The translations under genes were made by a program, and so were the position numbers. 64,000 bases of DNA from a bacterium. Lineage in GTDB: Bacteria > Oederibacteriota > JAAXVQ01 > JAUVAV01. The notes below the pieces were generated by a model, which worked only from the letters and a program-made list of their open reading frames with translations, was not told the DNA's origin and did no database searches. The stretch covers positions 1 through 64,000 of the forward strand of contig JAIORK010000008.1 in NCBI GenBank assembly GCA_021108215.1, written 5' to 3'. This document shows, piece after piece, positions 1 through 64,000 of this stretch; positions within the stretch are counted from its first letter, which is position 1, and every line of letters starts with the position of its first letter.

Positions 1-737
1 CAGCAGATCAGCAAAGGCGAGGAAGCGGTCTATTGCTCTAATGTTCAGCTGCTCACGAATTTGAAACAGCACCGAAGGTGCGGGACAGAGCAGCCGAGCA
101 ACAGATCAGCAGATCAGCAAAGGCGAGGAAGCGGTCTATTGCTCTAATGTTCAGCTGCTCACGAATTTGAAACAGCACCGAAGGTGCGGGACAGAGCAGC
201 CGAGCAACAGATCAGCAGATCAGCAAAGGCGAGGAAGCGGTCTATTGCTCTAATGTTCAGCTGCTCACGAATTTGAAACAGCACCGAAGGTGCGGGACAG
301 AGCAGCCGAGCAATGGATCAGCAGATCAGCAAAGGCGAGGAAGCGGTCTATTGCTCTAATGTTCAGCTGCTCATGAATTTGAAGCAGCACCAAGAAGGTG
401 CATGGCAGAGCAGCCGAGCAATGGATCAGCAGATCAGCAAAGGCGAGGAAGCGGTCTGTTGCTCTAATGTTCAGCTGTTCATGAATTTGAAACAGCACCG
501 AAGGTGCGGGACTGAGCAGCCGAGCAATGGATCAGCAGATCAGCAAAGGCGAGGAAGCGGTCTGTTGCTCTAATGTTCAGCTGTTCATGAATTTGAAACA
601 GCACCGAAGGTGCGGGACTGAGCAGCCGAGCAATGGATCAGCAGATCAGCAAAGGCGAGGAAGCGGTCTGTTGCTCTAATGTTCAGCTGTTCATGAATTT
701 GAAACAGCACCAAGAAGGTGCGGGACAGGGCAATTGC
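1..737. repeat. 106-bp tandem repeat array, seven copies visible
   Basis: Repeat units begin at 1, 107, 213, 319, 427, 533 and 639. The period is 106 bp except the unit at 319, which is 108 bp. The array is cut by the window start. Each unit holds a nested hairpin: an outer stem GCTGCTC/GAGCAGC around an inner stem GCACC/GGTGC. In two units the inner loop grows from GAA to AAGAA with the stem kept, and later units change the outer arm to GCTGTTC, which still pairs through a G-U wobble. Units are near identical and there are no variable spacers, so this is not a CRISPR. Short reading frames inside it change frame between units and are not called as genes. Confidence 0.9.
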
Positions 738-752
738 GTATCAGGTTATTTG

Positions 753-797
753 GAGGCGATTCATACCCGGAAATGGGCACAAGTGAATCGCCTCTAC
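753..797. repeat. GTAG-type palindrome (GAGGCGATTCA family)
   Basis: Arms GAGGCGATTCA (753-763) and its perfect complement (784-794) enclose a 20-nt loop, and the 3' side ends in CTAC. It lies just upstream of the PHP gene and resembles the other GTAG...CTAC palindromes in the window. Confidence 0.65.
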
Positions 798-877
798 TAT
801 GTGAAAATCATGACTTTTTTAAAAAAACATGCTATCTTTTTTTGGTACACATGCAATTTTTTTGAAGCGAGGGTTTT

Positions 878-1528
878 ATGATAGATCTGCATATGCATAC
901 ATTTCATTCGGATGGTGTTTTACTGCCGGCAGAGTTGGTCCGAAGGGCCAAGGTTGCCGGTTACCAAGCTATGGCGATAACAGACCACGTTGATCAGTCC
1001 AATATTGAAGAGTTGGTACCTCAGATGGCAGCGGCGGCCAAGGCACTTACGATGGGGTACAATATGTTAGTGCTTGCCGGGGTGGAACTGACGCATGTAC
1101 CGCCAAAGCAAATTTCCGGACTCATTAAGGCGGCTCGGAGTCTGGGTGCGGAGATTATTGTGGTGCATGGCGAGACACCGGTTGAACCGGTGGCGGCGGG
1201 GACCAATCGGGCGGCCATTATGGCAGGCGCTGATATTGTGGCCCATCCAGGATTAATTACATTGGCTGAGGCGCGATTGGCGAAGCAAAAAGGTGTGGCA
1301 TTGGAATTAACCTCGCGGGGAGGTCACTCGCTTGCCAATGGGCATGTGGCCAAGATTGCTTTGCAGGCAAAGTGTGATCTGGTAATCAATAGCGATACAC
1401 ATGCACCGCAGGATTTACACAGTAAGGCATTGCTGGGGAAAGTTGTTGCCGGTGCCGGCTTGCCGGTTTCCGCAGTAAAAGTTTTACAGGCCAACGCACT
1501 TAAAATTTGTAAACGCGCGCGTCAATGA
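878..1528 (+). CDS. PHP-domain metal-dependent phosphoesterase
   Basis: This 216-residue protein has the metal-binding pattern of the PHP superfamily: DLHMHTFHSDG at residues 3-13, TDH near 36, a VHGE around 90, AHPG around 117 and NSDTHAP near 165. Such single-domain PHP proteins hydrolyse phosphoesters with bound divalent metals. Relatives include histidinol phosphatases and nucleotide phosphoesterases, so the substrate is open. The length fits a stand-alone PHP protein. The ATG at 878 follows a GAGG-like ribosome site about 8 bases upstream. The next gene starts 32 bp downstream in the same direction, so the two may be cotranscribed. The protein is probably cytoplasmic, since no signal peptide is seen. 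Confidence 0.85.
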   Translation: MIDLHMHTFHSDGVLLPAELVRRAKVAGYQAMAITDHVDQSNIEELVPQMAAAAKALTMGYNMLVLAGVELTHVPPKQISGLIKAARSLGAEIIVVHGETPVEPVAAGTNRAAIMAGADIVAHPGLITLAEARLAKQKGVALELTSRGGHSLANGHVAKIALQAKCDLVINSDTHAPQDLHSKALLGKVVAGAGLPVSAVKVLQANALKICKRARQ

Positions 1529-1560
1529 CGCTGCGGAAATAAAGAAGGGGAACTGGAAAA

Positions 1561-2301
1561 ATGGCCAAAAAACGTTATTCGCACAAACAGATACGCAAGA
1601 GCATCAAAAAAGATGAACTGCGGGACTTGATTGATAAAAGCGCGGTGTATGTTCGCAGTCATACGGAAAATATTTTAATTGCGGCAATTCTTTTAATTGT
1701 AGTGATTGTTCTGGTTCCGCTTTATTTTAATAATCGCCAGGAGAATGAACGCCGTGCCGGCAGTTTGTTGAATCGGGCGGTGGGTTACACTCTACAGCCG
1801 ATTGCTGACGGGATGGGTGATCCCAACCGCGAAGTTTTTCGCACACTTGAGGAGAAGTACACAAAAGTCCGGCAAACCTTCACGGAAATATCAGCGACCT
1901 ATAAAAATACCCGTGCCGCCCGCGTGGCCATGCTGGGTGAAGCGGATGCGACCTATTATTTAAAGGACTATGAAAAGGCGCGGGATATTTATCAGGCGGT
2001 CTTGCTGCAAACCAAGGATTTTGCAACGCAAGGGACGCTGAAAGAAAAAATCGCGGCCTGTTATGAAAATCTTGGCAAGTGGGAAGATGCTCTGGGGATT
2101 TATCAGGAGCTGGTTGACGGTGAACCTGTCTATTTTAATCAACGGTCGGTGAAAATGGGTATGGCTCGCTGTTACAGCGGCCTGGGCCGGAAAGCCAAGG
2201 CCCAAGAAATATATTTTTCTGAAAAAGAAAATGATCCGGGCAGCTATTGGTCGGAGGTTGCCAGGCAGAAATTGAGCATGGAGGCCGCAGCAGGGAAATA
2301 A
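1561..2301 (+). CDS. Membrane-anchored TPR protein (YfgM-like)
   Basis: This 246-residue protein has a basic cytoplasmic N-terminus (KKRYSHKQIRKS), one strong membrane segment at about residues 40-58 (ILIAAILLIVVIVLVPLYF), then a helical tail with tetratricopeptide-like repeats. TPR-type signatures such as YYLKDYEKARDIYQAVL and CYENLGKWEDALGIYQEL are clear. The layout, a short cytosolic N-terminus with one transmembrane helix and an exported TPR tail, matches YfgM/Bam-associated-type proteins that act as periplasmic chaperone or assembly factors. That role is inferred from architecture only. It follows the PHP gene closely, and its ribosome site is AAGGGG upstream of ATG 1561. Confidence 0.8.
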   Translation: MAKKRYSHKQIRKSIKKDELRDLIDKSAVYVRSHTENILIAAILLIVVIVLVPLYFNNRQENERRAGSLLNRAVGYTLQPIADGMGDPNREVFRTLEEKYTKVRQTFTEISATYKNTRAARVAMLGEADATYYLKDYEKARDIYQAVLLQTKDFATQGTLKEKIAACYENLGKWEDALGIYQELVDGEPVYFNQRSVKMGMARCYSGLGRKAKAQEIYFSEKENDPGSYWSEVARQKLSMEAAAGK

Positions 2302-2378
2302 CTTGACATCGTGAGGAAGGTAGGCTATTTTTTTCTTCTGTTTTTATAAATGCTGGAATTATTTGTTATCAACGTAAT

Positions 2379-2454
2379 GGGGCTGTGGCGCAGCTGGGAG
2401 CGCGTCTGCATGGCATGCAGAAGGTCAGGGGTTCGAGCCCCCTCAGCTCCACCA
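2379..2454 (+). tRNA. tRNA-Ala (anticodon GGC)
   Basis: The 76-nt cloverleaf can be folded by eye. The acceptor stem GGGGCTG pairs with CAGCTCC, the anticodon stem TCTGC/GCAGA encloses loop ATGGCAT with anticodon GGC, the T-arm is AGGGG-TTCGAGC-CCCCT, and the CCA end is encoded. It would read alanine codon GCC. Confidence 0.95.
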
Positions 2455-2478
2455 GAAAATTTTGCCAGCAAAATTTTC
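2455..2478 (+). terminator. Inverted repeat directly after tRNA-Ala
   Basis: Eleven-bp arms GAAAATTTTGC and its complement start at the base after the tRNA CCA. No long T-run follows, so this is a candidate 3'-processing or weak termination hairpin. Confidence 0.4.
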
Positions 2479-2489
2479 AGAGCAATGGA

Positions 2490-2543
2490 ACAATAGACAA
2501 CAAACAATAGAAATTCATTGCGGTCTATTGTCTGTTGTTTATT
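2490..2543. repeat. Imperfect inverted repeat
   Basis: ACAATAGACAACAAACAATAG (2490-2510) is mirrored by an imperfect complement at 2525-2543. It is AT-rich intergenic sequence between the tRNA and the four-helix-bundle gene. No function is assigned. Confidence 0.5.
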
Positions 2544-2680
2544 CTCAGAAGTTTGTTTTTTTATTTCTCTATCCCTCGGTTGTTTATATACTGTCGAGTT
2601 TTCTTTAAGAAAGTATGCAATTATTTTTTGCCACCTTTGTCTAATCGGATAAGATCATCAAATCAGCCGAGGTGTCAGGT

Positions 2681-3043
2681 ATGCCCTTTCTCTTTGAAAA
2701 TCTCGTCGTCTATCAAAAAGCCATCGCTTTTTCCATTGCTGTTTCCAAACTCACGGACACTTTCCCGCGCGGTAATTATTACCTTACTGACCAGTTGGAT
2801 CGTGCCGCACTTTCTATTCCGACGAATCTTGCAGAAGGCAACGGACGTTGGCATCCGAACGACCGGCGCCAGTTTTTTTGGATCGCCCGCAGCTCAGCGC
2901 TGGAATGTGTTCCGATTATTGAAGTGGGTTTTCAGAAAGGATTGATAACAGAAGAAATGTATAAACGGTTCCGAAATGATTTGGATGAAATAGGAAAGAT
3001 GATAACCGGACTTGTAAAAGGAATTGAAAATAAAAAAGGTTAA
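2681..3043 (+). CDS. Four helix bundle protein (S23/IVP family)
   Basis: This short, entirely helical protein of about 120 residues has the signature of the TIGR02436/PF05635 family: ENLVVYQKAIAF, YYLTDQLDRAALSIPTNLAEG, then ARSSALECVPIIEVG. The family was first found encoded in intervening sequences of 23S rRNA genes and is common in candidate phyla. Its role is unknown, although homologues form pentameric helical bundles. A GTG at 2672 would add three residues but overlaps the GAGG ribosome site (2669-2672). The ATG at 2681, eight bases after that site, is the better start. The gene stands alone between the tRNA and the amidohydrolase. Confidence 0.85.
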   Translation: MPFLFENLVVYQKAIAFSIAVSKLTDTFPRGNYYLTDQLDRAALSIPTNLAEGNGRWHPNDRRQFFWIARSSALECVPIIEVGFQKGLITEEMYKRFRNDLDEIGKMITGLVKGIENKKG

Positions 3044-3249
3044 GTAGTAAAGACTATATAACTATGTCTAGATAGTTAGGAAACGAAAGAGTAGTTGCGA
3101 AAGGTCTTTGGCGAGATTAGAATGAGTATTTGAATATATGGGGGAATTAAAGCGGAAACATTGTAATTATCCCGATTTTTAGAGAACGCTTCACTCCCGG
3201 GTGGTCGCCTGCAATGACACTATTAATTTGATTTTTTGAGGTAACGAGC

Positions 3250-4059
3250 ATGTCCCCAGTCATAGATTTTCATGTACATGTTTATCCCGATAACTTGGCT
3301 GCGCAGGTGATTTCAGAACTGACACAGTCGTGCGGTTTTCAGGCATGTTTTGACGGGACCGTGTCCGGGCTTAAAGCAATGATGCGAGGGTGTGGTGTCA
3401 CGCAGTCTGTTATCCAACCGGTTGCCACCAAAGTGTCGCAGGTGCGCCCGATCAATCAATGGAGTTCCCACTTAAACCGGGAATCAGGTATCCGGGCGTT
3501 TGGTTCGCTGCACCCGGAGATGGACACGCAGGCAGTGAAAACGGAAGTTGCATTTATAAAAGAAAACCATCTGCCGGGCGTCAAGATGCATCCGGAATAT
3601 CAGAATTTTCATCCGGATGAGGATCGGATGGAAAAAATATACTGTGCTTTGGAGCAGGCGAAATGCATGCTGCTTTTGCATGCCGGCATGGATTTGGGAT
3701 TTCATCCGCCGGTCAAGGCGACACCGGAAAGGATTTTTCAGGTACTTAAAAGTTTCCCGGGATTAACCGTTATTGCTGCGCATTTGGGCGGCTATGGTTT
3801 GTGGGATCAGGTTATGAAATATTTAGTGAACCAAAACGTTTGGCTTGATACGGCCTATTGTTTTGGGAAAACACCCTTGCCGGAAGCCTATGAGATCATC
3901 CAGGCGCATGGGTGTGATAAAATTTTGTTTGGCTCTGATGCACCTTGGGGTGATCAAGGCCAACATGTTCAGCACCTGGAGTCTTTGCCATTATCAGAGA
4001 TGGAAAAACAGCGGATTTTTTTCGGCAATGCAGCCGTATTGCTGGAAAAAATTAAATAA
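3250..4059 (+). CDS. Amidohydrolase 2-type TIM-barrel hydrolase
   Basis: This 269-residue protein belongs to the amidohydrolase-related family (PF04909). Metal-binding and catalytic positions are visible in order: DFHVHVY at the N-terminus (HxH on strand 1), GVKMHPEY near 117, LLLHAG near 140, VIAAHLGG near 177 and LFGSDAPWG near 231. Family members hydrolyse or decarboxylate small carboxylated or cyclic substrates, and nothing here identifies the substrate. The length is typical of a compact member. It is probably cytoplasmic, as no signal peptide is present. The ATG at 3250 follows a GAGGTAACGAGC ribosome region. Confidence 0.82.
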   Translation: MSPVIDFHVHVYPDNLAAQVISELTQSCGFQACFDGTVSGLKAMMRGCGVTQSVIQPVATKVSQVRPINQWSSHLNRESGIRAFGSLHPEMDTQAVKTEVAFIKENHLPGVKMHPEYQNFHPDEDRMEKIYCALEQAKCMLLLHAGMDLGFHPPVKATPERIFQVLKSFPGLTVIAAHLGGYGLWDQVMKYLVNQNVWLDTAYCFGKTPLPEAYEIIQAHGCDKILFGSDAPWGDQGQHVQHLESLPLSEMEKQRIFFGNAAVLLEKIK

Positions 4060-4166
4060 ACCATGGACGATTTTGAAAAAAACGGTAAAATTGACCATCC
4101 CGTGAACGAAACTGTTTTAGTCGTTGGGCGGGAACCACGATACTTGGTAAGGAGGGTGATTTCAAT

Positions 4167-4634
4167 ATGCGTAATTTAGATACTATTAGAAATATCGAGA
4201 TTTTTAGTGAACTATCTGACACCGAGTTGGCCAGTGTGGTGAGACGGGCGCAACAAAAAGAATATAAAGCAGAAGGTGTGATTGTTCGGGAGAATGCATC
4301 CGGCGGGATGATGCATGTCATTTTAGAAGGACGCGTTGAAGTTCGAAAAAAAATGCCCAATGGCCCGGACAAGCCATTGGCAGTGCTCAATGAAGGCGCC
4401 GTTTTTGGGGAGATGTCTCTATTTGACGGCCATCCGTATTCCGCCAGTGTGGTGGCCACTGAAAACACATCAACATTAACCATTTTTAAAAATGAATTTA
4501 TGGCGCTCGCAGAGGAACAACCGGCCTTAGGACTCAAAGTGACCATTAATTTGATCAATACGCTTTCTACGCGATTGAGAAAAACCAATGACAATCTGGT
4601 AACTTTTGCGACCTTGCGTTCCAGCGGCAGCTGA
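4167..4634 (+). CDS. Solitary cyclic nucleotide-binding domain protein
   Basis: The 155 residues form one cNMP-binding beta-roll (Crp/Fnr N-terminal type): NIEIFSELSDTELASV, the GGMMHVILEGRVEV strand and the phosphate-binding cassette FGEMSLFDGHPYSASV. There is no helix-turn-helix after the dimer helix, so it cannot act as a classic Crp-type repressor alone. In the cassette the usual arginine before the Ser/Thr-Ala is a tyrosine (PYSA), so cyclic phosphate binding may be weak or lost. Similar lone domains act as partner or regulatory subunits. The start is supported by AAGGAGGGTGAT ahead of ATG 4167. A terminator follows, so the gene is separate from the ilv operon. Confidence 0.8.
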   Translation: MRNLDTIRNIEIFSELSDTELASVVRRAQQKEYKAEGVIVRENASGGMMHVILEGRVEVRKKMPNGPDKPLAVLNEGAVFGEMSLFDGHPYSASVVATENTSTLTIFKNEFMALAEEQPALGLKVTINLINTLSTRLRKTNDNLVTFATLRSSGS

Positions 4635-4654
4635 GCTGGTTTTTTCTTCCAGTT

Positions 4655-4687
4655 TAAGCTGAAAGATGCATTTCAGCATATTTTTTA
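4655..4687 (+). terminator. Rho-independent terminator after the cNMP gene
   Basis: Stem GCTGAAA (4658-4664) pairs with TTTCAGC (4671-4677) around a six-base loop, followed by TTTTTT at 4681-4686. Confidence 0.65.
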
Positions 4688-4826
4688 GAAGACGATTTTA
4701 TTGAAATAATAGAAAAAGTGTTGTTTCAAAAGTGTTTTTATGAATAACATCTTTTTAGCGTGGTTTGTTAGGTTGAATTTGGTGTTTTTTCGTGTCACTG
4801 AATTACAGAAACAAGTAAATAATTAG

Positions 4827-4854
4827 TTGACATTCATAAAAATACGCTTATTAT
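4827..4854 (+). promoter_or_regulatory. Sigma70-like promoter of the ilv-leu operon
   Basis: TTGACA (4827-4832) is followed after 16 bp by TATTAT (4849-4854); TTATAT at 4851 is an alternative -10. A leader of about 150 nt precedes ilvD and contains an A/T-rich palindrome at 4942-4956. I saw no T-box core sequence or leader peptide rich in branched-chain codons in 4635-5014. Confidence 0.6.
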
Positions 4855-5014
4855 ATCATGTTAATTTCCTGAAAAAAATATCCGTCAATCAGCATGTTTA
4901 TCAGGGTTTTTAGGAGAGGAAATAACAGGAAAATTGCCTTGGAAAAAAGCTTTTTCGGGTAATTGCTCTTTGTTAGGTCAGGCGTGATTTAATAGAAAAA
5001 GGAGTGGTGGACAG

Positions 5015-6676
5015 ATGCGAAGTGATGTTATGAAAAAGGGTGTAGCTAAATCGCCGCACCGGTCCTTGTTTAAAGCCATTGGTTATACAGATGAAGAGTT
5101 GCAAAAACCGATTATCGGGATTGCAAATTCTTTTAATGAAATTATTCCGGGCCACATCCATTTGAAGACATTGGTTGAAGCGGTTAAAACCGGGATTCGT
5201 ATGGCCGGCGGAACGCCCATGGAATTTAATACCATCGGCATTTGTGACGGCATTGCCATGAACCATGAGGGCATGAAGTACTCCTTGGTTTCTCGTGAAA
5301 TCATTGCCGATTCGGTAGAAGCTACAGCGATGGGAACGCCATTTGATGGACTGGTGCTCATGCCCAATTGTGATAAAATTATTCCGGGGATGATGATGGC
5401 GGCGGCGCGTTTGGATATTCCTGCAGTTTTGGTCTCCGGGGGACCTATGTTGCCCGGAGAATACAAGGGTAAAAGAATTGATTTGATTAAAGGACCGTTT
5501 GAAGGCATGGCCCAGGCCCATGCCGGTAAGATTTCGGAAAAAGAATTTTTAGCCATGGAGGATGCTGCGTGTCCGACCTGCGGTTCCTGCGCAGGATTGT
5601 TTACCGCCAATACGATGAATTGCATGGCGGAAGCACTCGGGATTGCACTGCCCGGCAATGGTTCAACACCGGCGATTTCTTCGGAAAGAATACGCCTGGC
5701 AAAGCTGGCTGGGAAAAAAATAATGGATGTTGTACGAAAAAAAATGATACCCAGTAAGTTATTGACGATGAATGCGTTTCGCAATGCGATTGCCGTGGAT
5801 GTGGCGATGGGCGGTTCCACCAATACTGTCCTGCATTTGCCGGCGATTGCGCATGAAGTCGGCATTGAGCTTGATCTGGAAATATTTAATGAAATTTCGA
5901 AAAAAACACCGCATCTATGTAATGTCAGCCCCGGCGGGGACCATTTTATGGTGGATATTCACCGCGCCGGTGGTGTTCCGGCAGTGATGAAAGTACTGGC
6001 CGGCAAGGGTTTGATTCATACCAAACTACCCACTGTTTCCGGCCGGACCGTGGCGGAGAATTTAAAGGATGTGTTTGTTTTGGATACGGACGTGATCCGG
6101 CCGTTCACCAAGCCGTATCACAAAACTGGCGGCTTGGCGATTCTTCGCGGCAATATTGCACCGGAAGGCGGTGTGGTCAAACAATCAGCCGTGGCGCCTG
6201 AAATGCTTCATTCCATTAGCCGGGCGCGGGTATTTGAAAGTGAAGAAACCGCCTTCAAAGCGATTATGAATGGGGAAATCCGTAAACGCGATGTCGTGGT
6301 GATCCGCTATGAAGGTCCTAAGGGCGGCCCGGGGATGCGCGAAATGCTTTCGCCCACCAGTTCGATTGCAGGGATGGGATTGGATAAACATGTTGCGCTG
6401 ATTACGGATGGTCGTTTTTCCGGTGGGACACGCGGGGCTGCGATTGGTCATATTTCGCCGGAAGCGGCTTCCGGTGGACCGATTGGTATTATTCGGGAAA
6501 ATGATAAACTTGAGATTGATATTCCGAAAAAGAAAATTCATCTTATGATTTCGGATACGGAATTTGAAAAAAGAATGGCGGCGTTTCGACCTCGGCCGTC
6601 GAAAAAACACAAGGGGGTGTTGGGGCGTTACGCCCGGCTTGTAACCTCCGGGAGCACCGGCGCAGTATTGAAATAA
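5015..6676 (+). CDS. ilvD: Dihydroxy-acid dehydratase
   Basis: IlvD dehydrates 2,3-dihydroxy-isovalerate and 2,3-dihydroxy-3-methylvalerate to the 2-keto acids of valine and isoleucine synthesis. The 553-residue length is normal. Iron-sulphur ligands are visible: Cys119 in PNCDKI and Cys186/189/192 in ACPTCGSC. The family block [19 protein letters not shown] lies near the C-terminus. ATG 5015 is preceded by AAGGAGTGG at a good distance. It is the first gene of the operon that runs to asd. Its position ahead of ilvB, rather than after ilvE as in enterics, is common outside Proteobacteria. Confidence 0.97.
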
Positions 6677-6683
6677 TTATATC

Positions 6684-6732
6684 GTAGGGAACGGTCGCCC
6701 GGCATTCGCCAGGCAAGCTGACCGTTCCCTAC
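6684..6732. repeat. GTAG palindrome (GTAGGGAACGGTC family) with insert
   Basis: Arms GTAGGGAACGGTC and its complement are separated by a short insert that includes an 18-bp stretch (6698-6715) found again at 59308-59325. It lies between ilvD and ilvB. Confidence 0.8.
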
Positions 6733-6840
6733 AGGAAAATATTTTGCGGAGCCCATACGAGTTAAATAAAAACATTGTTGGGCGACGTCCTGGCAACCGG
6801 CGAGTAATTATTAATGATGGAAGCCAGGGGAGGGAGACTT

Positions 6841-8520
6841 ATGAGTAAGGAAATGACAGGAGCGGAAATATTTGTTGAGAGTTTGCGCCGCCACAAGGTG
6901 GGCGCACTTTTTGGATATCCGGGAGGTGTGCTGCTTCCGATTTTTGATGCGCTGTATAGTTCGGATTTGCGGGTGATCCTGCCGCGGCATGAACAAGGTG
7001 CGGCGCATATGGCGGACGGATACGCCCGCGCGACAGGTGAGGTGGGTGTATGTCTGGCAACATCAGGTCCAGGGGCGACTAATTTAGTGACCGGGATTGC
7101 AACCGCACATATGGATTCCATCCCGATGGTGGTTTTCACCGGACAGGTGGCATCTCCGCTGATCGGCAATGATGCTTTTCAGGAAGTGGATATCACAGGA
7201 ATTACCCGTCCGATCACCAAGCACAATTTTTTAATCAAGGATGTAAAAGATATTGCCCGAACCATTGCCGAGGCATTTTATATTGCAGCGACAGGCCGTC
7301 CGGGTCCGGTGTTGGTTGATATACCCAAGGACATTACCACGGCAAGTTGTATTCCTGACTTTGAAGCCAAAGTGGATATTCGGAGCTACCGGCCTAATTT
7401 GACCCCGCATGCCAATCAGATTAAAAAGGCGGCGGTGCTCATTGAGGAAGCCAAGCGGCCGATGATTTATGCCGGCGGCGGTGTGCTGTTGGCCAATGCT
7501 GCGGAAGAACTGAAAATTTTGGCTGAAAAAACAGATACACCAGTGACATTGACCTTGATGGGTTTGGGCGCTTTCCCCGGAACTCATGATCAATTTATCG
7601 GCATGCTGGGGATGCACGGTACGCGGACGGCAAACTACGCCATTCAGCAAAGTGACTTGATTATCGCTGTGGGTGCGCGTTTCGATGACCGGGTGACCGG
7701 CCGGGTTGATCATTTTGCACCCAACGCCCGGATTATTCATGTGGATGTGGATCCGGCAAGTATTTCCAAAGTGATTAGCGTGGATGTTCCCATTGTGGGT
7801 GATGCCAAGGTGTCGTTGCAGGCATTAATCAAGGAAGTTAAATCCCGCAAAAATGATGATTGGTGGAAGCAAGTGAATGAATGGATGGAAAAATATCCGC
7901 TGACATATGATAAAAAAACCACTGAGTTAAAACCGCAGCAGGTCATAGAGACCCTCTATCAGCTCAAGGGGACTGATTTGTTTGTAGCCACGGATGTGGG
8001 GCAGCATCAGATGTGGGCGGCGCAATTTTATAAATTTGACCGTCCCCGGCAATGGGCGTCATCCGGTGGGTTGGGAACGATGGGATACGGTTTCCCGGCA
8101 GCCATCGGCGCTCAAATGGGACTGCCGGGTAAACCAGTGGCAGTTATCACGGGTGACGGCAGTTTTCAGATGAATCTTCAGGAATTGGCCACTGCGGTGA
8201 TTAATAAATTACCGGTCAAAATTATTTTGTTGAACAACGGTTTTTTAGGAATGGTGCGGCAGTGGCAGGAGCTTTTTCATGGCAAGCGCTATTCATCGAC
8301 GCCAATTCAGAATTCGGTTGATTTCGTTAAATTGGCAGAGGCCTTTGGCGCAGTTGGATTACGTGTAACTGAAACCGCCAAGATAGAGGAAACCCTCAAA
8401 CAGGCGTTTGCAACCGAAGGACCGGTTTTGGTTGATTTTCATGTGTCGCCGGAAGAAAATGTTTGGCCGATGGTCCCGGCTGGAGCTCCTATACATGAGA
8501 TGATAGGCGAACTGGCATGA
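6841..8520 (+). CDS. ilvB: Acetolactate synthase large subunit
   Basis: This catalytic subunit of acetohydroxyacid synthase condenses pyruvate with pyruvate or 2-ketobutyrate using thiamine diphosphate, FAD and magnesium. Glu51 in [15 protein letters not shown] is the conserved cofactor-activating glutamate. The TPP/metal motif [13 protein letters not shown] with [11 protein letters not shown] lies in the C-terminal domain. With the start at 6841 the protein is 559 residues, the usual length. An in-frame ATG at 6814 exists but lacks a ribosome site, whereas GGGAGGGAGA precedes 6841. It is separated from ilvN by a short palindrome, and the two subunits should form a complex. Confidence 0.97.
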
Positions 8521-8527
8521 AATTTTT

Positions 8528-8555
8528 GTAGGGAACGGTCGCGACCGTTCCCTAC
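8528..8555. repeat. Perfect 28-bp GTAG palindrome (GTAGGGAACGGTC family)
   Basis: The element is GTAGGGAACGGTCG followed by its exact reverse complement. It lies between the ilvB stop and the ilvN ribosome site. Confidence 0.9.
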
Positions 8556-8582
8556 AAAAGAATATATTCAGGAGATTTTATT

Positions 8583-9071
8583 ATGAGACATACATTATCT
8601 GTTTTAGTAGAGAATAAACCCGGTGTGCTGGCACGCGTGGCTGGATTGTTTTCCGGGCGTGGCTTTAACATTACCAGTCTGACGGTAGGAGAAACCGAGG
8701 ATGACACAATCTCGCGTATGACTATTGTGGTGACGGGTGATGATGCTATTTTGGAACAGATCACCAAACAGTTGAATAAGTTGGTGGATGTGATCAAGGT
8801 ATATGATTATACTGCTGAGGCCCACTTGGAGCGGGAACTGGCATTGATCAAAGTACAGGCCGAAGTTCAGCAGCGCTCGGAAGTGACACAATTGACCGAG
8901 ATTTTTCGTGCGAAAATTGTGGATGTTTCGGATCGTGCCTATATTTTGGAAATTACCGGAACAGCCGATAAAGTAAATGCGTTTATTGAGTTGCTCCAGC
9001 CTTTTGGTATTCGGGAAATTATTCGGACCGGAACCGTGGCGACTGCCCGGGGAAACAAGAAAAGGAAATAA
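8583..9071 (+). CDS. ilvN: Acetolactate synthase small (regulatory) subunit
   Basis: This 162-residue protein is the regulatory partner of IlvB. An N-terminal ACT domain ([28 protein letters not shown]) binds valine in known relatives and gives feedback inhibition. The C-terminal domain ([17 protein letters not shown]) is the usual second half. The length is normal for IlvN/IlvH. Start ATG 8583 follows AGGAG about 8 bases upstream. The next reading frame begins 4 bp after the stop, so translation of ilvC may be coupled. Confidence 0.95.
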
Positions 9072-9075
9072 GCCA

Positions 9076-10260
9076 ATGCCAAAAAAAAAGATTAAGAAAA
9101 AAGTAGTGGAAAAGAAAGTCAGTCAATCCAAAAGCAGCAAAAAAACGGTTGTAAAAAAGGTTGTCAAAAAAGCGGCTTCAAAACCGGCAGTACAACGCGT
9201 TGTAAAAAATACCAGGGTAGCGATGCCTGAAATTGTGGTGAAAAAACAAGGAGGAGTGAATAAGATGGCGAAGATGTATTTTGAGAAGGATGCTGATTTG
9301 AAAGCATTGAAGGGCAAGACGGTTGCAATTCTCGGCTACGGCAGTCAGGGTCATGCCCATGCTTTGAATTTGAAAGATTCAAAGGTGAATGTTGTGGTCG
9401 GTGAGTTGAAAGATTCCAATGCCTGGAAAGTTGCGGAAAAAAGCGGTTTGAAAGTGATGAGCGCTGATCAGGCTTGTAAGGCCGCCGATATCATGATGAT
9501 TTTAGTACCGGATCCATTGCAAGCCATGGTCTATGAGACTGCGGTGGCACCCAATTTGAAAAAAGGCAACGCCATTGCGTTTGCACATGGTTTTAATATT
9601 CATTACAGTCAAATCGTGCCGCCGACCAATGTTGACGTTTTTATGGTGGCGCCCAAAGGTCCGGGTCATATGGTGCGTCGCGTGTTTACTGAAGGCGGGG
9701 GTGTCCCCGGTTTGGTTGCGGTTGAGCAGAACGCCAGCGGGAATGCCATGCAGATTGCTTTGGCCTATGCCAAAGGCGTGGGGTGTACCCGCGGCGGTGT
9801 CATGGAAACCACCTTCCGGGATGAGACTGAGACCGATCTTTTTGGTGAACAGGTTGTGCTTTGCGGTGGATTGACTGAATTGGTCAAGGCCGGTTATGAG
9901 ACCTTGGTGGATGCCGGTTATCAGCCGGAAAATGCTTATTATGAATGTTTGCATGAACTCAAGTTGATCATCGATCTGATGTATGAAGGTGGTATTGCCG
10001 GGATGCGTTATAGTATTTCTGAAACTGCGAAATACGGCGACATTACCCGGGGCAAGCGAATTATCACAGACGATACCCGCCTGGAGATGAAAAAAATCCT
10101 GAAAGAGATCCAGAGCGGAGAATTTGCCCGTGAGTGGATTTTGGAAAATAAGGCCGGATGCCCGGTTTACAATGCGGTTTTGAAGCAAGAAGCCGAACAC
10201 CCCATTGAAGTGGTCGGTAAAAAATTGCGGAGCATGATGGGGTGGATGTCAAAGAAGTAA
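9076..10260 (+). CDS. ilvC: Ketol-acid reductoisomerase with possible Lys-rich N-terminal extension
   Basis: The class I IlvC core begins [18 protein letters not shown] and shows the Rossmann dinucleotide motif [16 protein letters not shown]. It performs the alkyl migration and NADPH reduction step after acetolactate synthase. Two starts are possible. ATG 9076, 4 bp after ilvN, gives 394 residues with a 63-residue lysine-rich extension ([12 protein letters not shown] and [14 protein letters not shown]). ATG 9265 gives the ordinary 331-residue enzyme and has a near-perfect AAGGAGG ribosome site at 9248-9254. The extension stays open without stops and looks like a nucleic-acid-binding or disordered tail. 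Whether it is translated cannot be settled from sequence. Confidence 0.92.
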
Positions 10261-11006
10261 AACGCAGACGCGTTTTTAAAAATAAAACCACGGTTGCGAA
10301 GAAAGAAATTGCCCGGCCGTGGCGCCAGTGGGTCCCGTATTTTTTTATGGGTACTGTGTTTGTTCTTGGGTTTTTGGCTTTGATTTTGGTCATTCACAGT
10401 AAACTGGCGCTGGCCGGGCGTATTATTCTGGCGGCGATGGTGTTTGCCGGCGCAGAATATTATTTTCGGAAAATTTCCAACGGCCCCAGCAGCATGGAAG
10501 ATGAATTTTCAACGCTCAGTGATATTTTTTGTTTTGCCATTGTGCCTAGTTTGATGATTTATCAACTGGCATTTCGGGGTTGGGGCGTCTTGGGATTGCT
10601 CGGGCTTTTTCTGGTGATTTTTACCGCCCTGATTAGGCTGTCGCTGTATAAATTGTATAACCCTATTCATGTGAAGCATGGGTTTATCGGCATTCCGGTG
10701 ACGATTACGGCGGCATTCATTGCGTTGGTGGCACAGATTTTTGTTCCGGTGGATATGACGGCATTGAACCGTGTGGCGCTGTTGAGCGCTTTGATTGTAC
10801 TGAATTTTTTGACCGTGAGCACCATCCCCTATCCCAACCCGACGGATCGGCCGGCCATTGTTATTGTGGCAACGATTCTGGTAATGGCGGTATTTTTGCA
10901 ACCGCCGGTTTCGGTCTGGGCGGTCTGGGCATTGCTTTGCGGTGGGACAATTTATATTATACTCGCGCCAATACGGTCGCGGAAAGGAGGTAGGAACCAT
11001 GCCTGA
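10242..11006 (+). CDS. PssA-like CDP-alcohol phosphatidyltransferase homologue, probably inactive
   Basis: This 254-residue multi-spanning membrane protein sits where Geobacter-type operons carry pssA, between ilvC and leuA. The region [23 protein letters not shown] aligns with the PssA motif EYDSLCDLVAFGVAPALLMYQ, and later segments ([21 protein letters not shown]) fit too. However, the first half of the family motif (DxxDGxxAR) is replaced by [10 protein letters not shown], and only the last of the four conserved aspartates appears retained. It may be a pseudo-enzyme or an accessory membrane protein. The start is a GTG at 10242 overlapping ilvC by 19 bp, and the stop overlaps leuA by 8 bp. 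Confidence 0.7.
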
Positions 11007-12564
11007 TGTTGTTAAAATTTTTGATACGACATTACGCGACGGTGAGCAATCGCCGGGAGCCAGTTTGGACGTGAAGCAAAAAGTTGAGGTGGCCAAGGCG
11101 CTGGAAGCCTTGAATGTTGATGTTATTGAGGCAGGGTTTCCCATCTCTTCACCCGGTGATTTCGAGGCGGTGCAGACGATTGCCAAAATAATGAAACAAC
11201 CGGTGGTTGCCGGTCTGGCCCGCTGCAACAAAGCGGATATTGATGCGGCCTGGAAAGCGCTGAAGGGCGCGAAGCATCCGCGTATCCATGTATTTATTTC
11301 TACGTCGGCGCTGCACATGAAATATAAACTGAAAAAAACGCCGCAAGAGGTTTTGAAGATTGCCGTGGAGATGACCCACTATGCACGTTCCTTGTGTAAA
11401 GATGTGGAGTTTTCACCGGAGGATGCCTCCCGAACCGAGATGCCGTTTTTGATCGAGGTTGTCGAGGCGGTGATTCGGGCCGGTGCGACCACGGTTAATA
11501 TTCCGGATACGGTGGGATATACCACACCGGGTGAGTTTGCGCATATTATTGAAGAACTGTATGCCAAGGTTTCCAATATTAATAAGGCAACCATCTCGGT
11601 GCACTGCCATGATGACCTGGGAATGGGAACTGCCAATTCACTGGCCGCGATCCGGGCCGGTGCCCGTCAGGTGGAATGTACCATCAATGGTCTGGGTGAA
11701 CGTGCCGGGAATGCTGCGTTGGAAGAAGTTGCGATGGCCATCAAAACCCGCTCTAAGTATTATGGTGTGAAGACCAACATCCGCACCCGGGAAATTTCCC
11801 GGGCATCTCGCTTGGTGGCATCGGCCACCGGAATTTCCGTGCAGCGGAATAAAGCCATCGTCGGTGCCAATGCGTTTGCCCATGAAGCCGGCATTCATCA
11901 GGACGGCATTATCAAACAGCGCCTGACGTACGAGATCATGGATGCCAAGGATATCGGGTTGAAAGAAAATCAGCTTGTCTTGGGAAAACATTCAGGACGT
12001 CATGCGCTGAGTAAACGGATGAAGGAATTGGGTTTTCCTGCGGAAGGTGCTGAATTGGGTAAAATGTTCGAGAAATTCAAGGAATTGGCGGACAAGAAAA
12101 AAGAAGTTTTTGACGAGGATCTGCTTTCCTTGGTGGATGATAAAACCGGAGCCGCCAAACAGGTGTATGTATTGGAGCATGTACAGGCGACTTCGGGCAG
12201 CAATATGATTCCCACAGCGGCGGTACGCATGACACGGGAGGGTGTACCTCTTTTTGGATCGGCGACCGGTGACGGCCCGGTGGATGCAGTCTATCAAACG
12301 ATTGATGCATTGGTTGGGAAAAAACACAAACTGGTAAGCTATGCGATTCAATCCATTACCGGGGGGACCGATGCACAAGGCGAGGTGACGGTGCAGATGA
12401 GCTCGCAGGGCAGGACGGTTTCCGGCCGCGGTGCGCATACGGATATTATTATTGCTTCCGCCAAAGCCTACATCAATGCAATGAACCGGCTGGCCGGTTT
12501 GGCGCGAACTCAGACAATGAGTCAGACCAAGGGCCGGAAAAAGGTTGTTAAAGCACGTTTGTGA
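10999..12564 (+). CDS. leuA: 2-isopropylmalate synthase
   Basis: LeuA condenses acetyl-CoA with 2-ketoisovalerate, the first committed step to leucine. The TIM-barrel start DTTLRDGEQSPGASL, the metal-binding HCHDDLGMG and the GLGERAGNAALEE block are all present. The C-terminal leucine-sensing domain is intact (SGSNMIPTAAVRM to GRGAHTDIIIASAKAYINA), so feedback inhibition is expected. The length of 521 residues is normal for the long bacterial class. A strong AAAGGAGGT precedes ATG 10999. An upstream in-frame start at 10942 would run through the ribosome site and is rejected. The gene overlaps the PssA-like gene by 8 bp. Confidence 0.96.
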   Translation: MPDVVKIFDTTLRDGEQSPGASLDVKQKVEVAKALEALNVDVIEAGFPISSPGDFEAVQTIAKIMKQPVVAGLARCNKADIDAAWKALKGAKHPRIHVFISTSALHMKYKLKKTPQEVLKIAVEMTHYARSLCKDVEFSPEDASRTEMPFLIEVVEAVIRAGATTVNIPDTVGYTTPGEFAHIIEELYAKVSNINKATISVHCHDDLGMGTANSLAAIRAGARQVECTINGLGERAGNAALEEVAMAIKTRSKYYGVKTNIRTREISRASRLVASATGISVQRNKAIVGANAFAHEAGIHQDGIIKQRLTYEIMDAKDIGLKENQLVLGKHSGRHALSKRMKELGFPAEGAELGKMFEKFKELADKKKEVFDEDLLSLVDDKTGAAKQVYVLEHVQATSGSNMIPTAAVRMTREGVPLFGSATGDGPVDAVYQTIDALVGKKHKLVSYAIQSITGGTDAQGEVTVQMSSQGRTVSGRGAHTDIIIASAKAYINAMNRLAGLARTQTMSQTKGRKKVVKARL

Positions 12565-12589
12565 TTACCTGTTTTCGGTGTTTTATTCG

Positions 12590-12617
12590 GTAGGGGCACG
12601 GCGCGCCGTGCCCCTAC
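12590..12617. repeat. Perfect 28-bp GTAG palindrome (GTAGGGGCACGGC family)
   Basis: The element is GTAGGGGCACGGCG followed by its exact complement, located between leuA and leuC. Confidence 0.9.
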
Positions 12618-12641
12618 GATATACGAGAGGGGTTGTTCTTT

Positions 12642-13940
12642 ATGTCAAGACCAATGACAATTGGTGAAAAAATTCTGGCCCGGGCAGCCGGGTTGAAAAC
12701 AGTAGCGTCGGGGGATATTATTCTGGCCAAGCTGGATTTGTGTATGGGCAATGATATTACCGCGCCGTTGGCCATTCAGGCTTTTTATAAAAACGGTGGA
12801 AAAAAGGTTTTTGACCGGAAAAAAGTTGCGCTGGTCCCGGATCATTTTACCCCGAACAAGGATATCAAATCAGCTGAGCAGGCCAAGATTTTAAGGGAAT
12901 TTGCCCGCGAACAAAAATTACTGTATTACTGGGATCAGGGTACATGCGGGGTTGAACATGCCTTGCTGCCGGAACAAGGTGTGGTGGTTTCCGGCGATTT
13001 GATGATCGGCGCGGATTCGCATACCTGTACCTATGGCGCTTTGGGTTCATTTTCAACCGGTGTTGGATCAACCGATCTGGCAGCCGCCATGTTGATCGGC
13101 AAAGCCTGGTTCAAAGTGCCGCCAACCATCAAGCTGGTTTTTTCCGGTAAGTTGCTCAAGGATGTTACGGCCAAGGATATGATTTTGACGGCCATTGGGC
13201 GTCTGGGTGTGGATGGTGCCACTTACCGGGTTTTGGAAATGAGCGGCTCGGCAATTGAAGCATTGTCAATGGAAGGGCGTTTGACCATGAGCAATATGGC
13301 GATTGAGGCCGGTGCGGTGACCGGACTGATTGTTCCGGATAAAATTACCCGGGACTATGTAAATAAACGGGCGCAGCGTAAACCGCGTTATTATACGTCT
13401 GATCCCAATGCCGAGTATGAACAGATTGAGGTTTTTGATGTTTCTCAAATGACACCGGTGGTTGCCAAACCGTCCCTGCCGTCCAATGTGGTGCCGGTTT
13501 CCAAAGTACGTTCGGTTGTGCTGGACCAGGCGGTCATCGGATCTTGTACCAATGGCCGGATTGAGGATATGCGGGAAGCGGCCAAACTGCTCAAAGGCAG
13601 AAAAGTCAGCCCGCGGGTGCGAACCTTGATTATTCCGGCGACACCTGGAATTTGGCAACAGGCCAATGATGAGGGGTTGTTTGATATTTTTATCAAGGCC
13701 GGATGTATTGTTTCACCGCCGACCTGTGGTCCGTGTCTGGGCGGTCATATGGGGATTCTGGCAAAAGGGGAACGAGCCGTGGCCACGACCAACCGTAATT
13801 TTGTCGGGCGGATGGGACATCCCAAGAGTGAAGTCTATTTGGCCTCTGCCGGTGTGGCGGCAGCATCCGCCATCAAAGGCCGTCTGGCTGCACCTTGGGA
13901 AGTACGCGGCAAGGATTGGCAAAAGGGACAAAAAAAATAA
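12642..13940 (+). CDS. leuC: 3-isopropylmalate dehydratase large subunit
   Basis: LeuC is the aconitase-family catalytic subunit that isomerises 2- to 3-isopropylmalate with LeuD. The [4Fe-4S] ligands are visible as IGSCTNG near residue 301 and PTCGPCLGG near 361-365. Conserved GADSHTCTYGALG and FVGRMGHP blocks are present. The length of 432 residues fits the shorter archaeal/homoaconitase-like type rather than the 466-residue enteric type. GAGAGGGG before ATG 12642 supports this start over TTG 12633. The Fe-S cluster implies cytoplasmic, oxygen-sensitive activity. Confidence 0.95.
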   Translation: MSRPMTIGEKILARAAGLKTVASGDIILAKLDLCMGNDITAPLAIQAFYKNGGKKVFDRKKVALVPDHFTPNKDIKSAEQAKILREFAREQKLLYYWDQGTCGVEHALLPEQGVVVSGDLMIGADSHTCTYGALGSFSTGVGSTDLAAAMLIGKAWFKVPPTIKLVFSGKLLKDVTAKDMILTAIGRLGVDGATYRVLEMSGSAIEALSMEGRLTMSNMAIEAGAVTGLIVPDKITRDYVNKRAQRKPRYYTSDPNAEYEQIEVFDVSQMTPVVAKPSLPSNVVPVSKVRSVVLDQAVIGSCTNGRIEDMREAAKLLKGRKVSPRVRTLIIPATPGIWQQANDEGLFDIFIKAGCIVSPPTCGPCLGGHMGILAKGERAVATTNRNFVGRMGHPKSEVYLASAGVAAASAIKGRLAAPWEVRGKDWQKGQKK

Positions 13941-13946
13941 TTGTTT

Positions 13947-14075
13947 TCACCGCAGAGACGCAGAGTACGCGGAGAAAAGATAGGATAAAAGTAAAAATCA
14001 TATTTTTTTGTTTTTAAGCCTTTAACCCCGGTTTGATTTATGTTTTACTCTGCGTTCTCAGCGCCTCTGCGGTGA
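13947..14075. repeat. ~130-bp palindromic intergenic element, copy 1
   Basis: The ends TCACCGCAGAGACGCAGAG and an imperfect inverted copy (CTCTGCGGTGA) flank an AT-rich core. A closely related copy lies at 15802-15932. It separates leuC from leuD and has no coding capacity, so it looks MITE-like. Confidence 0.75.
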
Positions 14076-14102
14076 GGATTTTAATTCGAGAGGATAATTG
14101 AC

Positions 14103-14609
14103 ATGAAGTTTCGAGGCAAAGCATATAAATTCGGAAAAAATATTAATACCGATGAGATTATTCCGGCCCGCTATTTGAATACCAGTGATGCCAAAGAATT
14201 GGCGGCGCACGTGATGGAAGACGCAGACGCAGACTTTCCTATCAAGGTGAAGCCCGGGGATATCATTGTGGCGGGAAAAAATTTTGGTTGCGGGTCATCA
14301 CGCGAGCATGCGCCTTTGGCAATCAAGACCGCCGGTGTTGCTTGTGTGATGGCTGACAGTTTTGCGCGTATTTTTTACCGCAATGCGTTTAATATCGGGT
14401 TACCGATTTTGGAATGCCCGGCGGCAGCAGCGGCCATTCGTGGCGGCGAAACCCTTTCGATTGATGCCGGGACCGGCCGGATTTCCAATTTGAAAAACAA
14501 AAAAGTTTATCAAGCGAAGCCGATACCCAAATTTATGCAGGAGCTGGTTTCGGCCGGCGGGCTTATGCCCTGGGTTAAACGCCAAATGAAGAAAAAAAAT
14601 GAATTGTAG
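14103..14609 (+). CDS. leuD: 3-isopropylmalate dehydratase small subunit
   Basis: This swivel-domain partner of LeuC has 168 residues, the usual length for the short LeuD type. Signatures are [19 protein letters not shown] at the N-terminus and the substrate-binding loop [15 protein letters not shown]. It is preceded by GAGAGGATAAT upstream of ATG 14103. The last codon and stop (TTG TAG) run straight into a GTAG palindrome: the TAG stop is the second to fourth base of that element. The gene therefore either ended precisely at an insertion or acquired its stop from it. Confidence 0.95.
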
Positions 14610-14675
14610 GGGCACGGCCCCGACCGGATCAGGGGATCGTATGGGACTCCCGTTGGTCGCGCGCCGTGCCCCTAC
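14606..14675. repeat. GTAG palindrome (GTAGGGGCACGG family) with insert
   Basis: Arms GTAGGGGCACGG and complement CCGTGCCCCTAC are separated by about 46 bp. It overlaps the leuD stop codon and precedes leuB. Confidence 0.8.
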
Positions 14676-14708
14676 AGGATTGATGATAAATATTTTAGGA
14701 GGATAATT

Positions 14709-15770
14709 ATGGCAAAGACATATAAAATTGCATTGTTGCCCGGAGATGGTACCGGGCCGGAAGTTTTGGTGGAAGGGAAAAAAGTTTTAGAAGCGGTTGG
14801 AAAAAAATTCGACCTTAAATTTGATTACACTGAATATGATCTGGGCGGCGACCGCTATCTGAAAACCGGAGAGTTGGTTCCGGATTCAGTCCTGGAAGAA
14901 CTGGGTAAGGTCGATAGCATTTATCTGGGCGCCATCGGGCATCCGGATGTCAAACCCGGCCCGCTGGAAGTGGGTATATTGCTCAAAATTCGTTTTCACT
15001 TTGACCAATATGTTAACCTGCGGCCGGTCAAACTTTATCCCAATGTTGAGACGCCATTGAAGGACAAGGGACCCCAAGACATCAATTTTGATATTATCCG
15101 TGAAAATTGCGGGGGTATTTATACCGGCACCGGCGGTGCGGCGCACAAAGGGTCACCGCTGGAATACGCCACTCAGGTTATGACCTACTCACGTGCTGAA
15201 GTAGATCGTTGTTTGCGGTATGCTTTTAAGCGTGCACTGTTGCGTGAAAAAAAGCAGTTGACCCTGGTGCATAAAATGAATGTGTTGACTCATGTAGGGG
15301 ATCTCTGGTTTCGGGCGTTTCATGAAATGGGTGAGAAAGAATTCCCTGAAGTGGCGCGTGATTACAACCATGTGGATGCCTGCACCATGTGGATGGTTAA
15401 AAATCCGGAATGGTATGAAACCATTGTGACCGCCAATCTGTTTGGCGATATCATCACCGATCTCGGTGCGATGATCCAGGGCGGCATGGGGATTGCCGCC
15501 GGCGGCAATGTCAATCCGGAGGGTATTTCCATGTTTGAACCCATTGGCGGTTCTGCACCCAAATATACCGGTCAGAAGAAAATCAATCCCATGGCCGCCA
15601 TTGCATCCGGTGCTTTGATGCTGGAGCATCTGGGTGAGGCGGAGGCGGCTCAGGCGATGGAAGGCGCGATTGTCAAGGCCTTGGAATCCGGAAAACTTAA
15701 AAGTATGGCCGCCGGGCGCATGGGCATGAATACTCAGGAAGTCGGGGATTTCATCGCCGGGTTGGTATAA
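14709..15770 (+). CDS. leuB: 3-isopropylmalate dehydrogenase
   Basis: LeuB oxidatively decarboxylates 3-isopropylmalate with NAD to 2-ketoisocaproate. The family is clear from [15 protein letters not shown] at the N-terminus, [13 protein letters not shown], the catalytic VHKMNVLTH region and the metal-binding block [17 protein letters not shown]. It has 353 residues, a normal length. AGGAGG precedes ATG 14709. It completes the leucine branch encoded just upstream. Confidence 0.95.
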
Positions 15771-15801
15771 AAGAGTATTCACCGTATACCCAAAAGACGG
15801 G

Positions 15802-15932
15802 CACCGCAGAGACGCAGAGTACGCAGAGAAAAGATAGGATAAAAGCTATAGTTTGTTTTTATCTTTGCTTTTACGTCTTTAATCCTGATTTGACTTGTGT
15901 TTTACTCTGCGCTTTCAGCGTCTCTGCGGTGA
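15802..15932. repeat. ~130-bp palindromic intergenic element, copy 2
   Basis: GCACCGCAGAGACGCAGAG at the left end is mirrored by CTCTGCGGTGA at the right end. Ends and inner flanks closely match the 13947 copy, while the core differs. It lies between leuB and asd. Confidence 0.75.
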
Positions 15933-15957
15933 AAGAATGATATTGAAGGGGTGGGAA

Positions 15958-16983
15958 ATGAGTAAGGAATATCGTGTAGGTGTGATGGGTGCCACCGGTG
16001 CGGTCGGGGCAGTCATGCTGGATATTTTGGCCAAGCGCAATTTTCCGATTAGCGAGCTCCGGCCTTTGGCATCGCACCGTTCGGCAGGTAAGAAAATCAA
16101 CTTTCAGGGCGACGATGTCACTGTGGTGGAGATGAAGGAAGATTCTTTCGCAGGGTTGGATTTTGTGTTGGCCTCGGCCGGTGGATTGGTTTCAAAGCAA
16201 TTTGCGCCGCATGTCAAAGCCGCCGGTGCGGTTATGGTGGACAACACCAGTGCTTTTCGGATGGATCCCGATGTTCCTCTGGTGATTCCAGAGGTCAATC
16301 CGGAAGATGCTTTTTTGCATCAGGGCTTGATCGCCAATCCCAATTGCACGACCATCATCATGTTGGTGGCGCTAAAACCGCTGCACGATGCCGCCCGGAT
16401 TAAGCGTATTGTGTGCAGCTCCTATCAGGCGGTTTCCGGCAGCGGAGTCGCGGCGATGCGGGAACTTGAACAACAGACCAAACAGTATGCGGCAGGTGAA
16501 GCGATCACGCATGAGGCTTATCCGCATCAGATTGCCTTCAATGTGCTGCCGCATGTAGATACATTTCAGGATAACGGCTATACGCGTGAGGAAATGAAAA
16601 TGCTCAACGAGACCCGTAAAATGCTGCATGATGACAGCATTCAAATTTCCACGACCTGCGTACGTGTTCCGGTATTCACCTCGCATTCCGAAAGCCTTCA
16701 GATTGAAACGGAGAAGAAACTGACCGCAGCGCAAGCCAGGGAATTGTTGGCCAAAGCGCCGGGTGTACAGGTCAAGGATGATCCCGCCAGTTTGATTTAT
16801 CCCATGCCTTTGGATACCTCGGGACAGGATGATGTTTTTGTGGGGAGGATTCGCGAAGACATTTCCCACCCCAATGGTTTGGCACTATGGGTGGCCGGTG
16901 ATCAATTGCGCAAAGGTGCAGCGACCAACACAGTCCAGATAGCGGAATTGCTGATTAAGGGAAAGGCAAAAGTCAAAGCGTAA
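15958..16983 (+). CDS. asd: Aspartate-semialdehyde dehydrogenase
   Basis: Asd reduces aspartyl phosphate to aspartate semialdehyde, the branch point to threonine (and so isoleucine), methionine, lysine and diaminopimelate. The NADP-binding MGATGAVGAVML and the catalytic Cys130 in NPNCTT are visible, with SSYQAVSGSGVAAM after it. The length of 341 residues is normal. ATG 15958 follows GAAGGGGTGG. The 21 extra codons to an upstream start at 15895 lie inside a palindromic repeat and are rejected. It is the last gene before a strong terminator. Confidence 0.95.
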   Translation: MSKEYRVGVMGATGAVGAVMLDILAKRNFPISELRPLASHRSAGKKINFQGDDVTVVEMKEDSFAGLDFVLASAGGLVSKQFAPHVKAAGAVMVDNTSAFRMDPDVPLVIPEVNPEDAFLHQGLIANPNCTTIIMLVALKPLHDAARIKRIVCSSYQAVSGSGVAAMRELEQQTKQYAAGEAITHEAYPHQIAFNVLPHVDTFQDNGYTREEMKMLNETRKMLHDDSIQISTTCVRVPVFTSHSESLQIETEKKLTAAQARELLAKAPGVQVKDDPASLIYPMPLDTSGQDDVFVGRIREDISHPNGLALWVAGDQLRKGAATNTVQIAELLIKGKAKVKA

Positions 16984-17000
16984 ACAAAAAATGTAGTCAC

Positions 17001-17034
17001 GGGGGCAGGTGATTAGTCACCTGCCCCCTTTTTT
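17001..17034 (+). terminator. Strong rho-independent terminator ending the ilv-leu-asd operon
   Basis: A 12-bp perfect stem (GGGGGCAGGTGA with its complement, four-base loop) is followed by TTTTTT. Confidence 0.9.
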
Positions 17035-17125
17035 ATTGTTAATAAATATTAAGTATGGGAGATTGATTTGAATTCATTTGTGTTAAGAATGATGCTTGGT
17101 GGAGTGCATAAGAGGAGGTAACTTA

Positions 17126-18817
17126 ATGGGAAATTCTGAAGATGAAAAACAAGCTAGGGACGAAGAAGTGCGTAGGCGAATAAAAATATTTATGAAAAAT
17201 TTTGAAGAAGGAAATATTCAAATTGATGCGAGTATTTTTCCGAAAATTGAAGAGAGTCTGCTGAAGATTAGAGTTGATACTAATGGGGAAATCGATCTCG
17301 CAACTGTTGACGGTAGAGTTAGAGTTATGGCGTTAGCAATAACTGCAATGCAGGATAGACAGGATATGAAAAAATCAATGTCTTTAGCAGAGATACAAAA
17401 TTTATACTTTGAAATTATCGAGAAAAATTTCTGTCATTTTTATGAGGTGATGATAAAAAAAGGGTTGAATCCACACAGTGTTGGAATGTCGTTGATACAA
17501 CAGCAAGATAGTGTTGAGGAGATCATGCGTGGTATGGATGGGTTCCTTGAAATGATAAATGAGTTTTGGGATCAGACTGGAGAAATAGCTCAGGCGCATG
17601 TTGAGGATATGAGCAATAGTAAACTTAAAGGTATATTTGGGGGCGATTTATTTCCAGATCAAAGTAGTAATATTGCATCCAAGTGTGGGATATATATTGA
17701 TACGATTGTACTACCTGATCCGTTTTTAAGATCTCACCTGATTTTTAGTACTTCATCTAGAGAAGACAAAGTATATTATCTTGTGAAACATGCGATGAAT
17801 ATACTGCAATATAAGAAAATGGCTTGTTTGGAGATTGAACAGCCCATTGTTGTAGTTTTGCCTGATTTTACTGTTTTGCGTGAAGATGAAATGAAATTTG
17901 TGCAAAAAATAAGTGAAGCAGATTCTTTAAATCATGCAAATAAAGTGTTTGGTAGAAAATTCAACTCGTCTGCTGAGTTGATGGAATATGCAAAAAAGTT
18001 GGGAACTATAGATGCAGTAATTGGCGCTATAAAAGATGAAACTCGGGTTTTATTTGATGCGGAATGGGATGTTGACATTAGAGGTCAAATTGAAGGGGCT
18101 ATGGATGGTCGTGAAGCGAAACTTTTGGGAACTAGACATCCCGGAATATTAGTTGCTGCGCAATCGATTGGTAGGATGACAGTGAGTAATGAATTGATGA
18201 TTAAAGCTAGTCAACTGAAGGGGACTCCTATAATAGATGCTCCAACATCATGGAAATATTTTGTGTGGAAAATGGAATATGATTCAAATGGAGTTGAGCA
18301 AAAAACGGGACTGAAAGATCTTCATGTCGTCCGTGGGCTGCAAGGATTGGGAGATAACCAAATGGAATGGTTGGGGAATGTTCCGCCTGATGCTTTAATC
18401 GAAATGAGAAAACAAGGGGCGATAGATGAAATAAGAAATACATTGACTGAAGGTATTGGTGAAATCGTTAGGATCAATCCAGCTAGTTTTAATAAGAGCC
18501 GCGATAAAATACTTGAAAATATAATAGTTGCATTTGCAGATCACAAGCAAAAGATCAGAGAATTGCGCGAAAAAAAGTGGAAGTTTGCAGGGAAAGATAT
18601 AGGGTCCTGGTTTGTTACCGGATCGATGGCGGTTACAGCGGCATGCACTGGAATGCCGGTGTGGGGAATTGCTGCGTTTATTGCTAATCAGGTTATGGAT
18701 GCGCCGAAGTTGAAAGATATTCCAAAATCGTTTAAAAAACTTGTTGAAGAAGATGAGAAAAATAAACGATCACCAGTAGGTATGTTGTTTGATGTAAGCA
18801 AACAAGAAAAGAAGTAG
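17126..18817 (+). CDS. Hypothetical protein, AT-rich, unknown function
   Basis: I do not recognise this 563-residue protein. It is acidic and helical at the N-terminus (EDEKQARDEEVRRRIK). The middle has mixed alpha/beta segments such as CLEIEQPIVVVLPDFTVL and RHPGILVAAQSIG. Near the C-terminus is one hydrophobic stretch at about residues 505-535 (VTGSMAVTAACTGMPVWG), ahead of a lysine-rich tail. No catalytic motif is obvious. Base composition is visibly more AT-rich than the flanking operon and truA, which suggests horizontal acquisition. AGGAGG seven bases before ATG 17126 fixes the start and excludes the upstream one at 17096. It stands alone after a terminator. Confidence 0.75.
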   Translation: MGNSEDEKQARDEEVRRRIKIFMKNFEEGNIQIDASIFPKIEESLLKIRVDTNGEIDLATVDGRVRVMALAITAMQDRQDMKKSMSLAEIQNLYFEIIEKNFCHFYEVMIKKGLNPHSVGMSLIQQQDSVEEIMRGMDGFLEMINEFWDQTGEIAQAHVEDMSNSKLKGIFGGDLFPDQSSNIASKCGIYIDTIVLPDPFLRSHLIFSTSSREDKVYYLVKHAMNILQYKKMACLEIEQPIVVVLPDFTVLREDEMKFVQKISEADSLNHANKVFGRKFNSSAELMEYAKKLGTIDAVIGAIKDETRVLFDAEWDVDIRGQIEGAMDGREAKLLGTRHPGILVAAQSIGRMTVSNELMIKASQLKGTPIIDAPTSWKYFVWKMEYDSNGVEQKTGLKDLHVVRGLQGLGDNQMEWLGNVPPDALIEMRKQGAIDEIRNTLTEGIGEIVRINPASFNKSRDKILENIIVAFADHKQKIRELREKKWKFAGKDIGSWFVTGSMAVTAACTGMPVWGIAAFIANQVMDAPKLKDIPKSFKKLVEEDEKNKRSPVGMLFDVSKQEKK

Positions 18818-18882
18818 TTTTTTAATAAAAATATATAATACTATTCTAAACAAGTGTATGTTGATCTTCAAGTGAGGAAACC

Positions 18883-19644
18883 ATGTATCAGAAAAAAACA
18901 GGTTTGCAGCGCTATGCCATCTGGTTGGAATATGACGGCGCGGCTTTTGCGGGATTTCAGTTCCAGAAAAAAAAAGTAACCGTCCAATCCACCTTGGAGC
19001 GGGCGATTACCTTTCGCTTTCATGAAACTTGCCGTGTGGCTGTGGCCAGCCGGACCGATGCCGGTGTGCATGCCAAAGCCCAAGTGGCGATTTTTGATAT
19101 GGCCTATGCCATTGCAGCAGAAAAACTGGGTCCGGCGCTTAACAGCGCGCTGCCGGTGAGCGTGAAAGTATTAAGTGCAAAGAAGGTTGCGCCTGACTGG
19201 GAACCGCGCAAGCAATCCATTCAAAAAATTTATGCCTACCTTATTTATGAGCGTCCCATCGTATCTCCTTTGCAGCACCAGCGGATGTGGCAGGTCATGC
19301 AAAGGCTTGATTTGGCAGCCATGCGAAGTGCGGTACGTCATTTGATTGGGAAGCATGATTTTTCATCTTTTCGCGCTTCCGGTTGTGCTTCCAAGCATGC
19401 GACGCGCGACCTCGAAAAAATCAGTATCACGCGTAAAGGCTATGTCCTGACCCTGCGTTTTTTTGGTAATGCTTTTTTATATCACATGGTGCGTAATCTG
19501 GTGGGCACACTGGTCGAAGTGGGCAAAGGGCGGCTTAAGCCAGGAGAGGTAAAAATAATTTTGCAGACACGCAACCGGAAAAAAGCCGGCCCCACCGCGC
19601 CCGCCTGCGGACTGTACCTCGAAAAAATTAAATTTAAAAACTAA
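18883..19644 (+). CDS. truA: tRNA pseudouridine(38-40) synthase
   Basis: TruA modifies uridines 38-40 in the anticodon arm of tRNAs. The catalytic Asp59 lies in SRTDAGVHA. The family blocks LEYDGAAFAGFQ at the start and FLYHMVRNLVGTLVEVGKG near the C-terminus are intact. It has 253 residues, a normal length. The start ATG 18883 follows AGTGAGGAAACC. A leuB-asd-truA order is seen in several bacterial groups, and here the unknown AT-rich gene interrupts asd and truA. Confidence 0.95.
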   Translation: MYQKKTGLQRYAIWLEYDGAAFAGFQFQKKKVTVQSTLERAITFRFHETCRVAVASRTDAGVHAKAQVAIFDMAYAIAAEKLGPALNSALPVSVKVLSAKKVAPDWEPRKQSIQKIYAYLIYERPIVSPLQHQRMWQVMQRLDLAAMRSAVRHLIGKHDFSSFRASGCASKHATRDLEKISITRKGYVLTLRFFGNAFLYHMVRNLVGTLVEVGKGRLKPGEVKIILQTRNRKKAGPTAPACGLYLEKIKFKN

Positions 19645-19649
19645 AGAAA

Positions 19650-19807
19650 CCTCACGCCAAGCCGCTAAGCTGCAAAGAAAATATTTTTAGAATAAATGTA
19701 AATTCATTTTTCAATATTAATTAGTCATCAGGATTTTATAATTGTTTCTAATTGGTTTTTATGTTTTATTTTTGTATTACTTGGCATCTTTGCGTCTTGG
19801 CGTGAGG
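19650..19807. repeat. Palindromic intergenic element (CCTCACGCCAAG ends)
   Basis: CCTCACGCCAAG (19650-19661) is mirrored exactly by CTTGGCGTGAGG (19796-19807) around an AT-rich core. A partial copy of the end (TTTGCGTGAGG) is seen near 21072-21082. It is non-coding and MITE-like. Confidence 0.75.
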
Positions 19808-19877
19808 TTCTTTTGAGATTTTATTTTTTTTTAAAATATCCATTTATTTTTATGGTTTTTTTACCGATAATGATTCC

Positions 19878-20984
19878 ATGATTATTCAAACCCTCGCCGA
19901 ATATGCAGGCCGTCATTCATATCATAAATATCAGGACACAGAGCTGGCAATTGCGCTGGATTTAATCCGCGCGCACCGTGCCCTGATACTTAATCTTAAA
20001 GCCATTTCCGAGGCCAAGCTTTCTTTGGAGACCATGCTGCATGCATTGTTGATTTTTTCTGAGGAGAACCATTTTATTAAATATGATCCTTGGGATGCGA
20101 CCATTCGGATCAAGCAGTTTCCGGAAGCACCCCAGCTGGTTTTTCAATACAATCCCTTCCGTGATCCAGCCAACCGGCATGCGGATGGGCAAAAGGCCAA
20201 AACCACAACCGGCCAAAAAACTGATTTTTTAGATTGGGAAACTTTTCCCGCCAGTGAGCACTATTTAATCTGGGCGGCGCCCTCGGGACGGCAGTACGGA
20301 CTTTTAGTGCAACCCGCACCGATTGTTCCCAGCCATTTGATCATTGCATCTTTGGATGAAAATCCTGCAACCGGCACCCACTTTGATCAGACGTTGTGCT
20401 CTTTTCAAATGGAGGACATGCATGCATTGCAGGCAGTGCTTTATTCACTGGGTTATGCCATGGGATACAATGATAAAGGCGCCGGTGCCTCGGTGAATCA
20501 TTTTCATACGCAGGCGATTCCCAGAAATTATCTTCCGATCATTCGGCAGTACCAAGCGGGGAAGCTGAGTATATCCGAGACCAGGATGGATAAAAACGGT
20601 GTTGCTTTGAAGCTTATTCGGGCGAACGACAGCTATCCGGTCAATGTGGTTTTGCTTGAGTCTGATCAGATTCAACCGTTGGTGGATAAAAAAATCGAAG
20701 TGTTGGCGCAGTTCCAATCAGAAAAAATTGTTTTGAATACTATTGGCTGGGAACACGCTGGGCGCTGGGTCGAGGCTTTTTTTCCTCGCGGCCAGGAGGC
20801 CTTGATGGGTAATGCGTTTAAAGCCGGTTATGTTGAGATGGGCGGGATGTTGGTTATTCCCAATAAAGCGCTTTTTGAGAGTATCAAAGAACCTGCGACA
20901 GGGAAGAATGCTTTATCTGAAGCGGGCTTTTCTTTGGAACGTTTTGAGCAATTATTACCCAAACTTATATCTATTTTTGATTGA
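19878..20984 (+). CDS. DUF4922/HIT-like nucleotidyltransferase or phosphorylase-type protein
   Basis: This 368-residue protein looks like the DUF4922 and GDP-galactose-phosphorylase/GalT-like branch of the HIT superfamily. The core strand-loop YGLLVQPAPIVPSHLIIASLDEN is followed by the histidine triad-like GASVNHFHTQAIP with His208, His210 and Gln212. Such enzymes transfer nucleotides or phosphate to sugars through a histidine intermediate, and the substrate cannot be read here. A diverged copy of the same domain lies inside the giant gene downstream (near 35140-35650). No clear ribosome site precedes ATG 19878. Confidence 0.7.
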   Translation: MIIQTLAEYAGRHSYHKYQDTELAIALDLIRAHRALILNLKAISEAKLSLETMLHALLIFSEENHFIKYDPWDATIRIKQFPEAPQLVFQYNPFRDPANRHADGQKAKTTTGQKTDFLDWETFPASEHYLIWAAPSGRQYGLLVQPAPIVPSHLIIASLDENPATGTHFDQTLCSFQMEDMHALQAVLYSLGYAMGYNDKGAGASVNHFHTQAIPRNYLPIIRQYQAGKLSISETRMDKNGVALKLIRANDSYPVNVVLLESDQIQPLVDKKIEVLAQFQSEKIVLNTIGWEHAGRWVEAFFPRGQEALMGNAFKAGYVEMGGMLVIPNKALFESIKEPATGKNALSEAGFSLERFEQLLPKLISIFD

Positions 20985-21297
20985 TTTTCTTTTTTTCCCT
21001 ACTTCAAGCATGATAGTGCCAGCCACTCTTCTCTACTTTTCTCTAAGATTATAAAAGTTTTTAAACTTTGCATCTTTGCGTGAGGCCAAAGATGGATTTT
21101 TGTTTAAATCTTCATTTGTTTTTCAATGATTTTCGGCGTTGCAGGGTAAAATTTTCCGAAAGTAAATTAAAGGTTTGTTTTATGGGTGTATTATAATTAT
21201 TTTGTAATGTATAATCAAGAAGCTCGTGTTTCAAAATAGGACGTCTGTTAGTTTAAGCTTATTTTATAATGAAAAAAATAGTCAGGTGGTATAGGAA
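20985..21297. other. AT-rich intergenic region upstream of the giant gene
   Basis: The region holds no convincing gene. It contains a short palindrome AAAGTTTTTAAACTTT near 21053, a partial CCTCACGC-type repeat end near 21072-21082, and scattered TATAAT-like sequences. The best promoter for the giant gene starts at 21298. Confidence 0.5.
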
Positions 21298-21326
21298 TTG
21301 AACGTTTCCTGTGATATATTTAGAAT
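21298..21326 (+). promoter_or_regulatory. Sigma70-like promoter of the giant gene
   Basis: TTGAAC (21298-21303), a 17-bp spacer, then TAGAAT (21321-21326). The start codon at 21372 lies about 40 bases downstream of the expected transcription start. Confidence 0.6.
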
Positions 21327-21371
21327 ACTTCATTATTTATGATAAAGGAATGCTTTAAAAGGAGTTCGTGC

Positions 21372-24300
21372 ATGTATCGAATGGATGAGAAGCCATTCCA
21401 ATCAAAAGTAAGAATATTTTCGTTTTGGCAGTCATCTGCGGCTCGAAAAGGTATCCGGGCGCTGGCATTGCTGATTACGTTGACATTTGTTTTTCCTTAT
21501 CTTACCTGGGCATTTGAGAATCAGACCTTTTTAACCGGATTGTCCACGGTTTTTTATCGCAACCAACCGATTGAAATTCCTAAAAAACTCGGGACCATTT
21601 CCCGGGTGATTCAGGGCCAAAATCAGGTTGTGATTCATATCGAGGATTTACATTGCAATTATGAAGTGCAAATGAATATTGCCAAGATGATCCGGCTATT
21701 TTCAAAAAAACTAAATTTGCATCTGGTGGCGGTGGAGGGAGCGGCCCGGGAAGTGAATGTGCGCAAGCTTGCGTCATTCCCGGAAAAGCTGGTACGCAAA
21801 CAGGTTGGCAATTACTTTATGCAGCAGGGCAAAGTAACCGGCGCGGAATATTATGCCGCCCTGGCGCCTGAAACAGTGACCCTGGTCGGGATTGAAACAC
21901 CGGCCCATTATCAGACCAGCCGGGAAAAAGTCGCTGAATTTCTAAATGATGAAAGTCAGGGGTATGTATTTGATTTAAAAGATGCATTCCAGGAATTGAA
22001 ACCATCGGTCTATTCCCCAACGCTGGCCAAACATGATCACTATCGCAGCGGGTTTATTGCCGGGCGTAAATCCCTTTTAGCCTACGCGGTCTATCTTTAC
22101 AAATCCGGATTGAAAATCGGTTTGAGTATGCAGGCGTATCCCAATGTGAAGGTCTTTGTTTCCAAACGACTTAATATTTTCCCGCTGGAGGCGGACGCCG
22201 ACCAGCTTTATTTTGAGATTGAAAAACTGGAAAAACAAGTTCGCGCACCTTTGTATAGCAATGACCAAGAGCAGGAACTGGATCATCTCATGTCCCGGTT
22301 GGACGTAATCGAAAAATTACTTAGCATTTCCGCCGCACCTGAGGATTTGAAACTTTTTAGAAAGCAGCGGACATTTTTCCGCGTAGATCGTTTTGTGGAG
22401 TACATCGCAAAAAATGATCCTACCGGGAATTTGGAAACGGGTTTTGAGATTTATCGTTTGGATGGTTATTTACGTGAGGTGGAAGCGTTTTATAGTCTGG
22501 CGGATACCCGCAGCCATGCATTTGTGGAAAACACCCTGCAACAGATGAAAAAGCACAAAACCGGTATTGCGGTGATGATTACCGGTGGATTTCATAGTCC
22601 GGTCATGCAGGCGGCATTTCAACAACAGGGAATTTCTTATGTAAATGTGAAACCGCGCTTAAGCCGGCCTGACCTGGTCAATCCCTATTTTGCTTTGCTG
22701 CGTAACCGGAGCACGGCGATTGAAAAACTGTTGGCGCAAAACCAGGATATTCTGGCGTTGCCGACCATTTTCCCGCAAGGTGAGGGCCGGGGCGTTGCGT
22801 TTGAAAACAGTCAACCCAAACGGGTCAAGACGTTTTTGAAATTATTGGATGTGACCCTCAAGCAGGGATTGATTGCATCATTGATGCGCCGGGGTGTGGA
22901 AGGTTTGGGCGCGGTTGAGAGTGAATACCTTCAGGAGTTACGTGCCTATACGGAAAACAATGAAAAAATTAGTATTGACTGGGAGCGGGCTGCCGCCAGT
23001 CCGTCTTCACAGACGTTTTTCCTGCCGATGCATAATACCGGTTTTACCGTCGTGATTCGCAGACAAGGCCGGAAAATTCAGGGTGAATCCCTGGCTACCT
23101 GGGATTTGGGCAATGCGTATGAGATTGCGATGTTTGATCAGACAGTTGCCGAGCAAATGCAGGTTCAATTGCTGCGTGAAGAAAGTGATTCTCTGCGCGG
23201 GACCCTGGTGCGGCTGGCATTGCTCAACAGTCCGGTGGCGGCCTTGATTACCGGCAGCAGTGCCGCGATGGTTCGGGACAGGCGTTCGCTGTTCGCGATG
23301 TGGCAAACAATCCGGAGCAGTACGGCAATGCGCGGACTGGCAACGGTTTTAGTTCGGGCGGCGTCCGGTCTGGAGCAAGTTAGCACCCGGCTTTTGGTAT
23401 TACGCAATCAGCCCCGCGTTATTCTGGGCACGGCTGCGGTTGCGGCATGGCTTGGCAGTCTGGCAATAGGAAATCCGGTGTTGGGCAGTATGATATTTTT
23501 ATCCATGTTGGCGCTGGACTGGCAGTTCAATCAGACCGGTTGGCCGCAGTTGGCAGCTGTCGCGCCCGGCATTCAGGGGATGACAGTTGCAATGCAGACG
23601 ATACTGCAGCCCTCGGCAGATACAGGAATTATCCGGATGCAGGGAGACCTAAGTAGTTCCGGAAAATCGGGTGCGGTTGCTTCCGGTCCTGAAACCGCCT
23701 TCGTTGCCAAACGCACCATTTTGCTGCGAAACAAAAAAAATACTTTGGCGGAAATAACGGACGCGACCCGGAGTTTGCTGGAGCTCATCCAGGAGCAGTA
23801 TTTACCGCAAACGGAAATCAGAGGGACCGCAAACCTTCAGCCGATTAATTTACATTTATTGAAAATACTGGTTACGCAAATAAATACTGATTTGCAGAAT
23901 CCGGAAAAATTTTCTGTAGAACAATTTCAGGACAAATATTTTGAATACGTGGAAATGCTTGCCAATTTGCTGCATAGTCAGGCTTGGTTGTCGCCGACCT
24001 ATGCAGGCTCGGCGGTCATGGAGAGAGGGTTGCTGCAAGGGGACCGATATCCGGTCCGGTATGAGCGTGAAGAATTGAGCCCGTTCCAATTGGAAAGCTC
24101 TTTTTTGGCAGGAATTTTTCCAGGTGATTCCCGCCTGCTGTTCAGAAACGGAAAAATACTGATATACGATCTGGCAACCGCCCTGATGGCTAATATGCCA
24201 AAAAGCGCGGCTGCTTATCGGCGTGCTTTTTACATCTCTCCTAAGCTTCCATCGGAGTTTAAGATCAGTTTGAAAAGAATGTTGGGTGTTTCCAAAAAAG

Positions 24301-27300
24301 CCGGAGATCAACTGCTGACGCCGGAGACTTTTGGGAAATATAAAAGTATTGTTATCAGTGCAGACGATCTGGCAGATGGTGAATTACTGGATCAGATGAC
24401 CGCGTATAACCGGGAGCATTCGGCGTTTGCGGATAGAATAGTAAGTGTTGTTGTTTATTCCAAAACCCGGATAGAGCTTTTGCCTGAGCAAAAGGCTGCT
24501 TTGCAGGCGGCGGATATCGATTTTTTTGAGGTTTATAATTTAAATAAACTATTGCATATACCGGCGCGCCGGGCATCGGGGACAGCTGTTTTGGTCAGTC
24601 ATTTTGCTTCAGAAACCCGAAAAAAAACCTTGATCCAGCAGTTGCTGAAGAATCGCAAAGACGGCAGTAATATTGACAGCTATCTTAATTGGTATTTGTC
24701 TTTGCTCGCCGGTAAAACCCAGCAGGCCAGCCTTGATACCAGTTATTATCCAAATACCCAGGAGGTTATTCATCGGCAGACGCTGATTAAAAGAACACCG
24801 GAATTGCTGCAGAAGTATATCAGTTTGCATCGACAGATGCAGGCGCTCGCGCTGCGTCCCGGGCTTGCCGGCCGGCTGTACCAAGTGGTTTTACAGCGCA
24901 TCCAGGAGCACATAGGACTCTTAAAGACATTTAACCTCCGGGGGCCGCCGCCGACCGGGGATGCGGCGCTGAATAAGTGCCGAGATAGTTACAGTGAATA
25001 CCGGACGCTTATGAAATATTTGGCCTACTTTCAATTGAATAGCCTGCAGAGTAAAAAAAATCGGACGGATATGGCCCGCAGTAGTTTAGAAGAAATGGAA
25101 GTACGCCTGAATAAAATGAATACACCGGTAAAGTTGTCCGCCGGTGGTCACTTACCTCAATCCACCTTGGTTTTTTCCAGCGGGATGGCTGCGGTGAAAA
25201 TCCTTCGGCATTTTTTAAGCATCCAGCCGGGGGTTGCGGGCCGGGAAGCGGGAATTCTTTTAGAAACGAATATTTATTACGAAATCAGCAGTCTGCTTAA
25301 AAGCGGCGCCGGGGTGCTGCAGCCTATAAAAGTCGTTGACTATAAAGATATTGACGGGTTGGTGAAGCTGGCGGCCGGCGGCGGGTATTCCGCATTGTTT
25401 TTGGACCCGGTGGCCAATGCCATGTCCGCGTTTAATAATAACCGGGCTGATCTTCCTGTGGCGGATTATCAATCGCTGCTGCACCGGTTGGCTGGTTTGA
25501 CATATTCTGAACCTTTTTATTTGATGATTGATACCAGTTTGTTTGGACCGGTTTTTCAGATCGAACCTTTCCTGCGCAAACTGAATGTTCCGGACAACTT
25601 GCACTTCGTACTTTATTCCAGCCTGCAAAAACACCATCAAGATCACCGCGAGTATTCCACTGGGGGTATGTTAACCATCATCTCACGCCGCGTAGACCAG
25701 CATCAATCAGCGGTACAAGGTTTGCGGTTGGCACGTGATACCCTGGGACTGCGTCCCAATTTCCTGGAGGGCATTCTGTTGGCGAATGCGCTTCCGTCCG
25801 GCAAGGTGATCGGTGATTATGTTGCCGGAACAATGGCCAATGCCCAACAACTGGCTGAGCATATTGCGCAGGAACTGACAACCTATCCGCTGAATGGACA
25901 GGTTGTTCATCCGACATTGCCCTCTCATCAAGATCATGCCGTATGGCAGGCCAATCAAACCCCCGGGGTTCCATTTGTGATGCTTAAACTTGGTTTCCGG
26001 AAAAACAAAATGTTTATGGAAATGCTCAACCGCAGATTGGTGCGTGCCGGGATTGTGATTCAGGCGCGGGATAGTTTTGGTTTTTCTAATTTAACCTATA
26101 CTCATTATTTTCCGGGTAAAAGCGATGAGACGATTCGTTTCAGCCTGGCACCCTATGCAGTTGAGGAAATGGAGAAAATTAAAACAGCCTTTAGTTCGGC
26201 GTTTCAGGAATTGGATGAGCAACGGAGGTTGGGATATCCCGGACCCTATAGCCGCTATCTTTCCTTGCCGGGCGCACTGGGTTCCCTAACAGCCGGACTG
26301 GGTATGCTGGCGTTGGCTTGGGTATTTCCGTTGGCATTGGGATTGGCATTGCCGTATACGATTTTTGCAGCTGCCAAACTGCGGGTCGCTTGGCGGGAGT
26401 GGCAACAGCTTGAAGTTGCCGACAAATCATGGCGAACGCCGGTAGCGTATTACAATCCGGCCACCGGTCAGATATTCGACCGTAATCAAAAAATCATTAT
26501 TGATGGTTCGCCGATTGTCATTGCGCATGAACGCTATGCGCATCGCTGGGCGCAGCATCTGCTGCGGCTGGTCGGGATGGATACCAGTCTTCCTTTTTAT
26601 GCGGTGACGCCGCGAATCCGTTTGCTCCAAAATTTGCTCCAGGAATTGCTGGCCCATGCGCTGGATTTTATTGCGCTGCCTTGGGCGCTGCGCGACTATG
26701 GCCGTCCCTTGCCGGATGTGACAGTCAGCTTTTATGGAAAAAGTTATCACACCCGGGAGATTATCCATCTCTTTGAACGCGGCCTGGGATTGGGCGGCAT
26801 GATCTTTGAAAAATTGACGCCGCAGATCCAAAAACAAGTGCGGCGCCGTATCAGTCCGGGTGCCTGGGCGGCTTATCAATATGAGAAGTTTGTTGACCGT
26901 CATTTGCAGCGGATCAATCAGCAGTATTTAGGCGGGCTTTCCGGGAGCATGCAGGAAAAAAGATTACAGGAGAATTCCCGCCTGAGAGAAAAGGTCTTTG
27001 TGATTGGCAGAGAACGCCTTATTACCGCTCACGGTACGAGCGCACTGGGGAATGGGTTGACCAATCTTATAAAAATTATTTTAGATGGAAAAATTGATTT
27101 TACTCCGGGCCGGGAGACGGCCGGGGCTTTGGACCGGGGGGAGAGCTCAATTGCGGCCGGAGTTTGGGGGCCGCAGTTTATTCTGGTGGGATCACCCCTG
27201 CGAGTGCGTTATTGGAATGGTATTAAAAACCACCGGGCGTATCTTGTGCAGGATTCTATTGATCGGAATATTTTACTGGCATTACTGGCGCAGGCCGGGG

Positions 27301-30300
27301 AGGACGGATTGCTGTCCAAGCGCCGGGCGCAACAGGTTCGTTCGCGTATTATGACCTATGCTGAATTTATTGCTCAAGCGGAAAAAGGTGTGGTGCCCGG
27401 TGAGACAATGACGGTTGGTGAACGGTTGGCACGTTTAAGCACCGGCAAAAAAATAAGTTTATTTAGCCTGCTGGCTTTGGTTGCCGTGCGTGTGATAAGC
27501 GGCGAATCATTGTCCCTCGCTTATTTATTTGAATATGTCAATTTGGATATGCCGCTTTATTTAAGCGCCGGTATTTCTATTTTCGGTTTGAAAGGTGCCA
27601 AGGGTCCGCAAGCATTGGAAGCCGGCCGGCGCTATCTTATTGAATACCAAGGACCGTTTAAAATCCAGTTGGGGGATAAAAACGGGCAGGAATTGGATGT
27701 GGTCGCCTACCGGGATTTGCCTGATTTACTCAAACCTTTTTTCAACAAAAATGTTCCTTATATAATACTTGACCCCCATCAGCAGGATATGCACTCCGGG
27801 TTTGCCGGTCTGCGTCCGGGAAAGCCGGTCAAAATCGGGACCGGCCTGCCCAATCGTTTTACTTTGCCGGATGGAGTTTCGCCTGTGCATGTGCATCTGG
27901 AAACTTTTGCCAACGGACAAATTATGATCCAGGACCAGTTCAGTACCGGAGGGACGTATGTATTGGGTGCGGACCGCATGGACGGTTATGCGCAGGATGA
28001 ACGTATTGTTCAGGCAGAATTGGCCTGGCGCCACTTTATAGAACACGGCATCATTGTCAATAAACCGGGCGGTGGCTATTTTGTCAACCGGACCTGGAAA
28101 CCTGATGTTGGCAGCGATGCCGTTGCCATGCTGGATGCCTATCAAGATTCGCGGGAAGCTTTGGAAGGCGCCCGACAGGTATGGAAACAGGTGCAACAAC
28201 CGGTTAGTTCCCGGCAGATGTTTGAGACGGGGAAAAGGGAACCGGCACAATTACTTGCCTTGGCTGATAATTTTGAAAATCTTTATGAACGTCTGCGGGA
28301 GCTTAATCCCGATGTGAATGGACTGGATGCCGAAGCATTGATTAACATGATCGGAATGGTGCGCACCGGCAAGGCGCCCATGACTGTGTTTACAAGTCTG
28401 GAGGGAACGGAGCTTGCCGGTTTATCCTCTATTGTGAGTAAGTTGCAAAACCGGGAAGAGGTGATTCCTCAAGTTTTGGCGGAGGTTAATACTTTTCAGC
28501 AGCTTTATGCTTTTTTAGAGACGCAAACCGGTAATTACCGCGGCAAGACCGGACCGGAATGGCTCGAATTGGTTAAGCAGGTACGCGAGGATATGCTGAC
28601 GCCCAACTGGATCACTAATGGCCAAGACACGCTGTTGAAGGGTCTGCGGGATATGGTAATGCGGCTTAAGCAGGCGGATGCTCTTAAATCAGCGCAATGG
28701 GAAAAAGCAGTACAACTTGGTATTGTTACCCGGATTCCGGGGACGTCATCGGATTATTTTGTCATAAAGAATTGGCACCCGGGTATGACTATTGATTCAC
28801 GTCGCATTACCCAACAGGTTAGTTATCGTATGGATGCATTCGATTTGGCATTGCCGATTTTGGAAAGGGCTGCCGGCCGACCCGCTGCGGATGCTTTTGA
28901 TCCGCAGCGGGGACAACCGTTGAGTTTGCCCGGCAGTCTGATGGCACTGGGTATGGGAGTGGGCCTGCTGGCCCTGAGCATGGCAATGCCGCTGGTAGGT
29001 GCAGTGGCCTTGCCCTATAGTATGATGGCGATTGCAAAACTCATGACAACCCTGCAGGAATGGCGCAAACTTTCGCCTGCAACCAGAACCTTTACCACGC
29101 CGGTGGCCATGTATGATCCCAAATACGGTGCGATTAAAAATCACTTGGGTCAGACGCTGGAAAATGCCCATTGGATAATTTTGGCACATGATCATTATGC
29201 GCATTCATGGGCCAAGCAGCTCTTGAAAAGGTTGGGGATTGACATCAACCGTTTCCCCACCAAGAGTCTGCGTTTTTATGTGTTCAATGTTATTATCTGC
29301 GAGGTCATGGCGCATTTCTTTGACTTTATGGCAGTGCCGGTCGCATTGGCGCGCTATTACCGGGCACCTAAAAAAAATGTCTATACAATTCTGGGCGTTT
29401 TTGGACTCTTGACGCTGGCCGCCCTTTTTGTCGTGATTCCCACGCTGCCGGTTTCGCTGCCGGTAATGGCGATGGTAGCGGCCGTGTTGGTGCTTAATAT
29501 CATTTTTGTGCACAATTTGACACCGCTTATGCTGATGAAACCGAAAAGAGTAGGGATTCTTTCCGCACTCATGGGCGGGTTGGATGGTGTCAGCCTGGAA
29601 CTGGAAAAAATCGTAGAAGTGTTGAACCGGACCGGGCATTCGGTTGTAGGTCTTTCTGCCAATGGTAATGCAATTGCCGCAGAGACTGAGAGCATTGGAG
29701 GTGCGTCATTTGACAATCTGATCAATCAGTTCATTTTATCCCAGGCGCTGCCGGATTTTCCGCCGGAAAAGAAATTTTATTATTTGCATCAAGCGTGGTT
29801 GAAAAAGCAGAAAAATCCCGGGTTTGATACGGCAAATTATATCCGGCAATTTATCCCCGGCCAAGAACTGCTGCCCCAAGATAATGTGGAAGCTGCCGAG
29901 ATGTTGCTGCAGCGGGAGAGTGAACGGATCAAACAACAGATTTTGAAAATTGTCGATGCGCGGGGTTTGGATACGCTCATTTTGGAAAACACCAATACCA
30001 TTCCGTTTCAGTTTCCGCTGGCGGAGGCGATGGTCAAGGTTGCGCAAGCACGGCCTGATCTGCATATCATTAACCACAATCATGATTTTTATATGGAACG
30101 GCGCTGGGCGGAAAAGCGCGCTCCGTTTATTCAAAAATATCTGGATCGGGGCTTTCCCTTGCAAGGCGGCAATGTCACTAACAATGTGATTAGTAGTTTT
30201 GCCATTCGGCTGCTGCGTGAACACCGGGGCATGAAAGCGTTTGAAATCTGGCCCAATGTGATGGATTACAAAGAGCGGGTCCCGGATATAAGCCCGGAAT

Positions 30301-33300
30301 CCATGCAGGATATTGCGCAGCGGCTCAACTTGAAGCAGGATGATATTCCGGTTGTGCTGCCGGTCCGGATTGTTGAACGCAAGAGTATGGAGATTGCGGT
30401 TTATCTGATGAAGGCGCTTAAGGATAAACGGTACAAATTGATTATTACCGGATTTGAAACAGATACGGACCAGCGGTACAAACAATCAGTGAAGGCCTAT
30501 ATCGATGACCTGGGTGTGGGTGATCAGATTATTTTTATGGAAGAGCAGGAACAGGCAGCCATGGGCATTAAGCCGGGCTGGAAGGGCACGAAGCGCCTGG
30601 TCAGTCTGGAGGAAATGTATGCGTTTGCCCGCCGGCGGGGTGGATTTGCAGTGTATTCCAGTACGAAAGAAGGTTTTGGCAATGCGTTGCTGGAGGTCGT
30701 GCATGCCGAATTACCGTTGGTCGTGTTTCCGTATGCGGTTTACCAATTGGATATTCAACCCAAGGGTTTTGAATTCCTGCAGTTTCCTTTTATAGAAAAT
30801 TCCGACCAGATCAGTTCAGCAGATTTGCAGGTTGCATTGCAGCAGGGAGAAATTCAAAAAGGAATCGAGCAGGTCGCGCAGGAAGTGAAAACCAAGTTTT
30901 CCAACCGGGTCTGGGTTCGGCGCAACGTGAAAAAAAACCGCGTGATCGCAGCACGGGAATACTCCTATGAGAAATTAGACGAACTGGTGGCGGAAGCCTT
31001 GCTGCTGACCGAGGCGGTGCAGCAAAAGGCGGGTGTACTCCGGTCGGTTGCTGCTAGATCTTTTAATGCCCGGTTATTGCGTTTGTTTGGCTGGGAACAA
31101 GCGCGTACTTTGGCAGGCCGGGCATGGATCAGCGGCTTGTATTCCCGGCTGCGACCGAGCTATCAAGAGCGAGGACTCAAGAGGAATTTACAGCAGCTGC
31201 AGGTCTGGTTTTTGACACGGTTTATGACGGAAGACCGTTTGCGCATGATGCTGCAATCACCCCAGCGGCTGAAAAACATTACCGGGCTGATTGCGGCTCA
31301 GGCACTGTTTCAGAAAATGGCGCCAACCCAGCGTGAAGAGATCATCCGCATGCTTCGCTCGCAATTGTTGTTTCATAAAACCTCTTTTGAAGTCATTGCA
31401 TTGACCCGTAATTTGCTTGCGGAGTGGGTTGCCAATCCGGTTTATCAAGCACTGGTGACAGAGCAACAGCGGAATGAAATTGCGGAAAGTTTGGCCCAAC
31501 AGCCGTATTTTGGACATGTCAATATCACCACGTATCAGAATCGTTTGAAACTACTGTATAATTTTTTGACCACGGATACATCCTTGCGTACACTTTTGAA
31601 AAAAGCGGACGGGGTGGTGGTGAAAGATGTAGGCCTGGGCGGCCCGGAGGCTTATCCGACAGATGAACTGACCCGCCGGGTCAAGCAATTAAACCCCCAC
31701 AACCAGGTTATCGGCATGGATGTCCTGATCCCGCACACGATGTTTTATGACACCCTTTCCGGTGCGGTGGCTTATTTTGACGCCCAAGGCGGGTTCATGG
31801 GTGCATGGACGCAGGAAGGTTTTTTTATTTATTCGGAGAAAGATGTTGCGACCATGGCGGAATTGTATCAGCTGGAGCAAGCGCAGAAATTACCGGGTCG
31901 TTATCAAAGTACAGTGGAACCTTACCAGCGGTTTTCCGAAATGAGCGGCTACGAAGTTGTTGCGGGATCATTTGGGGTTGGAAGGATGGCCGACATCACA
32001 ATCTGCATGAATACAATGTATATGTATGCTACCCAGGAGGCGCTACAGATTTCGCAGCTGGGGAAATGGACCCGTCCGGGAGGGTATGTCCTGGTGGGTG
32101 ATTCGATGGATGATCGTATTATATTCATACTTTATCAGAAAACACAGGCGCAGCACCTCAAACCGCTTAAACTTATTTTACTTAAAGGCAGACGCCGCTA
32201 TGAGGCGTCTCTGGAAGAAAACATCAGTCAGCAAGAAGTCGCCGGCAGACGCGAGGCGCTTTGTCACCAAGAACAACGGGCCATCAATCAGCGGGGGTTT
32301 ATTTTATCACCCCTGGTTGTCAGCTTGGCAGGGCTGTCTTTGTTTGTTCTCACGGTTATGTTTTTGGGAAGTGTGTTTTACGCGGCGGTGATCGGGGTGG
32401 GCGGGGCGGTTCTGGCATTGGGAGCTTTCTTTTTATTGAAGCGTATCAGGAATGCTGCGCAAGCCGATAAGAATCGCCCTGCGAAGGAATGGGGCTATAT
32501 TTTTAAGACTGCGGTGCGTGAAGCGGACAGACAGCGTATCATCCGTGCCGTGGAGCGCGGGCGAATTTTGACCAAGGCGGTTGGCCGTGCTTTGCGTGGA
32601 CAGAAAAAAGATTTCCAGATTGGACCGGTGGTGAATGTGACGTTCATCGGCGCCGGGGCTTTCAAACGCGCCTATCGCGTTCAAGTGCCGGTTATGTTTG
32701 CGGATGGAACGACCCGGGAGTTTGATGTCGCATTGAAAATTCCGCGTTCCGTCATTGGCCGGATTGCCATGCTCCAACCCCGGATTTGGCGGCACTGGCT
32801 GCGCGGTCATGTAAATCTGCCTGCCTACCATTTTATCAGCCAGGGTGTGATTGCTGAAGCCTATGTGCATGGTAACCGGTTGGATGAAATCGAAACCAGC
32901 AACAATGGGGATGGCCGGCCGGTTGCCCGTATTGCCGTCAACGCTTATTTAAGTGTGCTGGAGCATTTGAAAAAAGTATCCGGCCGCAACTGGTTTATTT
33001 TTGATCCGAAGCCTGAAAATATGATTCAGCCCCGGCAGCCCGGCGCAGAGCCGGTTTTGATCGACCGGGACGGACTCCTGCCCACGCCGCTGCCCAATCA
33101 CCCGTTTACACTCCTGGTATATTTTTCAGCATTCTACGGTGAAAAGCGTTTGGGTATTACTCGCTTCATGCAGGGGCTGCTCTCGCCGCTTATACTGTTT
33201 ACCGCACCGTTGATCGCCTATTTTGTTCGGCCAAATCAATCAATTTTTGCAGGTGTCCTGGATGCATTGGGTCCTGAAGCCGGACGTGCCTATTTGGAAA

Positions 33301-36300
33301 AAGCCCGGCAAAGCCGACGCTTCCGTTTGACGGCGCGCAGTGCTTTTTCCAAAGGACTGGATATTTACTTACAGGAACAAATCAACGCGTATAAGGCGCC
33401 GGTGTTGATCCAGGAACAAAAAATAGAGGTTGTCGGGGATGAGAAACCGGCGGGGAGATTGCAGGTGTCCGCCTTGCAGGCCGCGGTTTCGGCAGTGGGA
33501 GTGATCGGCATCGCCGGAGTGCTTTCCATGTTTCTTTCGCCGGATAGTGCAGTGCAGATTACGGCAGTATGGAGTGTTGCCGGTACTTTGGGATGGCTGG
33601 TCAGCTATATTCCGAGACTTTTTTATATTACGAAACTGACGGCCTCATCAGCACCTGTATTGATGAACACAACCATTCATAAACAGATGTCGCTTTTACT
33701 GGAAGATATTGAACGCCGCGGCGGGCTGCCTGCCGGATACCGGCGGCCGGAATTATTTGTGCTGCCGGATCAGAACACAGGCGCCTGGACCTGGCAAGGC
33801 GTTAAAGTGGCCGGCGGGAAAAACGGGGTCATCGGTCTGCATGCGCGTTTTTTGGGTCTGCCGTATGCCATGCAACGGGCGGTCATGATTCATGAAATCT
33901 ATGAGGCCCATCATAGGAACCATTTTTGGGCAAGCATGCAGGAACTGCGTTCCTACGTCAGCGGGTTTTTCCGCCGGTCAATTCCGGTTATTACTCGAGA
34001 CCGGTTTTTTCAATACAACCGCATACAGCAGGGTAATTTTTCCAATGCATATTTAGGAAAGTATGCAGGTAGGGAAGGTGTGTTTATCATCACTAAAGAA
34101 ATGGATCCCTATCATGAGGATTATGATGCCCGGGTGGCAGCTGATACGGACGTACTCGCCCGGATTGGGACGAGCGTTCAAACGACGGTGCGGAAATATC
34201 ATGCCATGCGCGGACTACGCTATCAAGGAAGGCGCATGGTCCCGCGTGTGTATGCCATGGTGGTCAATGATGCCGGTTATTTGGTGGGTTATCTCTGCGA
34301 CCGTGTGCCGGGAGAACAGTTGGCGCGTTTGCTGGCGGCAGGTCGGTTGACGGAAAAACAATTGGAGCAAGTGAGCGGACAGTTAAAAGATCAATTGGAG
34401 ATCATGCATAAAAAAGGGTTCACGCACGGTGATCCGCATTATGAGAATGCTCTGGTTGATATGGAAACGATGCGGGCTGCGTTTGTTGATTTTGTGCCCC
34501 AGACCGAGACCGATTCACCGGGCAACGACATGTCGATTTTTTCCGATTTGTTGGTGGCCAACAGCCGCTGGCTGCGCATGCCGTATGATGAACGCGTAAC
34601 CATTTTTCAAAATCAATTTAATCAGATTGTGTCATTGGAAGCTGAGCTTGATGTGCTGCACAACCTGCAACGCGAAACCGGATATCAGATCAACGATGCC
34701 GCCTACCGGAAAGCATCCGCCAACCTGCGGAACGTCCTGGCAAGTATGAAATTGCATAGTGGCTCCATACAAAATACTCAGCTGTTGCTCTGGCAAATAC
34801 GCCAAATAGTGGAATCTGAATTTTTGAAACTGCGTACCGGTTACACGCCTTTTCGAAGTGCGCTGAGTCAAAAAATGCCGGTTAAGATGCAGGTGTTACA
34901 GCAGTCTGTTTTGGAACAACTGGCCATGGTTATGAATTTTTGGGATGATTTGTTTGCCTTTGACCGTATTGCGGAGAAAGCCGTCCAACCGGCGCCGGCG
35001 CGGCGCCGGTTGGCTGTTTTGAATCGGGCTTACCGCCAAATCAGTCGAAACCAAATTGTGGATTTGGCAACTGTCCCGGGTTACCGGCTGGTGGATTATC
35101 TTGAGGCATTACTCGGTGTTACGGCGCCGTTGGTTCAGGGCGGCAACGGCACGGTCGCTTATTCCCTGGACAGTGATCCGATGGTGGAATGTTATACCGA
35201 TGGTATTTTTACGCTGCAGCGCAACGGGCATATCATTTATATGGCGGCGGCGCCTTTTTTGGATTCCGGATATGTCCCGCAGGACAATCTGCTGCGTGTG
35301 CTGGAAAAAAAGACGATTCCCCGGTTGATATGGCACGGTCCTTCGCAGCAGCGCTATGCCATCATGGCGGCACCATCGCCCCGGGTGCCTGATGAACTGC
35401 TGGTGATTAGTCTGGACCGCGATGCCCAAACTGGAAAACATTTTACGCAAAAAATGATTCCGCGTTTTCGAACAGATATGCAGGCATTGCAAGTGCAGTT
35501 GGTCAAGAGCGGTTATGCGCTGACATTTCAATCCCTGGACCCGCGCGAAGATAATGCCATGCACTTTCATATGTACGCTGTGCCCACCCGGAATTTACCC
35601 TTGGTCCGTGCTTTGGACAAGGGACAACTCAAGTTTTTCGAGAGCATCGGGGCGTCCGGGTCTGTCCGTTTGGATCTCATGAGCAACCTTTTATTTAAAA
35701 ACAATGACGGCCGGATTGTTTATCCGGCCAATGGATTGTTGCTTCGCAGTGCTGACTCGGCTTTGTTGGCGGATGCCGGGAAAGAGATGCTGCAAGAAAT
35801 TCAGCTGTTGGAAACGGCCTATCACTCCTTGACCTGGCAGCAGCCGGACGGGACTTGGGCCATGCTTATGATGCCGCTGAAAACGTATCTGGCCGGTGAG
35901 TCCAAAGTCCGGGTTAATCCCTTGACAACGGCCGGTTATGTTGGTGTTGCGCCGGGAGATATTTACCAACAAATGGTAAAAACACCGGGTGCCGGTGCCC
36001 GCTATGTCAGCGATATTCTTCGGCAAAGTACAGCTGATTTTGCTGTATGCAGGAACATCGCTCAACGGATTGTCCCTGTATTGGAACAGGGAGCAAGGCT
36101 GCAACCATCGGCAGAGAAACCGTTGGAGATCACGGTGCCCATGCTCCCGCATCCAAAAAATATTGAGGGAGCCTATGCTGAACAGGCCAGTGTCAATGTG
36201 GAGCGCATGCTCCGGGTGCTGGGTGTGCCAAAAGGTGCGGTCGTGCTTAATATCGGCGCCGGACGCAATCCGCTTGTTTCAGAACAGTATCATGTTATCA

Positions 36301-39300
36301 ATATCGACAATTACGCTTATACCGGTCTGGAGGATGGCCGGGTGGAATCCCGGGTTTTTATCGGGGATATTTACGCTCCGGGATTTACCCGCCGACTGAT
36401 GGATACCCATCAGTTGGATGCCAAACCGGATGTGGTTGTTTTTTATAATATGCGGCGGTTTATGGATTTATACGGTCCGGTAAGCAGCAGCTGGGTGCTG
36501 CAAAATAAATCCATGCGGGACATCAACATTCAAGCTTATCTGAATCAGGCGGCGGATATTGTCCGGCCGGATGGATTGATTCTGTTTGCCCAGTTTATGG
36601 CACCGGAAGGCTATGAGACGGACGCGATTACTCAAGAGGCGATCGACCTGGCAGTCAAAGCCACGGCAGATATGGAGGATGTTACGCAGGCGGCGGTTCT
36701 GATCCGGAGTGGGGAGGAAAAAGCGGGACTCCCGGTCGCTGCGGTATTCCGGTCAACCCGGCAGGAGCAGGATTCCCCAACAGCAACCCGGGCACTCAAA
36801 ATTTCACCACGGAACATTATTTTGGGGATAACCGGTTGGCTGCTCGTAAGTGTGTTTGCCATGCAGTTTTCGACGCATGCTGCGCTCACCACATTTTTCA
36901 TGAGCGGAATCGGTCTGGGAATGATTGGATTGGCAGTGAATTATGTTCCGCGTTTATATTACGGATTCCGTCTGCTCAGCGCGACGGTTCCCCCGCTGGA
37001 CCCGGCACACGTGAACACGCAGTTAAAGGGTTTGATTGAAGATATCGAGCGTCGCGGCGGCTTGCCGGAAAATTACCAGCGTCCGGAACTTTATGTCCTG
37101 CCAAAGCAAAACCTGGGATCAAAATTATGGCAGGGATTGCTGCTGGGACGCGGCGAGCGCGGCACGATCGGATTACATGCTAATTTTAATGCCCTGCCAA
37201 TCGTTGCCCAGCGCGCTGTTTTATTGCACGAAATATATGAAGCCCACGGTTCGGGGCATTGGCGTGCCACCTGGCAGGAACTGACATCTTTTGTTCGCCG
37301 TCATGTTATTGCGCCTGCCCGGTTTTCCGGGGTTTTTCAGATCAGCCGTGATGATGACGCTATGTCCGAAAAGGCCGCCATGCAGTTCGCGCAATCAATA
37401 AACCGTGCGATTGCCAAAAAGGGGAAGGCAGTGGTTGGATTTGCCACCGGCGGCACACCGAAAAAAATGTATGCGCTGCTGAGGAACCATCCGGAACGCT
37501 ATGGCATTGACTGGCGTAAAGTCCATACCTTTAACCTGGATGAATATGTTGGATTGCCGGCAGGTCATGAGCAGAGCTACCGGCGGTTTATGGAGGAACA
37601 GCTTTTTTCGCATGTGCCGATTCCAAGAGAGAATATTCAATTTCTTAACGGCATGGCCAAGGATCCGGCGGCGGAAGCCCGCCGCTATGAACAAGCCATA
37701 CAAGCTGCCGGTGGCATTGATGTCCAGTTGCTGGGGATAGGAGAGAACGGGCATCTGGCTTTCAACGAACCGGGCACGTCCTTTGCTACGCGTACCGGTG
37801 TTGTGCAATTGAACGATTCCACGATCAATGCCAATGCGCGTTACTTTGACACCAAAGCCGAAGTCCCTGCGCAAGCGCTATCCATGGGTATGGGAACGCT
37901 CTTAGACGCGCGGGAATTAATTCTATTGGCATCGGGGGAAAAGAAAGCAGCGGTCGTGGCGCGCGCGTTTGAAGGCCCGGTGACGGAAAGGGTTCCGGCA
38001 TCGGCGCTCCAGCTGCATGAGAAGGCACATGTGTTTATTGACCGGGCGGCGGCGAATAGCTTGCATCATTCGCCCGGCATATCCGCTGAAATACAACTGG
38101 ATTGGGAACTGACGCAGATCAACACGACCCTCATGCCCCTGCGGAGTGTCTATGCCCATGTCCCGTTAATCCGTGATGTTCTGATTGCATTGCTCCGGCT
38201 GGAACTCAACACGGCAGGTGCACGGGAATACTTATTGGCTGAACTGGAAAAAATGAGTGACCGGCAATACGGTTACAGTCCGGCTTTTGTGATGGGCGGT
38301 GGCAGAAAATTCGATTTATTTTATGCCATTGAATTGGTAAAAGATTATTTTCGCCGGGGGCGGCCCGTGGTTCCGGAGCAGTACTGGCATGTCACACCGG
38401 ATAAATTTGACGCGATGCTGGCCCGTGCTTTGCGTATAACCGGAAGGACGCTTACTATAGAAGAAAAAGCTGAGGCGCGCCGCTTCAATCGGGCCTTGCT
38501 TCAGATACCCTGGGCCATGCAGGATATAACCAATGATCCGCGCTATCCGCATATGTGCGGCCCGGCAGCGCAGATTATTATGCAGGTTTTACTGGAAAAC
38601 GGGATTGTTCGGAAGAAATTTATTTTCGGGGAACATGTCGGTGTTGAAGCCATCGTTGCCGGATTTAAATTTTATGTGGATGGGACCGGGAATCACGTTG
38701 TTCAGCTGGATGACCGGCAAATTGCTCCGGTAGTCGTGCCGCTGTTGGATATTCCCGATAGTCCGGTGCTAAGCGCTGTCTACCCGGCAGAATATAAACA
38801 GCTGACGCGGGGATATTATTATGCGCCGGATATGCAGCCGGATATCGCGGAGGCTCTGCTTAAGGTGCGGGAGGTTGTTATTGAGCAACGTGTTCGCAAA
38901 GGATACCGCAGCACCCGATCGATCATACAGGACAGGACGGTGGGGGATCTGGTTTTTGAACCAGGTGATATAGAGCAAGGGGTCAGTATTTATACGCATC
39001 CGGAAACCGGGTTTGTACTTAAATTAGCTGCGCAAGCTGTTGGTGAAAATTATATCAAGCTGGCGGCCGAGGGCGGTGAGGGGCTGGCCCACACACGCCG
39101 GCTGTTGCCGCAAAGCATCCGCATCCCGGGAGGGAAAATATTTTTAAAGAATGCGGTTCTTCAGCAGGATATCCAGGATCTCGGACAGCTGTTGGAAATT
39201 TCAGTGGAAGCCGGATTGTTGGACCGGGCAAAAAATTATCTCCACGATTGGGCCGACCTGCAGATTAAATTATTCCGACGCGGACTGGTGGACAAACTGT

Positions 39301-42300
39301 TTACCGCGCAAGCAACACAGGCACAGAAGAAATTTTGGCAAAAAACCGGGATGAACCCGCAAGGCCAATTTGTGCATGCCGGATTTGAAGATCTCACCCG
39401 CCGGGCGGTCTCGAAAGCTGAAATTTTAAGCGCGGTCAGGCAACTGCCGCAGTGGTTTGCTGACGCCTATCCCGGTCAGGCACGCACCGAACTGCAAGTG
39501 TATTTGGCAGGCGAGCTGGTACCTTATTTAACTGCTGCATTTGAAAAGCGCCGGTTGGGTGATATCGCTATTCAGGCAGCCGCCGACGAGACGGTGTCAG
39601 CCAAACTTTACATCGCGGCAACGGATGCGAAACTGGACTGGATTGACCGCGAAAAATTATCAAGTATTTTACGCGAACTCTATCCGGGTGAATTGGCTGT
39701 GACCGAGATGACTTGGATAAGACCCGGGAAAGTGGCGCGTCTGGGTTTGGTGCACAACGGCCGGGTGGAAAATGTTTATTGTCGGCGTGAGGGATATTCA
39801 CTTACGGCCCTGGGCATGACATTGCAGGCATTGACCGGTTTGGATGGGTTTACGATCCGGCGTTTGGGTGAAGACGGGATGGTCAGTGTGGATGCCGGGA
39901 TAACGGTTACGGAATTTATTAAACTGGGGCACCGTCTGCTTGAACATGCCGGGGAGAATGCGGGATATCAAAAAATATTGGAAGCGTTTTTTGAACAGTT
40001 GAGCAGCCAGTTGGGTGTTTTGCTGGCCAGCCATGTTCTGCTGGCGTACCAAGACGGGGCGCCGCACAATGTGGTTGTCAAGGGTATGATGCAGGTCAAA
40101 GCCGCATTGGATCAAGGCAAGACCTATCAGGCGTTTGAAATTTTGCGCCAAATTGTTGAAACGCGTGATGTTAAATTGACCAATATTGATTTTGAGGTGA
40201 ATCAGCTTTTTAATAATGTACCGGTTTCGCAGTGGAATTCATACGCCAAATATGTTTTGTTGCAAAATTTCAGAGACCAAATCGATATGGAACGTGTTTT
40301 GAACAGTTATGATTCTGCTTTTGATGAGGCGCGCAGCCGTCAGACAGAGGTGGAAAAGGCCATTGTTGATCATCCTGTACAGGGGCTAAAGCATCCGGCG
40401 GCAGTGGAAGGGGGTATTCGGCAGAGACTGTCACCTACCACGCAACTGCGGTATTTCCGGCGTTTGCTCCGGAGTATTTCGCTGCCGGCAGGAATAAAAA
40501 ATCGTCTGGATGCCCTGGACAGTCCGTTCGACCTGCCGGATTTGGAAATTTCTTTTTGGGAAAAATATTTGCCTGGATTCCCCAAGCAGCTTCGGACATT
40601 GGGTGAAGAACTTATTTTCCGTGTCACGCCCATGTTGTTGTTCCATCTCGGTTTGATCACGCCGGTGACGGCCGCCATTGCGCTCACGGTTTTTTCCGCT
40701 GCATTTTTGTATCAGCACAAGGATAAAGGTTGGAATGTGCGCCAGTGGATAACCGCCGGGCTGATGACGACCCTGATCGCGCTGGTTTATTTTGGGACAG
40801 CTTATGGTTTGTCGGCGGTTGATTATCCGGTGGCCGGCGGTGTGCTGGCGTTTTTGGCAGCATCACTGGTGCACAGTTTTAATAACTGGTTGTCCGAGCG
40901 TTTTCCTGCTGTCTGGCCTGCGCTGGCACTCGGGGCTACGGGCCGGGGCAGACAGATGCTCAGCCGGGTTGATAGGGCAATGCAGCAAAAAGGTACGGCG
41001 GAAGCGAAGCATTTATTGCTGGTGGCATTGCGCAAGTTACATCAGAGCAGACCCCGGAAACTCATAGCATCGGCGCGCACGACTGTTTTACAGGCGATTG
41101 GGAGCATCTATGCCGACAAGGTGTTTTCGCCGCGATTGCGTTTGTGGCAACAGGGCTTGGCAGCATCCCGGCCGCTGGAACAGATTTATGCTGATCTGGA
41201 CCGGCTGGATGGATTGCTGAAAAAAGACCCCAATGATTACTGGCCCATTAATTTGAATGACCTGGACTTTTGGAGCGAGGCGCTGGGATTCAAGCGGGTG
41301 AAGGCCGTCGGGGATGCGGGAAGTCCCCGCACCATCGGCAGCCGGTATACATTTGTCCGCCACATGTATGACAATAGCAATGTCAGTTCTACGGTTTCAG
41401 TTTACCAGGACAACCGGACCGGCCGGGAAGTCGTGGTAAAGACGATTACTGCGCATAAATTCTTTTTCATTTTACTCAAAGAGTATCTTTGGCTCAGTGA
41501 TCTGGCGGAAACGGTTGCTGTGCCCCGGCTGCTGGAAGGCGGCATTTATAAGAGCGGTCCGAATAATGTGGATGTTTATTATATGGTGATGGAGCTGGTA
41601 GACGGTGAAACCCTGGATAGCATCATGGGGAATGAAAAATTGGCACTGGTGGATTTGGCAACGCTGACACGCGGTTTGTTGCGTGAGTATGCCCGTTTAC
41701 AACGCCACGGGGTGCTGCAAATAGATGTTAATCCCGCCAACATCATGCTGCTGCGGGAAAAAGGCGGTCAAGCCTGGGATGTTGATTACAATCGTCCGGT
41801 CCTGATTGATTTCGGGTTTGCCATGCCCTTGCCGGAAAGCGGGATTGTCCAGTTGCTGCACTGGATTGGTCTGCCCCAGTGGCACCATCAGATGAATATA
41901 AAAGACGGTCGCTATACAGTGCGAAGTGAACTTGGGATTTTGGCTAAAATATTACTGGCCATACCGATGAAAAAACAGCTCGCGGTTGAGGAGCTTGAAT
42001 TTCGCGATTTTTTATTTAAATTATCACATTTTGAATATGCTTCCGCTGAAGCGGCGTTGTTGGCACTGGAGGCCCATCTCCCGGAAACCATGCAGATTGC
42101 GGAGTCAGCTGCGTTGTTTCCGGATACAGTTTCGGTGGTTAAAGCGGCCAAAGACGATGCTGCGCTGCTTGCGAAGGATACTGCCCGGGAAGTGTTGGAG
42201 TTGATGCCAGATGCTTTTATGACCGGCACCGCTGTCATGCGCGCCGGACAATTGAAGACCTTGCTGGCACTATTGCAGCATGAGTCATTTGAGATTAAGG

Positions 42301-45300
42301 CACAGGCACGCGGGCTGCTGGATAGACTGATGACGGATACTGAATTGTTTAGCCGGTTGGACCTGAGTCAGGTGACGGCTGTGCGTACAGGGTTGGCGGA
42401 TCAGCCGTATTTAGGGGCAATCAATATTTCCACTCAGCCGGGACGCTTGGGGCAGTTGAATTATTTTCTCGCCCGCCAGTCATCTTTGCGCGGGCTGTTG
42501 ACCCAAGGCGGAAAGATAGTTATTGATACGGTCGGTATTGGCGGCCCCCTGCCCTATACAGTGGCTGAAATGGCCAAAAGGATACACGCGGTCAATCCCG
42601 AGGCTGAAATAATCGGGTCGGATATTTTAATTCCTCACTGGGTCATCACCGATCAAACCACCGGCCAGTTCGCTTATTACAACCAAGCAGGAGAATTGAT
42701 CGGCGTTTTTACCCGCGATGGCGGTGGATTGACCAAGGACAGTGAACTCCAGCCCATGGCCGCGCTCTTTGATCAGGTCCGCGCCAAGACCCTGCCGGAA
42801 AATTACCAGGTGGAAGAAAATCCTTTTGAACAGTATGCAGCGGAAAATCAGTTTGCGGTACAAAAGGCAGCGTTTGGCAAAGGCATCAAGGCGGATATTA
42901 AAATTTGTATGAATGTGCTGTATATGTACGGCAGGCAGCGTACACAGATTATTGAGAACATGGGACGCGACCTCAAAGAAAACGGATATCTCATCACCGG
43001 TGAGGAAGAAGACGGTATTGTCTTTGTCACGCTTTATCAGAAACAGCAAGGCAGACTGCAACCGCAGGTATCTGCGCAAGTAAGAGGCGATTCTATTTAT
43101 GAAATTCCGGTTTACGGTCAATCCATTGCGGTTGCTGAGGAAAAGACACAGCGTCTGGTGGCGGCATATATTTTTAATGATCTGGGACGCTGGCCGGTAC
43201 TGGTCCGGTTTTATGACAGTCTTGAAAAAGCGGTCGGGAAACTGTGGGGGGGGAATGTCGGGCGTTTTGTCGGACAGGCATTGGCGCCTGCGCTGCTTGA
43301 ATCAGGATTGTTTGTCGGTATGTTTACTTTGGGGATACAGCTTTTGCTCGCGATGGTATCCGGCGTGCCCTTTGCGATGGGGCCGCCGACATGGGTTTTG
43401 TTCGGCGTTTTTCAGCTGCTCTGGCACGGCTTGCATCTGCCTGCCGATCAAGGCGGCTTGACAACCTCAGAATTTTTACGTAGCTGGCTGCAATCGGCAT
43501 TTTCACCTGCACGCATTGCCACCACCGGTTTGACCGGTGCGGTGCTGCTTGCGATGCAGCTGCTGCTCAACCCCGGCGGGATTTTATTTTCCGCCTTGTT
43601 CCTGCCGGTTTTGGTCGGAGTACATGTCGTCGTGAATGTCTGCGGCAACCTGAAAAAACAGTGGGATGCCAGTTGGCAAAAATTGGCATTGAATCTGTGG
43701 CGGCAGACATTCAAGCTGCTCAATGGCAAACGGCCTTTGAATATTTATGCGGATTTCAATGAGACCCTTTCGCGGCTGCGAACCCACCGTTCGCTCAGCT
43801 TGAAGGATATTGTTGGCAAGGATATTGAAAATGAGACGGACAGGCTGGAATTCAGTGAACGCTACAATCAGGCACGGAAACAGTTTAGTGAAAAGCTGAC
43901 GCCTGAACTTTACAAGGAGTATTATCAAAGCCTGTCCGGACATATGACGCTTAAGCATAGCAGGGAACGGGCACGACGCTGGAAACTCAATGAGAATTTC
44001 TTTGCCAAGATCCATGCCATCCAGATTGCGACCGGTATCCAAGAAATTAATCTGCATGTGATCAGCCGTTCCAGTGAACAGGCTTTGCGTCATTTCTTCC
44101 AGTTGCCCTCGGTAAAAAAACGGTTGAACGGGGCGGAGATCCGGATCGAAGCGGTCAAGGCCAACCGGTTGGTTTTTGATGAAGCCGGTGTGTTTACCGG
44201 CGAGGTTCTGGAAGATTATTCCCAGGCCCTCATTGCGGACAACAAGTATGAGTTTGTGCCTGAAGGTGTGATGTACCTGGGTGATGCCAAGGAGCACCAA
44301 TACGGATACCGGCATTTCATTGATGTCAATGCAAGGCAGGGGTCGGCCCGGGCCATCCGGCAATGGATGCGTGAAATTATCAACCAACGCTTGTTCAGTT
44401 CGGTTCGGATGTTTCTTGCCTGGATAAAACGGGCATTGAAAATGCGGTTTACAAAAAAAGCAGTACGTATGTCGGACTATCGCGAGAGTCGTGCCTATCA
44501 GGCTATGACCGAGGCGGTTTCGGCCGTGCCGATGAAAAAGACCCAGTCTGCGATCAAAAATATTCAGACGCTGTTTGTCCGGCATCAGGTCGGGCTGGAG
44601 GATTTCGTATCGGAAAAAGATATCCGTCAAAGTTGGTCGGATAAAATCATGGCAAAAGCCGACAAGTTGTCTCGGGCTGTTCAAAAAGAGGTTGGCGCTT
44701 TCGAACGCGATCACTTGCAACATCTTTCAGAACCGCTCCGGCGGGCTTATTGGGATTGGATACTGCTCCGGCTTTTTATGCAGCATGACGACGGATTCAC
44801 CTTCGGCCATTCCTGGGAAGTGGGGAATCTGGCTGCGAAAATGGCAAGTGTCTATGGCCGTGTGAATATGCAGGATGATTTAAGCCCGGAAACGATTGAT
44901 ATCTTCCGTCGCGGCGGCTGGCTGCATGATGCGGGGAAATTGATGATTCCCCGGGAACTGCTTTTAAAGCAGGAACGGTTGACGCATAAAGAGCGTATGC
45001 TGATCCGTACCCATGCCAAGTTGGGCGAGAGCGTCCTGGATGCGTTTGGCTACCCGGCTTCAATTATCCAGGCCACCAACCACCATGAATGGCTCAATGG
45101 CAAGGGGTATCCGCGTGGATTACACCGCGAAAATGTCCCGGCACTGAGCCGGGCGATCGCTATTGCGGATGCCTATAATGCCGCCACCGAACGTGCCTAT
45201 AATGGTGATAAAGTCATTGCGATATTCCGGGAATTTTTTGAGTATTCAACCAGCGTGGTGTCGCGTTACGATTCGCGTTGGGTCAACGCGCTGCGGAAAA

Positions 45301-47234
45301 TCAAGTATACGGAAATTGATACAAGCGGGTTGGACCTTTTCCAGCTTGACCAGGCGGTGGAACGGGAAAAAGACAGCGGCGGATGGTTGCGGGTGTCACC
45401 GCTGCGCATCTTGGGCCAGATCATCGGAATCGGATTTATGGGCGGCCTGATGGGATTTTGGCTGTTTCAGGACCCGGCCTTGTCAACCCTGACGATGGCC
45501 GGGAGTATGAGCGGCTTGGCTGTGGGTGCGATTCATGCACATCGTCTTATCATACGTCGTCAGATTACGCGTTCCACGCTGGTGCCGCTTACGGCTGACA
45601 CGTTGAATTTGCGCCGGGCACAGTTGCTTGAGATGATTCAAGTGCAGGGTGATCTGCCAAAGGGATACGATGCAAATAAAATTCGTCTGGAAGTTCTCGC
45701 GCTGCCTGCACGCACACGTTGGTGGCAGCGTTTAATCCTGGGGCAGGGTGAACGGCGCGGGGATGAAATGATCATTCGTTTGCATCCGCAACTCCACGTT
45801 CTTTCCATCCAGGAGATGGCGGTTGTGGTGCGGCATGAAATTTGGGAAGCCTATACCGGAAGCCATCTGCGGGCAAGCCTCTCGGAAATTGTGATGCAGT
45901 GGTTTGGTGCCCGGACAACCGCCCCGGAAGTTGCAAGCGCGGTTGATGAAGCGCCGCTGTTGACCAACGAAACCCCGCGCGGAGAGCGGTTGGGAAAAAT
46001 TCCGGAAGTGCTTATGCAAATGCAGGAACTTGCGGCCTGGGGTATTCGGCCGAATGAAGCCCCGGCACCTGCCTGGAACGGCATGCAACAGATTTTGAGA
46101 AATTTACTCAATACTTTTGTTTTTGAACAGTCGGTTTATCAGGCCGGAAGTGCGCTGCTGCGGATTCCGTTTGAAAAAGCCAGTGAGATTTTTGGCAGCG
46201 GATTGCTCCTGGTAAGAATGGGTGTGCGCCTGGGTATGAGGCAGCCCGCCGAAACAGGTTTGACAATTGATACCGCGCATCCTGCACTGCAAACGCTGTT
46301 ATTGGAAAACGGGCTTCCGGATAAAATTGCCTGGCAAATGGCGGGCAAACATCGCATCGCACTGCCGGAAATTCAGATTCAACCGATTACAGCAGAAACG
46401 AAATCAGAGTTAAACAGTTCGCGTGCAAAACGGTTGGGTGTTCTGCAACCCGCCGGGAATCAACTTGTACTCTATCTCCCTGCGGGTTTACTGGCGCGGC
46501 ATCTAAAAGGCGCGCCTGCCAAGGATGCCAAAGGCGTGCGCGCAGCCTGGGAGCGCCGGACCTACCGGCTAAACCGGTATGCACTGGGTCTGCTTATTAA
46601 AGATCATGCAGCAGGCTATCAGCAAACCACTCGGATGGACCTTATGGTGGCGGCATTGAAGGCGCAATCGCAAACCACGAAAAAACCGTTTGAACAAAAT
46701 CTGCCTGCCATGAAAATAGGGTTGGCAATGGCGGCCCGGCTGCCTGCGTTTATAGCCGGCCCGATTCATCAGTACTGGCAAAAGAGAAATCCGGAGAGCT
46801 ACTTGCGCCACAATTTGGGCGGACCAGAATCCACCCTAAGTCAGGGACTTTTGGATGCACAATCTCCGCTAGGTGCATTGTTCCGGATTTATCTGGCAGC
46901 ACCCACGGCTGAAGTTGGCCGGGCATTTATGCGTACAGCGCTGGAAAGCATCCAACACGAGCAGGCGGCCGGCCGGATTCAGGAAAGCATGGCATCTATC
47001 GAAATATTGTCACAGCTTGCGAAGCGTATGCCTCAGATGCGGGGACGTGTGATCGGCCGGTGGACAGCCACGAATCAGACCATCACATTGCCCAAATGGA
47101 TAAATGCTTCAGGCAATGCCAGGTTAAAAGGAATGCTCATCGATATTCTTTCGCCGATGCCTGTCCTGCTGGAACAGAAATTCCTCAGTCCGGACCGGAA
47201 CCGCATCCGGCGTCGTCTGGGCAGCGCAGCCTAA
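21372..47234 (+). CDS. Giant multidomain membrane-associated protein, 8620 residues
   Basis: This single frame has 8620 codons and no stop. ATG 21372 has AAAAGGAG at the right distance; the in-frame ATG 21339 has none. An N-terminal hydrophobic segment (residues about 30-48) looks like a signal-anchor. Domains in order, by approximate residue: TraB/ChaN-like 77-430; PLP-enzyme-like 1240-1610; duplicated membrane module 1625-1780 and 2515-2668; FHA-like beta region 2137-2197; GT4 glycosyltransferase 2725-3163; methyltransferase-like 3397-3590; kinase-like 3753-3903 and 4210-4387; HIT-like 4590-4760; methyltransferase 4937-5083; NagB-like 5333-5563; Cys/kinase-like region 5710-5984; CPBP protease 6397-6510; kinase-like 6653-6833; methyltransferase-like repeat 7010-7230; HAD-like 7455-7647; HD-GYP 7797-7977. 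A module with HEIxEA occurs three times. Cellular role and processing are unknown. Similar giant ORFs are reported in Omnitrophota. Confidence 0.93.
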   Translation: MYRMDEKPFQSKVRIFSFWQSSAARKGIRALALLITLTFVFPYLTWAFENQTFLTGLSTVFYRNQPIEIPKKLGTISRVIQGQNQVVIHIEDLHCNYEVQMNIAKMIRLFSKKLNLHLVAVEGAAREVNVRKLASFPEKLVRKQVGNYFMQQGKVTGAEYYAALAPETVTLVGIETPAHYQTSREKVAEFLNDESQGYVFDLKDAFQELKPSVYSPTLAKHDHYRSGFIAGRKSLLAYAVYLYKSGLKIGLSMQAYPNVKVFVSKRLNIFPLEADADQLYFEIEKLEKQVRAPLYSNDQEQELDHLMSRLDVIEKLLSISAAPEDLKLFRKQRTFFRVDRFVEYIAKNDPTGNLETGFEIYRLDGYLREVEAFYSLADTRSHAFVENTLQQMKKHKTGIAVMITGGFHSPVMQAAFQQQGISYVNVKPRLSRPDLVNPYFALLRNRSTAIEKLLAQNQDILALPTIFPQGEGRGVAFENSQPKRVKTFLKLLDVTLKQGLIASLMRRGVEGLGAVESEYLQELRAYTENNEKISIDWERAAASPSSQTFFLPMHNTGFTVVIRRQGRKIQGESLATWDLGNAYEIAMFDQTVAEQMQVQLLREESDSLRGTLVRLALLNSPVAALITGSSAAMVRDRRSLFAMWQTIRSSTAMRGLATVLVRAASGLEQVSTRLLVLRNQPRVILGTAAVAAWLGSLAIGNPVLGSMIFLSMLALDWQFNQTGWPQLAAVAPGIQGMTVAMQTILQPSADTGIIRMQGDLSSSGKSGAVASGPETAFVAKRTILLRNKKNTLAEITDATRSLLELIQEQYLPQTEIRGTANLQPINLHLLKILVTQINTDLQNPEKFSVEQFQDKYFEYVEMLANLLHSQAWLSPTYAGSAVMERGLLQGDRYPVRYEREELSPFQLESSFLAGIFPGDSRLLFRNGKILIYDLATALMANMPKSAAAYRRAFYISPKLPSEFKISLKRMLGVSKKAGDQLLTPETFGKYKSIVISADDLADGELLDQMTAYNREHSAFADRIVSVVVYSKTRIELLPEQKAALQAADIDFFEVYNLNKLLHIPARRASGTAVLVSHFASETRKKTLIQQLLKNRKDGSNIDSYLNWYLSLLAGKTQQASLDTSYYPNTQEVIHRQTLIKRTPELLQKYISLHRQMQALALRPGLAGRLYQVVLQRIQEHIGLLKTFNLRGPPPTGDAALNKCRDSYSEYRTLMKYLAYFQLNSLQSKKNRTDMARSSLEEMEVRLNKMNTPVKLSAGGHLPQSTLVFSSGMAAVKILRHFLSIQPGVAGREAGILLETNIYYEISSLLKSGAGVLQPIKVVDYKDIDGLVKLAAGGGYSALFLDPVANAMSAFNNNRADLPVADYQSLLHRLAGLTYSEPFYLMIDTSLFGPVFQIEPFLRKLNVPDNLHFVLYSSLQKHHQDHREYSTGGMLTIISRRVDQHQSAVQGLRLARDTLGLRPNFLEGILLANALPSGKVIGDYVAGTMANAQQLAEHIAQELTTYPLNGQVVHPTLPSHQDHAVWQANQTPGVPFVMLKLGFRKNKMFMEMLNRRLVRAGIVIQARDSFGFSNLTYTHYFPGKSDETIRFSLAPYAVEEMEKIKTAFSSAFQELDEQRRLGYPGPYSRYLSLPGALGSLTAGLGMLALAWVFPLALGLALPYTIFAAAKLRVAWREWQQLEVADKSWRTPVAYYNPATGQIFDRNQKIIIDGSPIVIAHERYAHRWAQHLLRLVGMDTSLPFYAVTPRIRLLQNLLQELLAHALDFIALPWALRDYGRPLPDVTVSFYGKSYHTREIIHLFERGLGLGGMIFEKLTPQIQKQVRRRISPGAWAAYQYEKFVDRHLQRINQQYLGGLSGSMQEKRLQENSRLREKVFVIGRERLITAHGTSALGNGLTNLIKIILDGKIDFTPGRETAGALDRGESSIAAGVWGPQFILVGSPLRVRYWNGIKNHRAYLVQDSIDRNILLALLAQAGEDGLLSKRRAQQVRSRIMTYAEFIAQAEKGVVPGETMTVGERLARLSTGKKISLFSLLALVAVRVISGESLSLAYLFEYVNLDMPLYLSAGISIFGLKGAKGPQALEAGRRYLIEYQGPFKIQLGDKNGQELDVVAYRDLPDLLKPFFNKNVPYIILDPHQQDMHSGFAGLRPGKPVKIGTGLPNRFTLPDGVSPVHVHLETFANGQIMIQDQFSTGGTYVLGADRMDGYAQDERIVQAELAWRHFIEHGIIVNKPGGGYFVNRTWKPDVGSDAVAMLDAYQDSREALEGARQVWKQVQQPVSSRQMFETGKREPAQLLALADNFENLYERLRELNPDVNGLDAEALINMIGMVRTGKAPMTVFTSLEGTELAGLSSIVSKLQNREEVIPQVLAEVNTFQQLYAFLETQTGNYRGKTGPEWLELVKQVREDMLTPNWITNGQDTLLKGLRDMVMRLKQADALKSAQWEKAVQLGIVTRIPGTSSDYFVIKNWHPGMTIDSRRITQQVSYRMDAFDLALPILERAAGRPAADAFDPQRGQPLSLPGSLMALGMGVGLLALSMAMPLVGAVALPYSMMAIAKLMTTLQEWRKLSPATRTFTTPVAMYDPKYGAIKNHLGQTLENAHWIILAHDHYAHSWAKQLLKRLGIDINRFPTKSLRFYVFNVIICEVMAHFFDFMAVPVALARYYRAPKKNVYTILGVFGLLTLAALFVVIPTLPVSLPVMAMVAAVLVLNIIFVHNLTPLMLMKPKRVGILSALMGGLDGVSLELEKIVEVLNRTGHSVVGLSANGNAIAAETESIGGASFDNLINQFILSQALPDFPPEKKFYYLHQAWLKKQKNPGFDTANYIRQFIPGQELLPQDNVEAAEMLLQRESERIKQQILKIVDARGLDTLILENTNTIPFQFPLAEAMVKVAQARPDLHIINHNHDFYMERRWAEKRAPFIQKYLDRGFPLQGGNVTNNVISSFAIRLLREHRGMKAFEIWPNVMDYKERVPDISPESMQDIAQRLNLKQDDIPVVLPVRIVERKSMEIAVYLMKALKDKRYKLIITGFETDTDQRYKQSVKAYIDDLGVGDQIIFMEEQEQAAMGIKPGWKGTKRLVSLEEMYAFARRRGGFAVYSSTKEGFGNALLEVVHAELPLVVFPYAVYQLDIQPKGFEFLQFPFIENSDQISSADLQVALQQGEIQKGIEQVAQEVKTKFSNRVWVRRNVKKNRVIAAREYSYEKLDELVAEALLLTEAVQQKAGVLRSVAARSFNARLLRLFGWEQARTLAGRAWISGLYSRLRPSYQERGLKRNLQQLQVWFLTRFMTEDRLRMMLQSPQRLKNITGLIAAQALFQKMAPTQREEIIRMLRSQLLFHKTSFEVIALTRNLLAEWVANPVYQALVTEQQRNEIAESLAQQPYFGHVNITTYQNRLKLLYNFLTTDTSLRTLLKKADGVVVKDVGLGGPEAYPTDELTRRVKQLNPHNQVIGMDVLIPHTMFYDTLSGAVAYFDAQGGFMGAWTQEGFFIYSEKDVATMAELYQLEQAQKLPGRYQSTVEPYQRFSEMSGYEVVAGSFGVGRMADITICMNTMYMYATQEALQISQLGKWTRPGGYVLVGDSMDDRIIFILYQKTQAQHLKPLKLILLKGRRRYEASLEENISQQEVAGRREALCHQEQRAINQRGFILSPLVVSLAGLSLFVLTVMFLGSVFYAAVIGVGGAVLALGAFFLLKRIRNAAQADKNRPAKEWGYIFKTAVREADRQRIIRAVERGRILTKAVGRALRGQKKDFQIGPVVNVTFIGAGAFKRAYRVQVPVMFADGTTREFDVALKIPRSVIGRIAMLQPRIWRHWLRGHVNLPAYHFISQGVIAEAYVHGNRLDEIETSNNGDGRPVARIAVNAYLSVLEHLKKVSGRNWFIFDPKPENMIQPRQPGAEPVLIDRDGLLPTPLPNHPFTLLVYFSAFYGEKRLGITRFMQGLLSPLILFTAPLIAYFVRPNQSIFAGVLDALGPEAGRAYLEKARQSRRFRLTARSAFSKGLDIYLQEQINAYKAPVLIQEQKIEVVGDEKPAGRLQVSALQAAVSAVGVIGIAGVLSMFLSPDSAVQITAVWSVAGTLGWLVSYIPRLFYITKLTASSAPVLMNTTIHKQMSLLLEDIERRGGLPAGYRRPELFVLPDQNTGAWTWQGVKVAGGKNGVIGLHARFLGLPYAMQRAVMIHEIYEAHHRNHFWASMQELRSYVSGFFRRSIPVITRDRFFQYNRIQQGNFSNAYLGKYAGREGVFIITKEMDPYHEDYDARVAADTDVLARIGTSVQTTVRKYHAMRGLRYQGRRMVPRVYAMVVNDAGYLVGYLCDRVPGEQLARLLAAGRLTEKQLEQVSGQLKDQLEIMHKKGFTHGDPHYENALVDMETMRAAFVDFVPQTETDSPGNDMSIFSDLLVANSRWLRMPYDERVTIFQNQFNQIVSLEAELDVLHNLQRETGYQINDAAYRKASANLRNVLASMKLHSGSIQNTQLLLWQIRQIVESEFLKLRTGYTPFRSALSQKMPVKMQVLQQSVLEQLAMVMNFWDDLFAFDRIAEKAVQPAPARRRLAVLNRAYRQISRNQIVDLATVPGYRLVDYLEALLGVTAPLVQGGNGTVAYSLDSDPMVECYTDGIFTLQRNGHIIYMAAAPFLDSGYVPQDNLLRVLEKKTIPRLIWHGPSQQRYAIMAAPSPRVPDELLVISLDRDAQTGKHFTQKMIPRFRTDMQALQVQLVKSGYALTFQSLDPREDNAMHFHMYAVPTRNLPLVRALDKGQLKFFESIGASGSVRLDLMSNLLFKNNDGRIVYPANGLLLRSADSALLADAGKEMLQEIQLLETAYHSLTWQQPDGTWAMLMMPLKTYLAGESKVRVNPLTTAGYVGVAPGDIYQQMVKTPGAGARYVSDILRQSTADFAVCRNIAQRIVPVLEQGARLQPSAEKPLEITVPMLPHPKNIEGAYAEQASVNVERMLRVLGVPKGAVVLNIGAGRNPLVSEQYHVINIDNYAYTGLEDGRVESRVFIGDIYAPGFTRRLMDTHQLDAKPDVVVFYNMRRFMDLYGPVSSSWVLQNKSMRDINIQAYLNQAADIVRPDGLILFAQFMAPEGYETDAITQEAIDLAVKATADMEDVTQAAVLIRSGEEKAGLPVAAVFRSTRQEQDSPTATRALKISPRNIILGITGWLLVSVFAMQFSTHAALTTFFMSGIGLGMIGLAVNYVPRLYYGFRLLSATVPPLDPAHVNTQLKGLIEDIERRGGLPENYQRPELYVLPKQNLGSKLWQGLLLGRGERGTIGLHANFNALPIVAQRAVLLHEIYEAHGSGHWRATWQELTSFVRRHVIAPARFSGVFQISRDDDAMSEKAAMQFAQSINRAIAKKGKAVVGFATGGTPKKMYALLRNHPERYGIDWRKVHTFNLDEYVGLPAGHEQSYRRFMEEQLFSHVPIPRENIQFLNGMAKDPAAEARRYEQAIQAAGGIDVQLLGIGENGHLAFNEPGTSFATRTGVVQLNDSTINANARYFDTKAEVPAQALSMGMGTLLDARELILLASGEKKAAVVARAFEGPVTERVPASALQLHEKAHVFIDRAAANSLHHSPGISAEIQLDWELTQINTTLMPLRSVYAHVPLIRDVLIALLRLELNTAGAREYLLAELEKMSDRQYGYSPAFVMGGGRKFDLFYAIELVKDYFRRGRPVVPEQYWHVTPDKFDAMLARALRITGRTLTIEEKAEARRFNRALLQIPWAMQDITNDPRYPHMCGPAAQIIMQVLLENGIVRKKFIFGEHVGVEAIVAGFKFYVDGTGNHVVQLDDRQIAPVVVPLLDIPDSPVLSAVYPAEYKQLTRGYYYAPDMQPDIAEALLKVREVVIEQRVRKGYRSTRSIIQDRTVGDLVFEPGDIEQGVSIYTHPETGFVLKLAAQAVGENYIKLAAEGGEGLAHTRRLLPQSIRIPGGKIFLKNAVLQQDIQDLGQLLEISVEAGLLDRAKNYLHDWADLQIKLFRRGLVDKLFTAQATQAQKKFWQKTGMNPQGQFVHAGFEDLTRRAVSKAEILSAVRQLPQWFADAYPGQARTELQVYLAGELVPYLTAAFEKRRLGDIAIQAAADETVSAKLYIAATDAKLDWIDREKLSSILRELYPGELAVTEMTWIRPGKVARLGLVHNGRVENVYCRREGYSLTALGMTLQALTGLDGFTIRRLGEDGMVSVDAGITVTEFIKLGHRLLEHAGENAGYQKILEAFFEQLSSQLGVLLASHVLLAYQDGAPHNVVVKGMMQVKAALDQGKTYQAFEILRQIVETRDVKLTNIDFEVNQLFNNVPVSQWNSYAKYVLLQNFRDQIDMERVLNSYDSAFDEARSRQTEVEKAIVDHPVQGLKHPAAVEGGIRQRLSPTTQLRYFRRLLRSISLPAGIKNRLDALDSPFDLPDLEISFWEKYLPGFPKQLRTLGEELIFRVTPMLLFHLGLITPVTAAIALTVFSAAFLYQHKDKGWNVRQWITAGLMTTLIALVYFGTAYGLSAVDYPVAGGVLAFLAASLVHSFNNWLSERFPAVWPALALGATGRGRQMLSRVDRAMQQKGTAEAKHLLLVALRKLHQSRPRKLIASARTTVLQAIGSIYADKVFSPRLRLWQQGLAASRPLEQIYADLDRLDGLLKKDPNDYWPINLNDLDFWSEALGFKRVKAVGDAGSPRTIGSRYTFVRHMYDNSNVSSTVSVYQDNRTGREVVVKTITAHKFFFILLKEYLWLSDLAETVAVPRLLEGGIYKSGPNNVDVYYMVMELVDGETLDSIMGNEKLALVDLATLTRGLLREYARLQRHGVLQIDVNPANIMLLREKGGQAWDVDYNRPVLIDFGFAMPLPESGIVQLLHWIGLPQWHHQMNIKDGRYTVRSELGILAKILLAIPMKKQLAVEELEFRDFLFKLSHFEYASAEAALLALEAHLPETMQIAESAALFPDTVSVVKAAKDDAALLAKDTAREVLELMPDAFMTGTAVMRAGQLKTLLALLQHESFEIKAQARGLLDRLMTDTELFSRLDLSQVTAVRTGLADQPYLGAINISTQPGRLGQLNYFLARQSSLRGLLTQGGKIVIDTVGIGGPLPYTVAEMAKRIHAVNPEAEIIGSDILIPHWVITDQTTGQFAYYNQAGELIGVFTRDGGGLTKDSELQPMAALFDQVRAKTLPENYQVEENPFEQYAAENQFAVQKAAFGKGIKADIKICMNVLYMYGRQRTQIIENMGRDLKENGYLITGEEEDGIVFVTLYQKQQGRLQPQVSAQVRGDSIYEIPVYGQSIAVAEEKTQRLVAAYIFNDLGRWPVLVRFYDSLEKAVGKLWGGNVGRFVGQALAPALLESGLFVGMFTLGIQLLLAMVSGVPFAMGPPTWVLFGVFQLLWHGLHLPADQGGLTTSEFLRSWLQSAFSPARIATTGLTGAVLLAMQLLLNPGGILFSALFLPVLVGVHVVVNVCGNLKKQWDASWQKLALNLWRQTFKLLNGKRPLNIYADFNETLSRLRTHRSLSLKDIVGKDIENETDRLEFSERYNQARKQFSEKLTPELYKEYYQSLSGHMTLKHSRERARRWKLNENFFAKIHAIQIATGIQEINLHVISRSSEQALRHFFQLPSVKKRLNGAEIRIEAVKANRLVFDEAGVFTGEVLEDYSQALIADNKYEFVPEGVMYLGDAKEHQYGYRHFIDVNARQGSARAIRQWMREIINQRLFSSVRMFLAWIKRALKMRFTKKAVRMSDYRESRAYQAMTEAVSAVPMKKTQSAIKNIQTLFVRHQVGLEDFVSEKDIRQSWSDKIMAKADKLSRAVQKEVGAFERDHLQHLSEPLRRAYWDWILLRLFMQHDDGFTFGHSWEVGNLAAKMASVYGRVNMQDDLSPETIDIFRRGGWLHDAGKLMIPRELLLKQERLTHKERMLIRTHAKLGESVLDAFGYPASIIQATNHHEWLNGKGYPRGLHRENVPALSRAIAIADAYNAATERAYNGDKVIAIFREFFEYSTSVVSRYDSRWVNALRKIKYTEIDTSGLDLFQLDQAVEREKDSGGWLRVSPLRILGQIIGIGFMGGLMGFWLFQDPALSTLTMAGSMSGLAVGAIHAHRLIIRRQITRSTLVPLTADTLNLRRAQLLEMIQVQGDLPKGYDANKIRLEVLALPARTRWWQRLILGQGERRGDEMIIRLHPQLHVLSIQEMAVVVRHEIWEAYTGSHLRASLSEIVMQWFGARTTAPEVASAVDEAPLLTNETPRGERLGKIPEVLMQMQELAAWGIRPNEAPAPAWNGMQQILRNLLNTFVFEQSVYQAGSALLRIPFEKASEIFGSGLLLVRMGVRLGMRQPAETGLTIDTAHPALQTLLLENGLPDKIAWQMAGKHRIALPEIQIQPITAETKSELNSSRAKRLGVLQPAGNQLVLYLPAGLLARHLKGAPAKDAKGVRAAWERRTYRLNRYALGLLIKDHAAGYQQTTRMDLMVAALKAQSQTTKKPFEQNLPAMKIGLAMAARLPAFIAGPIHQYWQKRNPESYLRHNLGGPESTLSQGLLDAQSPLGALFRIYLAAPTAEVGRAFMRTALESIQHEQAAGRIQESMASIEILSQLAKRMPQMRGRVIGRWTATNQTITLPKWINASGNARLKGMLIDILSPMPVLLEQKFLSPDRNRIRRRLGSAA
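21600..22660 (+). other. Giant protein domain: TraB/ChaN-like
   Basis: Starts VVIHIEDLHCNYEVQ and ends with VMITGGFHSPVMQAAFQQQG. The paired motifs (acidic-His near the start, GGFHS near the end) resemble TraB/PrgY and ChaN-type folds. The assignment is by pattern only. Confidence 0.5.
25090..26200 (+). other. Giant protein domain: PLP-dependent enzyme-like (fold type I)
   Basis: VFSSGMAAVKILRHFL resembles the cofactor phosphate loop, and Lys1420 in SSLQKHHQ sits where the Schiff-base lysine would be. It is closest in style to Cys/Met-metabolism enzymes. Activity is uncertain. Confidence 0.5.
26245..26710 (+). repeat. Giant protein membrane module, copy 1
   Basis: SLPGALGSLTAGLGMLALAW, then PVAYYNP, HERYAHRWAQHLLRLVG and ELLAHALDFIALPWALRDY. 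It matches the module at 28915-29375 residue by residue in many positions. Confidence 0.75.
28915..29375 (+). repeat. Giant protein membrane module, copy 2
   Basis: SLPGSLMALGMGVGLLALSM, then PVAMYDP, HDHYAHSWAKQLLKRLG and EVMAHFFDFMAVPVALARYY. The HxHYAH-W and AHxxDF histidines are shared with copy 1, which suggests a conserved site. Confidence 0.75.
29545..30860 (+). other. Giant protein domain: GT4 glycosyltransferase
   Basis: A GT-B fold pattern starts at VGILSALMGGLDGVSLELEKIVEVL. The E-x7-E signature of GT4 retaining enzymes is visible as Glu3100 and Glu3108 in STKEGFGNALLEVV. It resembles sucrose-phosphate-synthase-type enzymes. Confidence 0.7.
31560..32140 (+). repeat. Giant protein methyltransferase-like module, copy 1
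   Basis: KDVGLGGPEAYPTDELTRRV, then IGMDVLIPH, ITICMNTMYMYA and LYQKTQ. The arrangement is Rossmann-like and repeated at 42400-43060. Confidence 0.65.
33640..33960 (+). repeat. Giant protein HEIxEA module, copy 1
   Basis: LLEDIERRGGLPAGYRRPEL is followed by a loop and AVMIHEIYEAHHRNH (His4174). Two membrane helices precede it. Two further copies occur at 36970 and 45560. Confidence 0.75.
35140..35650 (+). other. Giant protein domain: HIT-like, paralogue of the 19878 gene
   Basis: YAIMAAPSPRVPDELLVISLD and AMHFHMYAVPTRNLPL parallel the standalone protein. His4731 and His4733 are kept, but the Gln of HxHxQ is Tyr4735, so catalysis may differ or be lost. Confidence 0.65.
36970..37290 (+). repeat. 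Giant protein HEIxEA module, copy 2
   Basis: LIEDIERRGGLPENYQRPEL and AVLLHEIYEAHGSGH (His5286), again after membrane segments and directly ahead of the NagB-like domain. Confidence 0.75.
37370..38060 (+). other. Giant protein domain: glucosamine-6-phosphate deaminase (NagB)-like
   Basis: FATGGTPKKMYALL, FNLDEYVGL (Asp5390), GIGENGHLAFNEPGTSF (His5461) and ALSMGMGTLLDA reproduce the NagB active-site blocks, so the fold and possibly activity are conserved. Confidence 0.85.
40560..40900 (+). other. Giant protein domain: CPBP/CAAX-type membrane protease
   Basis: GEELIFRVTPML (Glu6412 onwards) is the EExxxR motif, and His6501 in ASLVHSFNNW is the second catalytic motif. Transmembrane helices lie between. 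Confidence 0.7.
41330..41870 (+). other. Giant protein domain: protein-kinase-like, most intact copy
   Basis: Lys6690 (VVKTI), catalytic-loop IDVNPANIML (Asp6785) and LIDFGFA (Asp6813) give all three kinase hallmarks. The other kinase-like folds are more degenerate. Confidence 0.7.
42400..43060 (+). repeat. Giant protein methyltransferase-like module, copy 2
   Basis: IDTVGIGGPLPYTVAEMAKRI, IGSDILIPH, IKICMNVLYMYG and TLYQK match the module at 31560-32140 in order and spacing. Confidence 0.65.
43735..44310 (+). other. Giant protein domain: HAD-like phosphatase fold
   Basis: IYADFNETLS gives the nucleophile Asp7461, but the second acid of DxD is Asn7463. LHVISRS and MYLGDAKEH resemble motifs II and IV. 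Activity is doubtful. Confidence 0.5.
44760..45300 (+). other. Giant protein domain: HD-GYP phosphodiesterase
   Basis: GWLHDAGK (HD at 7852-7853), RTHAKLGESVL, HHEWLNGKGYP and IADAYNAATE make a complete HD-GYP domain, which in relatives cleaves cyclic di-GMP or related nucleotides. Confidence 0.85.
45560..45880 (+). repeat. Giant protein HEIxEA module, copy 3
   Basis: LLEMIQVQGDLPKGYDANKI and VVVRHEIWEAYTGSH (His8155). This is the most diverged copy, again preceded by two membrane helices. Confidence 0.7.
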
Positions 47235-47270
47235 AAAAATCATAATCCGGTGATTGTGAATGAATCAGTC

Positions 47271-47337
47271 GTAGAGACGTTGCATGCAACGTCTCTACAC
47301 GAACGCAACGTCTTTACACAGGCGCGACGTCTCTGCA
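47271..47337. repeat. GTAG palindrome (GTAGAGACGTTGCA family) plus degenerate half copies
   Basis: A perfect 28-bp palindrome (47271-47298) is followed by two half-copies reading CAACGTCT and CGACGTCTCTG. It follows the giant gene's stop at a distance of 36 bp. Confidence 0.85.
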
Positions 47338-47401
47338 TAAACGCCCCCTATCCATTCAAGTTCCGGCACCAAGCAGGCACCAAAATTCGAAAAAATCGCC
47401 A

Positions 47402-47470
47402 TTGACCATGAGGCGATTAGGGTGTATAATCGCTTCATAAAATGAAGCGATTATACACCCTAATCGCCTC
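47402..47470 (+). promoter_or_regulatory. fic promoter inside a 61-nt hairpin operator
   Basis: TTGACC (47402-47407), a 17-bp spacer and TATAAT (47425-47430) form a near-perfect sigma70 promoter. A 29-bp perfect inverted repeat (47410-47438 and 47442-47470, loop AAA) covers the spacer, the -10 box and the expected transcription start, which suggests repression by a bound regulator, perhaps Fic's own winged-helix tail. Confidence 0.75.
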
Positions 47471-47487
47471 GCAACAGAGGGAGATAT

Positions 47488-48594
47488 ATGGACTATATTT
47501 GGCAGCATAAAGATTGGCCGGCCTTTAGGTGGCATGATCGTGAAATTTTGAAAGTCCTGGGTGAAGTACGCTTCAAACAGGGGGCCTTTCTTAAACGTGT
47601 TTCCCAACTGGGGTTTAAATTGATGTTAGAGTCGAGCGCCAAAATTCTTTTTCAGGAAACCATGACAACTTCTGGAATTGAAGGGCACAACCTCAACCCG
47701 GAAGCAGTCAGGTCCTCTATTGCCAAAAGATTAGGACTACCGGATCAAAGAAAAATAGTTGTAGATCGATCTGCCGAAGGCTTGATTGATGTGCTTTTAG
47801 AGGCGACCGGACATTTTCAGCAGCCTTTAACTGAGAAGCGATTACAGGGATGGCAGGCTGCGCTTTTTCCATCCGGGTTTTCCAGTTACCGCAAAGTCAA
47901 AGTAAGTGACTGGCGGGGACCGGAAGTAATGCAAGTAGTGTCAGGTCCCTTTAGCAGGGAAAAAGTTCATTATGAAGCACCGCCACAGGAACGACTTAAA
48001 AGAGAGATAAAAACTTTTATCAAATGGTTTGAAAAAGAATCAAAGTCATTAGACGGCATTATTCAGGCAGGGTTGGCACATTTTTATTTTGTGACCATTC
48101 ATCCTTTTGAGGATGGTAATGGAAGAATTGCCAGAGCATTAACTGATATGGCCCTGGCCCGGGATGAGCAGCTGCCTACACGCTACTATTCATTGTCAGC
48201 GAGGATATTAAAGGAAAGAAAAAATTATTATGCAGTATTGGAAAAAGAACAAAAAAGCGGCCTGGATATAACAGGATGGCTGAGTTGGTTTTTAGGATGT
48301 TTTTCAAGAGCTATTGATGATTCGGAAAAAATAATTTCAGATGTACTAATAAAAGCGGATTTTTGGGCCAGACATGGACAAACAACATTAAATGAAAGAC
48401 AAAAAAAAGTGATTAACAACTTACTTGATTCAGATCAAACAGCACCTCAGTTGACGACCAAAAAATATGGAGCCGTGACCCGCGTCAGCCGGGCCACGGC
48501 ATTTAGAGAAATAGATGACCTGCTTAAAAAAAGCGTTATTGTTCAAAATAACGCCAAAGGAAGAAGCGTGAGTTATAGGTTGAATTTGAAATAA
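47488..48594 (+). CDS. Fic family protein with C-terminal winged helix
   Basis: This 368-residue Fic protein would transfer AMP or a similar nucleotide part onto target proteins. The catalytic motif HPFEDGNGRIAR begins at His205. The N-terminus (MDYIWQHKDWPAFRW) is the DUF4172-type helical domain, and a possible inhibitory helix TSGIEG fits the (S/T)xxxE(G/N) motif that blocks ATP in autoinhibited Fic proteins. The C-terminus (LNERQKKVINNLLD to VSRATAFREIDDLLKKSVI) is a winged helix that could bind its own operator. ATG 47488 follows AGAGGGAG. A broken copy of this gene's 3' end lies at 51322-51411. Confidence 0.92.
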   Translation: MDYIWQHKDWPAFRWHDREILKVLGEVRFKQGAFLKRVSQLGFKLMLESSAKILFQETMTTSGIEGHNLNPEAVRSSIAKRLGLPDQRKIVVDRSAEGLIDVLLEATGHFQQPLTEKRLQGWQAALFPSGFSSYRKVKVSDWRGPEVMQVVSGPFSREKVHYEAPPQERLKREIKTFIKWFEKESKSLDGIIQAGLAHFYFVTIHPFEDGNGRIARALTDMALARDEQLPTRYYSLSARILKERKNYYAVLEKEQKSGLDITGWLSWFLGCFSRAIDDSEKIISDVLIKADFWARHGQTTLNERQKKVINNLLDSDQTAPQLTTKKYGAVTRVSRATAFREIDDLLKKSVIVQNNAKGRSVSYRLNLK

Positions 48595-48613
48595 TTGTGA
48601 TCGGATTGGTTTC

Positions 48614-48702
48614 GTAGAGCCGTTGCACCCCAAAAACGGGCACTTACGCATGCAACGGCTCTACAGGGCTACAACGTCTCTACACAGGCGCAACGTCTCT
48701 AC
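48614..48702. repeat. GTAG palindrome cluster (GTAGAGCCGTTGCA and GTAGAGACGTTG types)
   Basis: A composite palindrome (48614-48664) with a 24-bp insert is followed by two half elements ending CTAC. The last CTAC (48699-48702) contains the stop codon of the minus-strand ATPase. Confidence 0.8.
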
Positions 48703-49898
48703 AGGAGCCACCAGGGATAGGCGCGGATGTCAGAAGTTGAACCAAGGGGTTGTACTCCGTTGTATAAAATCAATCCTTTTGTATTGGCGTTGCCTTTTAA
48801 AGTAAACCAGTATGAAATTGATTTTTTGAAAGAAGCGGAAAATGTTTTGGATGATTTAATTTCAATCGGTAATTGATAGGAACCCAGATCCACCAGTAGA
48901 TCAATTTCATTGCCGGTTTTATCTCTCCAGAAAAACAGTGGCGGTGTGTGTCCGGTATGGTGAATCCGTTTGTACAAATCACTTATGATAAATGATTCGA
49001 AAATATTTCCGTAATTTGGGTGTGCTTTTAATTGTTCTTCCGAATAGATTGAGAGCAGAAAACACAACAGACCGGTATCAATAAAATAAATCTTTGGTGT
49101 TTTAACAATTCGCTTGGAATAATTCCGGTAATACTGTGAAAGAATAAAAATAACACCACTTGTTTCCAGCAGGGAAATCCATTTTTTTATGGTTGGCTGC
49201 GAAATTCCAATCAGATTAGAGATTGCCGCATAGTTGACAAGCTGACCGGAGTAAGCAGCCAGTATTTTTATAAAATCCTCAAAAAGACGCAGGCTTTTAA
49301 TGTCAATTAAACTGCGAATGTCTCTTTCGAGATAAGTGAGAACATAATTTTCAAGCCACTTGGATGCGGATAAATGTTTGTCGTGAATACGTGGATAAAA
49401 GCCATTCAATAAAAGTTTATTGAGTGCGGGTGGGTTTATCTCCGCCTGTTTTTTAGGTGTTATGATTGAATCAAGATCCTTGTCCGGGGATTGCTGAGTT
49501 AATTCCCGATAAGTAAACGGGAATAATTTGAAATAGCAAATGCGGCCGGCCAACGACTGTGAGATGTTTTCCATCAGCAGGAATTGTTGTGATCCGGTGA
49601 GAACATATTGGCCGGGTGTTTGGTTGGTATCGACTAATTCCTGAAGATAAGAGAACAAAGAAGGGACGCGCTGTATTTCGTCAAGAATAAGTTTGTTACC
49701 AAAATCGGCTAAAAAACCCCGCGGATCATCTTCCGCCTGCCGCCTAAGATCAAGATTTTCCAGTGAAAGATAGTGGTGCTTGGGAAAAAGTTTTTTTACC
49801 AAGGTTGTTTTGCCGCTTTGTCTGGGTCCGACAACCGCCAGTATCGGATACTCCTTGGCATATTTTTTAATGGTAGGTTCAATGTGTCTGTTTAGCAT
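48699..49898 (-). CDS. AAA_14/DUF4143 family ATPase
   Basis: This 399-residue protein has an N-terminal P-loop AAA domain (VVGPRQSGKTTLVKK near residues 23-37, Walker B LILDEIQRVP, sensor TGSQQFLL) and the C-terminal DUF4143 domain with a nuclease-like patch (ETKTGNEIDLLVD-like: DKTGNEIDLLVDLGSYQLPIEIKSSK is the region). Such ATPases are abundant in archaea and candidate phyla, often in mobile regions, and their function is unclear. The gene ends WWLL-TAG, where the TAG belongs to a GTAG palindrome. Its promoter leaves almost no 5' leader. It converges on the fic gene. Confidence 0.88.
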   Translation of the reverse strand: MLNRHIEPTIKKYAKEYPILAVVGPRQSGKTTLVKKLFPKHHYLSLENLDLRRQAEDDPRGFLADFGNKLILDEIQRVPSLFSYLQELVDTNQTPGQYVLTGSQQFLLMENISQSLAGRICYFKLFPFTYRELTQQSPDKDLDSIITPKKQAEINPPALNKLLLNGFYPRIHDKHLSASKWLENYVLTYLERDIRSLIDIKSLRLFEDFIKILAAYSGQLVNYAAISNLIGISQPTIKKWISLLETSGVIFILSQYYRNYSKRIVKTPKIYFIDTGLLCFLLSIYSEEQLKAHPNYGNIFESFIISDLYKRIHHTGHTPPLFFWRDKTGNEIDLLVDLGSYQLPIEIKSSKTFSASFKKSISYWFTLKGNANTKGLILYNGVQPLGSTSDIRAYPWWLL

Positions 49899-49936
49899 AT
49901 AGACAAATATAAACTGTAAAGTTAGATTTGTCTATA
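49899..49936 (-). promoter_or_regulatory. ATPase promoter with 11-bp inverted-repeat operator, near-leaderless
   Basis: On the minus strand TAGACA (49934-49929), a 17-bp spacer and TATATT (49911-49906) end only 7 bases before the ATG, so the mRNA would be leaderless. TATAGACAAAT and its exact complement (49898-49908, 49926-49936) bracket the promoter. Confidence 0.6.
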
Positions 49937-49989
49937 TAAAAGTGGCGGTGTCAGGCATTGTCGGCAATTACCGTGGAATGTGGAAGACC

Positions 49990-50074
49990 GTAGAGCCGTT
50001 GCACCCGTGGAGGGATATTGCGTTTGTGTAGAGCCGTTGCGTTTGTGTAGAGACGTTGCATGCAACGTCTCTAC
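49990..50074. repeat. GTAG palindrome cluster
   Basis: Two GTAGAGCCGTTGC half elements (49990 and 50028) precede a perfect 28-bp GTAGAGACGTTGCA palindrome at 50047-50074. They lie upstream of the mobile mystery pair. Confidence 0.85.
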
Positions 50075-50155
50075 GATTGGTATATAAAAAATGTAAAAAA
50101 AGCCCCTCAGAAGTCATTTATAGTTGTCAGTTGTTATTATATTTGCTATAGTTTT

Positions 50156-50216
50156 ACAAAAGCAACCTTAAGGTTTCTTTTTTGTTATAACTAAGACACT
50201 TTAAAGTTGCTTTTGT
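50156..50216 (+). promoter_or_regulatory. Extended -10 promoter within a 19-bp inverted repeat
   Basis: Arms at 50156-50174 and 50198-50216 (ACAAAAGCAACCTTAAGGT and an almost exact complement) flank TGT-TATAAC (50183-50191), an extended -10. This is likely the autorepression operator of the downstream HTH protein. Confidence 0.65.
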
Positions 50217-50229
50217 AGGGGAGGATAAT

Positions 50230-50676
50230 ATGACAACAAGTTCACTAAAATTAAGACAATTATCTGAACTTACAAAATCAGGCAATCCTATGCCAATAGT
50301 TAAGTTTGGCCGGCGTCTAAAAGATATTAGAAAATCTCTGGGCATGACTCAGAAACAAGTGGCCAAGCGGCTTGGTATAACCAGGCAGGCAGTGACCAAA
50401 CTCGAGAAAAATCTGTCTTCAGCCAACTTACAAACACTCGAACGATATATTAGCATTTTTAATGGCCAACTTTTAATGAGTGTTTCGATGCCGGTTACGC
50501 TTGAAGAAATGATACAACTCCAGGCCAAAAAAACCGCTGAGCGGATACTAAAGCGTACATACGCTAATATGGCACTTGAAAATCAGGCGCCTGACGATAA
50601 AACATATCATAAGGAATTGGATGAACTAACACGTGAACTTACGAACAATCCCAACACTTCGCTCTGGGAAGAATAA
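50230..50676 (+). CDS. Mobile mystery protein A (XRE-type HTH)
   Basis: This 148-residue protein has a helix-turn-helix of the Cro/C1 type (RLKDIRKSLGMTQKQVAKRLGITRQAVTKLEKN) and the flanking features of TIGR02612. The family always pairs with mobile mystery protein B, a Fic protein, and is thought to act as a repressor/antitoxin partner. Here the stop codon TAA is followed at once by the ATG of protein B, so the two are surely cotranscribed. An inverted-repeat operator lies just upstream. ATG 50230 follows GGGGAGGATAAT. Confidence 0.88.
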   Translation: MTTSSLKLRQLSELTKSGNPMPIVKFGRRLKDIRKSLGMTQKQVAKRLGITRQAVTKLEKNLSSANLQTLERYISIFNGQLLMSVSMPVTLEEMIQLQAKKTAERILKRTYANMALENQAPDDKTYHKELDELTRELTNNPNTSLWEE

Positions 50677-51264
50677 ATGCCTGGATTTGAAGCTGTTCCT
50701 GATGCGACTCCTATAGGCGATGTCTCTCATTTAATCCCGAAACACATAGAACCCCAAACCCAGCTTAATGAATATGAAGCATCTAACATTGCCCAGGCTA
50801 CACGCAAATACCTATTAAAGCGCAGGAAGTATTTAATGACAGTTGAGTTTATAAAAAAAGTGCATAAAGAAATGTTTGAACAAACCTGGACCTGGGCAGG
50901 GGCCTTTCGGACGGTCTCCTTAAATTTTGGTGTGGAACCGATTCAAATACCTATAGATATACATAATTTGGCCAGGGATATTGAATTTTGGGAAAAAGAC
51001 AATACGTTGAGTGTGTTTGATAGAAGTGTCTATATACACCATAGACTGGTAAAAATTCACCCCTTTTTCAACGGAAACGGAAGACATGCCAGGCTGATTT
51101 CGGATATATTTCTTTTCGGTCGGGGTGAAAAATTGCCCAACTGGCCGGATAAGGAATTGATTGAGAAAACAAAAATCCGGGAAATATATATCAAGTCCAT
51201 GCAGGAGGCGGACCGGGGCAATTATGGTCCATTAGAAGCATTTTGCCGTGAGCTGATCACTTAA
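50677..51264 (+). CDS. Mobile mystery protein B (Fic domain)
   Basis: This 195-residue Fic-fold protein matches TIGR02613. Its catalytic loop is HPFFNGNGRHAR starting at His128, with Asn in place of the usual acidic residue, a change seen in this subfamily that should affect magnesium binding. WTWAGAFR and PIDIHNLARDIEFW are further Fic blocks. It abuts protein A with no gap and forms a toxin-antitoxin-like pair carried by mobile regions. The exact substrate is not known. ATG 50677 has a GAAGAATAA region but no strong ribosome site, consistent with coupled translation. Confidence 0.88.
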   Translation: MPGFEAVPDATPIGDVSHLIPKHIEPQTQLNEYEASNIAQATRKYLLKRRKYLMTVEFIKKVHKEMFEQTWTWAGAFRTVSLNFGVEPIQIPIDIHNLARDIEFWEKDNTLSVFDRSVYIHHRLVKIHPFFNGNGRHARLISDIFLFGRGEKLPNWPDKELIEKTKIREIYIKSMQEADRGNYGPLEAFCRELIT

Positions 51265-51321
51265 ACAAGTATGCTTCGTATGTTGGTAAAATTGGCGCCG
51301 GTTACGGGGGTCGCTGGGTTC

Positions 51322-51411
51322 GGGAAAAATAGACGACCTGCTTAAAAAAGTGTTGTTGTTCAAAATGAGGCCAAAGGCAGAAGCGTGAGTTATAGGTTGA
51401 ATTTGAAATAA
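51322..51411 (+). pseudogene. Fragment of the 3' end of a fic gene
   Basis: This stretch copies the last ~90 bases of the 47488 fic gene (region of EIDDLLKKSVIVQ to SVSYRLNLK) with substitutions and small indels that break the frame. The homology appears to extend weakly to about 51286. It is followed, like the parent, by a GTAG palindrome. Confidence 0.8.
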
Positions 51412-51428
51412 TTGTGAATAAATCAGTA

Positions 51429-51456
51429 GTAGAGACGTTGCATGCAACGTCTCTAC
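51429..51456. repeat. GTAG palindrome (GTAGAGACGTTGCA family)
   Basis: A perfect 28-bp copy directly upstream of direct repeat A of the helicase gene. Confidence 0.9.
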
Positions 51457-51457
51457 T

Positions 51458-51521
51458 AACGCGCACAGGACGATCCAGACACCTGCTGTCTAGGTTTCGT
51501 ATTCCGATCATTTTTACCTGA
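51458..51521 (+). repeat. ~65-bp direct repeat A flanking the helicase
   Basis: Starts AACGCGCACAGGACGATCC. It is about 90 percent identical by eye to 52794-52858 on the other side of the DEAD-box gene. Confidence 0.85.
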
Positions 51522-51593
51522 ATTCGTATGATATATTATTAAACTAATAAACAAAGCGTGTGCCCGAACACCCAAGAGAGATAAGGAGTTTTA

Positions 51594-52712
51594 ATGAGTG
51601 TGTCTTTTAAGGAACTTGGTATATCTCAACGTCTGGTTGCAGCACTGGCTGTAGAACAGATTACTGTACCTACGCCGATACAGGCATTGGTTATTCCAGA
51701 GGCGATCAAGCATCGCGATATAATAGTTCAATCTCAAACAGGGACAGGAAAGACGCTGGCTTTCTTATTGCCGCTCTTTGAAAAATTGCAACCCATTAGA
51801 GAGATGCAAGCCTTGGTTCTTGTACCTACTCACGAGCTGGCTGTGCAAATATTACGTCAAGTTGAACGGTTGTCTCAAAACTCAGACAAAGCATTAACCG
51901 GTGCTGTCATCATAGGGAACGTTAATATTGAACGGCAAGTATTAAAACTGCGTGATAAACCGCAAATTATAATTGGTACTGCCGGCAGAGTATTGCAATT
52001 GATTGGGAAGAAAAAAATATCAGCTCATACGATTAAGACCATTATTGTTGACGAAGCAGATAGGTTGTTTGATGCAAAAAATAGTAAGAGTATTAATGAC
52101 GTTATAAAAACAACGCCGCGTGATCGGCAGATGGTACTTGTTTCAGCTACCATTTCACCTAGAACTATAGAAACGACCAAATCTATAATGAAGAATCCTC
52201 AGTTTTTGAAAGCAGATACCACCCCCAACATACCAAGTACAATCGAGCATCGGTTTACTACCACAACCTATGAGAATAAGATTGATAGGCTAAGAAAGCT
52301 TATCTTTCATACGAAAGCCGCAAAGTCGCTGGTCTTTGCGAATACAGCTAAGGAAATTAAAAAAATCGTCAGTGAATTAAAATACCATGGTGTCAAAGTC
52401 GCCAGTCTCCATGGCGAAGACAATAAAATGGACCGTAAAGCAACAATGGAAAAATATCGCACCGGAAAGTTAAGTGCTCTAATTGCCTCTGATATTGCCG
52501 CCAGGGGACTCGATATAAAAGATGTTACCCACGTATTTAATGTTGATATGCCTGATACCGTTGATGGCTATCTGCATCGAGTGGGGCGCACAGGCAGAAA
52601 TGGCAAAGCCGGTGTTGCCATTTCGATAGTAACCAGTCAGGAACGTGCAGTTCTTCAGAAGCACGAGAAAGCGCTGGGGTTGATATTTGAAGAGATAAGA
52701 GATAGTCGTTAG
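51594..52712 (+). CDS. DEAD-box RNA helicase
   Basis: This 372-residue helicase core of superfamily 2 has all motifs: Q motif FKELGISQRL to TPIQ, motif I SQTGTGKT (47-54), Ia PTHELAVQ, GTAGRVL, motif II VDEADRLF, motif III SAT, motif V SDIAARGLDIKDV, and motif VI YLHRVGRTGRNGKAG. There is no C-terminal extension, so it is a minimal DEAD-box protein of the RhlE/DeaD-like kind. Those act in RNA remodelling, ribosome assembly or RNA decay. ATG 51594 follows ATAAGGAG. Direct repeats on both sides, with GTAG palindromes outside, suggest it moved in as a unit. Confidence 0.93.
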   Translation: MSVSFKELGISQRLVAALAVEQITVPTPIQALVIPEAIKHRDIIVQSQTGTGKTLAFLLPLFEKLQPIREMQALVLVPTHELAVQILRQVERLSQNSDKALTGAVIIGNVNIERQVLKLRDKPQIIIGTAGRVLQLIGKKKISAHTIKTIIVDEADRLFDAKNSKSINDVIKTTPRDRQMVLVSATISPRTIETTKSIMKNPQFLKADTTPNIPSTIEHRFTTTTYENKIDRLRKLIFHTKAAKSLVFANTAKEIKKIVSELKYHGVKVASLHGEDNKMDRKATMEKYRTGKLSALIASDIAARGLDIKDVTHVFNVDMPDTVDGYLHRVGRTGRNGKAGVAISIVTSQERAVLQKHEKALGLIFEEIRDSR

Positions 52713-52793
52713 AGAATGGTATTTGGTACCGTGGGGGTCAAACTGAAAAACCAAGACAAATACGAAAATAGAAAATCGTAAGTAGAAGGCGCA

Positions 52794-52858
52794 AACGCGC
52801 ACAGGACGATCCAGACACCTGCTGGCGAGGTATCGCATTCCAGATCATTATTACCTGA
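52794..52858 (+). repeat. ~65-bp direct repeat B flanking the helicase
   Basis: Copy of 51458-51521 downstream of the helicase stop. The surrounding 52713-53015 region holds no complete gene. Confidence 0.85.
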
Positions 52859-52901
52859 GCCAATGGCCAAAGTTTGAAGTTGGACATGTCCCCTAGGACG
52901 T

Positions 52902-52929
52902 GTAGAGACGTTGCATGCAACGTCTCTAC
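52902..52929. repeat. GTAG palindrome (GTAGAGACGTTGCA family)
   Basis: A perfect 28-bp copy. Confidence 0.9.
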
Positions 52930-53015
52930 GATTGGTATATAAAAAAATGTAGAAAAAAGTGCAATGAAATCCCCGGATATCTGTCTAATTAGGGGAGGTC
53001 GTTGTTTTGTGAAGG

Positions 53016-53139
53016 GTTGGCAAAACCGACGAGCAAAGACGACTTTTCTTGGTTTTTACGATTCGCGGAAAAAAAATTGAGAGTCATCTCGGCCCGTAAT
53101 ATGAACAGAAACGAAAGAAAGGCATACCAGGACTTATGA
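53016..53139 (+). pseudogene. Remnant of a BrnT-type (DUF497) toxin
   Basis: The C-terminal half of a DUF497 protein can be read as VGKTDEQRRLFLVFTIRGKK, then LRVISARNMNRNERKAYQ in the next frame. Removing one A from an eight-A run at about 53083 joins the two parts, so this is a frameshifted, N-terminally truncated copy. Its stop overlaps the next ATG (ATGA). Confidence 0.75.
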
Positions 53140-53306
53140 GAAAGAAAATCAATCACTTCAACAATGAAGATCAGGAAAGAGATTTTTGGTCCAGAGAGGA
53201 TTCGACCCGGTATATTAACTGGAAAAAAGGGAAGAAGGTCGTATTTTCGAATTTGAAGCCATCAAGCAAGACAATCTCGCTTCGGCTATATGATGCTGTT
53301 ATTTAG
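53136..53306 (+). pseudogene. Truncated CopG-type antitoxin of the broken pair
   Basis: This 56-codon frame has the N-terminal signature of the PF12441 antitoxins (NNEDQERDFWSREDSTRYI, VVFSNLKPSSKTISLRL) but stops just as the DNA-binding ribbon-helix-helix begins. It overlaps the 3' end of the convergent XRE gene, so truncation probably came with a rearrangement there. Confidence 0.78.
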
Positions 53307-53649
53307 ACGATGATTTCGTTTTTTTACCTTTACCCCTGCGCACCCGTTCTTTTTTGTCATATTCTGTAAAGAACGCTTTCATATCAAAATCTTTATTATC
53401 TTTCTTAAGTTGCAAAATCACTTCTTTAATAAGTTTTTCCGGTGGGAGTTCCAACCCTATTGCTAGTCGGAAAATATTCAACAGGGCAATATTTCTACCT
53501 CCCAATTCGATATCACTGATGTAAGTAAAATGAAGGTCCGCTCTTTCAGCAAGTTCCATTTGTGAAATATTGAGTCTATGCCGCCGGGATTTAACGACAT
53601 ACCCAAAAGTTTTAAGAATTACATTTTTGGTACTGGATTTTATAGGCAT
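53299..53649 (-). CDS. XRE family transcriptional regulator
   Basis: This 116-residue protein is almost all one HTH domain (FGYVVKSRRHRLNISQMELAERADLHFTYISDIELGGRN), followed by a short helical tail and a lysine-rich end (RVRRGKGKKTKSSSK). It resembles small phage-like or restriction-modification controller-type repressors. No toxin partner is encoded next to it on the same strand. It is divergent from the receiver gene at 53743, so the 93-bp gap could hold shared control sequences, but no clear operator was seen. No strong ribosome site precedes the ATG. Confidence 0.82.
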   Translation of the reverse strand: MPIKSSTKNVILKTFGYVVKSRRHRLNISQMELAERADLHFTYISDIELGGRNIALLNIFRLAIGLELPPEKLIKEVILQLKKDNKDFDMKAFFTEYDKKERVRRGKGKKTKSSSK

Positions 53650-53742
53650 GGAGCGATTTTATGGAAATAAGAAAAAAAGTATATAGAATAAGAGAGTGAA
53701 AAGAGTTATACTGAAATTGACCTAAAAACCGGAGGAAAACCG

Positions 53743-54126
53743 ATGGAAAATAATAGGAAAATAAAAATAGTTATTGTTGACGATGAATATGCCATTTTAG
53801 TAGCACTTAAATTAGCTCTGGAAGAAGAATTTGATATTTCAATAACGTTGTGTGCGGAAGAGTGTCTGGAATATCTGTACAAATGCAAACCGGACATTGT
53901 TTTGACGGATTACAACATGCCGGGAATGAATGGTATTCAATTAATTGAAAAAGTTACCAGGGGAGCAACAAAAATAAAGACTATTATTTATTCTGCTAAT
54001 TTAAATGAGGAAATAAAGAGCAAAGCAATAAAAATGGATGTTTTTGCATGTTTGTCAAAACCATTTGATATTGGAGTATTAAGAGTTTTATTGCGTAATG
54101 CTATGAAAAAGAATGACGTAATGTGA
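53743..54126 (+). CDS. Single-domain response regulator receiver
   Basis: This 127-residue stand-alone CheY-like receiver has an intact site: acidic pair in IVDDEY near residue 11, phospho-acceptor Asp56 in LTDYNMPGMNG, the alpha4-beta4 SAN and the conserved Lys in LSKPF. There is no output domain and no histidine kinase nearby, so its partner is elsewhere. ATG 53743 follows CCGGAGGAAAACC. A second, degenerate receiver lies at 59413. Confidence 0.9.
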   Translation: MENNRKIKIVIVDDEYAILVALKLALEEEFDISITLCAEECLEYLYKCKPDIVLTDYNMPGMNGIQLIEKVTRGATKIKTIIYSANLNEEIKSKAIKMDVFACLSKPFDIGVLRVLLRNAMKKNDVM

Positions 54127-54138
54127 TTGGATCGGTTG

Positions 54139-54184
54139 TAAAGACGTTGCGTTTGTGTAGAGACGTTGCATGCAACGTCTCTAC
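54139..54184. repeat. GTAG palindrome with preceding degenerate half
   Basis: A degenerate GTAAAGACGTTGC half (54138) precedes a perfect 28-bp GTAGAGACGTTGCA palindrome at 54157-54184. Confidence 0.85.
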
Positions 54185-54364
54185 GATACGGCACACCGCA
54201 CAAAAAACCTTGCAAATCCAATGAATGGGGTTATGATATGTTCGTGATTCAAAAGATCCAGGAAATGGTGATTTGTATATAAGTACTCCCTAAATAAATA
54301 AATTCGGATGGAGATAACCATGCTCACAAAAAATCCGGAAAGTATAGAAGAAGAGAGATAACCA

Positions 54365-54398
54365 AGACGCGCATAGAAATATGTGCGTCTTTTTTTTG
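54365..54398 (+). terminator. Rho-independent terminator in the 54.1-54.5 kb gap
   Basis: Stem AGACGCGCATA pairs with TATGTGCGTCT (one G-U) around GAAA, then eight Ts. A 13-codon open frame (54320-54361, MLTKNPESIEEER) with a GGAG upstream ends just before it, so a small transcript or leader unit may end here. The rest of 54185-54500 shows no gene. Confidence 0.75.
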
Positions 54399-54424
54399 TT
54401 TGGGAGAGGGGATAGGGTGGTTTG

Positions 54425-54448
54425 CTTAAACTGACAAACTGACTCCGG
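54425..54448 (+). repeat. 24-bp dispersed repeat, copy 1
   Basis: Begins CTTAAACTGACAAACTG and ends CTCCGG. Identical copy at 57306-57329, inverted copy with one mismatch at 61570-61593. Confidence 0.85.
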
Positions 54449-54500
54449 ACCCCAACGCAAAAAACACGGCACCAAAACAATCAAACATGAGGGAATAAAT

Positions 54501-55160
54501 ATGAAACAATTAGCGATTTTAATGCTCTTTTTAGTGATTCAAAGTTGCACTTACCGAATGCATGGATTAATTACAGTTGATAGTTTTACTGAGCCAAATA
54601 GGAAGAGCATTTCAAATGAGCTGGAAGATGGTCAGATATATGTTCATATCAATCCTGAAGCTAAGAATATACTCCTCGAGAAAGAAATAAAATATAAAAT
54701 AAAAAATATCCTTCAGTATCTTGGATATAAGTTAACTGAATATCCTGATGAAGCAAAATATCATTTGTTATTTATTTATGGAGAAGGAAAAGCAGGGGTT
54801 AGAACAAGCGAGAGGACAACGGTTTTTAATTACTACAATTCTTGGGCCACTGTTACTAATAGGAATCAATATAACGAGAACTACCATAGTCTAATATTGG
54901 ATTTGGTTGATGGGGAAAAACTGTTGGGGAAAAAAATAATAGAAACACTGTGGATGTGTCAATCATCACATATTATTGAAAGAGATTATCGTTTGGAAAC
55001 GAATTACTTGATAATTAATTCCTTGGAGATGTTTGGTGAAAACACGAGAAGAATTTATAAATATAGCGATACGCGAGAAGAATTGTTGGAAGTGATTGAT
55101 CCGATTTTAAACGAGGAGAAATCGTTAGAGGAATTGTATGGAACTGGAGGAATACTGTAA
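54501..55160 (+). CDS. Putative lipoprotein of unknown function
   Basis: This 219-residue protein has a short signal peptide (MKQLAILMLFLVIQSC) whose lipobox-like end IQSC places a lipidated Cys at residue 16, so it is probably anchored in the outer or inner membrane. The mature part has beta-strand segments and a KYKIKNILQYLGYKLTEYPDEAKYHLLFIYGEG stretch reminiscent of DUF4136-type lipoproteins. No enzymatic motif is seen. ATG 54501 follows GAGGGAATAA. It is AT-rich like its neighbours in the island. Confidence 0.75.
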   Translation: MKQLAILMLFLVIQSCTYRMHGLITVDSFTEPNRKSISNELEDGQIYVHINPEAKNILLEKEIKYKIKNILQYLGYKLTEYPDEAKYHLLFIYGEGKAGVRTSERTTVFNYYNSWATVTNRNQYNENYHSLILDLVDGEKLLGKKIIETLWMCQSSHIIERDYRLETNYLIINSLEMFGENTRRIYKYSDTREELLEVIDPILNEEKSLEELYGTGGIL

Positions 55161-55190
55161 AACGTGGAAGTAGGTGTTCCGAATATTTCG

Positions 55191-55250
55191 GTGCTGGAGT
55201 TTGATTAATCGAATAATAAGCTTGTTCGTATATTCAGACTCCGGTACCCA
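55191..55250. repeat. Palindromic element (GGTGCTGGAGT...ACTCCGGTACC)
   Basis: End repeats match with two changes. This is a second intergenic palindrome family distinct from the GTAG elements. Confidence 0.65.
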
Positions 55251-55273
55251 AGATAAATAAAGGGAGGGAATAC

Positions 55274-57199
55274 ATGCTTAAATTAAAAGAAGTTAAAGTA
55301 TCGAAATATAAAAGCTATCTTGCAACACAAATAGTTCCAATAGAAGATGCGATTACCACACTTGTTGGAAAAAACGAATCAGGTAAAACCGCATTTCTTG
55401 AAGCAATTGCAAAGTTTAATTACTTTGAAAAAGACCTGGAATTTGAGTTTGATGTTACAGCAGATTACCCAAGAAGCGAGTTGAAAAAATATCAAAGAGA
55501 TAAGGATCCAGTAGAGGTTATCAAGTGTACTTTTGAAATCACGGATGAACTTTTAAAAGAAATTTCGGATGATTTAGGAGAAAATGTTTTTAAAATAAAG
55601 TCATTTTCTTATGGCATCAAGTATGAAGGGAATGACGCTTGGTATGACTTGTCAGCAAACGAAGAAGTTTTTCTGAAGACCTACATTAAAGCAAAAGAGC
55701 TTACGCCAGAGGCAATAGAAGAATTGAAAGGTATTAAGTCAATTAAAGCACTCGGGAGTCTCGCTGTTTCAACTCAAAATGAGGAAGTAAAGAAATTATA
55801 TCAGGAGTTAGAAAAGGAATATATTGATAAAGCCTATAAATGGGATGATGTCATTCAAGGTTATATTGCTAAAAATTATCTTAAACCAAATTTTCCGAAA
55901 GTTTGGTATTTTGATGAATACTTTTCTCTACCATCAAGAGTAAATATTAATCGTTTGCAAAGTAATCAGATTGATGCTGAATTAACGGCAGAAGCATTAA
56001 AGACATCGAAAGCACTTTTTGAACTTGCAGGGATAGATATTGCAAAGCTTATCGATGCAAGTACATTTGAAACCTTTGTTGCCGAACTTGAAGCGACCTC
56101 GAATGAAATAACTGATCAAATTTTTGAATACTGGTCAACCAATGAGAACTTAGAAATTAAGTTTGAAATTGAACCAGTTGTGAATCAACAGAACACAAGT
56201 GTCATAGAAAAAGTTTTAGATATTCGAGTTAGGAACACACGCCATAGAGTTTCTTTGCCTTTGAAAAATAGAAGCAAAGGATTTAATTGGTTCTTTTCTT
56301 TTATAGTATGGTTCAGCAAAATACAAAGTGATGGAAATAAGAATTTTATTCTTTTACTTGATGAGCCTGGATTAAATCTTCACGCATCAGCACAAGCAGA
56401 TTTGCTTCGTTATATTGAAGATTTAGCAAAAGAATATCAGGTGATTTATACAACACACTCGCCATTTATGATAGATTCTAACCATTTGGAACGAGTGAGA
56501 ACGGTATATGATAGTGATTCGGGTAGTATTGTTTCAAGTGCAATTCAAGAAAAAGACCCCGAAACTTTGTTTCCATTGCAAGCTGCTTTAGGTTACGACA
56601 TAGCGCAAAACCTATTCATTTCAAAAAACAATTTATTGGTCGAAGGTCCAGCCGATTTGTTATATCTTTCAATTTTAAGCAGTATTTTAGAATCTGAAAA
56701 GCGAGAATGCTTAAAGGAAAACATCACAATTGTTCCGATTGGTGGAATGGATAAAGTCGCTTCTTTTATTTCATTGTTGAGAGGTAGTAAGTTGAATATT
56801 GTTTGTTTACTTGATTCATTTTCAGACCAAAAAGGGAAACAAAGAATTGACGATCTGATAAAAATTAAAATCATAAAAGATAGAAATGTTAGGTATTTTG
56901 ATGAGTTTATTAAAACATCAAATGATAAAGCGGACATTGAAGACTTGTTTGAAAAATCAGAGTATTTGGATATGTTTAATAAAGCATTCATTGAATTTGA
57001 AGATTTTGTAGTAACTGATTTGGATGGCAAACTACCAAATATCCTTCAACAGATTAACAAACTTATAAGCAAAAATCATTTCAATCACTATAGACCGGCG
57101 AATCAAATGGCAAAAATGTCTGTTGATTCTAAATACTTTTCGAAAAACACATTAAATAGATTTGAAGACATGTTTAAAAAGATAAATAAATTATACTAG
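55274..57199 (+). CDS. OLD family ATP-dependent nuclease (ATPase-TOPRIM)
   Basis: This 641-residue protein combines an SMC/RecF-like ATPase with a TOPRIM nuclease. Walker A GKNESGKT is at residues 32-39, the Walker B block FILLLDEPGLNLHASAQADLL near 358-375 with switch His in TTHSPFMID, and the TOPRIM glutamate in LLVEGPADLL near 454 with the LLDSFSD acid pair near 512. OLD nucleases cut DNA and include phage P2 Old and the GajA protein of the Gabija defence system. No UvrD-like GajB follows, so this is a class 1-type, single-gene OLD. AGGGAGG precedes ATG 55274. Confidence 0.88.
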   Translation: MLKLKEVKVSKYKSYLATQIVPIEDAITTLVGKNESGKTAFLEAIAKFNYFEKDLEFEFDVTADYPRSELKKYQRDKDPVEVIKCTFEITDELLKEISDDLGENVFKIKSFSYGIKYEGNDAWYDLSANEEVFLKTYIKAKELTPEAIEELKGIKSIKALGSLAVSTQNEEVKKLYQELEKEYIDKAYKWDDVIQGYIAKNYLKPNFPKVWYFDEYFSLPSRVNINRLQSNQIDAELTAEALKTSKALFELAGIDIAKLIDASTFETFVAELEATSNEITDQIFEYWSTNENLEIKFEIEPVVNQQNTSVIEKVLDIRVRNTRHRVSLPLKNRSKGFNWFFSFIVWFSKIQSDGNKNFILLLDEPGLNLHASAQADLLRYIEDLAKEYQVIYTTHSPFMIDSNHLERVRTVYDSDSGSIVSSAIQEKDPETLFPLQAALGYDIAQNLFISKNNLLVEGPADLLYLSILSSILESEKRECLKENITIVPIGGMDKVASFISLLRGSKLNIVCLLDSFSDQKGKQRIDDLIKIKIIKDRNVRYFDEFIKTSNDKADIEDLFEKSEYLDMFNKAFIEFEDFVVTDLDGKLPNILQQINKLISKNHFNHYRPANQMAKMSVDSKYFSKNTLNRFEDMFKKINKLY

Positions 57200-57211
57200 C
57201 TTACGGAATAC

Positions 57212-57268
57212 TGCTGGAGTTCAATTGTTCCATTAACGCCCTTATTTGAACAATCGAACTCTGGCACC
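57212..57268. repeat. Palindromic element (GCTGGAGTTCAATTGTTC arms)
   Basis: An 18-bp arm is mirrored by GAACAATCGAACTCTGGC around an 18-bp loop. Same family as the 55191 element, directly after the OLD gene. Confidence 0.7.
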
Positions 57269-57305
57269 AAGAACGCGGTAATACGGTTATAGATGGGGCA
57301 GGTGT

Positions 57306-57329
57306 CTTAAACTGACAAACTGACTCCGG
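57306..57329 (+). repeat. 24-bp dispersed repeat, copy 2
   Basis: Identical to 54425-54448. Confidence 0.85.
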
Positions 57330-57352
57330 CCTCCAATACACAATGAGGGAGT

Positions 57353-57817
57353 ATGCAGGTGTCGAAAGTACCGAACGGTTGGCAAAGAATATGGATAATG
57401 TTAGGGATTGTTTTATTGTTATTTCCGGGTCTTTTATTAATTGGGGAAATACCAACTAAAAGCGGTATCTATCATTATTGGGTAAACGATACGATTGAAT
57501 TAGTGCTTACACTAGAAGAGTACAAAGATCTTTCTCTTGGAGAATTGCGATTTAGATATAGATTCAAAGAGTGAATAGAAGATCAAGAATTAATTAGGAG
57601 GATACAACAAAATTTTTCTGATCCAGTAAGTGAGTATAACCTAAATTTTTCAAAAATGAATGCATTGCACGAAAATAAGCTAAACAATTTATTTCGATCA
57701 CAAGTGCTAGTTATTAGTAAATATATCGGTATTTGGCTAATGTTTATAATTGGTATTTATATATTTGGATGGTCAGTAGGTTGGATTATCCGTGGGTTCA
57801 AAAGAAAAGAAAACTGA
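57353..57817 (+). pseudogene. Two-TM membrane protein gene split by an in-frame TGA
   Basis: The frame starting ATG 57353 reads WQRIWIMLGIVLLLFPGLLL (first membrane helix), a soluble middle, and hits TGA at 57572-57574. The same frame continues without another stop for 80 codons to a second helix (WLMFIIGIYIFGWSVGWII) and ends at 57817. The complete product would be about 154 residues with two membrane helices, a layout I recall from small two-helix proteins ending GWxxGWxIRGF. TGA is a normal stop elsewhere in the window, so this is most likely a nonsense mutation. Confidence 0.75.
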
Positions 57818-57881
57818 GGTATACTTCTGTGAGTAGTAGGGAAACTCTGGCATCAAGTCACTATGGCTCGGATACGGGACG

Positions 57882-57915
57882 GGATACGGGACGTATTTGA
57901 AATAAGGAATTAAGC
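57882..57915 (+). repeat. 34-bp direct repeat, copy 1
   Basis: Begins GGATACGGGACGTA. A one-mismatch copy at 59809-59842 lies beyond the IS element and the degenerate receiver gene. Confidence 0.8.
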
Positions 57916-58005
57916 AGGGGGCTTCCTTGGATACTTAATTCAAAGATGCCTTCCGATCATTGATCGGTGCCGGAGTGATCTTGCCCCATAAAAAATGACA
58001 CACCG

Positions 58006-58869
58006 TTAAGATACATTCTTCAACCGCTCAAATTCAGCCGGATTCTTGTAGTTCAAATATGAATGCCGACGATAACTATTATAAAACAATTCGATGTAGT
58101 TGAAGAGGCTGGATTCAGCCTCTTCAACAGATTCATAATGACACCAGTAAACGTGTTCCATTTTCAGTGTGTGGAAAAATGATTCCATCACGGCATTATC
58201 CCAACAATTACCTTGCCGATTCATACTGGCAACAAACCCATGTTCCTTTAAGAAATCTCTGTAGTCATAGCTTGCATATTGACTACCTCTATCTGAATGA
58301 ACCATCAATCCTGGTTCTGGTTTTCTTTTCCAGAGAGCACGAAGCATTGCTTCTTTTAATAGTTGCGTGTTTGGTTGTTTACCAATCGCCCAACCAACGA
58401 TCCTTCTTGAGAATAAATCCAACACCGCTACTAAATAAGCACCACCTTTTCGAGTCCACATATAGGTGAAGTCAGTTACCCAAGTTTGATTGGGTTGCTC
58501 AACATCGAATTTCCTCTGCAACAAATTATCTGAATAGGTTGCTAATACCGCTTTGCTACCTATTCTACGGAATTTTCGTTTGATCTTCGCTTTGATCTTA
58601 TATCTGCGCATCAAACGTGCAATTCTGTTCTTGCTGCATTGGTAGCCCTTGTCGACTAATTCACAGGCTATTCTGGGGCTACCATATAACTCGCGGCTTT
58701 GTTGATGCGCGATTTTTATTTCTCGAACCAACACTTCATTATATTTATCACGCTGGCATTGACTTCTTCGACGCCATAAATAATATCCGCCCCGCGATAC
58801 TTCTAATGCATGACACATCCTCTCCACCCGAAATTGGGAGCGGTACTGCTCAACAAACATGTACTTCAT
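58006..58869 (-). CDS. IS3-family transposase OrfB (DDE catalytic part)
   Basis: This 287-residue integrase-core protein has an N-terminal HTH_21-like region (SRELYGSPRIACELVDKG) and the DDE triad: VTDFTYMW, MVHSDRGSQY and NAVMESFFHTLK. It would be made as an OrfAB fusion by -1 slippage on the A7G run at the end of OrfA (near 58897), giving KKSSEHLLKN-IRMKYMF across the junction. The frame is complete, so the element may be active. The protein cuts and joins DNA at IS ends. Confidence 0.93.
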   Translation of the reverse strand: MKYMFVEQYRSQFRVERMCHALEVSRGGYYLWRRRSQCQRDKYNEVLVREIKIAHQQSRELYGSPRIACELVDKGYQCSKNRIARLMRRYKIKAKIKRKFRRIGSKAVLATYSDNLLQRKFDVEQPNQTWVTDFTYMWTRKGGAYLVAVLDLFSRRIVGWAIGKQPNTQLLKEAMLRALWKRKPEPGLMVHSDRGSQYASYDYRDFLKEHGFVASMNRQGNCWDNAVMESFFHTLKMEHVYWCHYESVEEAESSLFNYIELFYNSYRRHSYLNYKNPAEFERLKNVS

Positions 58870-59180
58870 TCGGATGTTTTTGAGAAGATGCTCACTGCTT
58901 TTTTTAATATGTCACGCTCTTCCTCTACATCAGCCAACTTCTTTTTTAAAATACGATTTTCTTCTTCTGCGGCTGACTGATGGCCTTTACCTGGAAACGA
59001 CTCTTTTTCACCCATTTCTTCGTATTCTTGCTTCCATCTATGGATTATTACCTGATTGACTTCTAATTTCTTAGCAACTTCGATTACTGGAATGCCTTCA
59101 TCAAGTACCATCTTGACTGCTTGGAGTTTAAATGCCTTGTCGAACTTTCTTCTGAATTTGTGTTTCTTTACCATGGACAC
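58866..59180 (-). CDS. IS3-family transposase OrfA (HTH part)
   Basis: This 104-residue DNA-binding half has a helix-turn-helix (IPVIEVAKKLEVNQVIIHRWKQEY) and a leucine-zipper-like coiled coil at the end (ENRILKKKLADVEEERDILKKA). The slippery sequence A-AAA-AAA-G after ERDILKK allows production of the OrfAB transposase. It overlaps OrfB by 4 bp. Confidence 0.93.
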   Translation of the reverse strand: MSMVKKHKFRRKFDKAFKLQAVKMVLDEGIPVIEVAKKLEVNQVIIHRWKQEYEEMGEKESFPGKGHQSAAEEENRILKKKLADVEEERDILKKAVSIFSKTSE

Positions 59181-59307
59181 ACCTCCGATTAGACTTTAAT
59201 ATTATCTTTTCGGTGTGTCTACTTTTTTGGGGAAGCCCAGGAGTTAACTTGTTAATTTATGATCCGGGACGTTGATTAGTATATTGGTATAGTCCCTCAT
59301 CCTGGCC

Positions 59308-59325
59308 CCCGGCATTCGCCAGGCA
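59308..59325. repeat. 18-bp insert shared with the ilvD-ilvB spacer
   Basis: The same 18 bases (core GGCATTCGCC) occur at 6698-6715. Here they sit between arms resembling CCCTCATCCT and GAGAGGGAG, a different palindrome. Confidence 0.7.
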
Positions 59326-59412
59326 CTGCTCTCCCAAGAGGAGAGGGAGCAAATAGTCCGCCACCAAGCATCAAGTATAATGACATTGGAATTCACCTGA
59401 AGGGGAAATGAG

Positions 59413-59799
59413 ATGGCGAAAAAGAAACCGATAAAAATACTTAATGTGGATGATAACGAAGATGTAGCGGAACTTATTGACGGTGTGTTTAAAGGGGAAG
59501 GTGAAATCAATGGGCGTCCCTTAGAAGTGACGACAACCTCAGACTCGGTTAAGGCTGCTGAATATATTAAGGAAACGATGTTTGATGCGGCCATTATCAA
59601 TAAGATGATGCCTCACTACGATGGTTATGATATATGTAAAATGCTCAAAGAGAAGAATCCTGAGGCTGTTGCAATATTGCAATCAGCCGATTGTAATGAA
59701 CAATCATTTAAAGGAGCGTTTGAATTTGGTTTTAATGAGTATATCGTTGCTCCTTTTGAACCGGAAGTGTTGTTGCGCCGTATAAGTAGATATTTTTAG
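59413..59799 (+). CDS. Degenerate receiver-domain protein (phospho-acceptor lost)
   Basis: This 128-residue protein keeps the CheY-like fold: acidic pair in LNVDDNEDV, MMPHYDGYD loop, and a C-terminal VLLRRISRYF helix. However, the acceptor aspartate ahead of MMP is Asn63 (IINKMMP), and the usual Lys-Pro is Ala-Pro (IVAPFEP). It cannot be phosphorylated in the normal way and may act as a phosphorylation-independent partner or decoy. ATG 59413 follows GAAGGGGAAATGAG. It has no output domain and lies between the IS and a gene fragment. The intact receiver at 53743 is not closely related by eye. Confidence 0.82.
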   Translation: MAKKKPIKILNVDDNEDVAELIDGVFKGEGEINGRPLEVTTTSDSVKAAEYIKETMFDAAIINKMMPHYDGYDICKMLKEKNPEAVAILQSADCNEQSFKGAFEFGFNEYIVAPFEPEVLLRRISRYF

Positions 59800-59808
59800 C
59801 CGTTTATA

Positions 59809-59842
59809 GGATACGGGACGTAGTTGAAATAAGGAATTAAGC
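59809..59842 (+). repeat. 34-bp direct repeat, copy 2
   Basis: One mismatch from 57882-57915. Confidence 0.8.
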
Positions 59843-59864
59843 CGGCACCGGAGCACAAAAAAAT

Positions 59865-60008
59865 ATGGAACAGATGATAGTATTATATTCAATAGCATTT
59901 TTCTCTTTGATTATTGGAATGGGAGCCATTTTCACTTTAATTGAGAAATTTCCTGTAAAATTACTTTACTCCCATTATCATTCTCGGCACCCAAGGCCGA
60001 AAAAATAA
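59865..60008 (+). pseudogene. 5' fragment of the DUF3179 gene
   Basis: The 47 codons (MEQMIVLYSIAFFSLIIG and onwards) repeat the start of the gene at 61716 with a few substitutions, including its upstream CGGAGCACAAAAAA. The similarity breaks at a SRHPRPKK tail and a TAA stop. It is a partial duplication. Confidence 0.85.
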
Positions 60009-60041
60009 TGGGATGATGTGATAGTATTTTTAATTAAGTAC

Positions 60042-60073
60042 TTGCGAGATAGTACTGTATATAGTATCATAAT
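60042..60073 (+). promoter_or_regulatory. Possible hicAB promoter/operator
   Basis: A partly palindromic GATAGTACTGTATATAGTATC (60048-60068) is next to CATAAT, and TTGCGA lies 20 bp upstream of it. It is a plausible autoregulation site for HicB. Confidence 0.4.
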
Positions 60074-60087
60074 AGTTAGGGGAAATA

Positions 60088-60330
60088 ATGACTAAACTGG
60101 ATAAACTTTTTTTTGCACTAATGAACAAGAAGAAAGAAATAAGATACCCTGATTTAGTTAAAGTTTTAAAAACGCTTGGCTATCTAGAGCGACAAGGAAA
60201 AGGTAGTCATGTAGTGTTTTCACACAAAAAACACGTGACCATAACACTTCCTAAAAATAATTCTGTAAAGCGGTGTTATGTTGAACAAGTTAGGGCAGTA
60301 CTTGAGAAATATCTTGGTGGAGAGGAGTAA
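60088..60330 (+). CDS. hicA: HicA-type mRNA interferase toxin
   Basis: This 80-residue protein has a dsRBD-like fold. The HicA signature GKGSHVVF contains the catalytic His, followed by VTITLPKNNSV and a C-terminal VRAVLEKYLGG helix. HicA cleaves mRNA and tmRNA when not bound by HicB. The length is at the upper end of normal. AGGGGAA precedes ATG 60088. It is followed 5 bp later by hicB. Confidence 0.9.
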   Translation: MTKLDKLFFALMNKKKEIRYPDLVKVLKTLGYLERQGKGSHVVFSHKKHVTITLPKNNSVKRCYVEQVRAVLEKYLGGEE

Positions 60331-60335
60331 TTAAC

Positions 60336-60704
60336 ATGAAAAAAAATAATATTAAATCTGATTTATTAAAATACAAAAAGATAAATTACCGAGTAGAGCT
60401 GATTCCTGATAATAGAGATGGTGGTTTTGTTGCTGTAATTCCGGATTTACCGGGTTGTATTTCCCAAGGAGAAACAGAAGAAGAAGCTTTAAAAATGATT
60501 GCTGAAGCAAAGGTGCTCTGGATCGAGGAAGAATTAAAGCGTGGAAGAACGATTCCCTTACCGCGTGAAAAATATAGTGGAAAATTTATTGTTAGAGTTC
60601 CTAAAACGCTACATGAGCGACTTTCATTAGAAGCAGAGCGCGAAGGTGTTAGTCTTAATACTGAAGTTATTTCTATTCTAGAACGTGGTTTTGTAAGAGC
60701 TTAG
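60336..60704 (+). CDS. hicB: HicB-type antitoxin
   Basis: This 122-residue antitoxin has the HicB RNase-H-like fold (YRVELIPDNRDGGFVAVIPDLPGC, GETEEEALKMIAEA). Its C-terminal ribbon-helix-helix (GKFIVRVPKTLHERLSLEAEREGVSLNTEVISILE) would bind the operator. It has a GGAGAGGAG ribosome site. Together with HicA it forms a type II toxin-antitoxin pair that typically represses its own promoter. Confidence 0.9.
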   Translation: MKKNNIKSDLLKYKKINYRVELIPDNRDGGFVAVIPDLPGCISQGETEEEALKMIAEAKVLWIEEELKRGRTIPLPREKYSGKFIVRVPKTLHERLSLEAEREGVSLNTEVISILERGFVRA

Positions 60705-60751
60705 CGTATTCATATTAATGGGTGCCGGAGTTAGAATGTTGAAAAAAGAGC

Positions 60752-60809
60752 CTGGTACCTAAGCTGCAAGCTGAAAAAGGGCAATATTGAGCAATGAAAT
60801 ATTTAAAAT
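60752..60809 (+). repeat. 58-bp dispersed repeat, copy 1
   Basis: Begins CTGGTACCTAAGCTGCAAG. Closely matches 61504-61561. The two copies bracket the brnTA locus. Confidence 0.85.
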
Positions 60810-60922
60810 AGTTGCGCAATATTGTATATTTACATTATGCTACATTTTCAATTAAACTCCAGCCAAATTAAAAAGACACAGACCCTATTAGTCGCAATTG
60901 CCACGAAAAACCAAGCACACTA

Positions 60923-60959
60923 TTGACATATTATATATATACGGTATAATATCTATACC
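60923..60959 (+). promoter_or_regulatory. brnTA promoter and operator, near-leaderless
   Basis: TTGACA (60923-60928), 16 bp, TATAAT (60945-60950). The palindrome GGTATA-ATATC-TATACC (60943-60959) overlaps the -10 and ends one base before the brnT ATG, so the transcript has virtually no leader. Confidence 0.85.
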
Positions 60960-61226
60960 ATGATAGAATATGATAGTGATAAGAATAGTATAAATATTGA
61001 GAAACACGGAATATCTTTTGATGAGGCTGTTGATCTTTTTCAAGATCCTGATTTACTTGAATTGAAAGCGAGATCAATGGATGAACCAAGATTTTTACTC
61101 ATCGGAAAAATTAAAGAAAAGTTTTGGTCAGCTATTGTGACTTACAGGAAAAATAAAATTCGTTTCATATCAGTTAGAAGAGCAAGAAAAGAGGAGGTTG
61201 ATTTTTATGAAAGCCAGCGAACTTGA
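60960..61226 (+). CDS. brnT: BrnT-type toxin (DUF497)
   Basis: This 88-residue RelE-like toxin shows the DUF497 pattern: DKNSINIEKHGISFDEAVDLF, then RFLLIGKI and the C-terminal IRFISVRRARKEEVDFYE. BrnT toxins arrest translation and are neutralised by BrnA. The ATG at 60960 is only about 3 bases past the predicted transcription start. It overlaps brnA by 20 bp. A broken relative lies at 53016-53139. Confidence 0.9.
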   Translation: MIEYDSDKNSINIEKHGISFDEAVDLFQDPDLLELKARSMDEPRFLLIGKIKEKFWSAIVTYRKNKIRFISVRRARKEEVDFYESQRT

Positions 61227-61452
61227 TAAAAAATTTGATAATGGCGAGTCGGTTTTACAATATTTCGATACAAAGAATGTTAAAAAACCCGAGTTGAAAT
61301 TAAAACGTGTAAATGTGGATTTTCCTATATGGATGGTCCATTCATTAGATCATGCAGCAAGCCGGCTAGGCGTATCACGCCAGGCAGTAATTAAAATGCT
61401 GATCTCAGAACAACTAAAACATGATGGAAACCGGATTACGGGACATGTCTAA
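61207..61452 (+). CDS. brnA: BrnA-type antitoxin (ribbon-helix-helix)
   Basis: From ATG 61207 the protein has about 81 residues: MKASELDKKFDNGESVLQYF, then the DNA-binding part KRVNVDFPIWMVHSLDHAASRLGVSRQAVIKMLI. It binds BrnT and, with it, the palindrome over the promoter. GAGGAGG (61191-61197) before ATG 61207 makes this the start rather than the TTG at 61198. Confidence 0.88.
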   Translation: MKASELDKKFDNGESVLQYFDTKNVKKPELKLKRVNVDFPIWMVHSLDHAASRLGVSRQAVIKMLISEQLKHDGNRITGHV

Positions 61453-61503
61453 TCACATAACTTTAGAAAGATGCGAATAAGCTAAAATAGTTTCATTACA
61501 TGT

Positions 61504-61561
61504 CTGGCACCTGAGCTGCAAGCTGAAAAAGGGCAATATCGAGCAACAAAATATTTAAAAT
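61504..61561 (+). repeat. 58-bp dispersed repeat, copy 2
   Basis: Matches 60752-60809 with a few changes. Confidence 0.85.
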
Positions 61562-61569
61562 GTTGGGTG

Positions 61570-61593
61570 CCGGAGTCAGCTTGTCAGTTTAAG
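61570..61593 (-). repeat. 24-bp dispersed repeat, inverted copy 3
   Basis: Inverse of 54425-54448 with one mismatch. Confidence 0.8.
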
Positions 61594-61649
61594 AAAAACA
61601 ATAAATAAAATGTTATGAAAATGAATACCGTGATGCGATCATATCGGCC

Positions 61650-61677
61650 GTAGAGACGTTGCATGCAACGTCTCTAT
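61650..61677. repeat. GTAG palindrome (GTAGAGACGTTGCA family)
   Basis: A 28-bp copy with the last base changed (CTAT instead of CTAC). Confidence 0.85.
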
Positions 61678-61715
61678 AAAAATGTTACATAAATAGGTGA
61701 CGGAGCACAAAAAAT

Positions 61716-62897
61716 ATGGAACAGATGATAGCATTATATTCAATAGCATTTTTCTCTTTGGTTATTGGAATGGGAGCCATTTTTACTTTAATTGAGAAAT
61801 TTCCTGTAAAACTACTTTACTACCATTATCATTTTCGGAAACCAATAATCTGGACTGCTTTTACAGTCACATTAATTTGGCAAATTTTAGATGGGAAAGA
61901 TGGGATTCCTGCAAGTTCGGTATTGCCCTTAATGATTATCGCAGTCGCTGTCGTTCTAACGTACAGAGTCCATCAATCAAGTTGGTTTCGAGCAGTCTAT
62001 TTTCCGAAAATGACGACCGATTTAGCAACGCTTCCATTATCAGATAACAGTCAAATGGCGATCATTGAATACGAAGGGATTACCAAAGCATATTCTTTAG
62101 ACTATGTCATTCATCATCACATTATAAATGATAAGTTTGACGACAAAATAGTTGCGCTTACTTATTGTGCTATGTGTCGGAGTATTATTCCTTTTGACGT
62201 TACAGAAATAGGACCGCTATTCGTTGCTTCTTTCAAAAATGCCAATATGATTGTGGCAGATAGAAAAACAGGAACGTTCTTTCAACAAGTGACATTTAAT
62301 TCGATTATTGGGAAATTATATCCCTACTCGCTAAAGATGATTATGTTTCAAATTTTACCTTGGCAAGCAGTAAAAAAATTAAACCCTGTGCCGCAAGTTG
62401 CGGTGATAACTAAAAATGACCTCAGACCTTTTAGACTTCCAATGCCCGGTGTTTGGAAAAAAGTAATGTCATCAGAACTAACACCGGGTCTTTCAACTAT
62501 AGATAAGACGTTTCCATCAAAAATACGTGTTATTGGCATCAGTGACGCGTCAATGAACACAAAGATAGTTTATTTGAAATCAGAAATACTCCAACAAGGC
62601 GTTGTAAGAAATGATGAATTGGGTATCACCCTTATTTCTATGGGTGACACTATCAATGGCTATAAAAACACTGTGGTTTCGGAAACAATTAACTTAAGAC
62701 TTAAGGACGGACAAATAATTGAGGATAGTATAAGCGGGACCCACTGGGATATTACAGCGAAATATCTTAATGGAACGATTAAGCATAATCTGGAAAAAAT
62801 TGCGAGCTCGGATGAATACTGGTTTTCCTGGAAGAAATTTCACCCGGAAAGCAAATTAGTAAGAATAAGCAACAGCGAAAGTACAACACGTATGTAG
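61716..62897 (+). CDS. DUF3179 domain-containing membrane protein
   Basis: This 393-residue protein starts with three membrane helices (IALYSIAFFSLVIGMGAIFTL, WTAFTVTLIWQILDG, VLPLMIIAVAVVLTY) followed by a DUF3179 domain. Its hallmark is the short Cys motif in LTYCAMCRSIIPFDV, with VASFKNANMIVADRKTGTFFQQ after it. DUF3179 proteins are extracytoplasmic and of unknown function; the Cys pair suggests a metal or redox site. The ribosome site is weak (GGAG near 61702). A copy of the first 47 codons lies at 59865. Confidence 0.85.
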   Translation: MEQMIALYSIAFFSLVIGMGAIFTLIEKFPVKLLYYHYHFRKPIIWTAFTVTLIWQILDGKDGIPASSVLPLMIIAVAVVLTYRVHQSSWFRAVYFPKMTTDLATLPLSDNSQMAIIEYEGITKAYSLDYVIHHHIINDKFDDKIVALTYCAMCRSIIPFDVTEIGPLFVASFKNANMIVADRKTGTFFQQVTFNSIIGKLYPYSLKMIMFQILPWQAVKKLNPVPQVAVITKNDLRPFRLPMPGVWKKVMSSELTPGLSTIDKTFPSKIRVIGISDASMNTKIVYLKSEILQQGVVRNDELGITLISMGDTINGYKNTVVSETINLRLKDGQIIEDSISGTHWDITAKYLNGTIKHNLEKIASSDEYWFSWKKFHPESKLVRISNSESTTRM

Positions 62898-62969
62898 TGG
62901 GGGGCGTAGTTCGGTAATGACGTTTGATGCCGGAATTTAAATATTCAAATAAATTATCAATGAGGTATT

Positions 62970-63551
62970 ATGAAAAAAATAGTATTGCTATTTGCATGCT
63001 TGATCATTTTTATTTTCCCAAAGGAGGCGGAAGTGTCGCAAATTCATATTGAGGAAGTTGATGCGGTTCCTTTGGGGGAATATATCCAGGAAAGGGTATC
63101 GGAAGATACGCATATTCTTCTGGTCAAGGGTTCAATTAAAAGTGAACTGTTCAAGGATGTGACATTCCCGAAAGAGACGCATTACCAGAAGGGAAAAGAG
63201 ACTGGCTATCAGGAATTTGTATTTCAATATCAGGTTGAAGCCGTGATCCGATCTGATAAGTTCAAAGCCAAGGATGTGTTTTGGGTTTGGAAAGAGCCTG
63301 CCTATACATATGATGACATGAAACGATATCATGAAGAAGGTATGCTGGGATCGCCAATTGTTTTGGAAGAAAAACCGAACTATCCCATCAAGGGTGACCG
63401 GTTGATTGTGTTTATTACCAACTCGGAATTGGAAAATAAGGCATGCCCGGAAACGTATATAATCAATAAAAAAGAGGGTATGGGTGCTTCTGAGGAAATC
63501 ACAAACTTGTTGGGAAAGAAGCTGAAAGTATGGTGGCAATTCTGGTTGTAG
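62970..63551 (+). CDS. Secreted hypothetical protein
   Basis: This 193-residue protein has a signal peptide (MKKIVLLFACLIIFIFPKEA) and a beta-rich mature part (HILLVKGSIKSELFKDVTF, GYQEFVFQYQVEAVI, GDRLIVFITNSEL). I do not recognise the family. One Cys (NKACPETY) remains in the mature part. It ends FWL-TAG, where the TAG lies inside a GTAG palindrome, so the C-terminus may be a product of that insertion. GAGG precedes ATG 62970. Confidence 0.75.
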   Translation: MKKIVLLFACLIIFIFPKEAEVSQIHIEEVDAVPLGEYIQERVSEDTHILLVKGSIKSELFKDVTFPKETHYQKGKETGYQEFVFQYQVEAVIRSDKFKAKDVFWVWKEPAYTYDDMKRYHEEGMLGSPIVLEEKPNYPIKGDRLIVFITNSELENKACPETYIINKKEGMGASEEITNLLGKKLKVWWQFWL

Positions 63552-63575
63552 AGACGTTGCATGCAACGTCTCTAC
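63548..63575. repeat. GTAG palindrome supplying the upstream gene's stop
   Basis: A perfect 28-bp copy. Its bases 2-4 (TAG) are the stop codon of the 62970 gene. Confidence 0.9.
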
Positions 63576-63698
63576 AACCAATGTTGCGCATGTTCGCATC
63601 CATGACAAAAACCCCAAAAAACATAATTTGGTTTGCAAGAAATATCACCCTTTTGTGTCTAAACCTATGAAAAGCAAATAGACCCAAGGGGGTGTTGT

Positions 63699-64000
63699 AT
63701 GTCTGAAATGGAGCGCTACAAAAACAAATACCGTGTCGGAACAATCCGCTTGAAGGATTGGGATTATTCATCAAATGGATGTTATTTTGTCACGATCTGC
63801 ACAAAAAACCAGGAACCGTTTTTTGGTGATTGGGTTGATGGCAGATTGGTTTTAAAGGATGTTGGGAAAATCGCGGAATGTTATTGGCGGGAAATTCCTG
63901 TGCATTTTCCGTGCGTGAAATTGGATGCGTTTGTGGTTATGCCGAATCATGTGCACGGGATTATTAATATTGAAAAACCGGTAGGTGGCAATGTAGAGAC
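63699..64000 (+). CDS. REP-associated tyrosine transposase (Y1/HUH), partial
   Basis: The first 100 codons of a Y1_Tnp (IS200/RAYT-type) protein are present; the rest lies beyond the window. MSEMERYKNKYRVGTIRLKD is followed by SNGCYFVTICTKNQEPFF and the HUH metal motif FVVMPNHVHGI. AAGGGGGTG precedes ATG 63699. Such enzymes cut single-stranded palindromic REP sequences next to a GTAG tetranucleotide. The last visible bases, just after the HUH motif, are GTAGAGAC (63993-64000), the start of the palindrome family found throughout this region, read in frame as VET. The catalytic tyrosine is out of view. Confidence 0.9.
   Translation, partial: MSEMERYKNKYRVGTIRLKDWDYSSNGCYFVTICTKNQEPFFGDWVDGRLVLKDVGKIAECYWREIPVHFPCVKLDAFVVMPNHVHGIINIEKPVGGNVE

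Follow-up and report, generated by a model that had tools for sequence, protein, structure and literature searches.

A 25.9-kb bacterial gene belongs to an expanded family of modular, membrane-associated giant proteins with common ends

A 64,000-nucleotide stretch of a bacterial contig, here called the window, contains a forward-strand reading frame (21372-47234) that remains open without a break for 25.9 kb and 8,620 codons, which raises the questions of whether such a frame is a real gene, whether it stands alone, and what a protein of this size might do. Base composition predicts ~419 stop codons in this stretch, and the +2 and +3 frames contain 351 and 422. Using a codon-usage score trained on the window's other genes, the reading frame ranked highest of the six frames in all 43 consecutive intervals of 600 bases, and this signal over the whole ORF rules out a chance frame. 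When the gene was compared with relatives from other genera, substitutions by codon position followed the order 2 < 1 < 3 in six of six comparisons, and the same order was recovered for the blocks that are missing from the shortest relative. BLAST homologues in other giants or in neighbouring ORFs cover 84% of the chain. The giant gene is real, and the single 8,620-codon frame described in the first-pass annotation is confirmed by the open frame, the codon-usage signal, and the codon-position pattern. That annotation had also proposed a promoter and a ribosome site, of which the latter is the better supported: an AGGAG ribosome-binding site (21360-21364) lies 7 nt ahead of the ATG at 21372, and for this reason we prefer this start (8,620 aa) to an upstream ATG at 21339 from which the same frame is also open. 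The sequence at 21298-21326 resembles a promoter with a weak 9/12 match, and four such matches were found compared to 1.8 ± 1.6 in shuffled sequence. We consider it very improbable that an assembly or frame artefact explains the ORF; the source is a metagenome-assembled genome (MAG) in which two paralogues seem to be frameshifted and a 55-base repeat interrupts two, but the ORF in the window is unbroken, carries coding signal along its whole length, and belongs to a family that is present in eight independent genomes.

The gene had been presented as a single giant, but it is one of ten paralogues. Its first 500 residues, which belong to a region here called the head, match ten places in this genome, each at the start of a long frame; the other nine headed frames are 8,763, 8,376, 9,337, 9,482, 4,517, 9,269, 3,500, 5,753, and 2,270 aa, which rules out the view of a lone gene. 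The ten giants range from 2,270 to more than 10,000 residues and total ~219 kb, or 6.2% of the assembly; two of them reach contig ends that share exactly 55 bases and are therefore longer than what is seen. Beyond the head, the content of the paralogues is largely unlike that of the window protein. Comparison with giant ORFs of related genomes, proposed earlier as a check, recovered the same headed family throughout the order: among 45 genomes of the phylum examined, the head is present in all eight of the order (8-34 copies each) and absent from all 37 outside it. Among named genomes, the nearest are MAGs of the FCPU426 type, of which two carry the label Firestonebacteria and one the label Goldiibacteriota (the NCBI labels of these MAGs are mixed); going by these record titles, an origin in Omnitrophota is rejected. 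The parallel that had been drawn with Omnitrophota thus fails for the nearest named relatives but holds for the head, given that distant heads, 23-30% identical, open long frames in that phylum; seven Omnitrophota genomes have 6-70 head matches each (many of these heads are split in two), with frames of up to 10,910 aa.

Several loci show further variation in how headed frames are arranged. Apparent frameshifts, after which the chain resumes in another frame, are seen in L021 (G000:C12:36810-39851) and L015 (G000:C4:1-2971) of this genome (G000), and the C12 paralogue reaches a normal -AGAA end after its shift; these may represent sequencing error or a programmed shift. A tandem pair of heads occurs at G000:C36:131250-155488, one belonging to a divergent member of ~2,200 aa that may have long been part of the family's core, and the same pairing is found in G001:C44, G004:C297, and G007:C100. 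One relative has four headed giants in tandem (G001:C34:15756-45128).

Members of the family follow a common plan, in which a signal sequence and an EreA/ChaN-like head are followed by a variable middle and by a C-terminal motif that usually ends in [AS]A. In the window protein, the N-terminal hydrophobic export segment (aa 27-47; 21450-21512) has a conserved P-x3-WAF end and may be either a cleaved signal peptide or an anchor, both being compatible with the sequence. The constant head that follows (aa 48-620; 21513-23231) carries an invariant DxH ... EG ... GGxH pattern, and D47, H49, E77, and H363 are invariant in an alignment of 72 heads and are candidate counterparts of the EreC catalytic residues. 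An AlphaFold2 model of the head (pLDDT 88) had erythromycin esterase EreC and its relatives as best Foldseek matches (probability 0.95, E 0.011), the resemblance being weak at a TM-score of ~0.2. The head may recall the EreC/ChaN-like superfamily in its modelled fold and in its invariant His/Glu/His positions, but differs in its low TM-score, in the lack of any sequence match in Pfam or PDB searches, and in its fusion to giants. With reserve, we call the modelled fold EreA/ChaN-like in preference to the earlier label of TraB-like; the TraB Pfam profile matches none of the ten heads.

The opposite end of the protein is also largely constant. The C-terminal domain and motif (aa 8440-8620; 46689-47231) are common to most giants of the order, in which the last 180 residues are homologous and stand at the very C-terminus. 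The conserved elements are a proline and a further stretch, and the chain closes with a basic run and two alanines. Among the complete giants of relatives, 30 of 34 have A as their last residue, mostly as [AS]A, compared to 7 of 214 control ORFs that end in [AS]A. The motif may act as a sorting or turnover tag. Several Omnitrophota giants end in SAA, ISA, VSA, or TSA, and -[AS]A ends occur on Omnitrophota giants and adjoining long ORFs at L105, L108, G045:C57, G047:C14, and G049; the C-terminal signal may be common to both phyla.

Between these ends, domain searches and transmembrane (TM) segments bear out the earlier description of a multi-enzyme, membrane-associated chain, with multiple TM segments and hairpins found between the blocks, although the individual domain assignments fared differently. 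The NagB (glucosamine-6-phosphate deaminase) module (37350-38021) is strongly matched (Pfam 1.3e-34; PDB 2bkv, 1.2e-55) and has the LDEY and NGHLAFNEP active-site motifs; the HD-GYP phosphodiesterase (aa 7810-7943; 44799-45200) is likewise strong (Pfam 1.1e-17; PDB 4r8z, 2.4e-14), with both HD and GYP motifs. The HIT-like assignment also holds, in the form of a HIT/Ap4A-phosphorylase-like module (aa 4652-4881; 35325-36014) that is supported through its paralogue upstream of the giant. The PLP-enzyme-like block (aa 1095-1616; 24654-26219) finds weaker support in a match to the cystathionine gamma-lyase/synthase type, with the K of S-x-Q-K conserved. The GT4-like glycosyltransferase (~aa 2700-3260; 29469-31151; ortholog in L035) and the kinase-like modules, at least three in number, have weak matches that are nevertheless recurrent. 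Kinase-like module 1 (aa 3709-4029; 32496-33458) was assigned from motifs (conserved K, E, KPEN, and DRDG), module 2 (aa 4210-4541; 33999-34994) has HGDxxxxN and VDF, and module 3 (aa 6631-6870; 41262-41981) was found by profile and PDB searches.

The methyltransferase-like assignment is marginal, coming from a CheR Pfam match. Copy 1 (aa 3333-3611; 31368-32204) is conserved across genera and presumably has this fold, but it has no credible PDB match and its name is therefore tentative; copy 2 (aa 6967-7244; 42270-43103), also conserved across genera, repeats it. A further SAM-methyltransferase-like module (aa 4916-5110; 36117-36701), its putative fold taken from a motif, has a homologue in L139, and a CPBP-like membrane module (aa 6405-6520; 40584-40931) has an EExxxR motif visible in the sequence. 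GCN2 and WbdD, an O-antigen kinase-methyltransferase, are among the closest PDB matches of one kinase module; kinase and methyltransferase modules also lie close together in the giant, but its architecture is different from that of WbdD and the similarity is remote. The active-site motifs of NagB and HD-GYP are conserved, as are the kinase and PLP motifs, and the embedded enzymes look intact.

Many of the repeats inside the giants pair a zincin-like motif with a TM segment or hairpin ahead of it. The window protein has two modules with a TM segment and an H[ED]xYAH motif (aa 1616-1780, 26217-26711; aa 2500-2680, 28869-29411) and three in which a TM hairpin precedes a minigluzincin-like domain, with HEIYEAH in copies 1 (aa 4023-4212; 33438-34007) and 2 (aa 5133-5309; 36768-37298) and HEIWEA in copy 3 (aa 7983-8173; 45318-45890). 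Among the paralogues, one HExxH type is repeated four times in C12, and a RHEQAH type five times in C4a/C4b. In a set of 93 giant ORFs, we counted 39 HExxH motifs compared to 5.9 in shuffled sequence, a 6.6-fold enrichment, while the scrambled motif HxxEH occurs 5 times (5.7 expected) in the giants and HExxH 5 times (3.3 expected) in ordinary ORFs of the same loci; in seven Omnitrophota giants, HExxH occurs 7 times against an expectation of 1.3. A TM segment lies within 230 aa upstream of 17 of 24 zincin-like motifs, to be read against a baseline of 24-45% of residues that varies by giant. TM hairpins also occur without peptidase motifs, and some giants (C6, C8b) have no zincin motif by the patterns used.

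An AlphaFold2 model of the TM-zincin module of the window protein (pLDDT 74, from seven sequences) shows a hairpin, beta strands, and an active-site helix. Both a profile search (E 0.074) and a fold search (E 0.94) place proabylysin, a minigluzincin, first among its matches; each match is weak, and it is the agreement of the two methods on this modelled fold, not either score, that would carry weight. The modelled module would share the small zincin layout of the minigluzincins (proabylysin, 4jiu) and of SprT/Wss1-like zincins, but differs from them in the TM hairpin ahead of it, in its repetition inside a giant, and in the HExxE of the window copies, in which Glu replaces the second His of HExxH; a copy in L063 has HExxH. 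The HEIYEAH module has 16 copies in the order, all in frames of at least 822 aa and nearly all in recognised giants, and is absent elsewhere in the phylum. Because the window copies have HExxE and copies in the relatives L109 and L136 look degenerate, peptidase activity is uncertain, and proteolysis may have been lost or never present. Giants of relatives (L037:9938-21457, L088, L090, and others) carry several different HExxH families, two of them in the ~2,200-aa member of L090. In the C12 giant, aa 2802-3247 and 5011-5456 form an internal duplication of 97-100% identity, which could be either a recent event or gene conversion.

Short and long relatives suggest how such giants may grow. The closest relative, L035, has 2,765 aa and consists of the head, the GT4, methyltransferase-like, and kinase-like modules, a TM bundle, and the C-terminus. 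The window protein is longer than L035 by large blocks that have duplicated modules at their edges, namely H[ED]xYAH at 1630 and 2517 and the methyltransferase-like module at 3333 and 6967. Comparison with L136 shows an extra block, 4009-5323, with an HEIYEAH module on either side, where L136 itself has a single TM hairpin whose HE motif is diverged. A stand-alone DUF4922/Ap4A-phosphorylase-like gene (19878-20984) lies directly upstream of the giant, a position conserved ahead of giant heads in four relatives; the embedded module at aa 4652-4881 is its paralogue, with 30% identity. No NagB-family match other than the embedded module was detected in this genome. NagB is likewise embedded as the only copy in G003, while the gene is free-standing in G004 and G007 and undetected in the other four of the eight order genomes; as it is embedded in some genomes and free-standing in others, we regard it as a captured gene. 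The chain would thus grow by capture of ordinary genes, such as nagB and the DUF4922 gene family, and also by duplication, with repeated TM-peptidase and methyltransferase modules at the edges of the extra blocks. It is conceivable that the giants are by-products of recombination, in which passing genes accreted between repeated modules and most modules have little function, and both the frequent internal duplications (one near-identical in C12) and architectures that differ between genera are consistent with this; the purifying pattern across modules, the conserved catalytic residues, and the status of the embedded NagB as the sole one in the genome argue against it, and we consider it improbable.

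We estimate a probability of about 0.5 for the reading that the window protein is a member of an expanded family of modular giants, found in the FCPU426-type order and diverged in Omnitrophota, and that it forms a membrane-held glycan and sugar-phosphate multi-enzyme chain that has grown by capture and duplication and is cut, now or formerly, by its minigluzincin-like modules. Such a chain would be seated on the inner membrane, with at least the NagB stretch in the cytoplasm, and would carry a c-di-GMP-type phosphodiesterase alongside NagB, GT4, and several kinases and methyltransferases, its chemistry being mainly that of sugar phosphates and glycans. The PMM/PGM, nucleotidyltransferase, GT4, phosphorylase, and GH5/99/130 domains of the paralogues and the WbdD match of one kinase module speak for this reading. 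The minigluzincin-like modules would cut it, or would have done so in ancestors, into membrane-held pieces. If the head is outside and the enzymes are inside, an odd number of membrane crossings is needed; positive-inside charge flanks fit cytoplasmic enzyme blocks, but with only eight clear hairpins this evidence is thin. Against a glycan role, the domain list is mixed and also includes PLP, HD-GYP, SecYA, and cytidylate kinase. A bolder form of this reading, which we regard as doubtful, is that the lineage runs part of its metabolism as self-processing membrane polyproteins, in which at least ten chains with exported heads would use their TM-zincin modules to excise the enzymes they have captured (the sole NagB, and a second SecY-SecA in a paralogue) and would bear a C-terminal tag for a common fate.

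The main rival holds that the giant stays uncut, as a membrane-tethered scaffold that channels substrates and in which the peptidase-like modules are structural spacers or recombination handles. The HExxE of the window copies, the degenerate copies in some relatives, and the hairpins without peptidase motifs all fit this account, but HExxH is conserved and enriched in other giants, and the activities that are joined are very different and without obvious pathway order; we treat it as a possible but tentative alternative. For Velamenicoccus and other Omnitrophota giants, a role in predation or epibiotic attachment, as a weapon at the surface or on contact, has been proposed (PMC10066038, PMC12419801); it is less likely for the window member, and we think it unlikely overall. 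The export segment and the head are common to Omnitrophota giants, but Pfam searches of the window protein returned neither adhesion nor lytic domains, the substrates that the embedded NagB, kinases, and HD-GYP require are cytoplasmic, and the genome, at 3.56 Mb, is not reduced; the prey-contact chemistry suggested in the first-pass annotation finds no support here. A polymorphic toxin is rejected because both ends of the giants are constant and the middle varies, whereas such toxins combine a variable C-terminal toxin with an immunity gene, and no immunity gene was recognised in the immediate neighbours of the giant that were scanned.

Omnitrophota and their neighbours are already known to encode giant proteins with many domains (PMC10066038, PMC12419801, PMC12057145), including the giant ORFs of Omnitrophota described by Seymour et al. 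2023 (PMC10066038) and gigantic Skillet-Lipocone proteins (PMC12419801). The West-Roberts 2023 giant-gene preprint is cited in PMC12057145 and PMC13104272, the latter of which, citing the preprint, suggests that giants are processed. Like the window family, the Omnitrophota giants are TM-rich, many-domain proteins of thousands of residues with polysaccharide enzymes, methylases, and metallopeptidases, and share a homologous N-terminal head; the window ORF, with its multiple TM helices, likewise exceeds 20 kb. The window family differs in that it comes, by record titles, from another phylum, in its embedded NagB, SecY+SecA, and PMM, and in that Pfam scans of the window protein and its paralogues found none of the discoidin, laminin G, and dockerin domains reported for Omnitrophia. 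Type I/II megasynthases (NRPS/PKS) are also very large multi-enzyme chains, but the giant has no carrier, condensation, or ketosynthase domains by Pfam, its modules are mutually unrelated, and it contains TM hairpins. As far as the published accounts (PMC10066038, PMC12419801, PMC12057145, PMC13104272) and their citations of the preprint go, they describe no common head and C-terminal motif, TM-zincin punctuation, or FCPU426 family, and the defined family and its anatomy appear new. Giant bacterial proteins are usually reported singly, with few domains and unclear function, and the present giants form a whole family that is definable by its common head, C-terminal motif, and repeated membrane-peptidase punctuation, with the head found in two phyla. 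The family offers points for testing whether bacterial metabolism can run on giant chains that cut themselves or act as scaffolds, namely whether the sole NagB is active inside a chain of more than 900 kDa and whether the chains are cut at predictable places.

The paralogues carry a broad set of other Pfam domains, including PMM/PGM, nucleotidyltransferase, PPDK, trehalose synthase/GT4, phosphorylase, calcineurin-like phosphoesterases, rhomboid, cytidylate kinase, and GH5/GH99/GH130. One joins SecY, SecA, and TolC-like domains in a single chain. This giant lies on contig C4 of the genome (L016:2-10966 and L015, both on the reverse strand), with a SecY match of 1.9e-47, a SecA with an ATGQGKT Walker A motif, and repeated TolC-like OEP domains, and has canonical secY and secA beside it; its domain content would be compatible with a possible accessory export machine. 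SecY and SecA also occur together in one long frame in G002, G003, and G005. Downstream of the giant in the window (47488-64000), GC drops from ~0.50 to 0.34-0.40 across an island-like region that encodes a Fic protein, an AAA/DUF4143 protein, HTH genes, and a DEAD/helicase-C protein.

Follow-up and report, generated by a model that had tools for sequence, protein, structure and literature searches.

A membrane-hairpin module with a conserved HExxE site and a zincin-like fold recurs in giant bacterial proteins

A giant open reading frame in the window (the whole 64,000-nucleotide stretch of DNA analysed here) carries three copies of a module in which a membrane hairpin is followed by about 120 residues with the motif HEI[YW]EA at their end. 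The homology of the copies, the conservation of five site residues, a zincin-like fold and a site spacing equal to that of Wss1 are supported by the analyses described below. We lean, somewhat above even chance, towards reading each copy as an integral-membrane zincin of the minigluzincin/SprT-WLM type with a permuted site of two His and one Glu, which would cut its own chain or membrane proteins. The reading frame, the modules and their sites are:

21339..47234, + strand: giant open reading frame of 8631 aa, carrier of the three modules, read from the ATG at 21339
33417..34010, + strand: module copy 1, membrane hairpin plus zincin-like domain (residues 4027-4224; profile match)
36762..37304, + strand: module copy 2 (residues 5142-5322; profile match, AlphaFold model)
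45354..45917, + strand: module copy 3 (residues 8006-8193; profile match, AlphaFold model of the soluble part)
33891..33944, + strand: copy 1 site, HEIYEAHHRNHFWASMQE (H4185, E4186, E4189, H4195, E4202)
37227..37280, + strand: copy 2 site, HEIYEAHGSGHWRATWQE (H5297, E5298, E5301, H5307, E5314)
45834..45887, + strand: copy 3 site, HEIWEAYTGSHLRASLSE (H8166, E8167, E8170, H8176, E8183)

An earlier sequence-only reading of this DNA had proposed that the module is present three times, each copy with a HEIYEA/HEIWEA motif, and pairwise alignment together with a search of the module's own genome confirmed both points (HEIYEA in copies 1 and 2, HEIWEA in copy 3). Over about 173 aa, copy 2 is 46% and copy 3 28% identical to copy 1, and with copy 1 as the query the own-genome search returned copy 2 at E 1.0e-39 and copy 3 at E 1.5e-7, which rules out a chance repeat. 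The motif histidines had been correctly picked but misnumbered as His4174, His5286 and His8155, each 11 lower than the true residues 4185, 5297 and 8166, which is compatible with counting from Met12. Of the three, only copies 1 and 2 carry intact the IERRGGLP sequence described for a preceding helix; copy 3 has IQVQGDLP in its place.

The module occurs five times in its own genome: besides the three window copies, a second giant open reading frame of 8763 codons (G000:C49:56939-83227) has two. A search with these five copies matched 7 of 59 genomes, including one false match (G029, E 3.2e-4) that was rejected, as it lacks the motif and disappeared with a larger profile; the 14 genomes outside the phylum gave no match to the same query. 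Thirteen further copies lie in five relatives within the same order; a 15-copy profile found the module at 18 places in 6 of 45 phylum genomes (own included). All six belong to one order, of which eight genomes were examined, and the other 37 phylum genomes gave no match to this profile. A profile search of a first set of contigs gave no match and one of a closer set gave three loci. The relatives include Candidatus Goldiibacteriota DeMMO3_7 (L046, L047) and candidate division FCPU426 CSMAG_2803 (L048). The number of 18 was reached after dropping the duplicate loci L036, L031, L037, L032, L038 and L033, and copies without the motif may be under-counted since the search profiles contain it. Each of the 18 falls within an open frame; the shortest has 822 codons and starts at a contig edge, and the longest has 8763.

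A tree of 17 copies (L042, a 38-residue match, was left out) was mostly unresolved, with 2 of 14 inner branches starred, but it paired copy 3 with the second L048 copy as sisters (100/100). The region of copy 3 is also collinear with L048 over 1191 aa at 39.7% identity, and the two copies are therefore positional orthologues; the L048 orthologue retains all five site residues. An HD domain (HD_5, E 2.1e-17; window 44799-45200) lies within this collinear stretch, just before copy 3.

The full signature of the module is HExxE(x5)H(x6)E, and 14 of the 18 copies have all of it. One copy, L020, has HExxH(x5)H(x6)E, reading HEIHH(x5)H(x6)E, and the tree did not separate an ancestral HExxH from a reversal. 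The site is degraded in three (YMIHK in the first copy of L048, YLLDI in L015 and HKMYE in L042), one of which shares its protein with an intact copy, and such degraded copies count against a peptidase. Position by position, and counting from the first motif His as H0, conservation is 16/18 for H0, 15/18 for E1, 15/18 for E4 (His in one copy), 17/18 for H10, 16/18 for Ala at A13 and 17/18 for E17. By comparison, the top residue has a mean share of 0.46 across the 184 alignment columns, and pairwise identity averages 29%. The His-Glu pair and the following acid had been noted as conserved, and so they are; the idea of a site there had been staked on His/Glu conservation in orthologues and survived this test on 18 copies.

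In Wss1 the zinc ligands are His115, His119 and His125, with Glu116 as the base, i.e. HExxH(x5)H (excerpt of PMC5557861), and in minigluzincins the third ligand is likewise a His (excerpt of PMC6925264). The spacing from H0 to H10 in the module equals that of the Wss1 zinc site, so the near-invariant H10 falls, by sequence position, where Wss1 has its third ligand, and the conserved E4 would then occupy the place of the second His of zincins. All three window copies have HExxE where minigluzincin and SprT/WLM sites have HExxH, and the His at +10 is present in 17 of the 18 copies. The earlier remark that the motif is not a standard HExxH thus holds for the window copies, though it overlooked that the site is HExxH(x5)H in a modified form and that one homologue still has HExxH. 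E17, as conserved as H10, could be a further ligand or could hold the second helix. In L042 (G004:C42), H0, E4, H10 and E17 are kept and Lys replaces the general base E1, making this copy a natural candidate, judged by its residues, for a metal-binding yet inactive form.

These same replacements can be read differently. The module might be an inactive zincin scaffold: a pseudo-protease that retains its fold, perhaps with a metal in a structural role, and that anchors the giant protein in the membrane and spaces its enzyme domains, much as the connector that had first been suggested. Of the 18 copies, 17 have another residue for the second zinc His and three have lost further key residues, and other zincin families are known whose sites carry substitutions and are presumably inactive (excerpt of PMC3650047). 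Against this, E1, H0 and H10 are retained in 15-17 of 18 copies despite 29% mean identity, and 15 of the 18 have the same acid as the substitute, whereas in other families the second His decays to Lys, Arg or Leu more often than expected (same excerpt of PMC3650047). We regard an inactive scaffold as a possibility to be taken seriously, if a rather unlikely one.

The fold was approached through AlphaFold models of copy 2 (188 aa, pLDDT 85.1, pTM 0.77) and of the soluble part of copy 3 (120 aa, pLDDT 84.3, pTM 0.77). The copy 2 model runs membrane hairpin, helix, helix, strand, helix, strand, strand, HExxE helix, helix, and both models have the active helix and following helix of the zincin topology, as a remote match at the level of the fold only. 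For copy 2, Foldseek returned Wss1 (5xbn, E 0.24) and proabylysin (4jiu, E 0.27) with probability 0.92, and it gave no match at E 0.001 or better for either model. In BFVD a SprT-like viral protein ranked first (probability 1.00, E 0.0066). The best VIA-align rows over the domain of copy 2 were 1ge6 (Z 6.5, rmsd 3.0, 95 aligned), 4jiu (Z 6.3, 3.6, 85) and selecase 4qhf (Z 6.2, 3.7, 91), with Wss1 5xbv (Z 5.1, 4.2, 94), BlaR1 8exp (Z 4.2, 3.7, 91) and BepA lower. Copy 3 gave 1ge6 (Z 7.7, 3.8, 101), selecase 4qhi (Z 6.8, 3.7, 90), 4jiu (Z 6.3, 3.5, 83), SPRTN 6mdw (Z 5.7, 4.2, 93), LTA4H 5ni2 (Z 5.3, 3.3, 78) and HtpX 3cqb (Z 5.1, 3.2, 73). Zincins by name (peptidases or LTA4H) make up 28 of its best 29 rows, the exception being 2ejq, a hypothetical protein; clearly unrelated proteins (AcMNPV capsid) first appear at Z 4.8. 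All VIA-align Z values are below 8, which counts against a firm fold assignment. As a yardstick, Wss1 and proabylysin, both assigned to the minigluzincin family, compare at a DALI Z of 6.4 (excerpt of PMC5557861). Modest as our values are, on this scale the models make a good claim, yet a remote one, for a domain that is probably a zincin of the minigluzincin/SprT-WLM type. Where the hairpin matched long helices in unrelated proteins (FUT8, histidine kinases), this was taken as helix noise, and anthrax lethal factor rows (E 0.16-1.9, probability at most 0.25) were read as the common zincin fold only.

Sequence comparison points the same way. Against 177,635 PDB sequences the 15-copy profile found proabylysin (4jiu) best at E 0.0016, the next match being at E 1, and a 9-copy profile without the HExxH copy had 4jiu as its sole PDB match (E 0.0029). 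When the five motif residues were masked, the proabylysin match was lost; the sequence link therefore rests on the motif, and this counts against it. In Pfam, copy 1 matched the YgjP-like metallopeptidases (PF01863) at E 0.016 and 15.7 bits, under the curated cut-off of 26 bits, alone among the three window copies and as one of 2 members among 15 overall. An NCBIfam scan of the three copies gave no match, and none of the scanned Pfam or NCBIfam models claims the domain.

If the module were no zincin at all, but an unrelated membrane module that resembles HExxE by chance, modest fold matches and a sequence match that vanishes on masking would both be accommodated. However, two separately modelled copies both return mainly zincins, H10 has the spacing of Wss1 and one homologue carries the full HExxH(x5)H, so we hold this very improbable. 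The structural rows of copy 2 also include YbeY, titled a metallo-endoribonuclease or metal-dependent hydrolase (Z 4.8, rmsd 4.7, 103 aligned; Z 4.1, 4.9, 104), which would suit a metal-dependent enzyme other than a peptidase on a zincin-like fold, such as a hydrolase of RNA or of lipid-linked substrates. An altered ligand set could favour other chemistry, and some partner domains are enzymes of sugar/phosphate metabolism, but YbeY stands below several peptidases for copy 2, is not among the best 50 rows listed for copy 3, and E1 is retained as in peptidases. Such an enzyme seems to us quite improbable. What had been called a metal or catalytic site is thus a conserved site on a zincin-like fold, for which metal binding and catalysis are our inference.

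The two membrane helices that had been noticed before the domain coincide with hydropathy peaks and with two helices of the copy 2 model:

36807..36977, + strand: copy 2 membrane hairpin (AlphaFold model helices 9-29 and 33-65; hydropathy)

Counted over 17 copies, the flanks of the hairpin hold a mean of 2.8 and 2.6 Lys/Arg per copy and its loop 0.06, from which the positive-inside rule would place the zincin-like domain in the cytoplasm; for the overall topology this is tempered by an N-terminal hydrophobic segment. A second repeated membrane module lies at 26196-26843 and 28839-29486 of the window, and also in L046, L048 and L015. It has a hairpin, AH[ED]xYAH.W and, further on, a helix containing E(V/L)(L/M)AH, shows no clear Pfam family and may, to go by its residues, be another metal site. 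The stretch 40599-40889 of the window has a weak Rce1-like match (CAAX/CPBP intramembrane protease; E 0.02, below cut-off) and contains, in this order, EELIFR, FLYQH and HSFNN, which we take to be motifs of that protease family. A comparable membrane stretch of the second giant contains HVVWN, and Pfam gave it no match to the CAAX/CPBP family.

The sequence-only reading had also given each copy a different partner and cast the module as a connector. Two domains follow copies 1 and 2:

34020..34946, + strand: kinase-like domain after copy 1 (residues 4228-4536; weak APH/Pkinase)
37350..38021, + strand: NagB-like domain after copy 2 (residues 5338-5561; Glucosamine_iso, E 1.7e-34)

The NagB-like partner is clear and the C-terminal tail does come after copy 3; the kinase is weakly supported, its matches lying below the curated cut-offs (APH 4.8e-4, Pkinase 1.5e-3), and stretches homologous to it occur in the second giant at 2055-2259, before the first module there, and at 7686-8005. 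Outside the window, the stretches downstream of 10 of 15 copies were scanned, leaving out the second L048 copy, L014, L021, L015 and L042. Giant 2 has a metallophosphatase (E 1.7e-9) downstream of its second copy, L013 is followed by a HipA-like match (E 6.5e-4, below cut-off) and L020 by PPDK (E 3.5e-35), read from L049 on the same contig; seven of the ten stretches had no match at E 0.01. That copies adjoin many different domains suits an inactive scaffold. Of the connector, the variable placement beside different domains stands and a linker function is unsupported, the variable neighbours fitting insertion of a mobile module as well as a linker role. Directly upstream of the giant gene lies a DUF4922 protein (E 1.9e-6; window 19878-20984). 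Downstream (47488-49898 and 55274-57199) there are Fic with DUF4172, AAA_14/DUF4143 and OLD-like AAA/TOPRIM proteins, possibly mobile or defence genes.

The two giants of this genome have their first 640 residues in common at 40% identity (window 21339-23258), without a clear Pfam family, as well as parts of their C-termini, and their interiors differ and are shuffled. To return to the membrane zincin that we favour, we envisage that the two-helix hairpin anchors a compact metallopeptidase-like domain in which H0, E4 and H10 would hold a divalent metal, Glu taking the place of the usual second His, and E1 would act as the general base that activates water. The domain would cleave peptide bonds near the membrane, most plausibly in linkers of the giant itself or of neighbouring copies; in this way the long string of unrelated enzymes would be trimmed or released there. 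Metal binding, peptidase activity, the cytoplasmic side and self-processing are what we infer here. Wss1 cuts itself (excerpt of PMC4559962) and BlaR1 is reported to do so (excerpt of PMC6925264), which makes self-processing of the giant protein, by analogy, a fair hypothesis. The alignments showed no conserved cleavage site after the modules, which counts against self-cleavage, and the papers searched yielded no verified active zincin with HExxE, which counts against a peptidase. CLCA, written HEXXE in an excerpt of PMC6851300, was dropped as a precedent because an excerpt of PMC9007345 gives HEWAH/HExxH for CLCAs, and the M35 "HEXXE" in an excerpt of PMC7215534 conflicts with the HEQSH that this paper also gives. 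Going further, the giants could be bacterial polyproteins whose enzymes are interleaved with their own membrane proteases (HExxE zincins and possibly CAAX-like ones) that cut the chain into membrane-held enzymes, HExxE being a working His-Glu-His zincin; we consider this broader picture improbable.

Should the site bind metal and cut, it would be a zincin with Glu consistently standing in for the second zinc His, and giant bacterial reading frames of unknown purpose would gain a testable mechanism, self-processing at the membrane. Should it not cut, it would show clearly that giant proteins can put protease folds to new use as membrane anchors. In both cases the domain can be searched for, and no scanned library names it.

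Among known systems, the module resembles the minigluzincins (proabylysin 4jiu, jannalysin, selecase) in the size of its soluble domain, its fold match and its HE with a downstream His, and differs from them in its HExxE in place of HExxH, in a loop before the downstream His that is two residues shorter (profile alignment with 4jiu) and in its fusion behind a membrane hairpin within a giant protein. With SprT/WLM proteins (Wss1, SPRTN) it shares the first-to-last His distance of HExxH(x5)H and the SprT-like best BFVD row, and with YgjP-like metallopeptidases a weak profile match; unlike both, it has Glu for the second zinc His, a membrane hairpin and a giant-protein setting. Minigluzincins reportedly resemble the catalytic domains of the membrane families M48 and M56 (Lopez-Pelegrin et al. 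2013). As in M48 (HtpX, ZMPSTE24) and M56 (BlaR1/MecR1), a minigluzincin-like domain lies here beside membrane helices, according to the copy 2 model and hydropathy, and BlaR1 and HtpX are among the fold matches. Where those families have HExxH and a downstream Glu ligand, the window copies have HExxE and a conserved Glu at +17, with a single hairpin and several copies in one chain of unrelated domains. Literature searches on HExxE motifs, minigluzincins, SprT and YgjP zinc ligands, and FCPU426 or Omnitrophota giant proteins turned up no report of such a module. The giant reading frames of Omnitrophota are, in an excerpt of PMC10066038, similarly very long, rich in membrane helices and from uncultured bacteria; as described there they have few annotated domains or adhesion domains, whereas the FCPU426/Goldiibacteriota giants have a mosaic interior that includes enzyme-like domains. 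A membrane-associated, minigluzincin-like domain is thus known in kind, and it is the permuted site and the giant-protein setting that are new or unusual.
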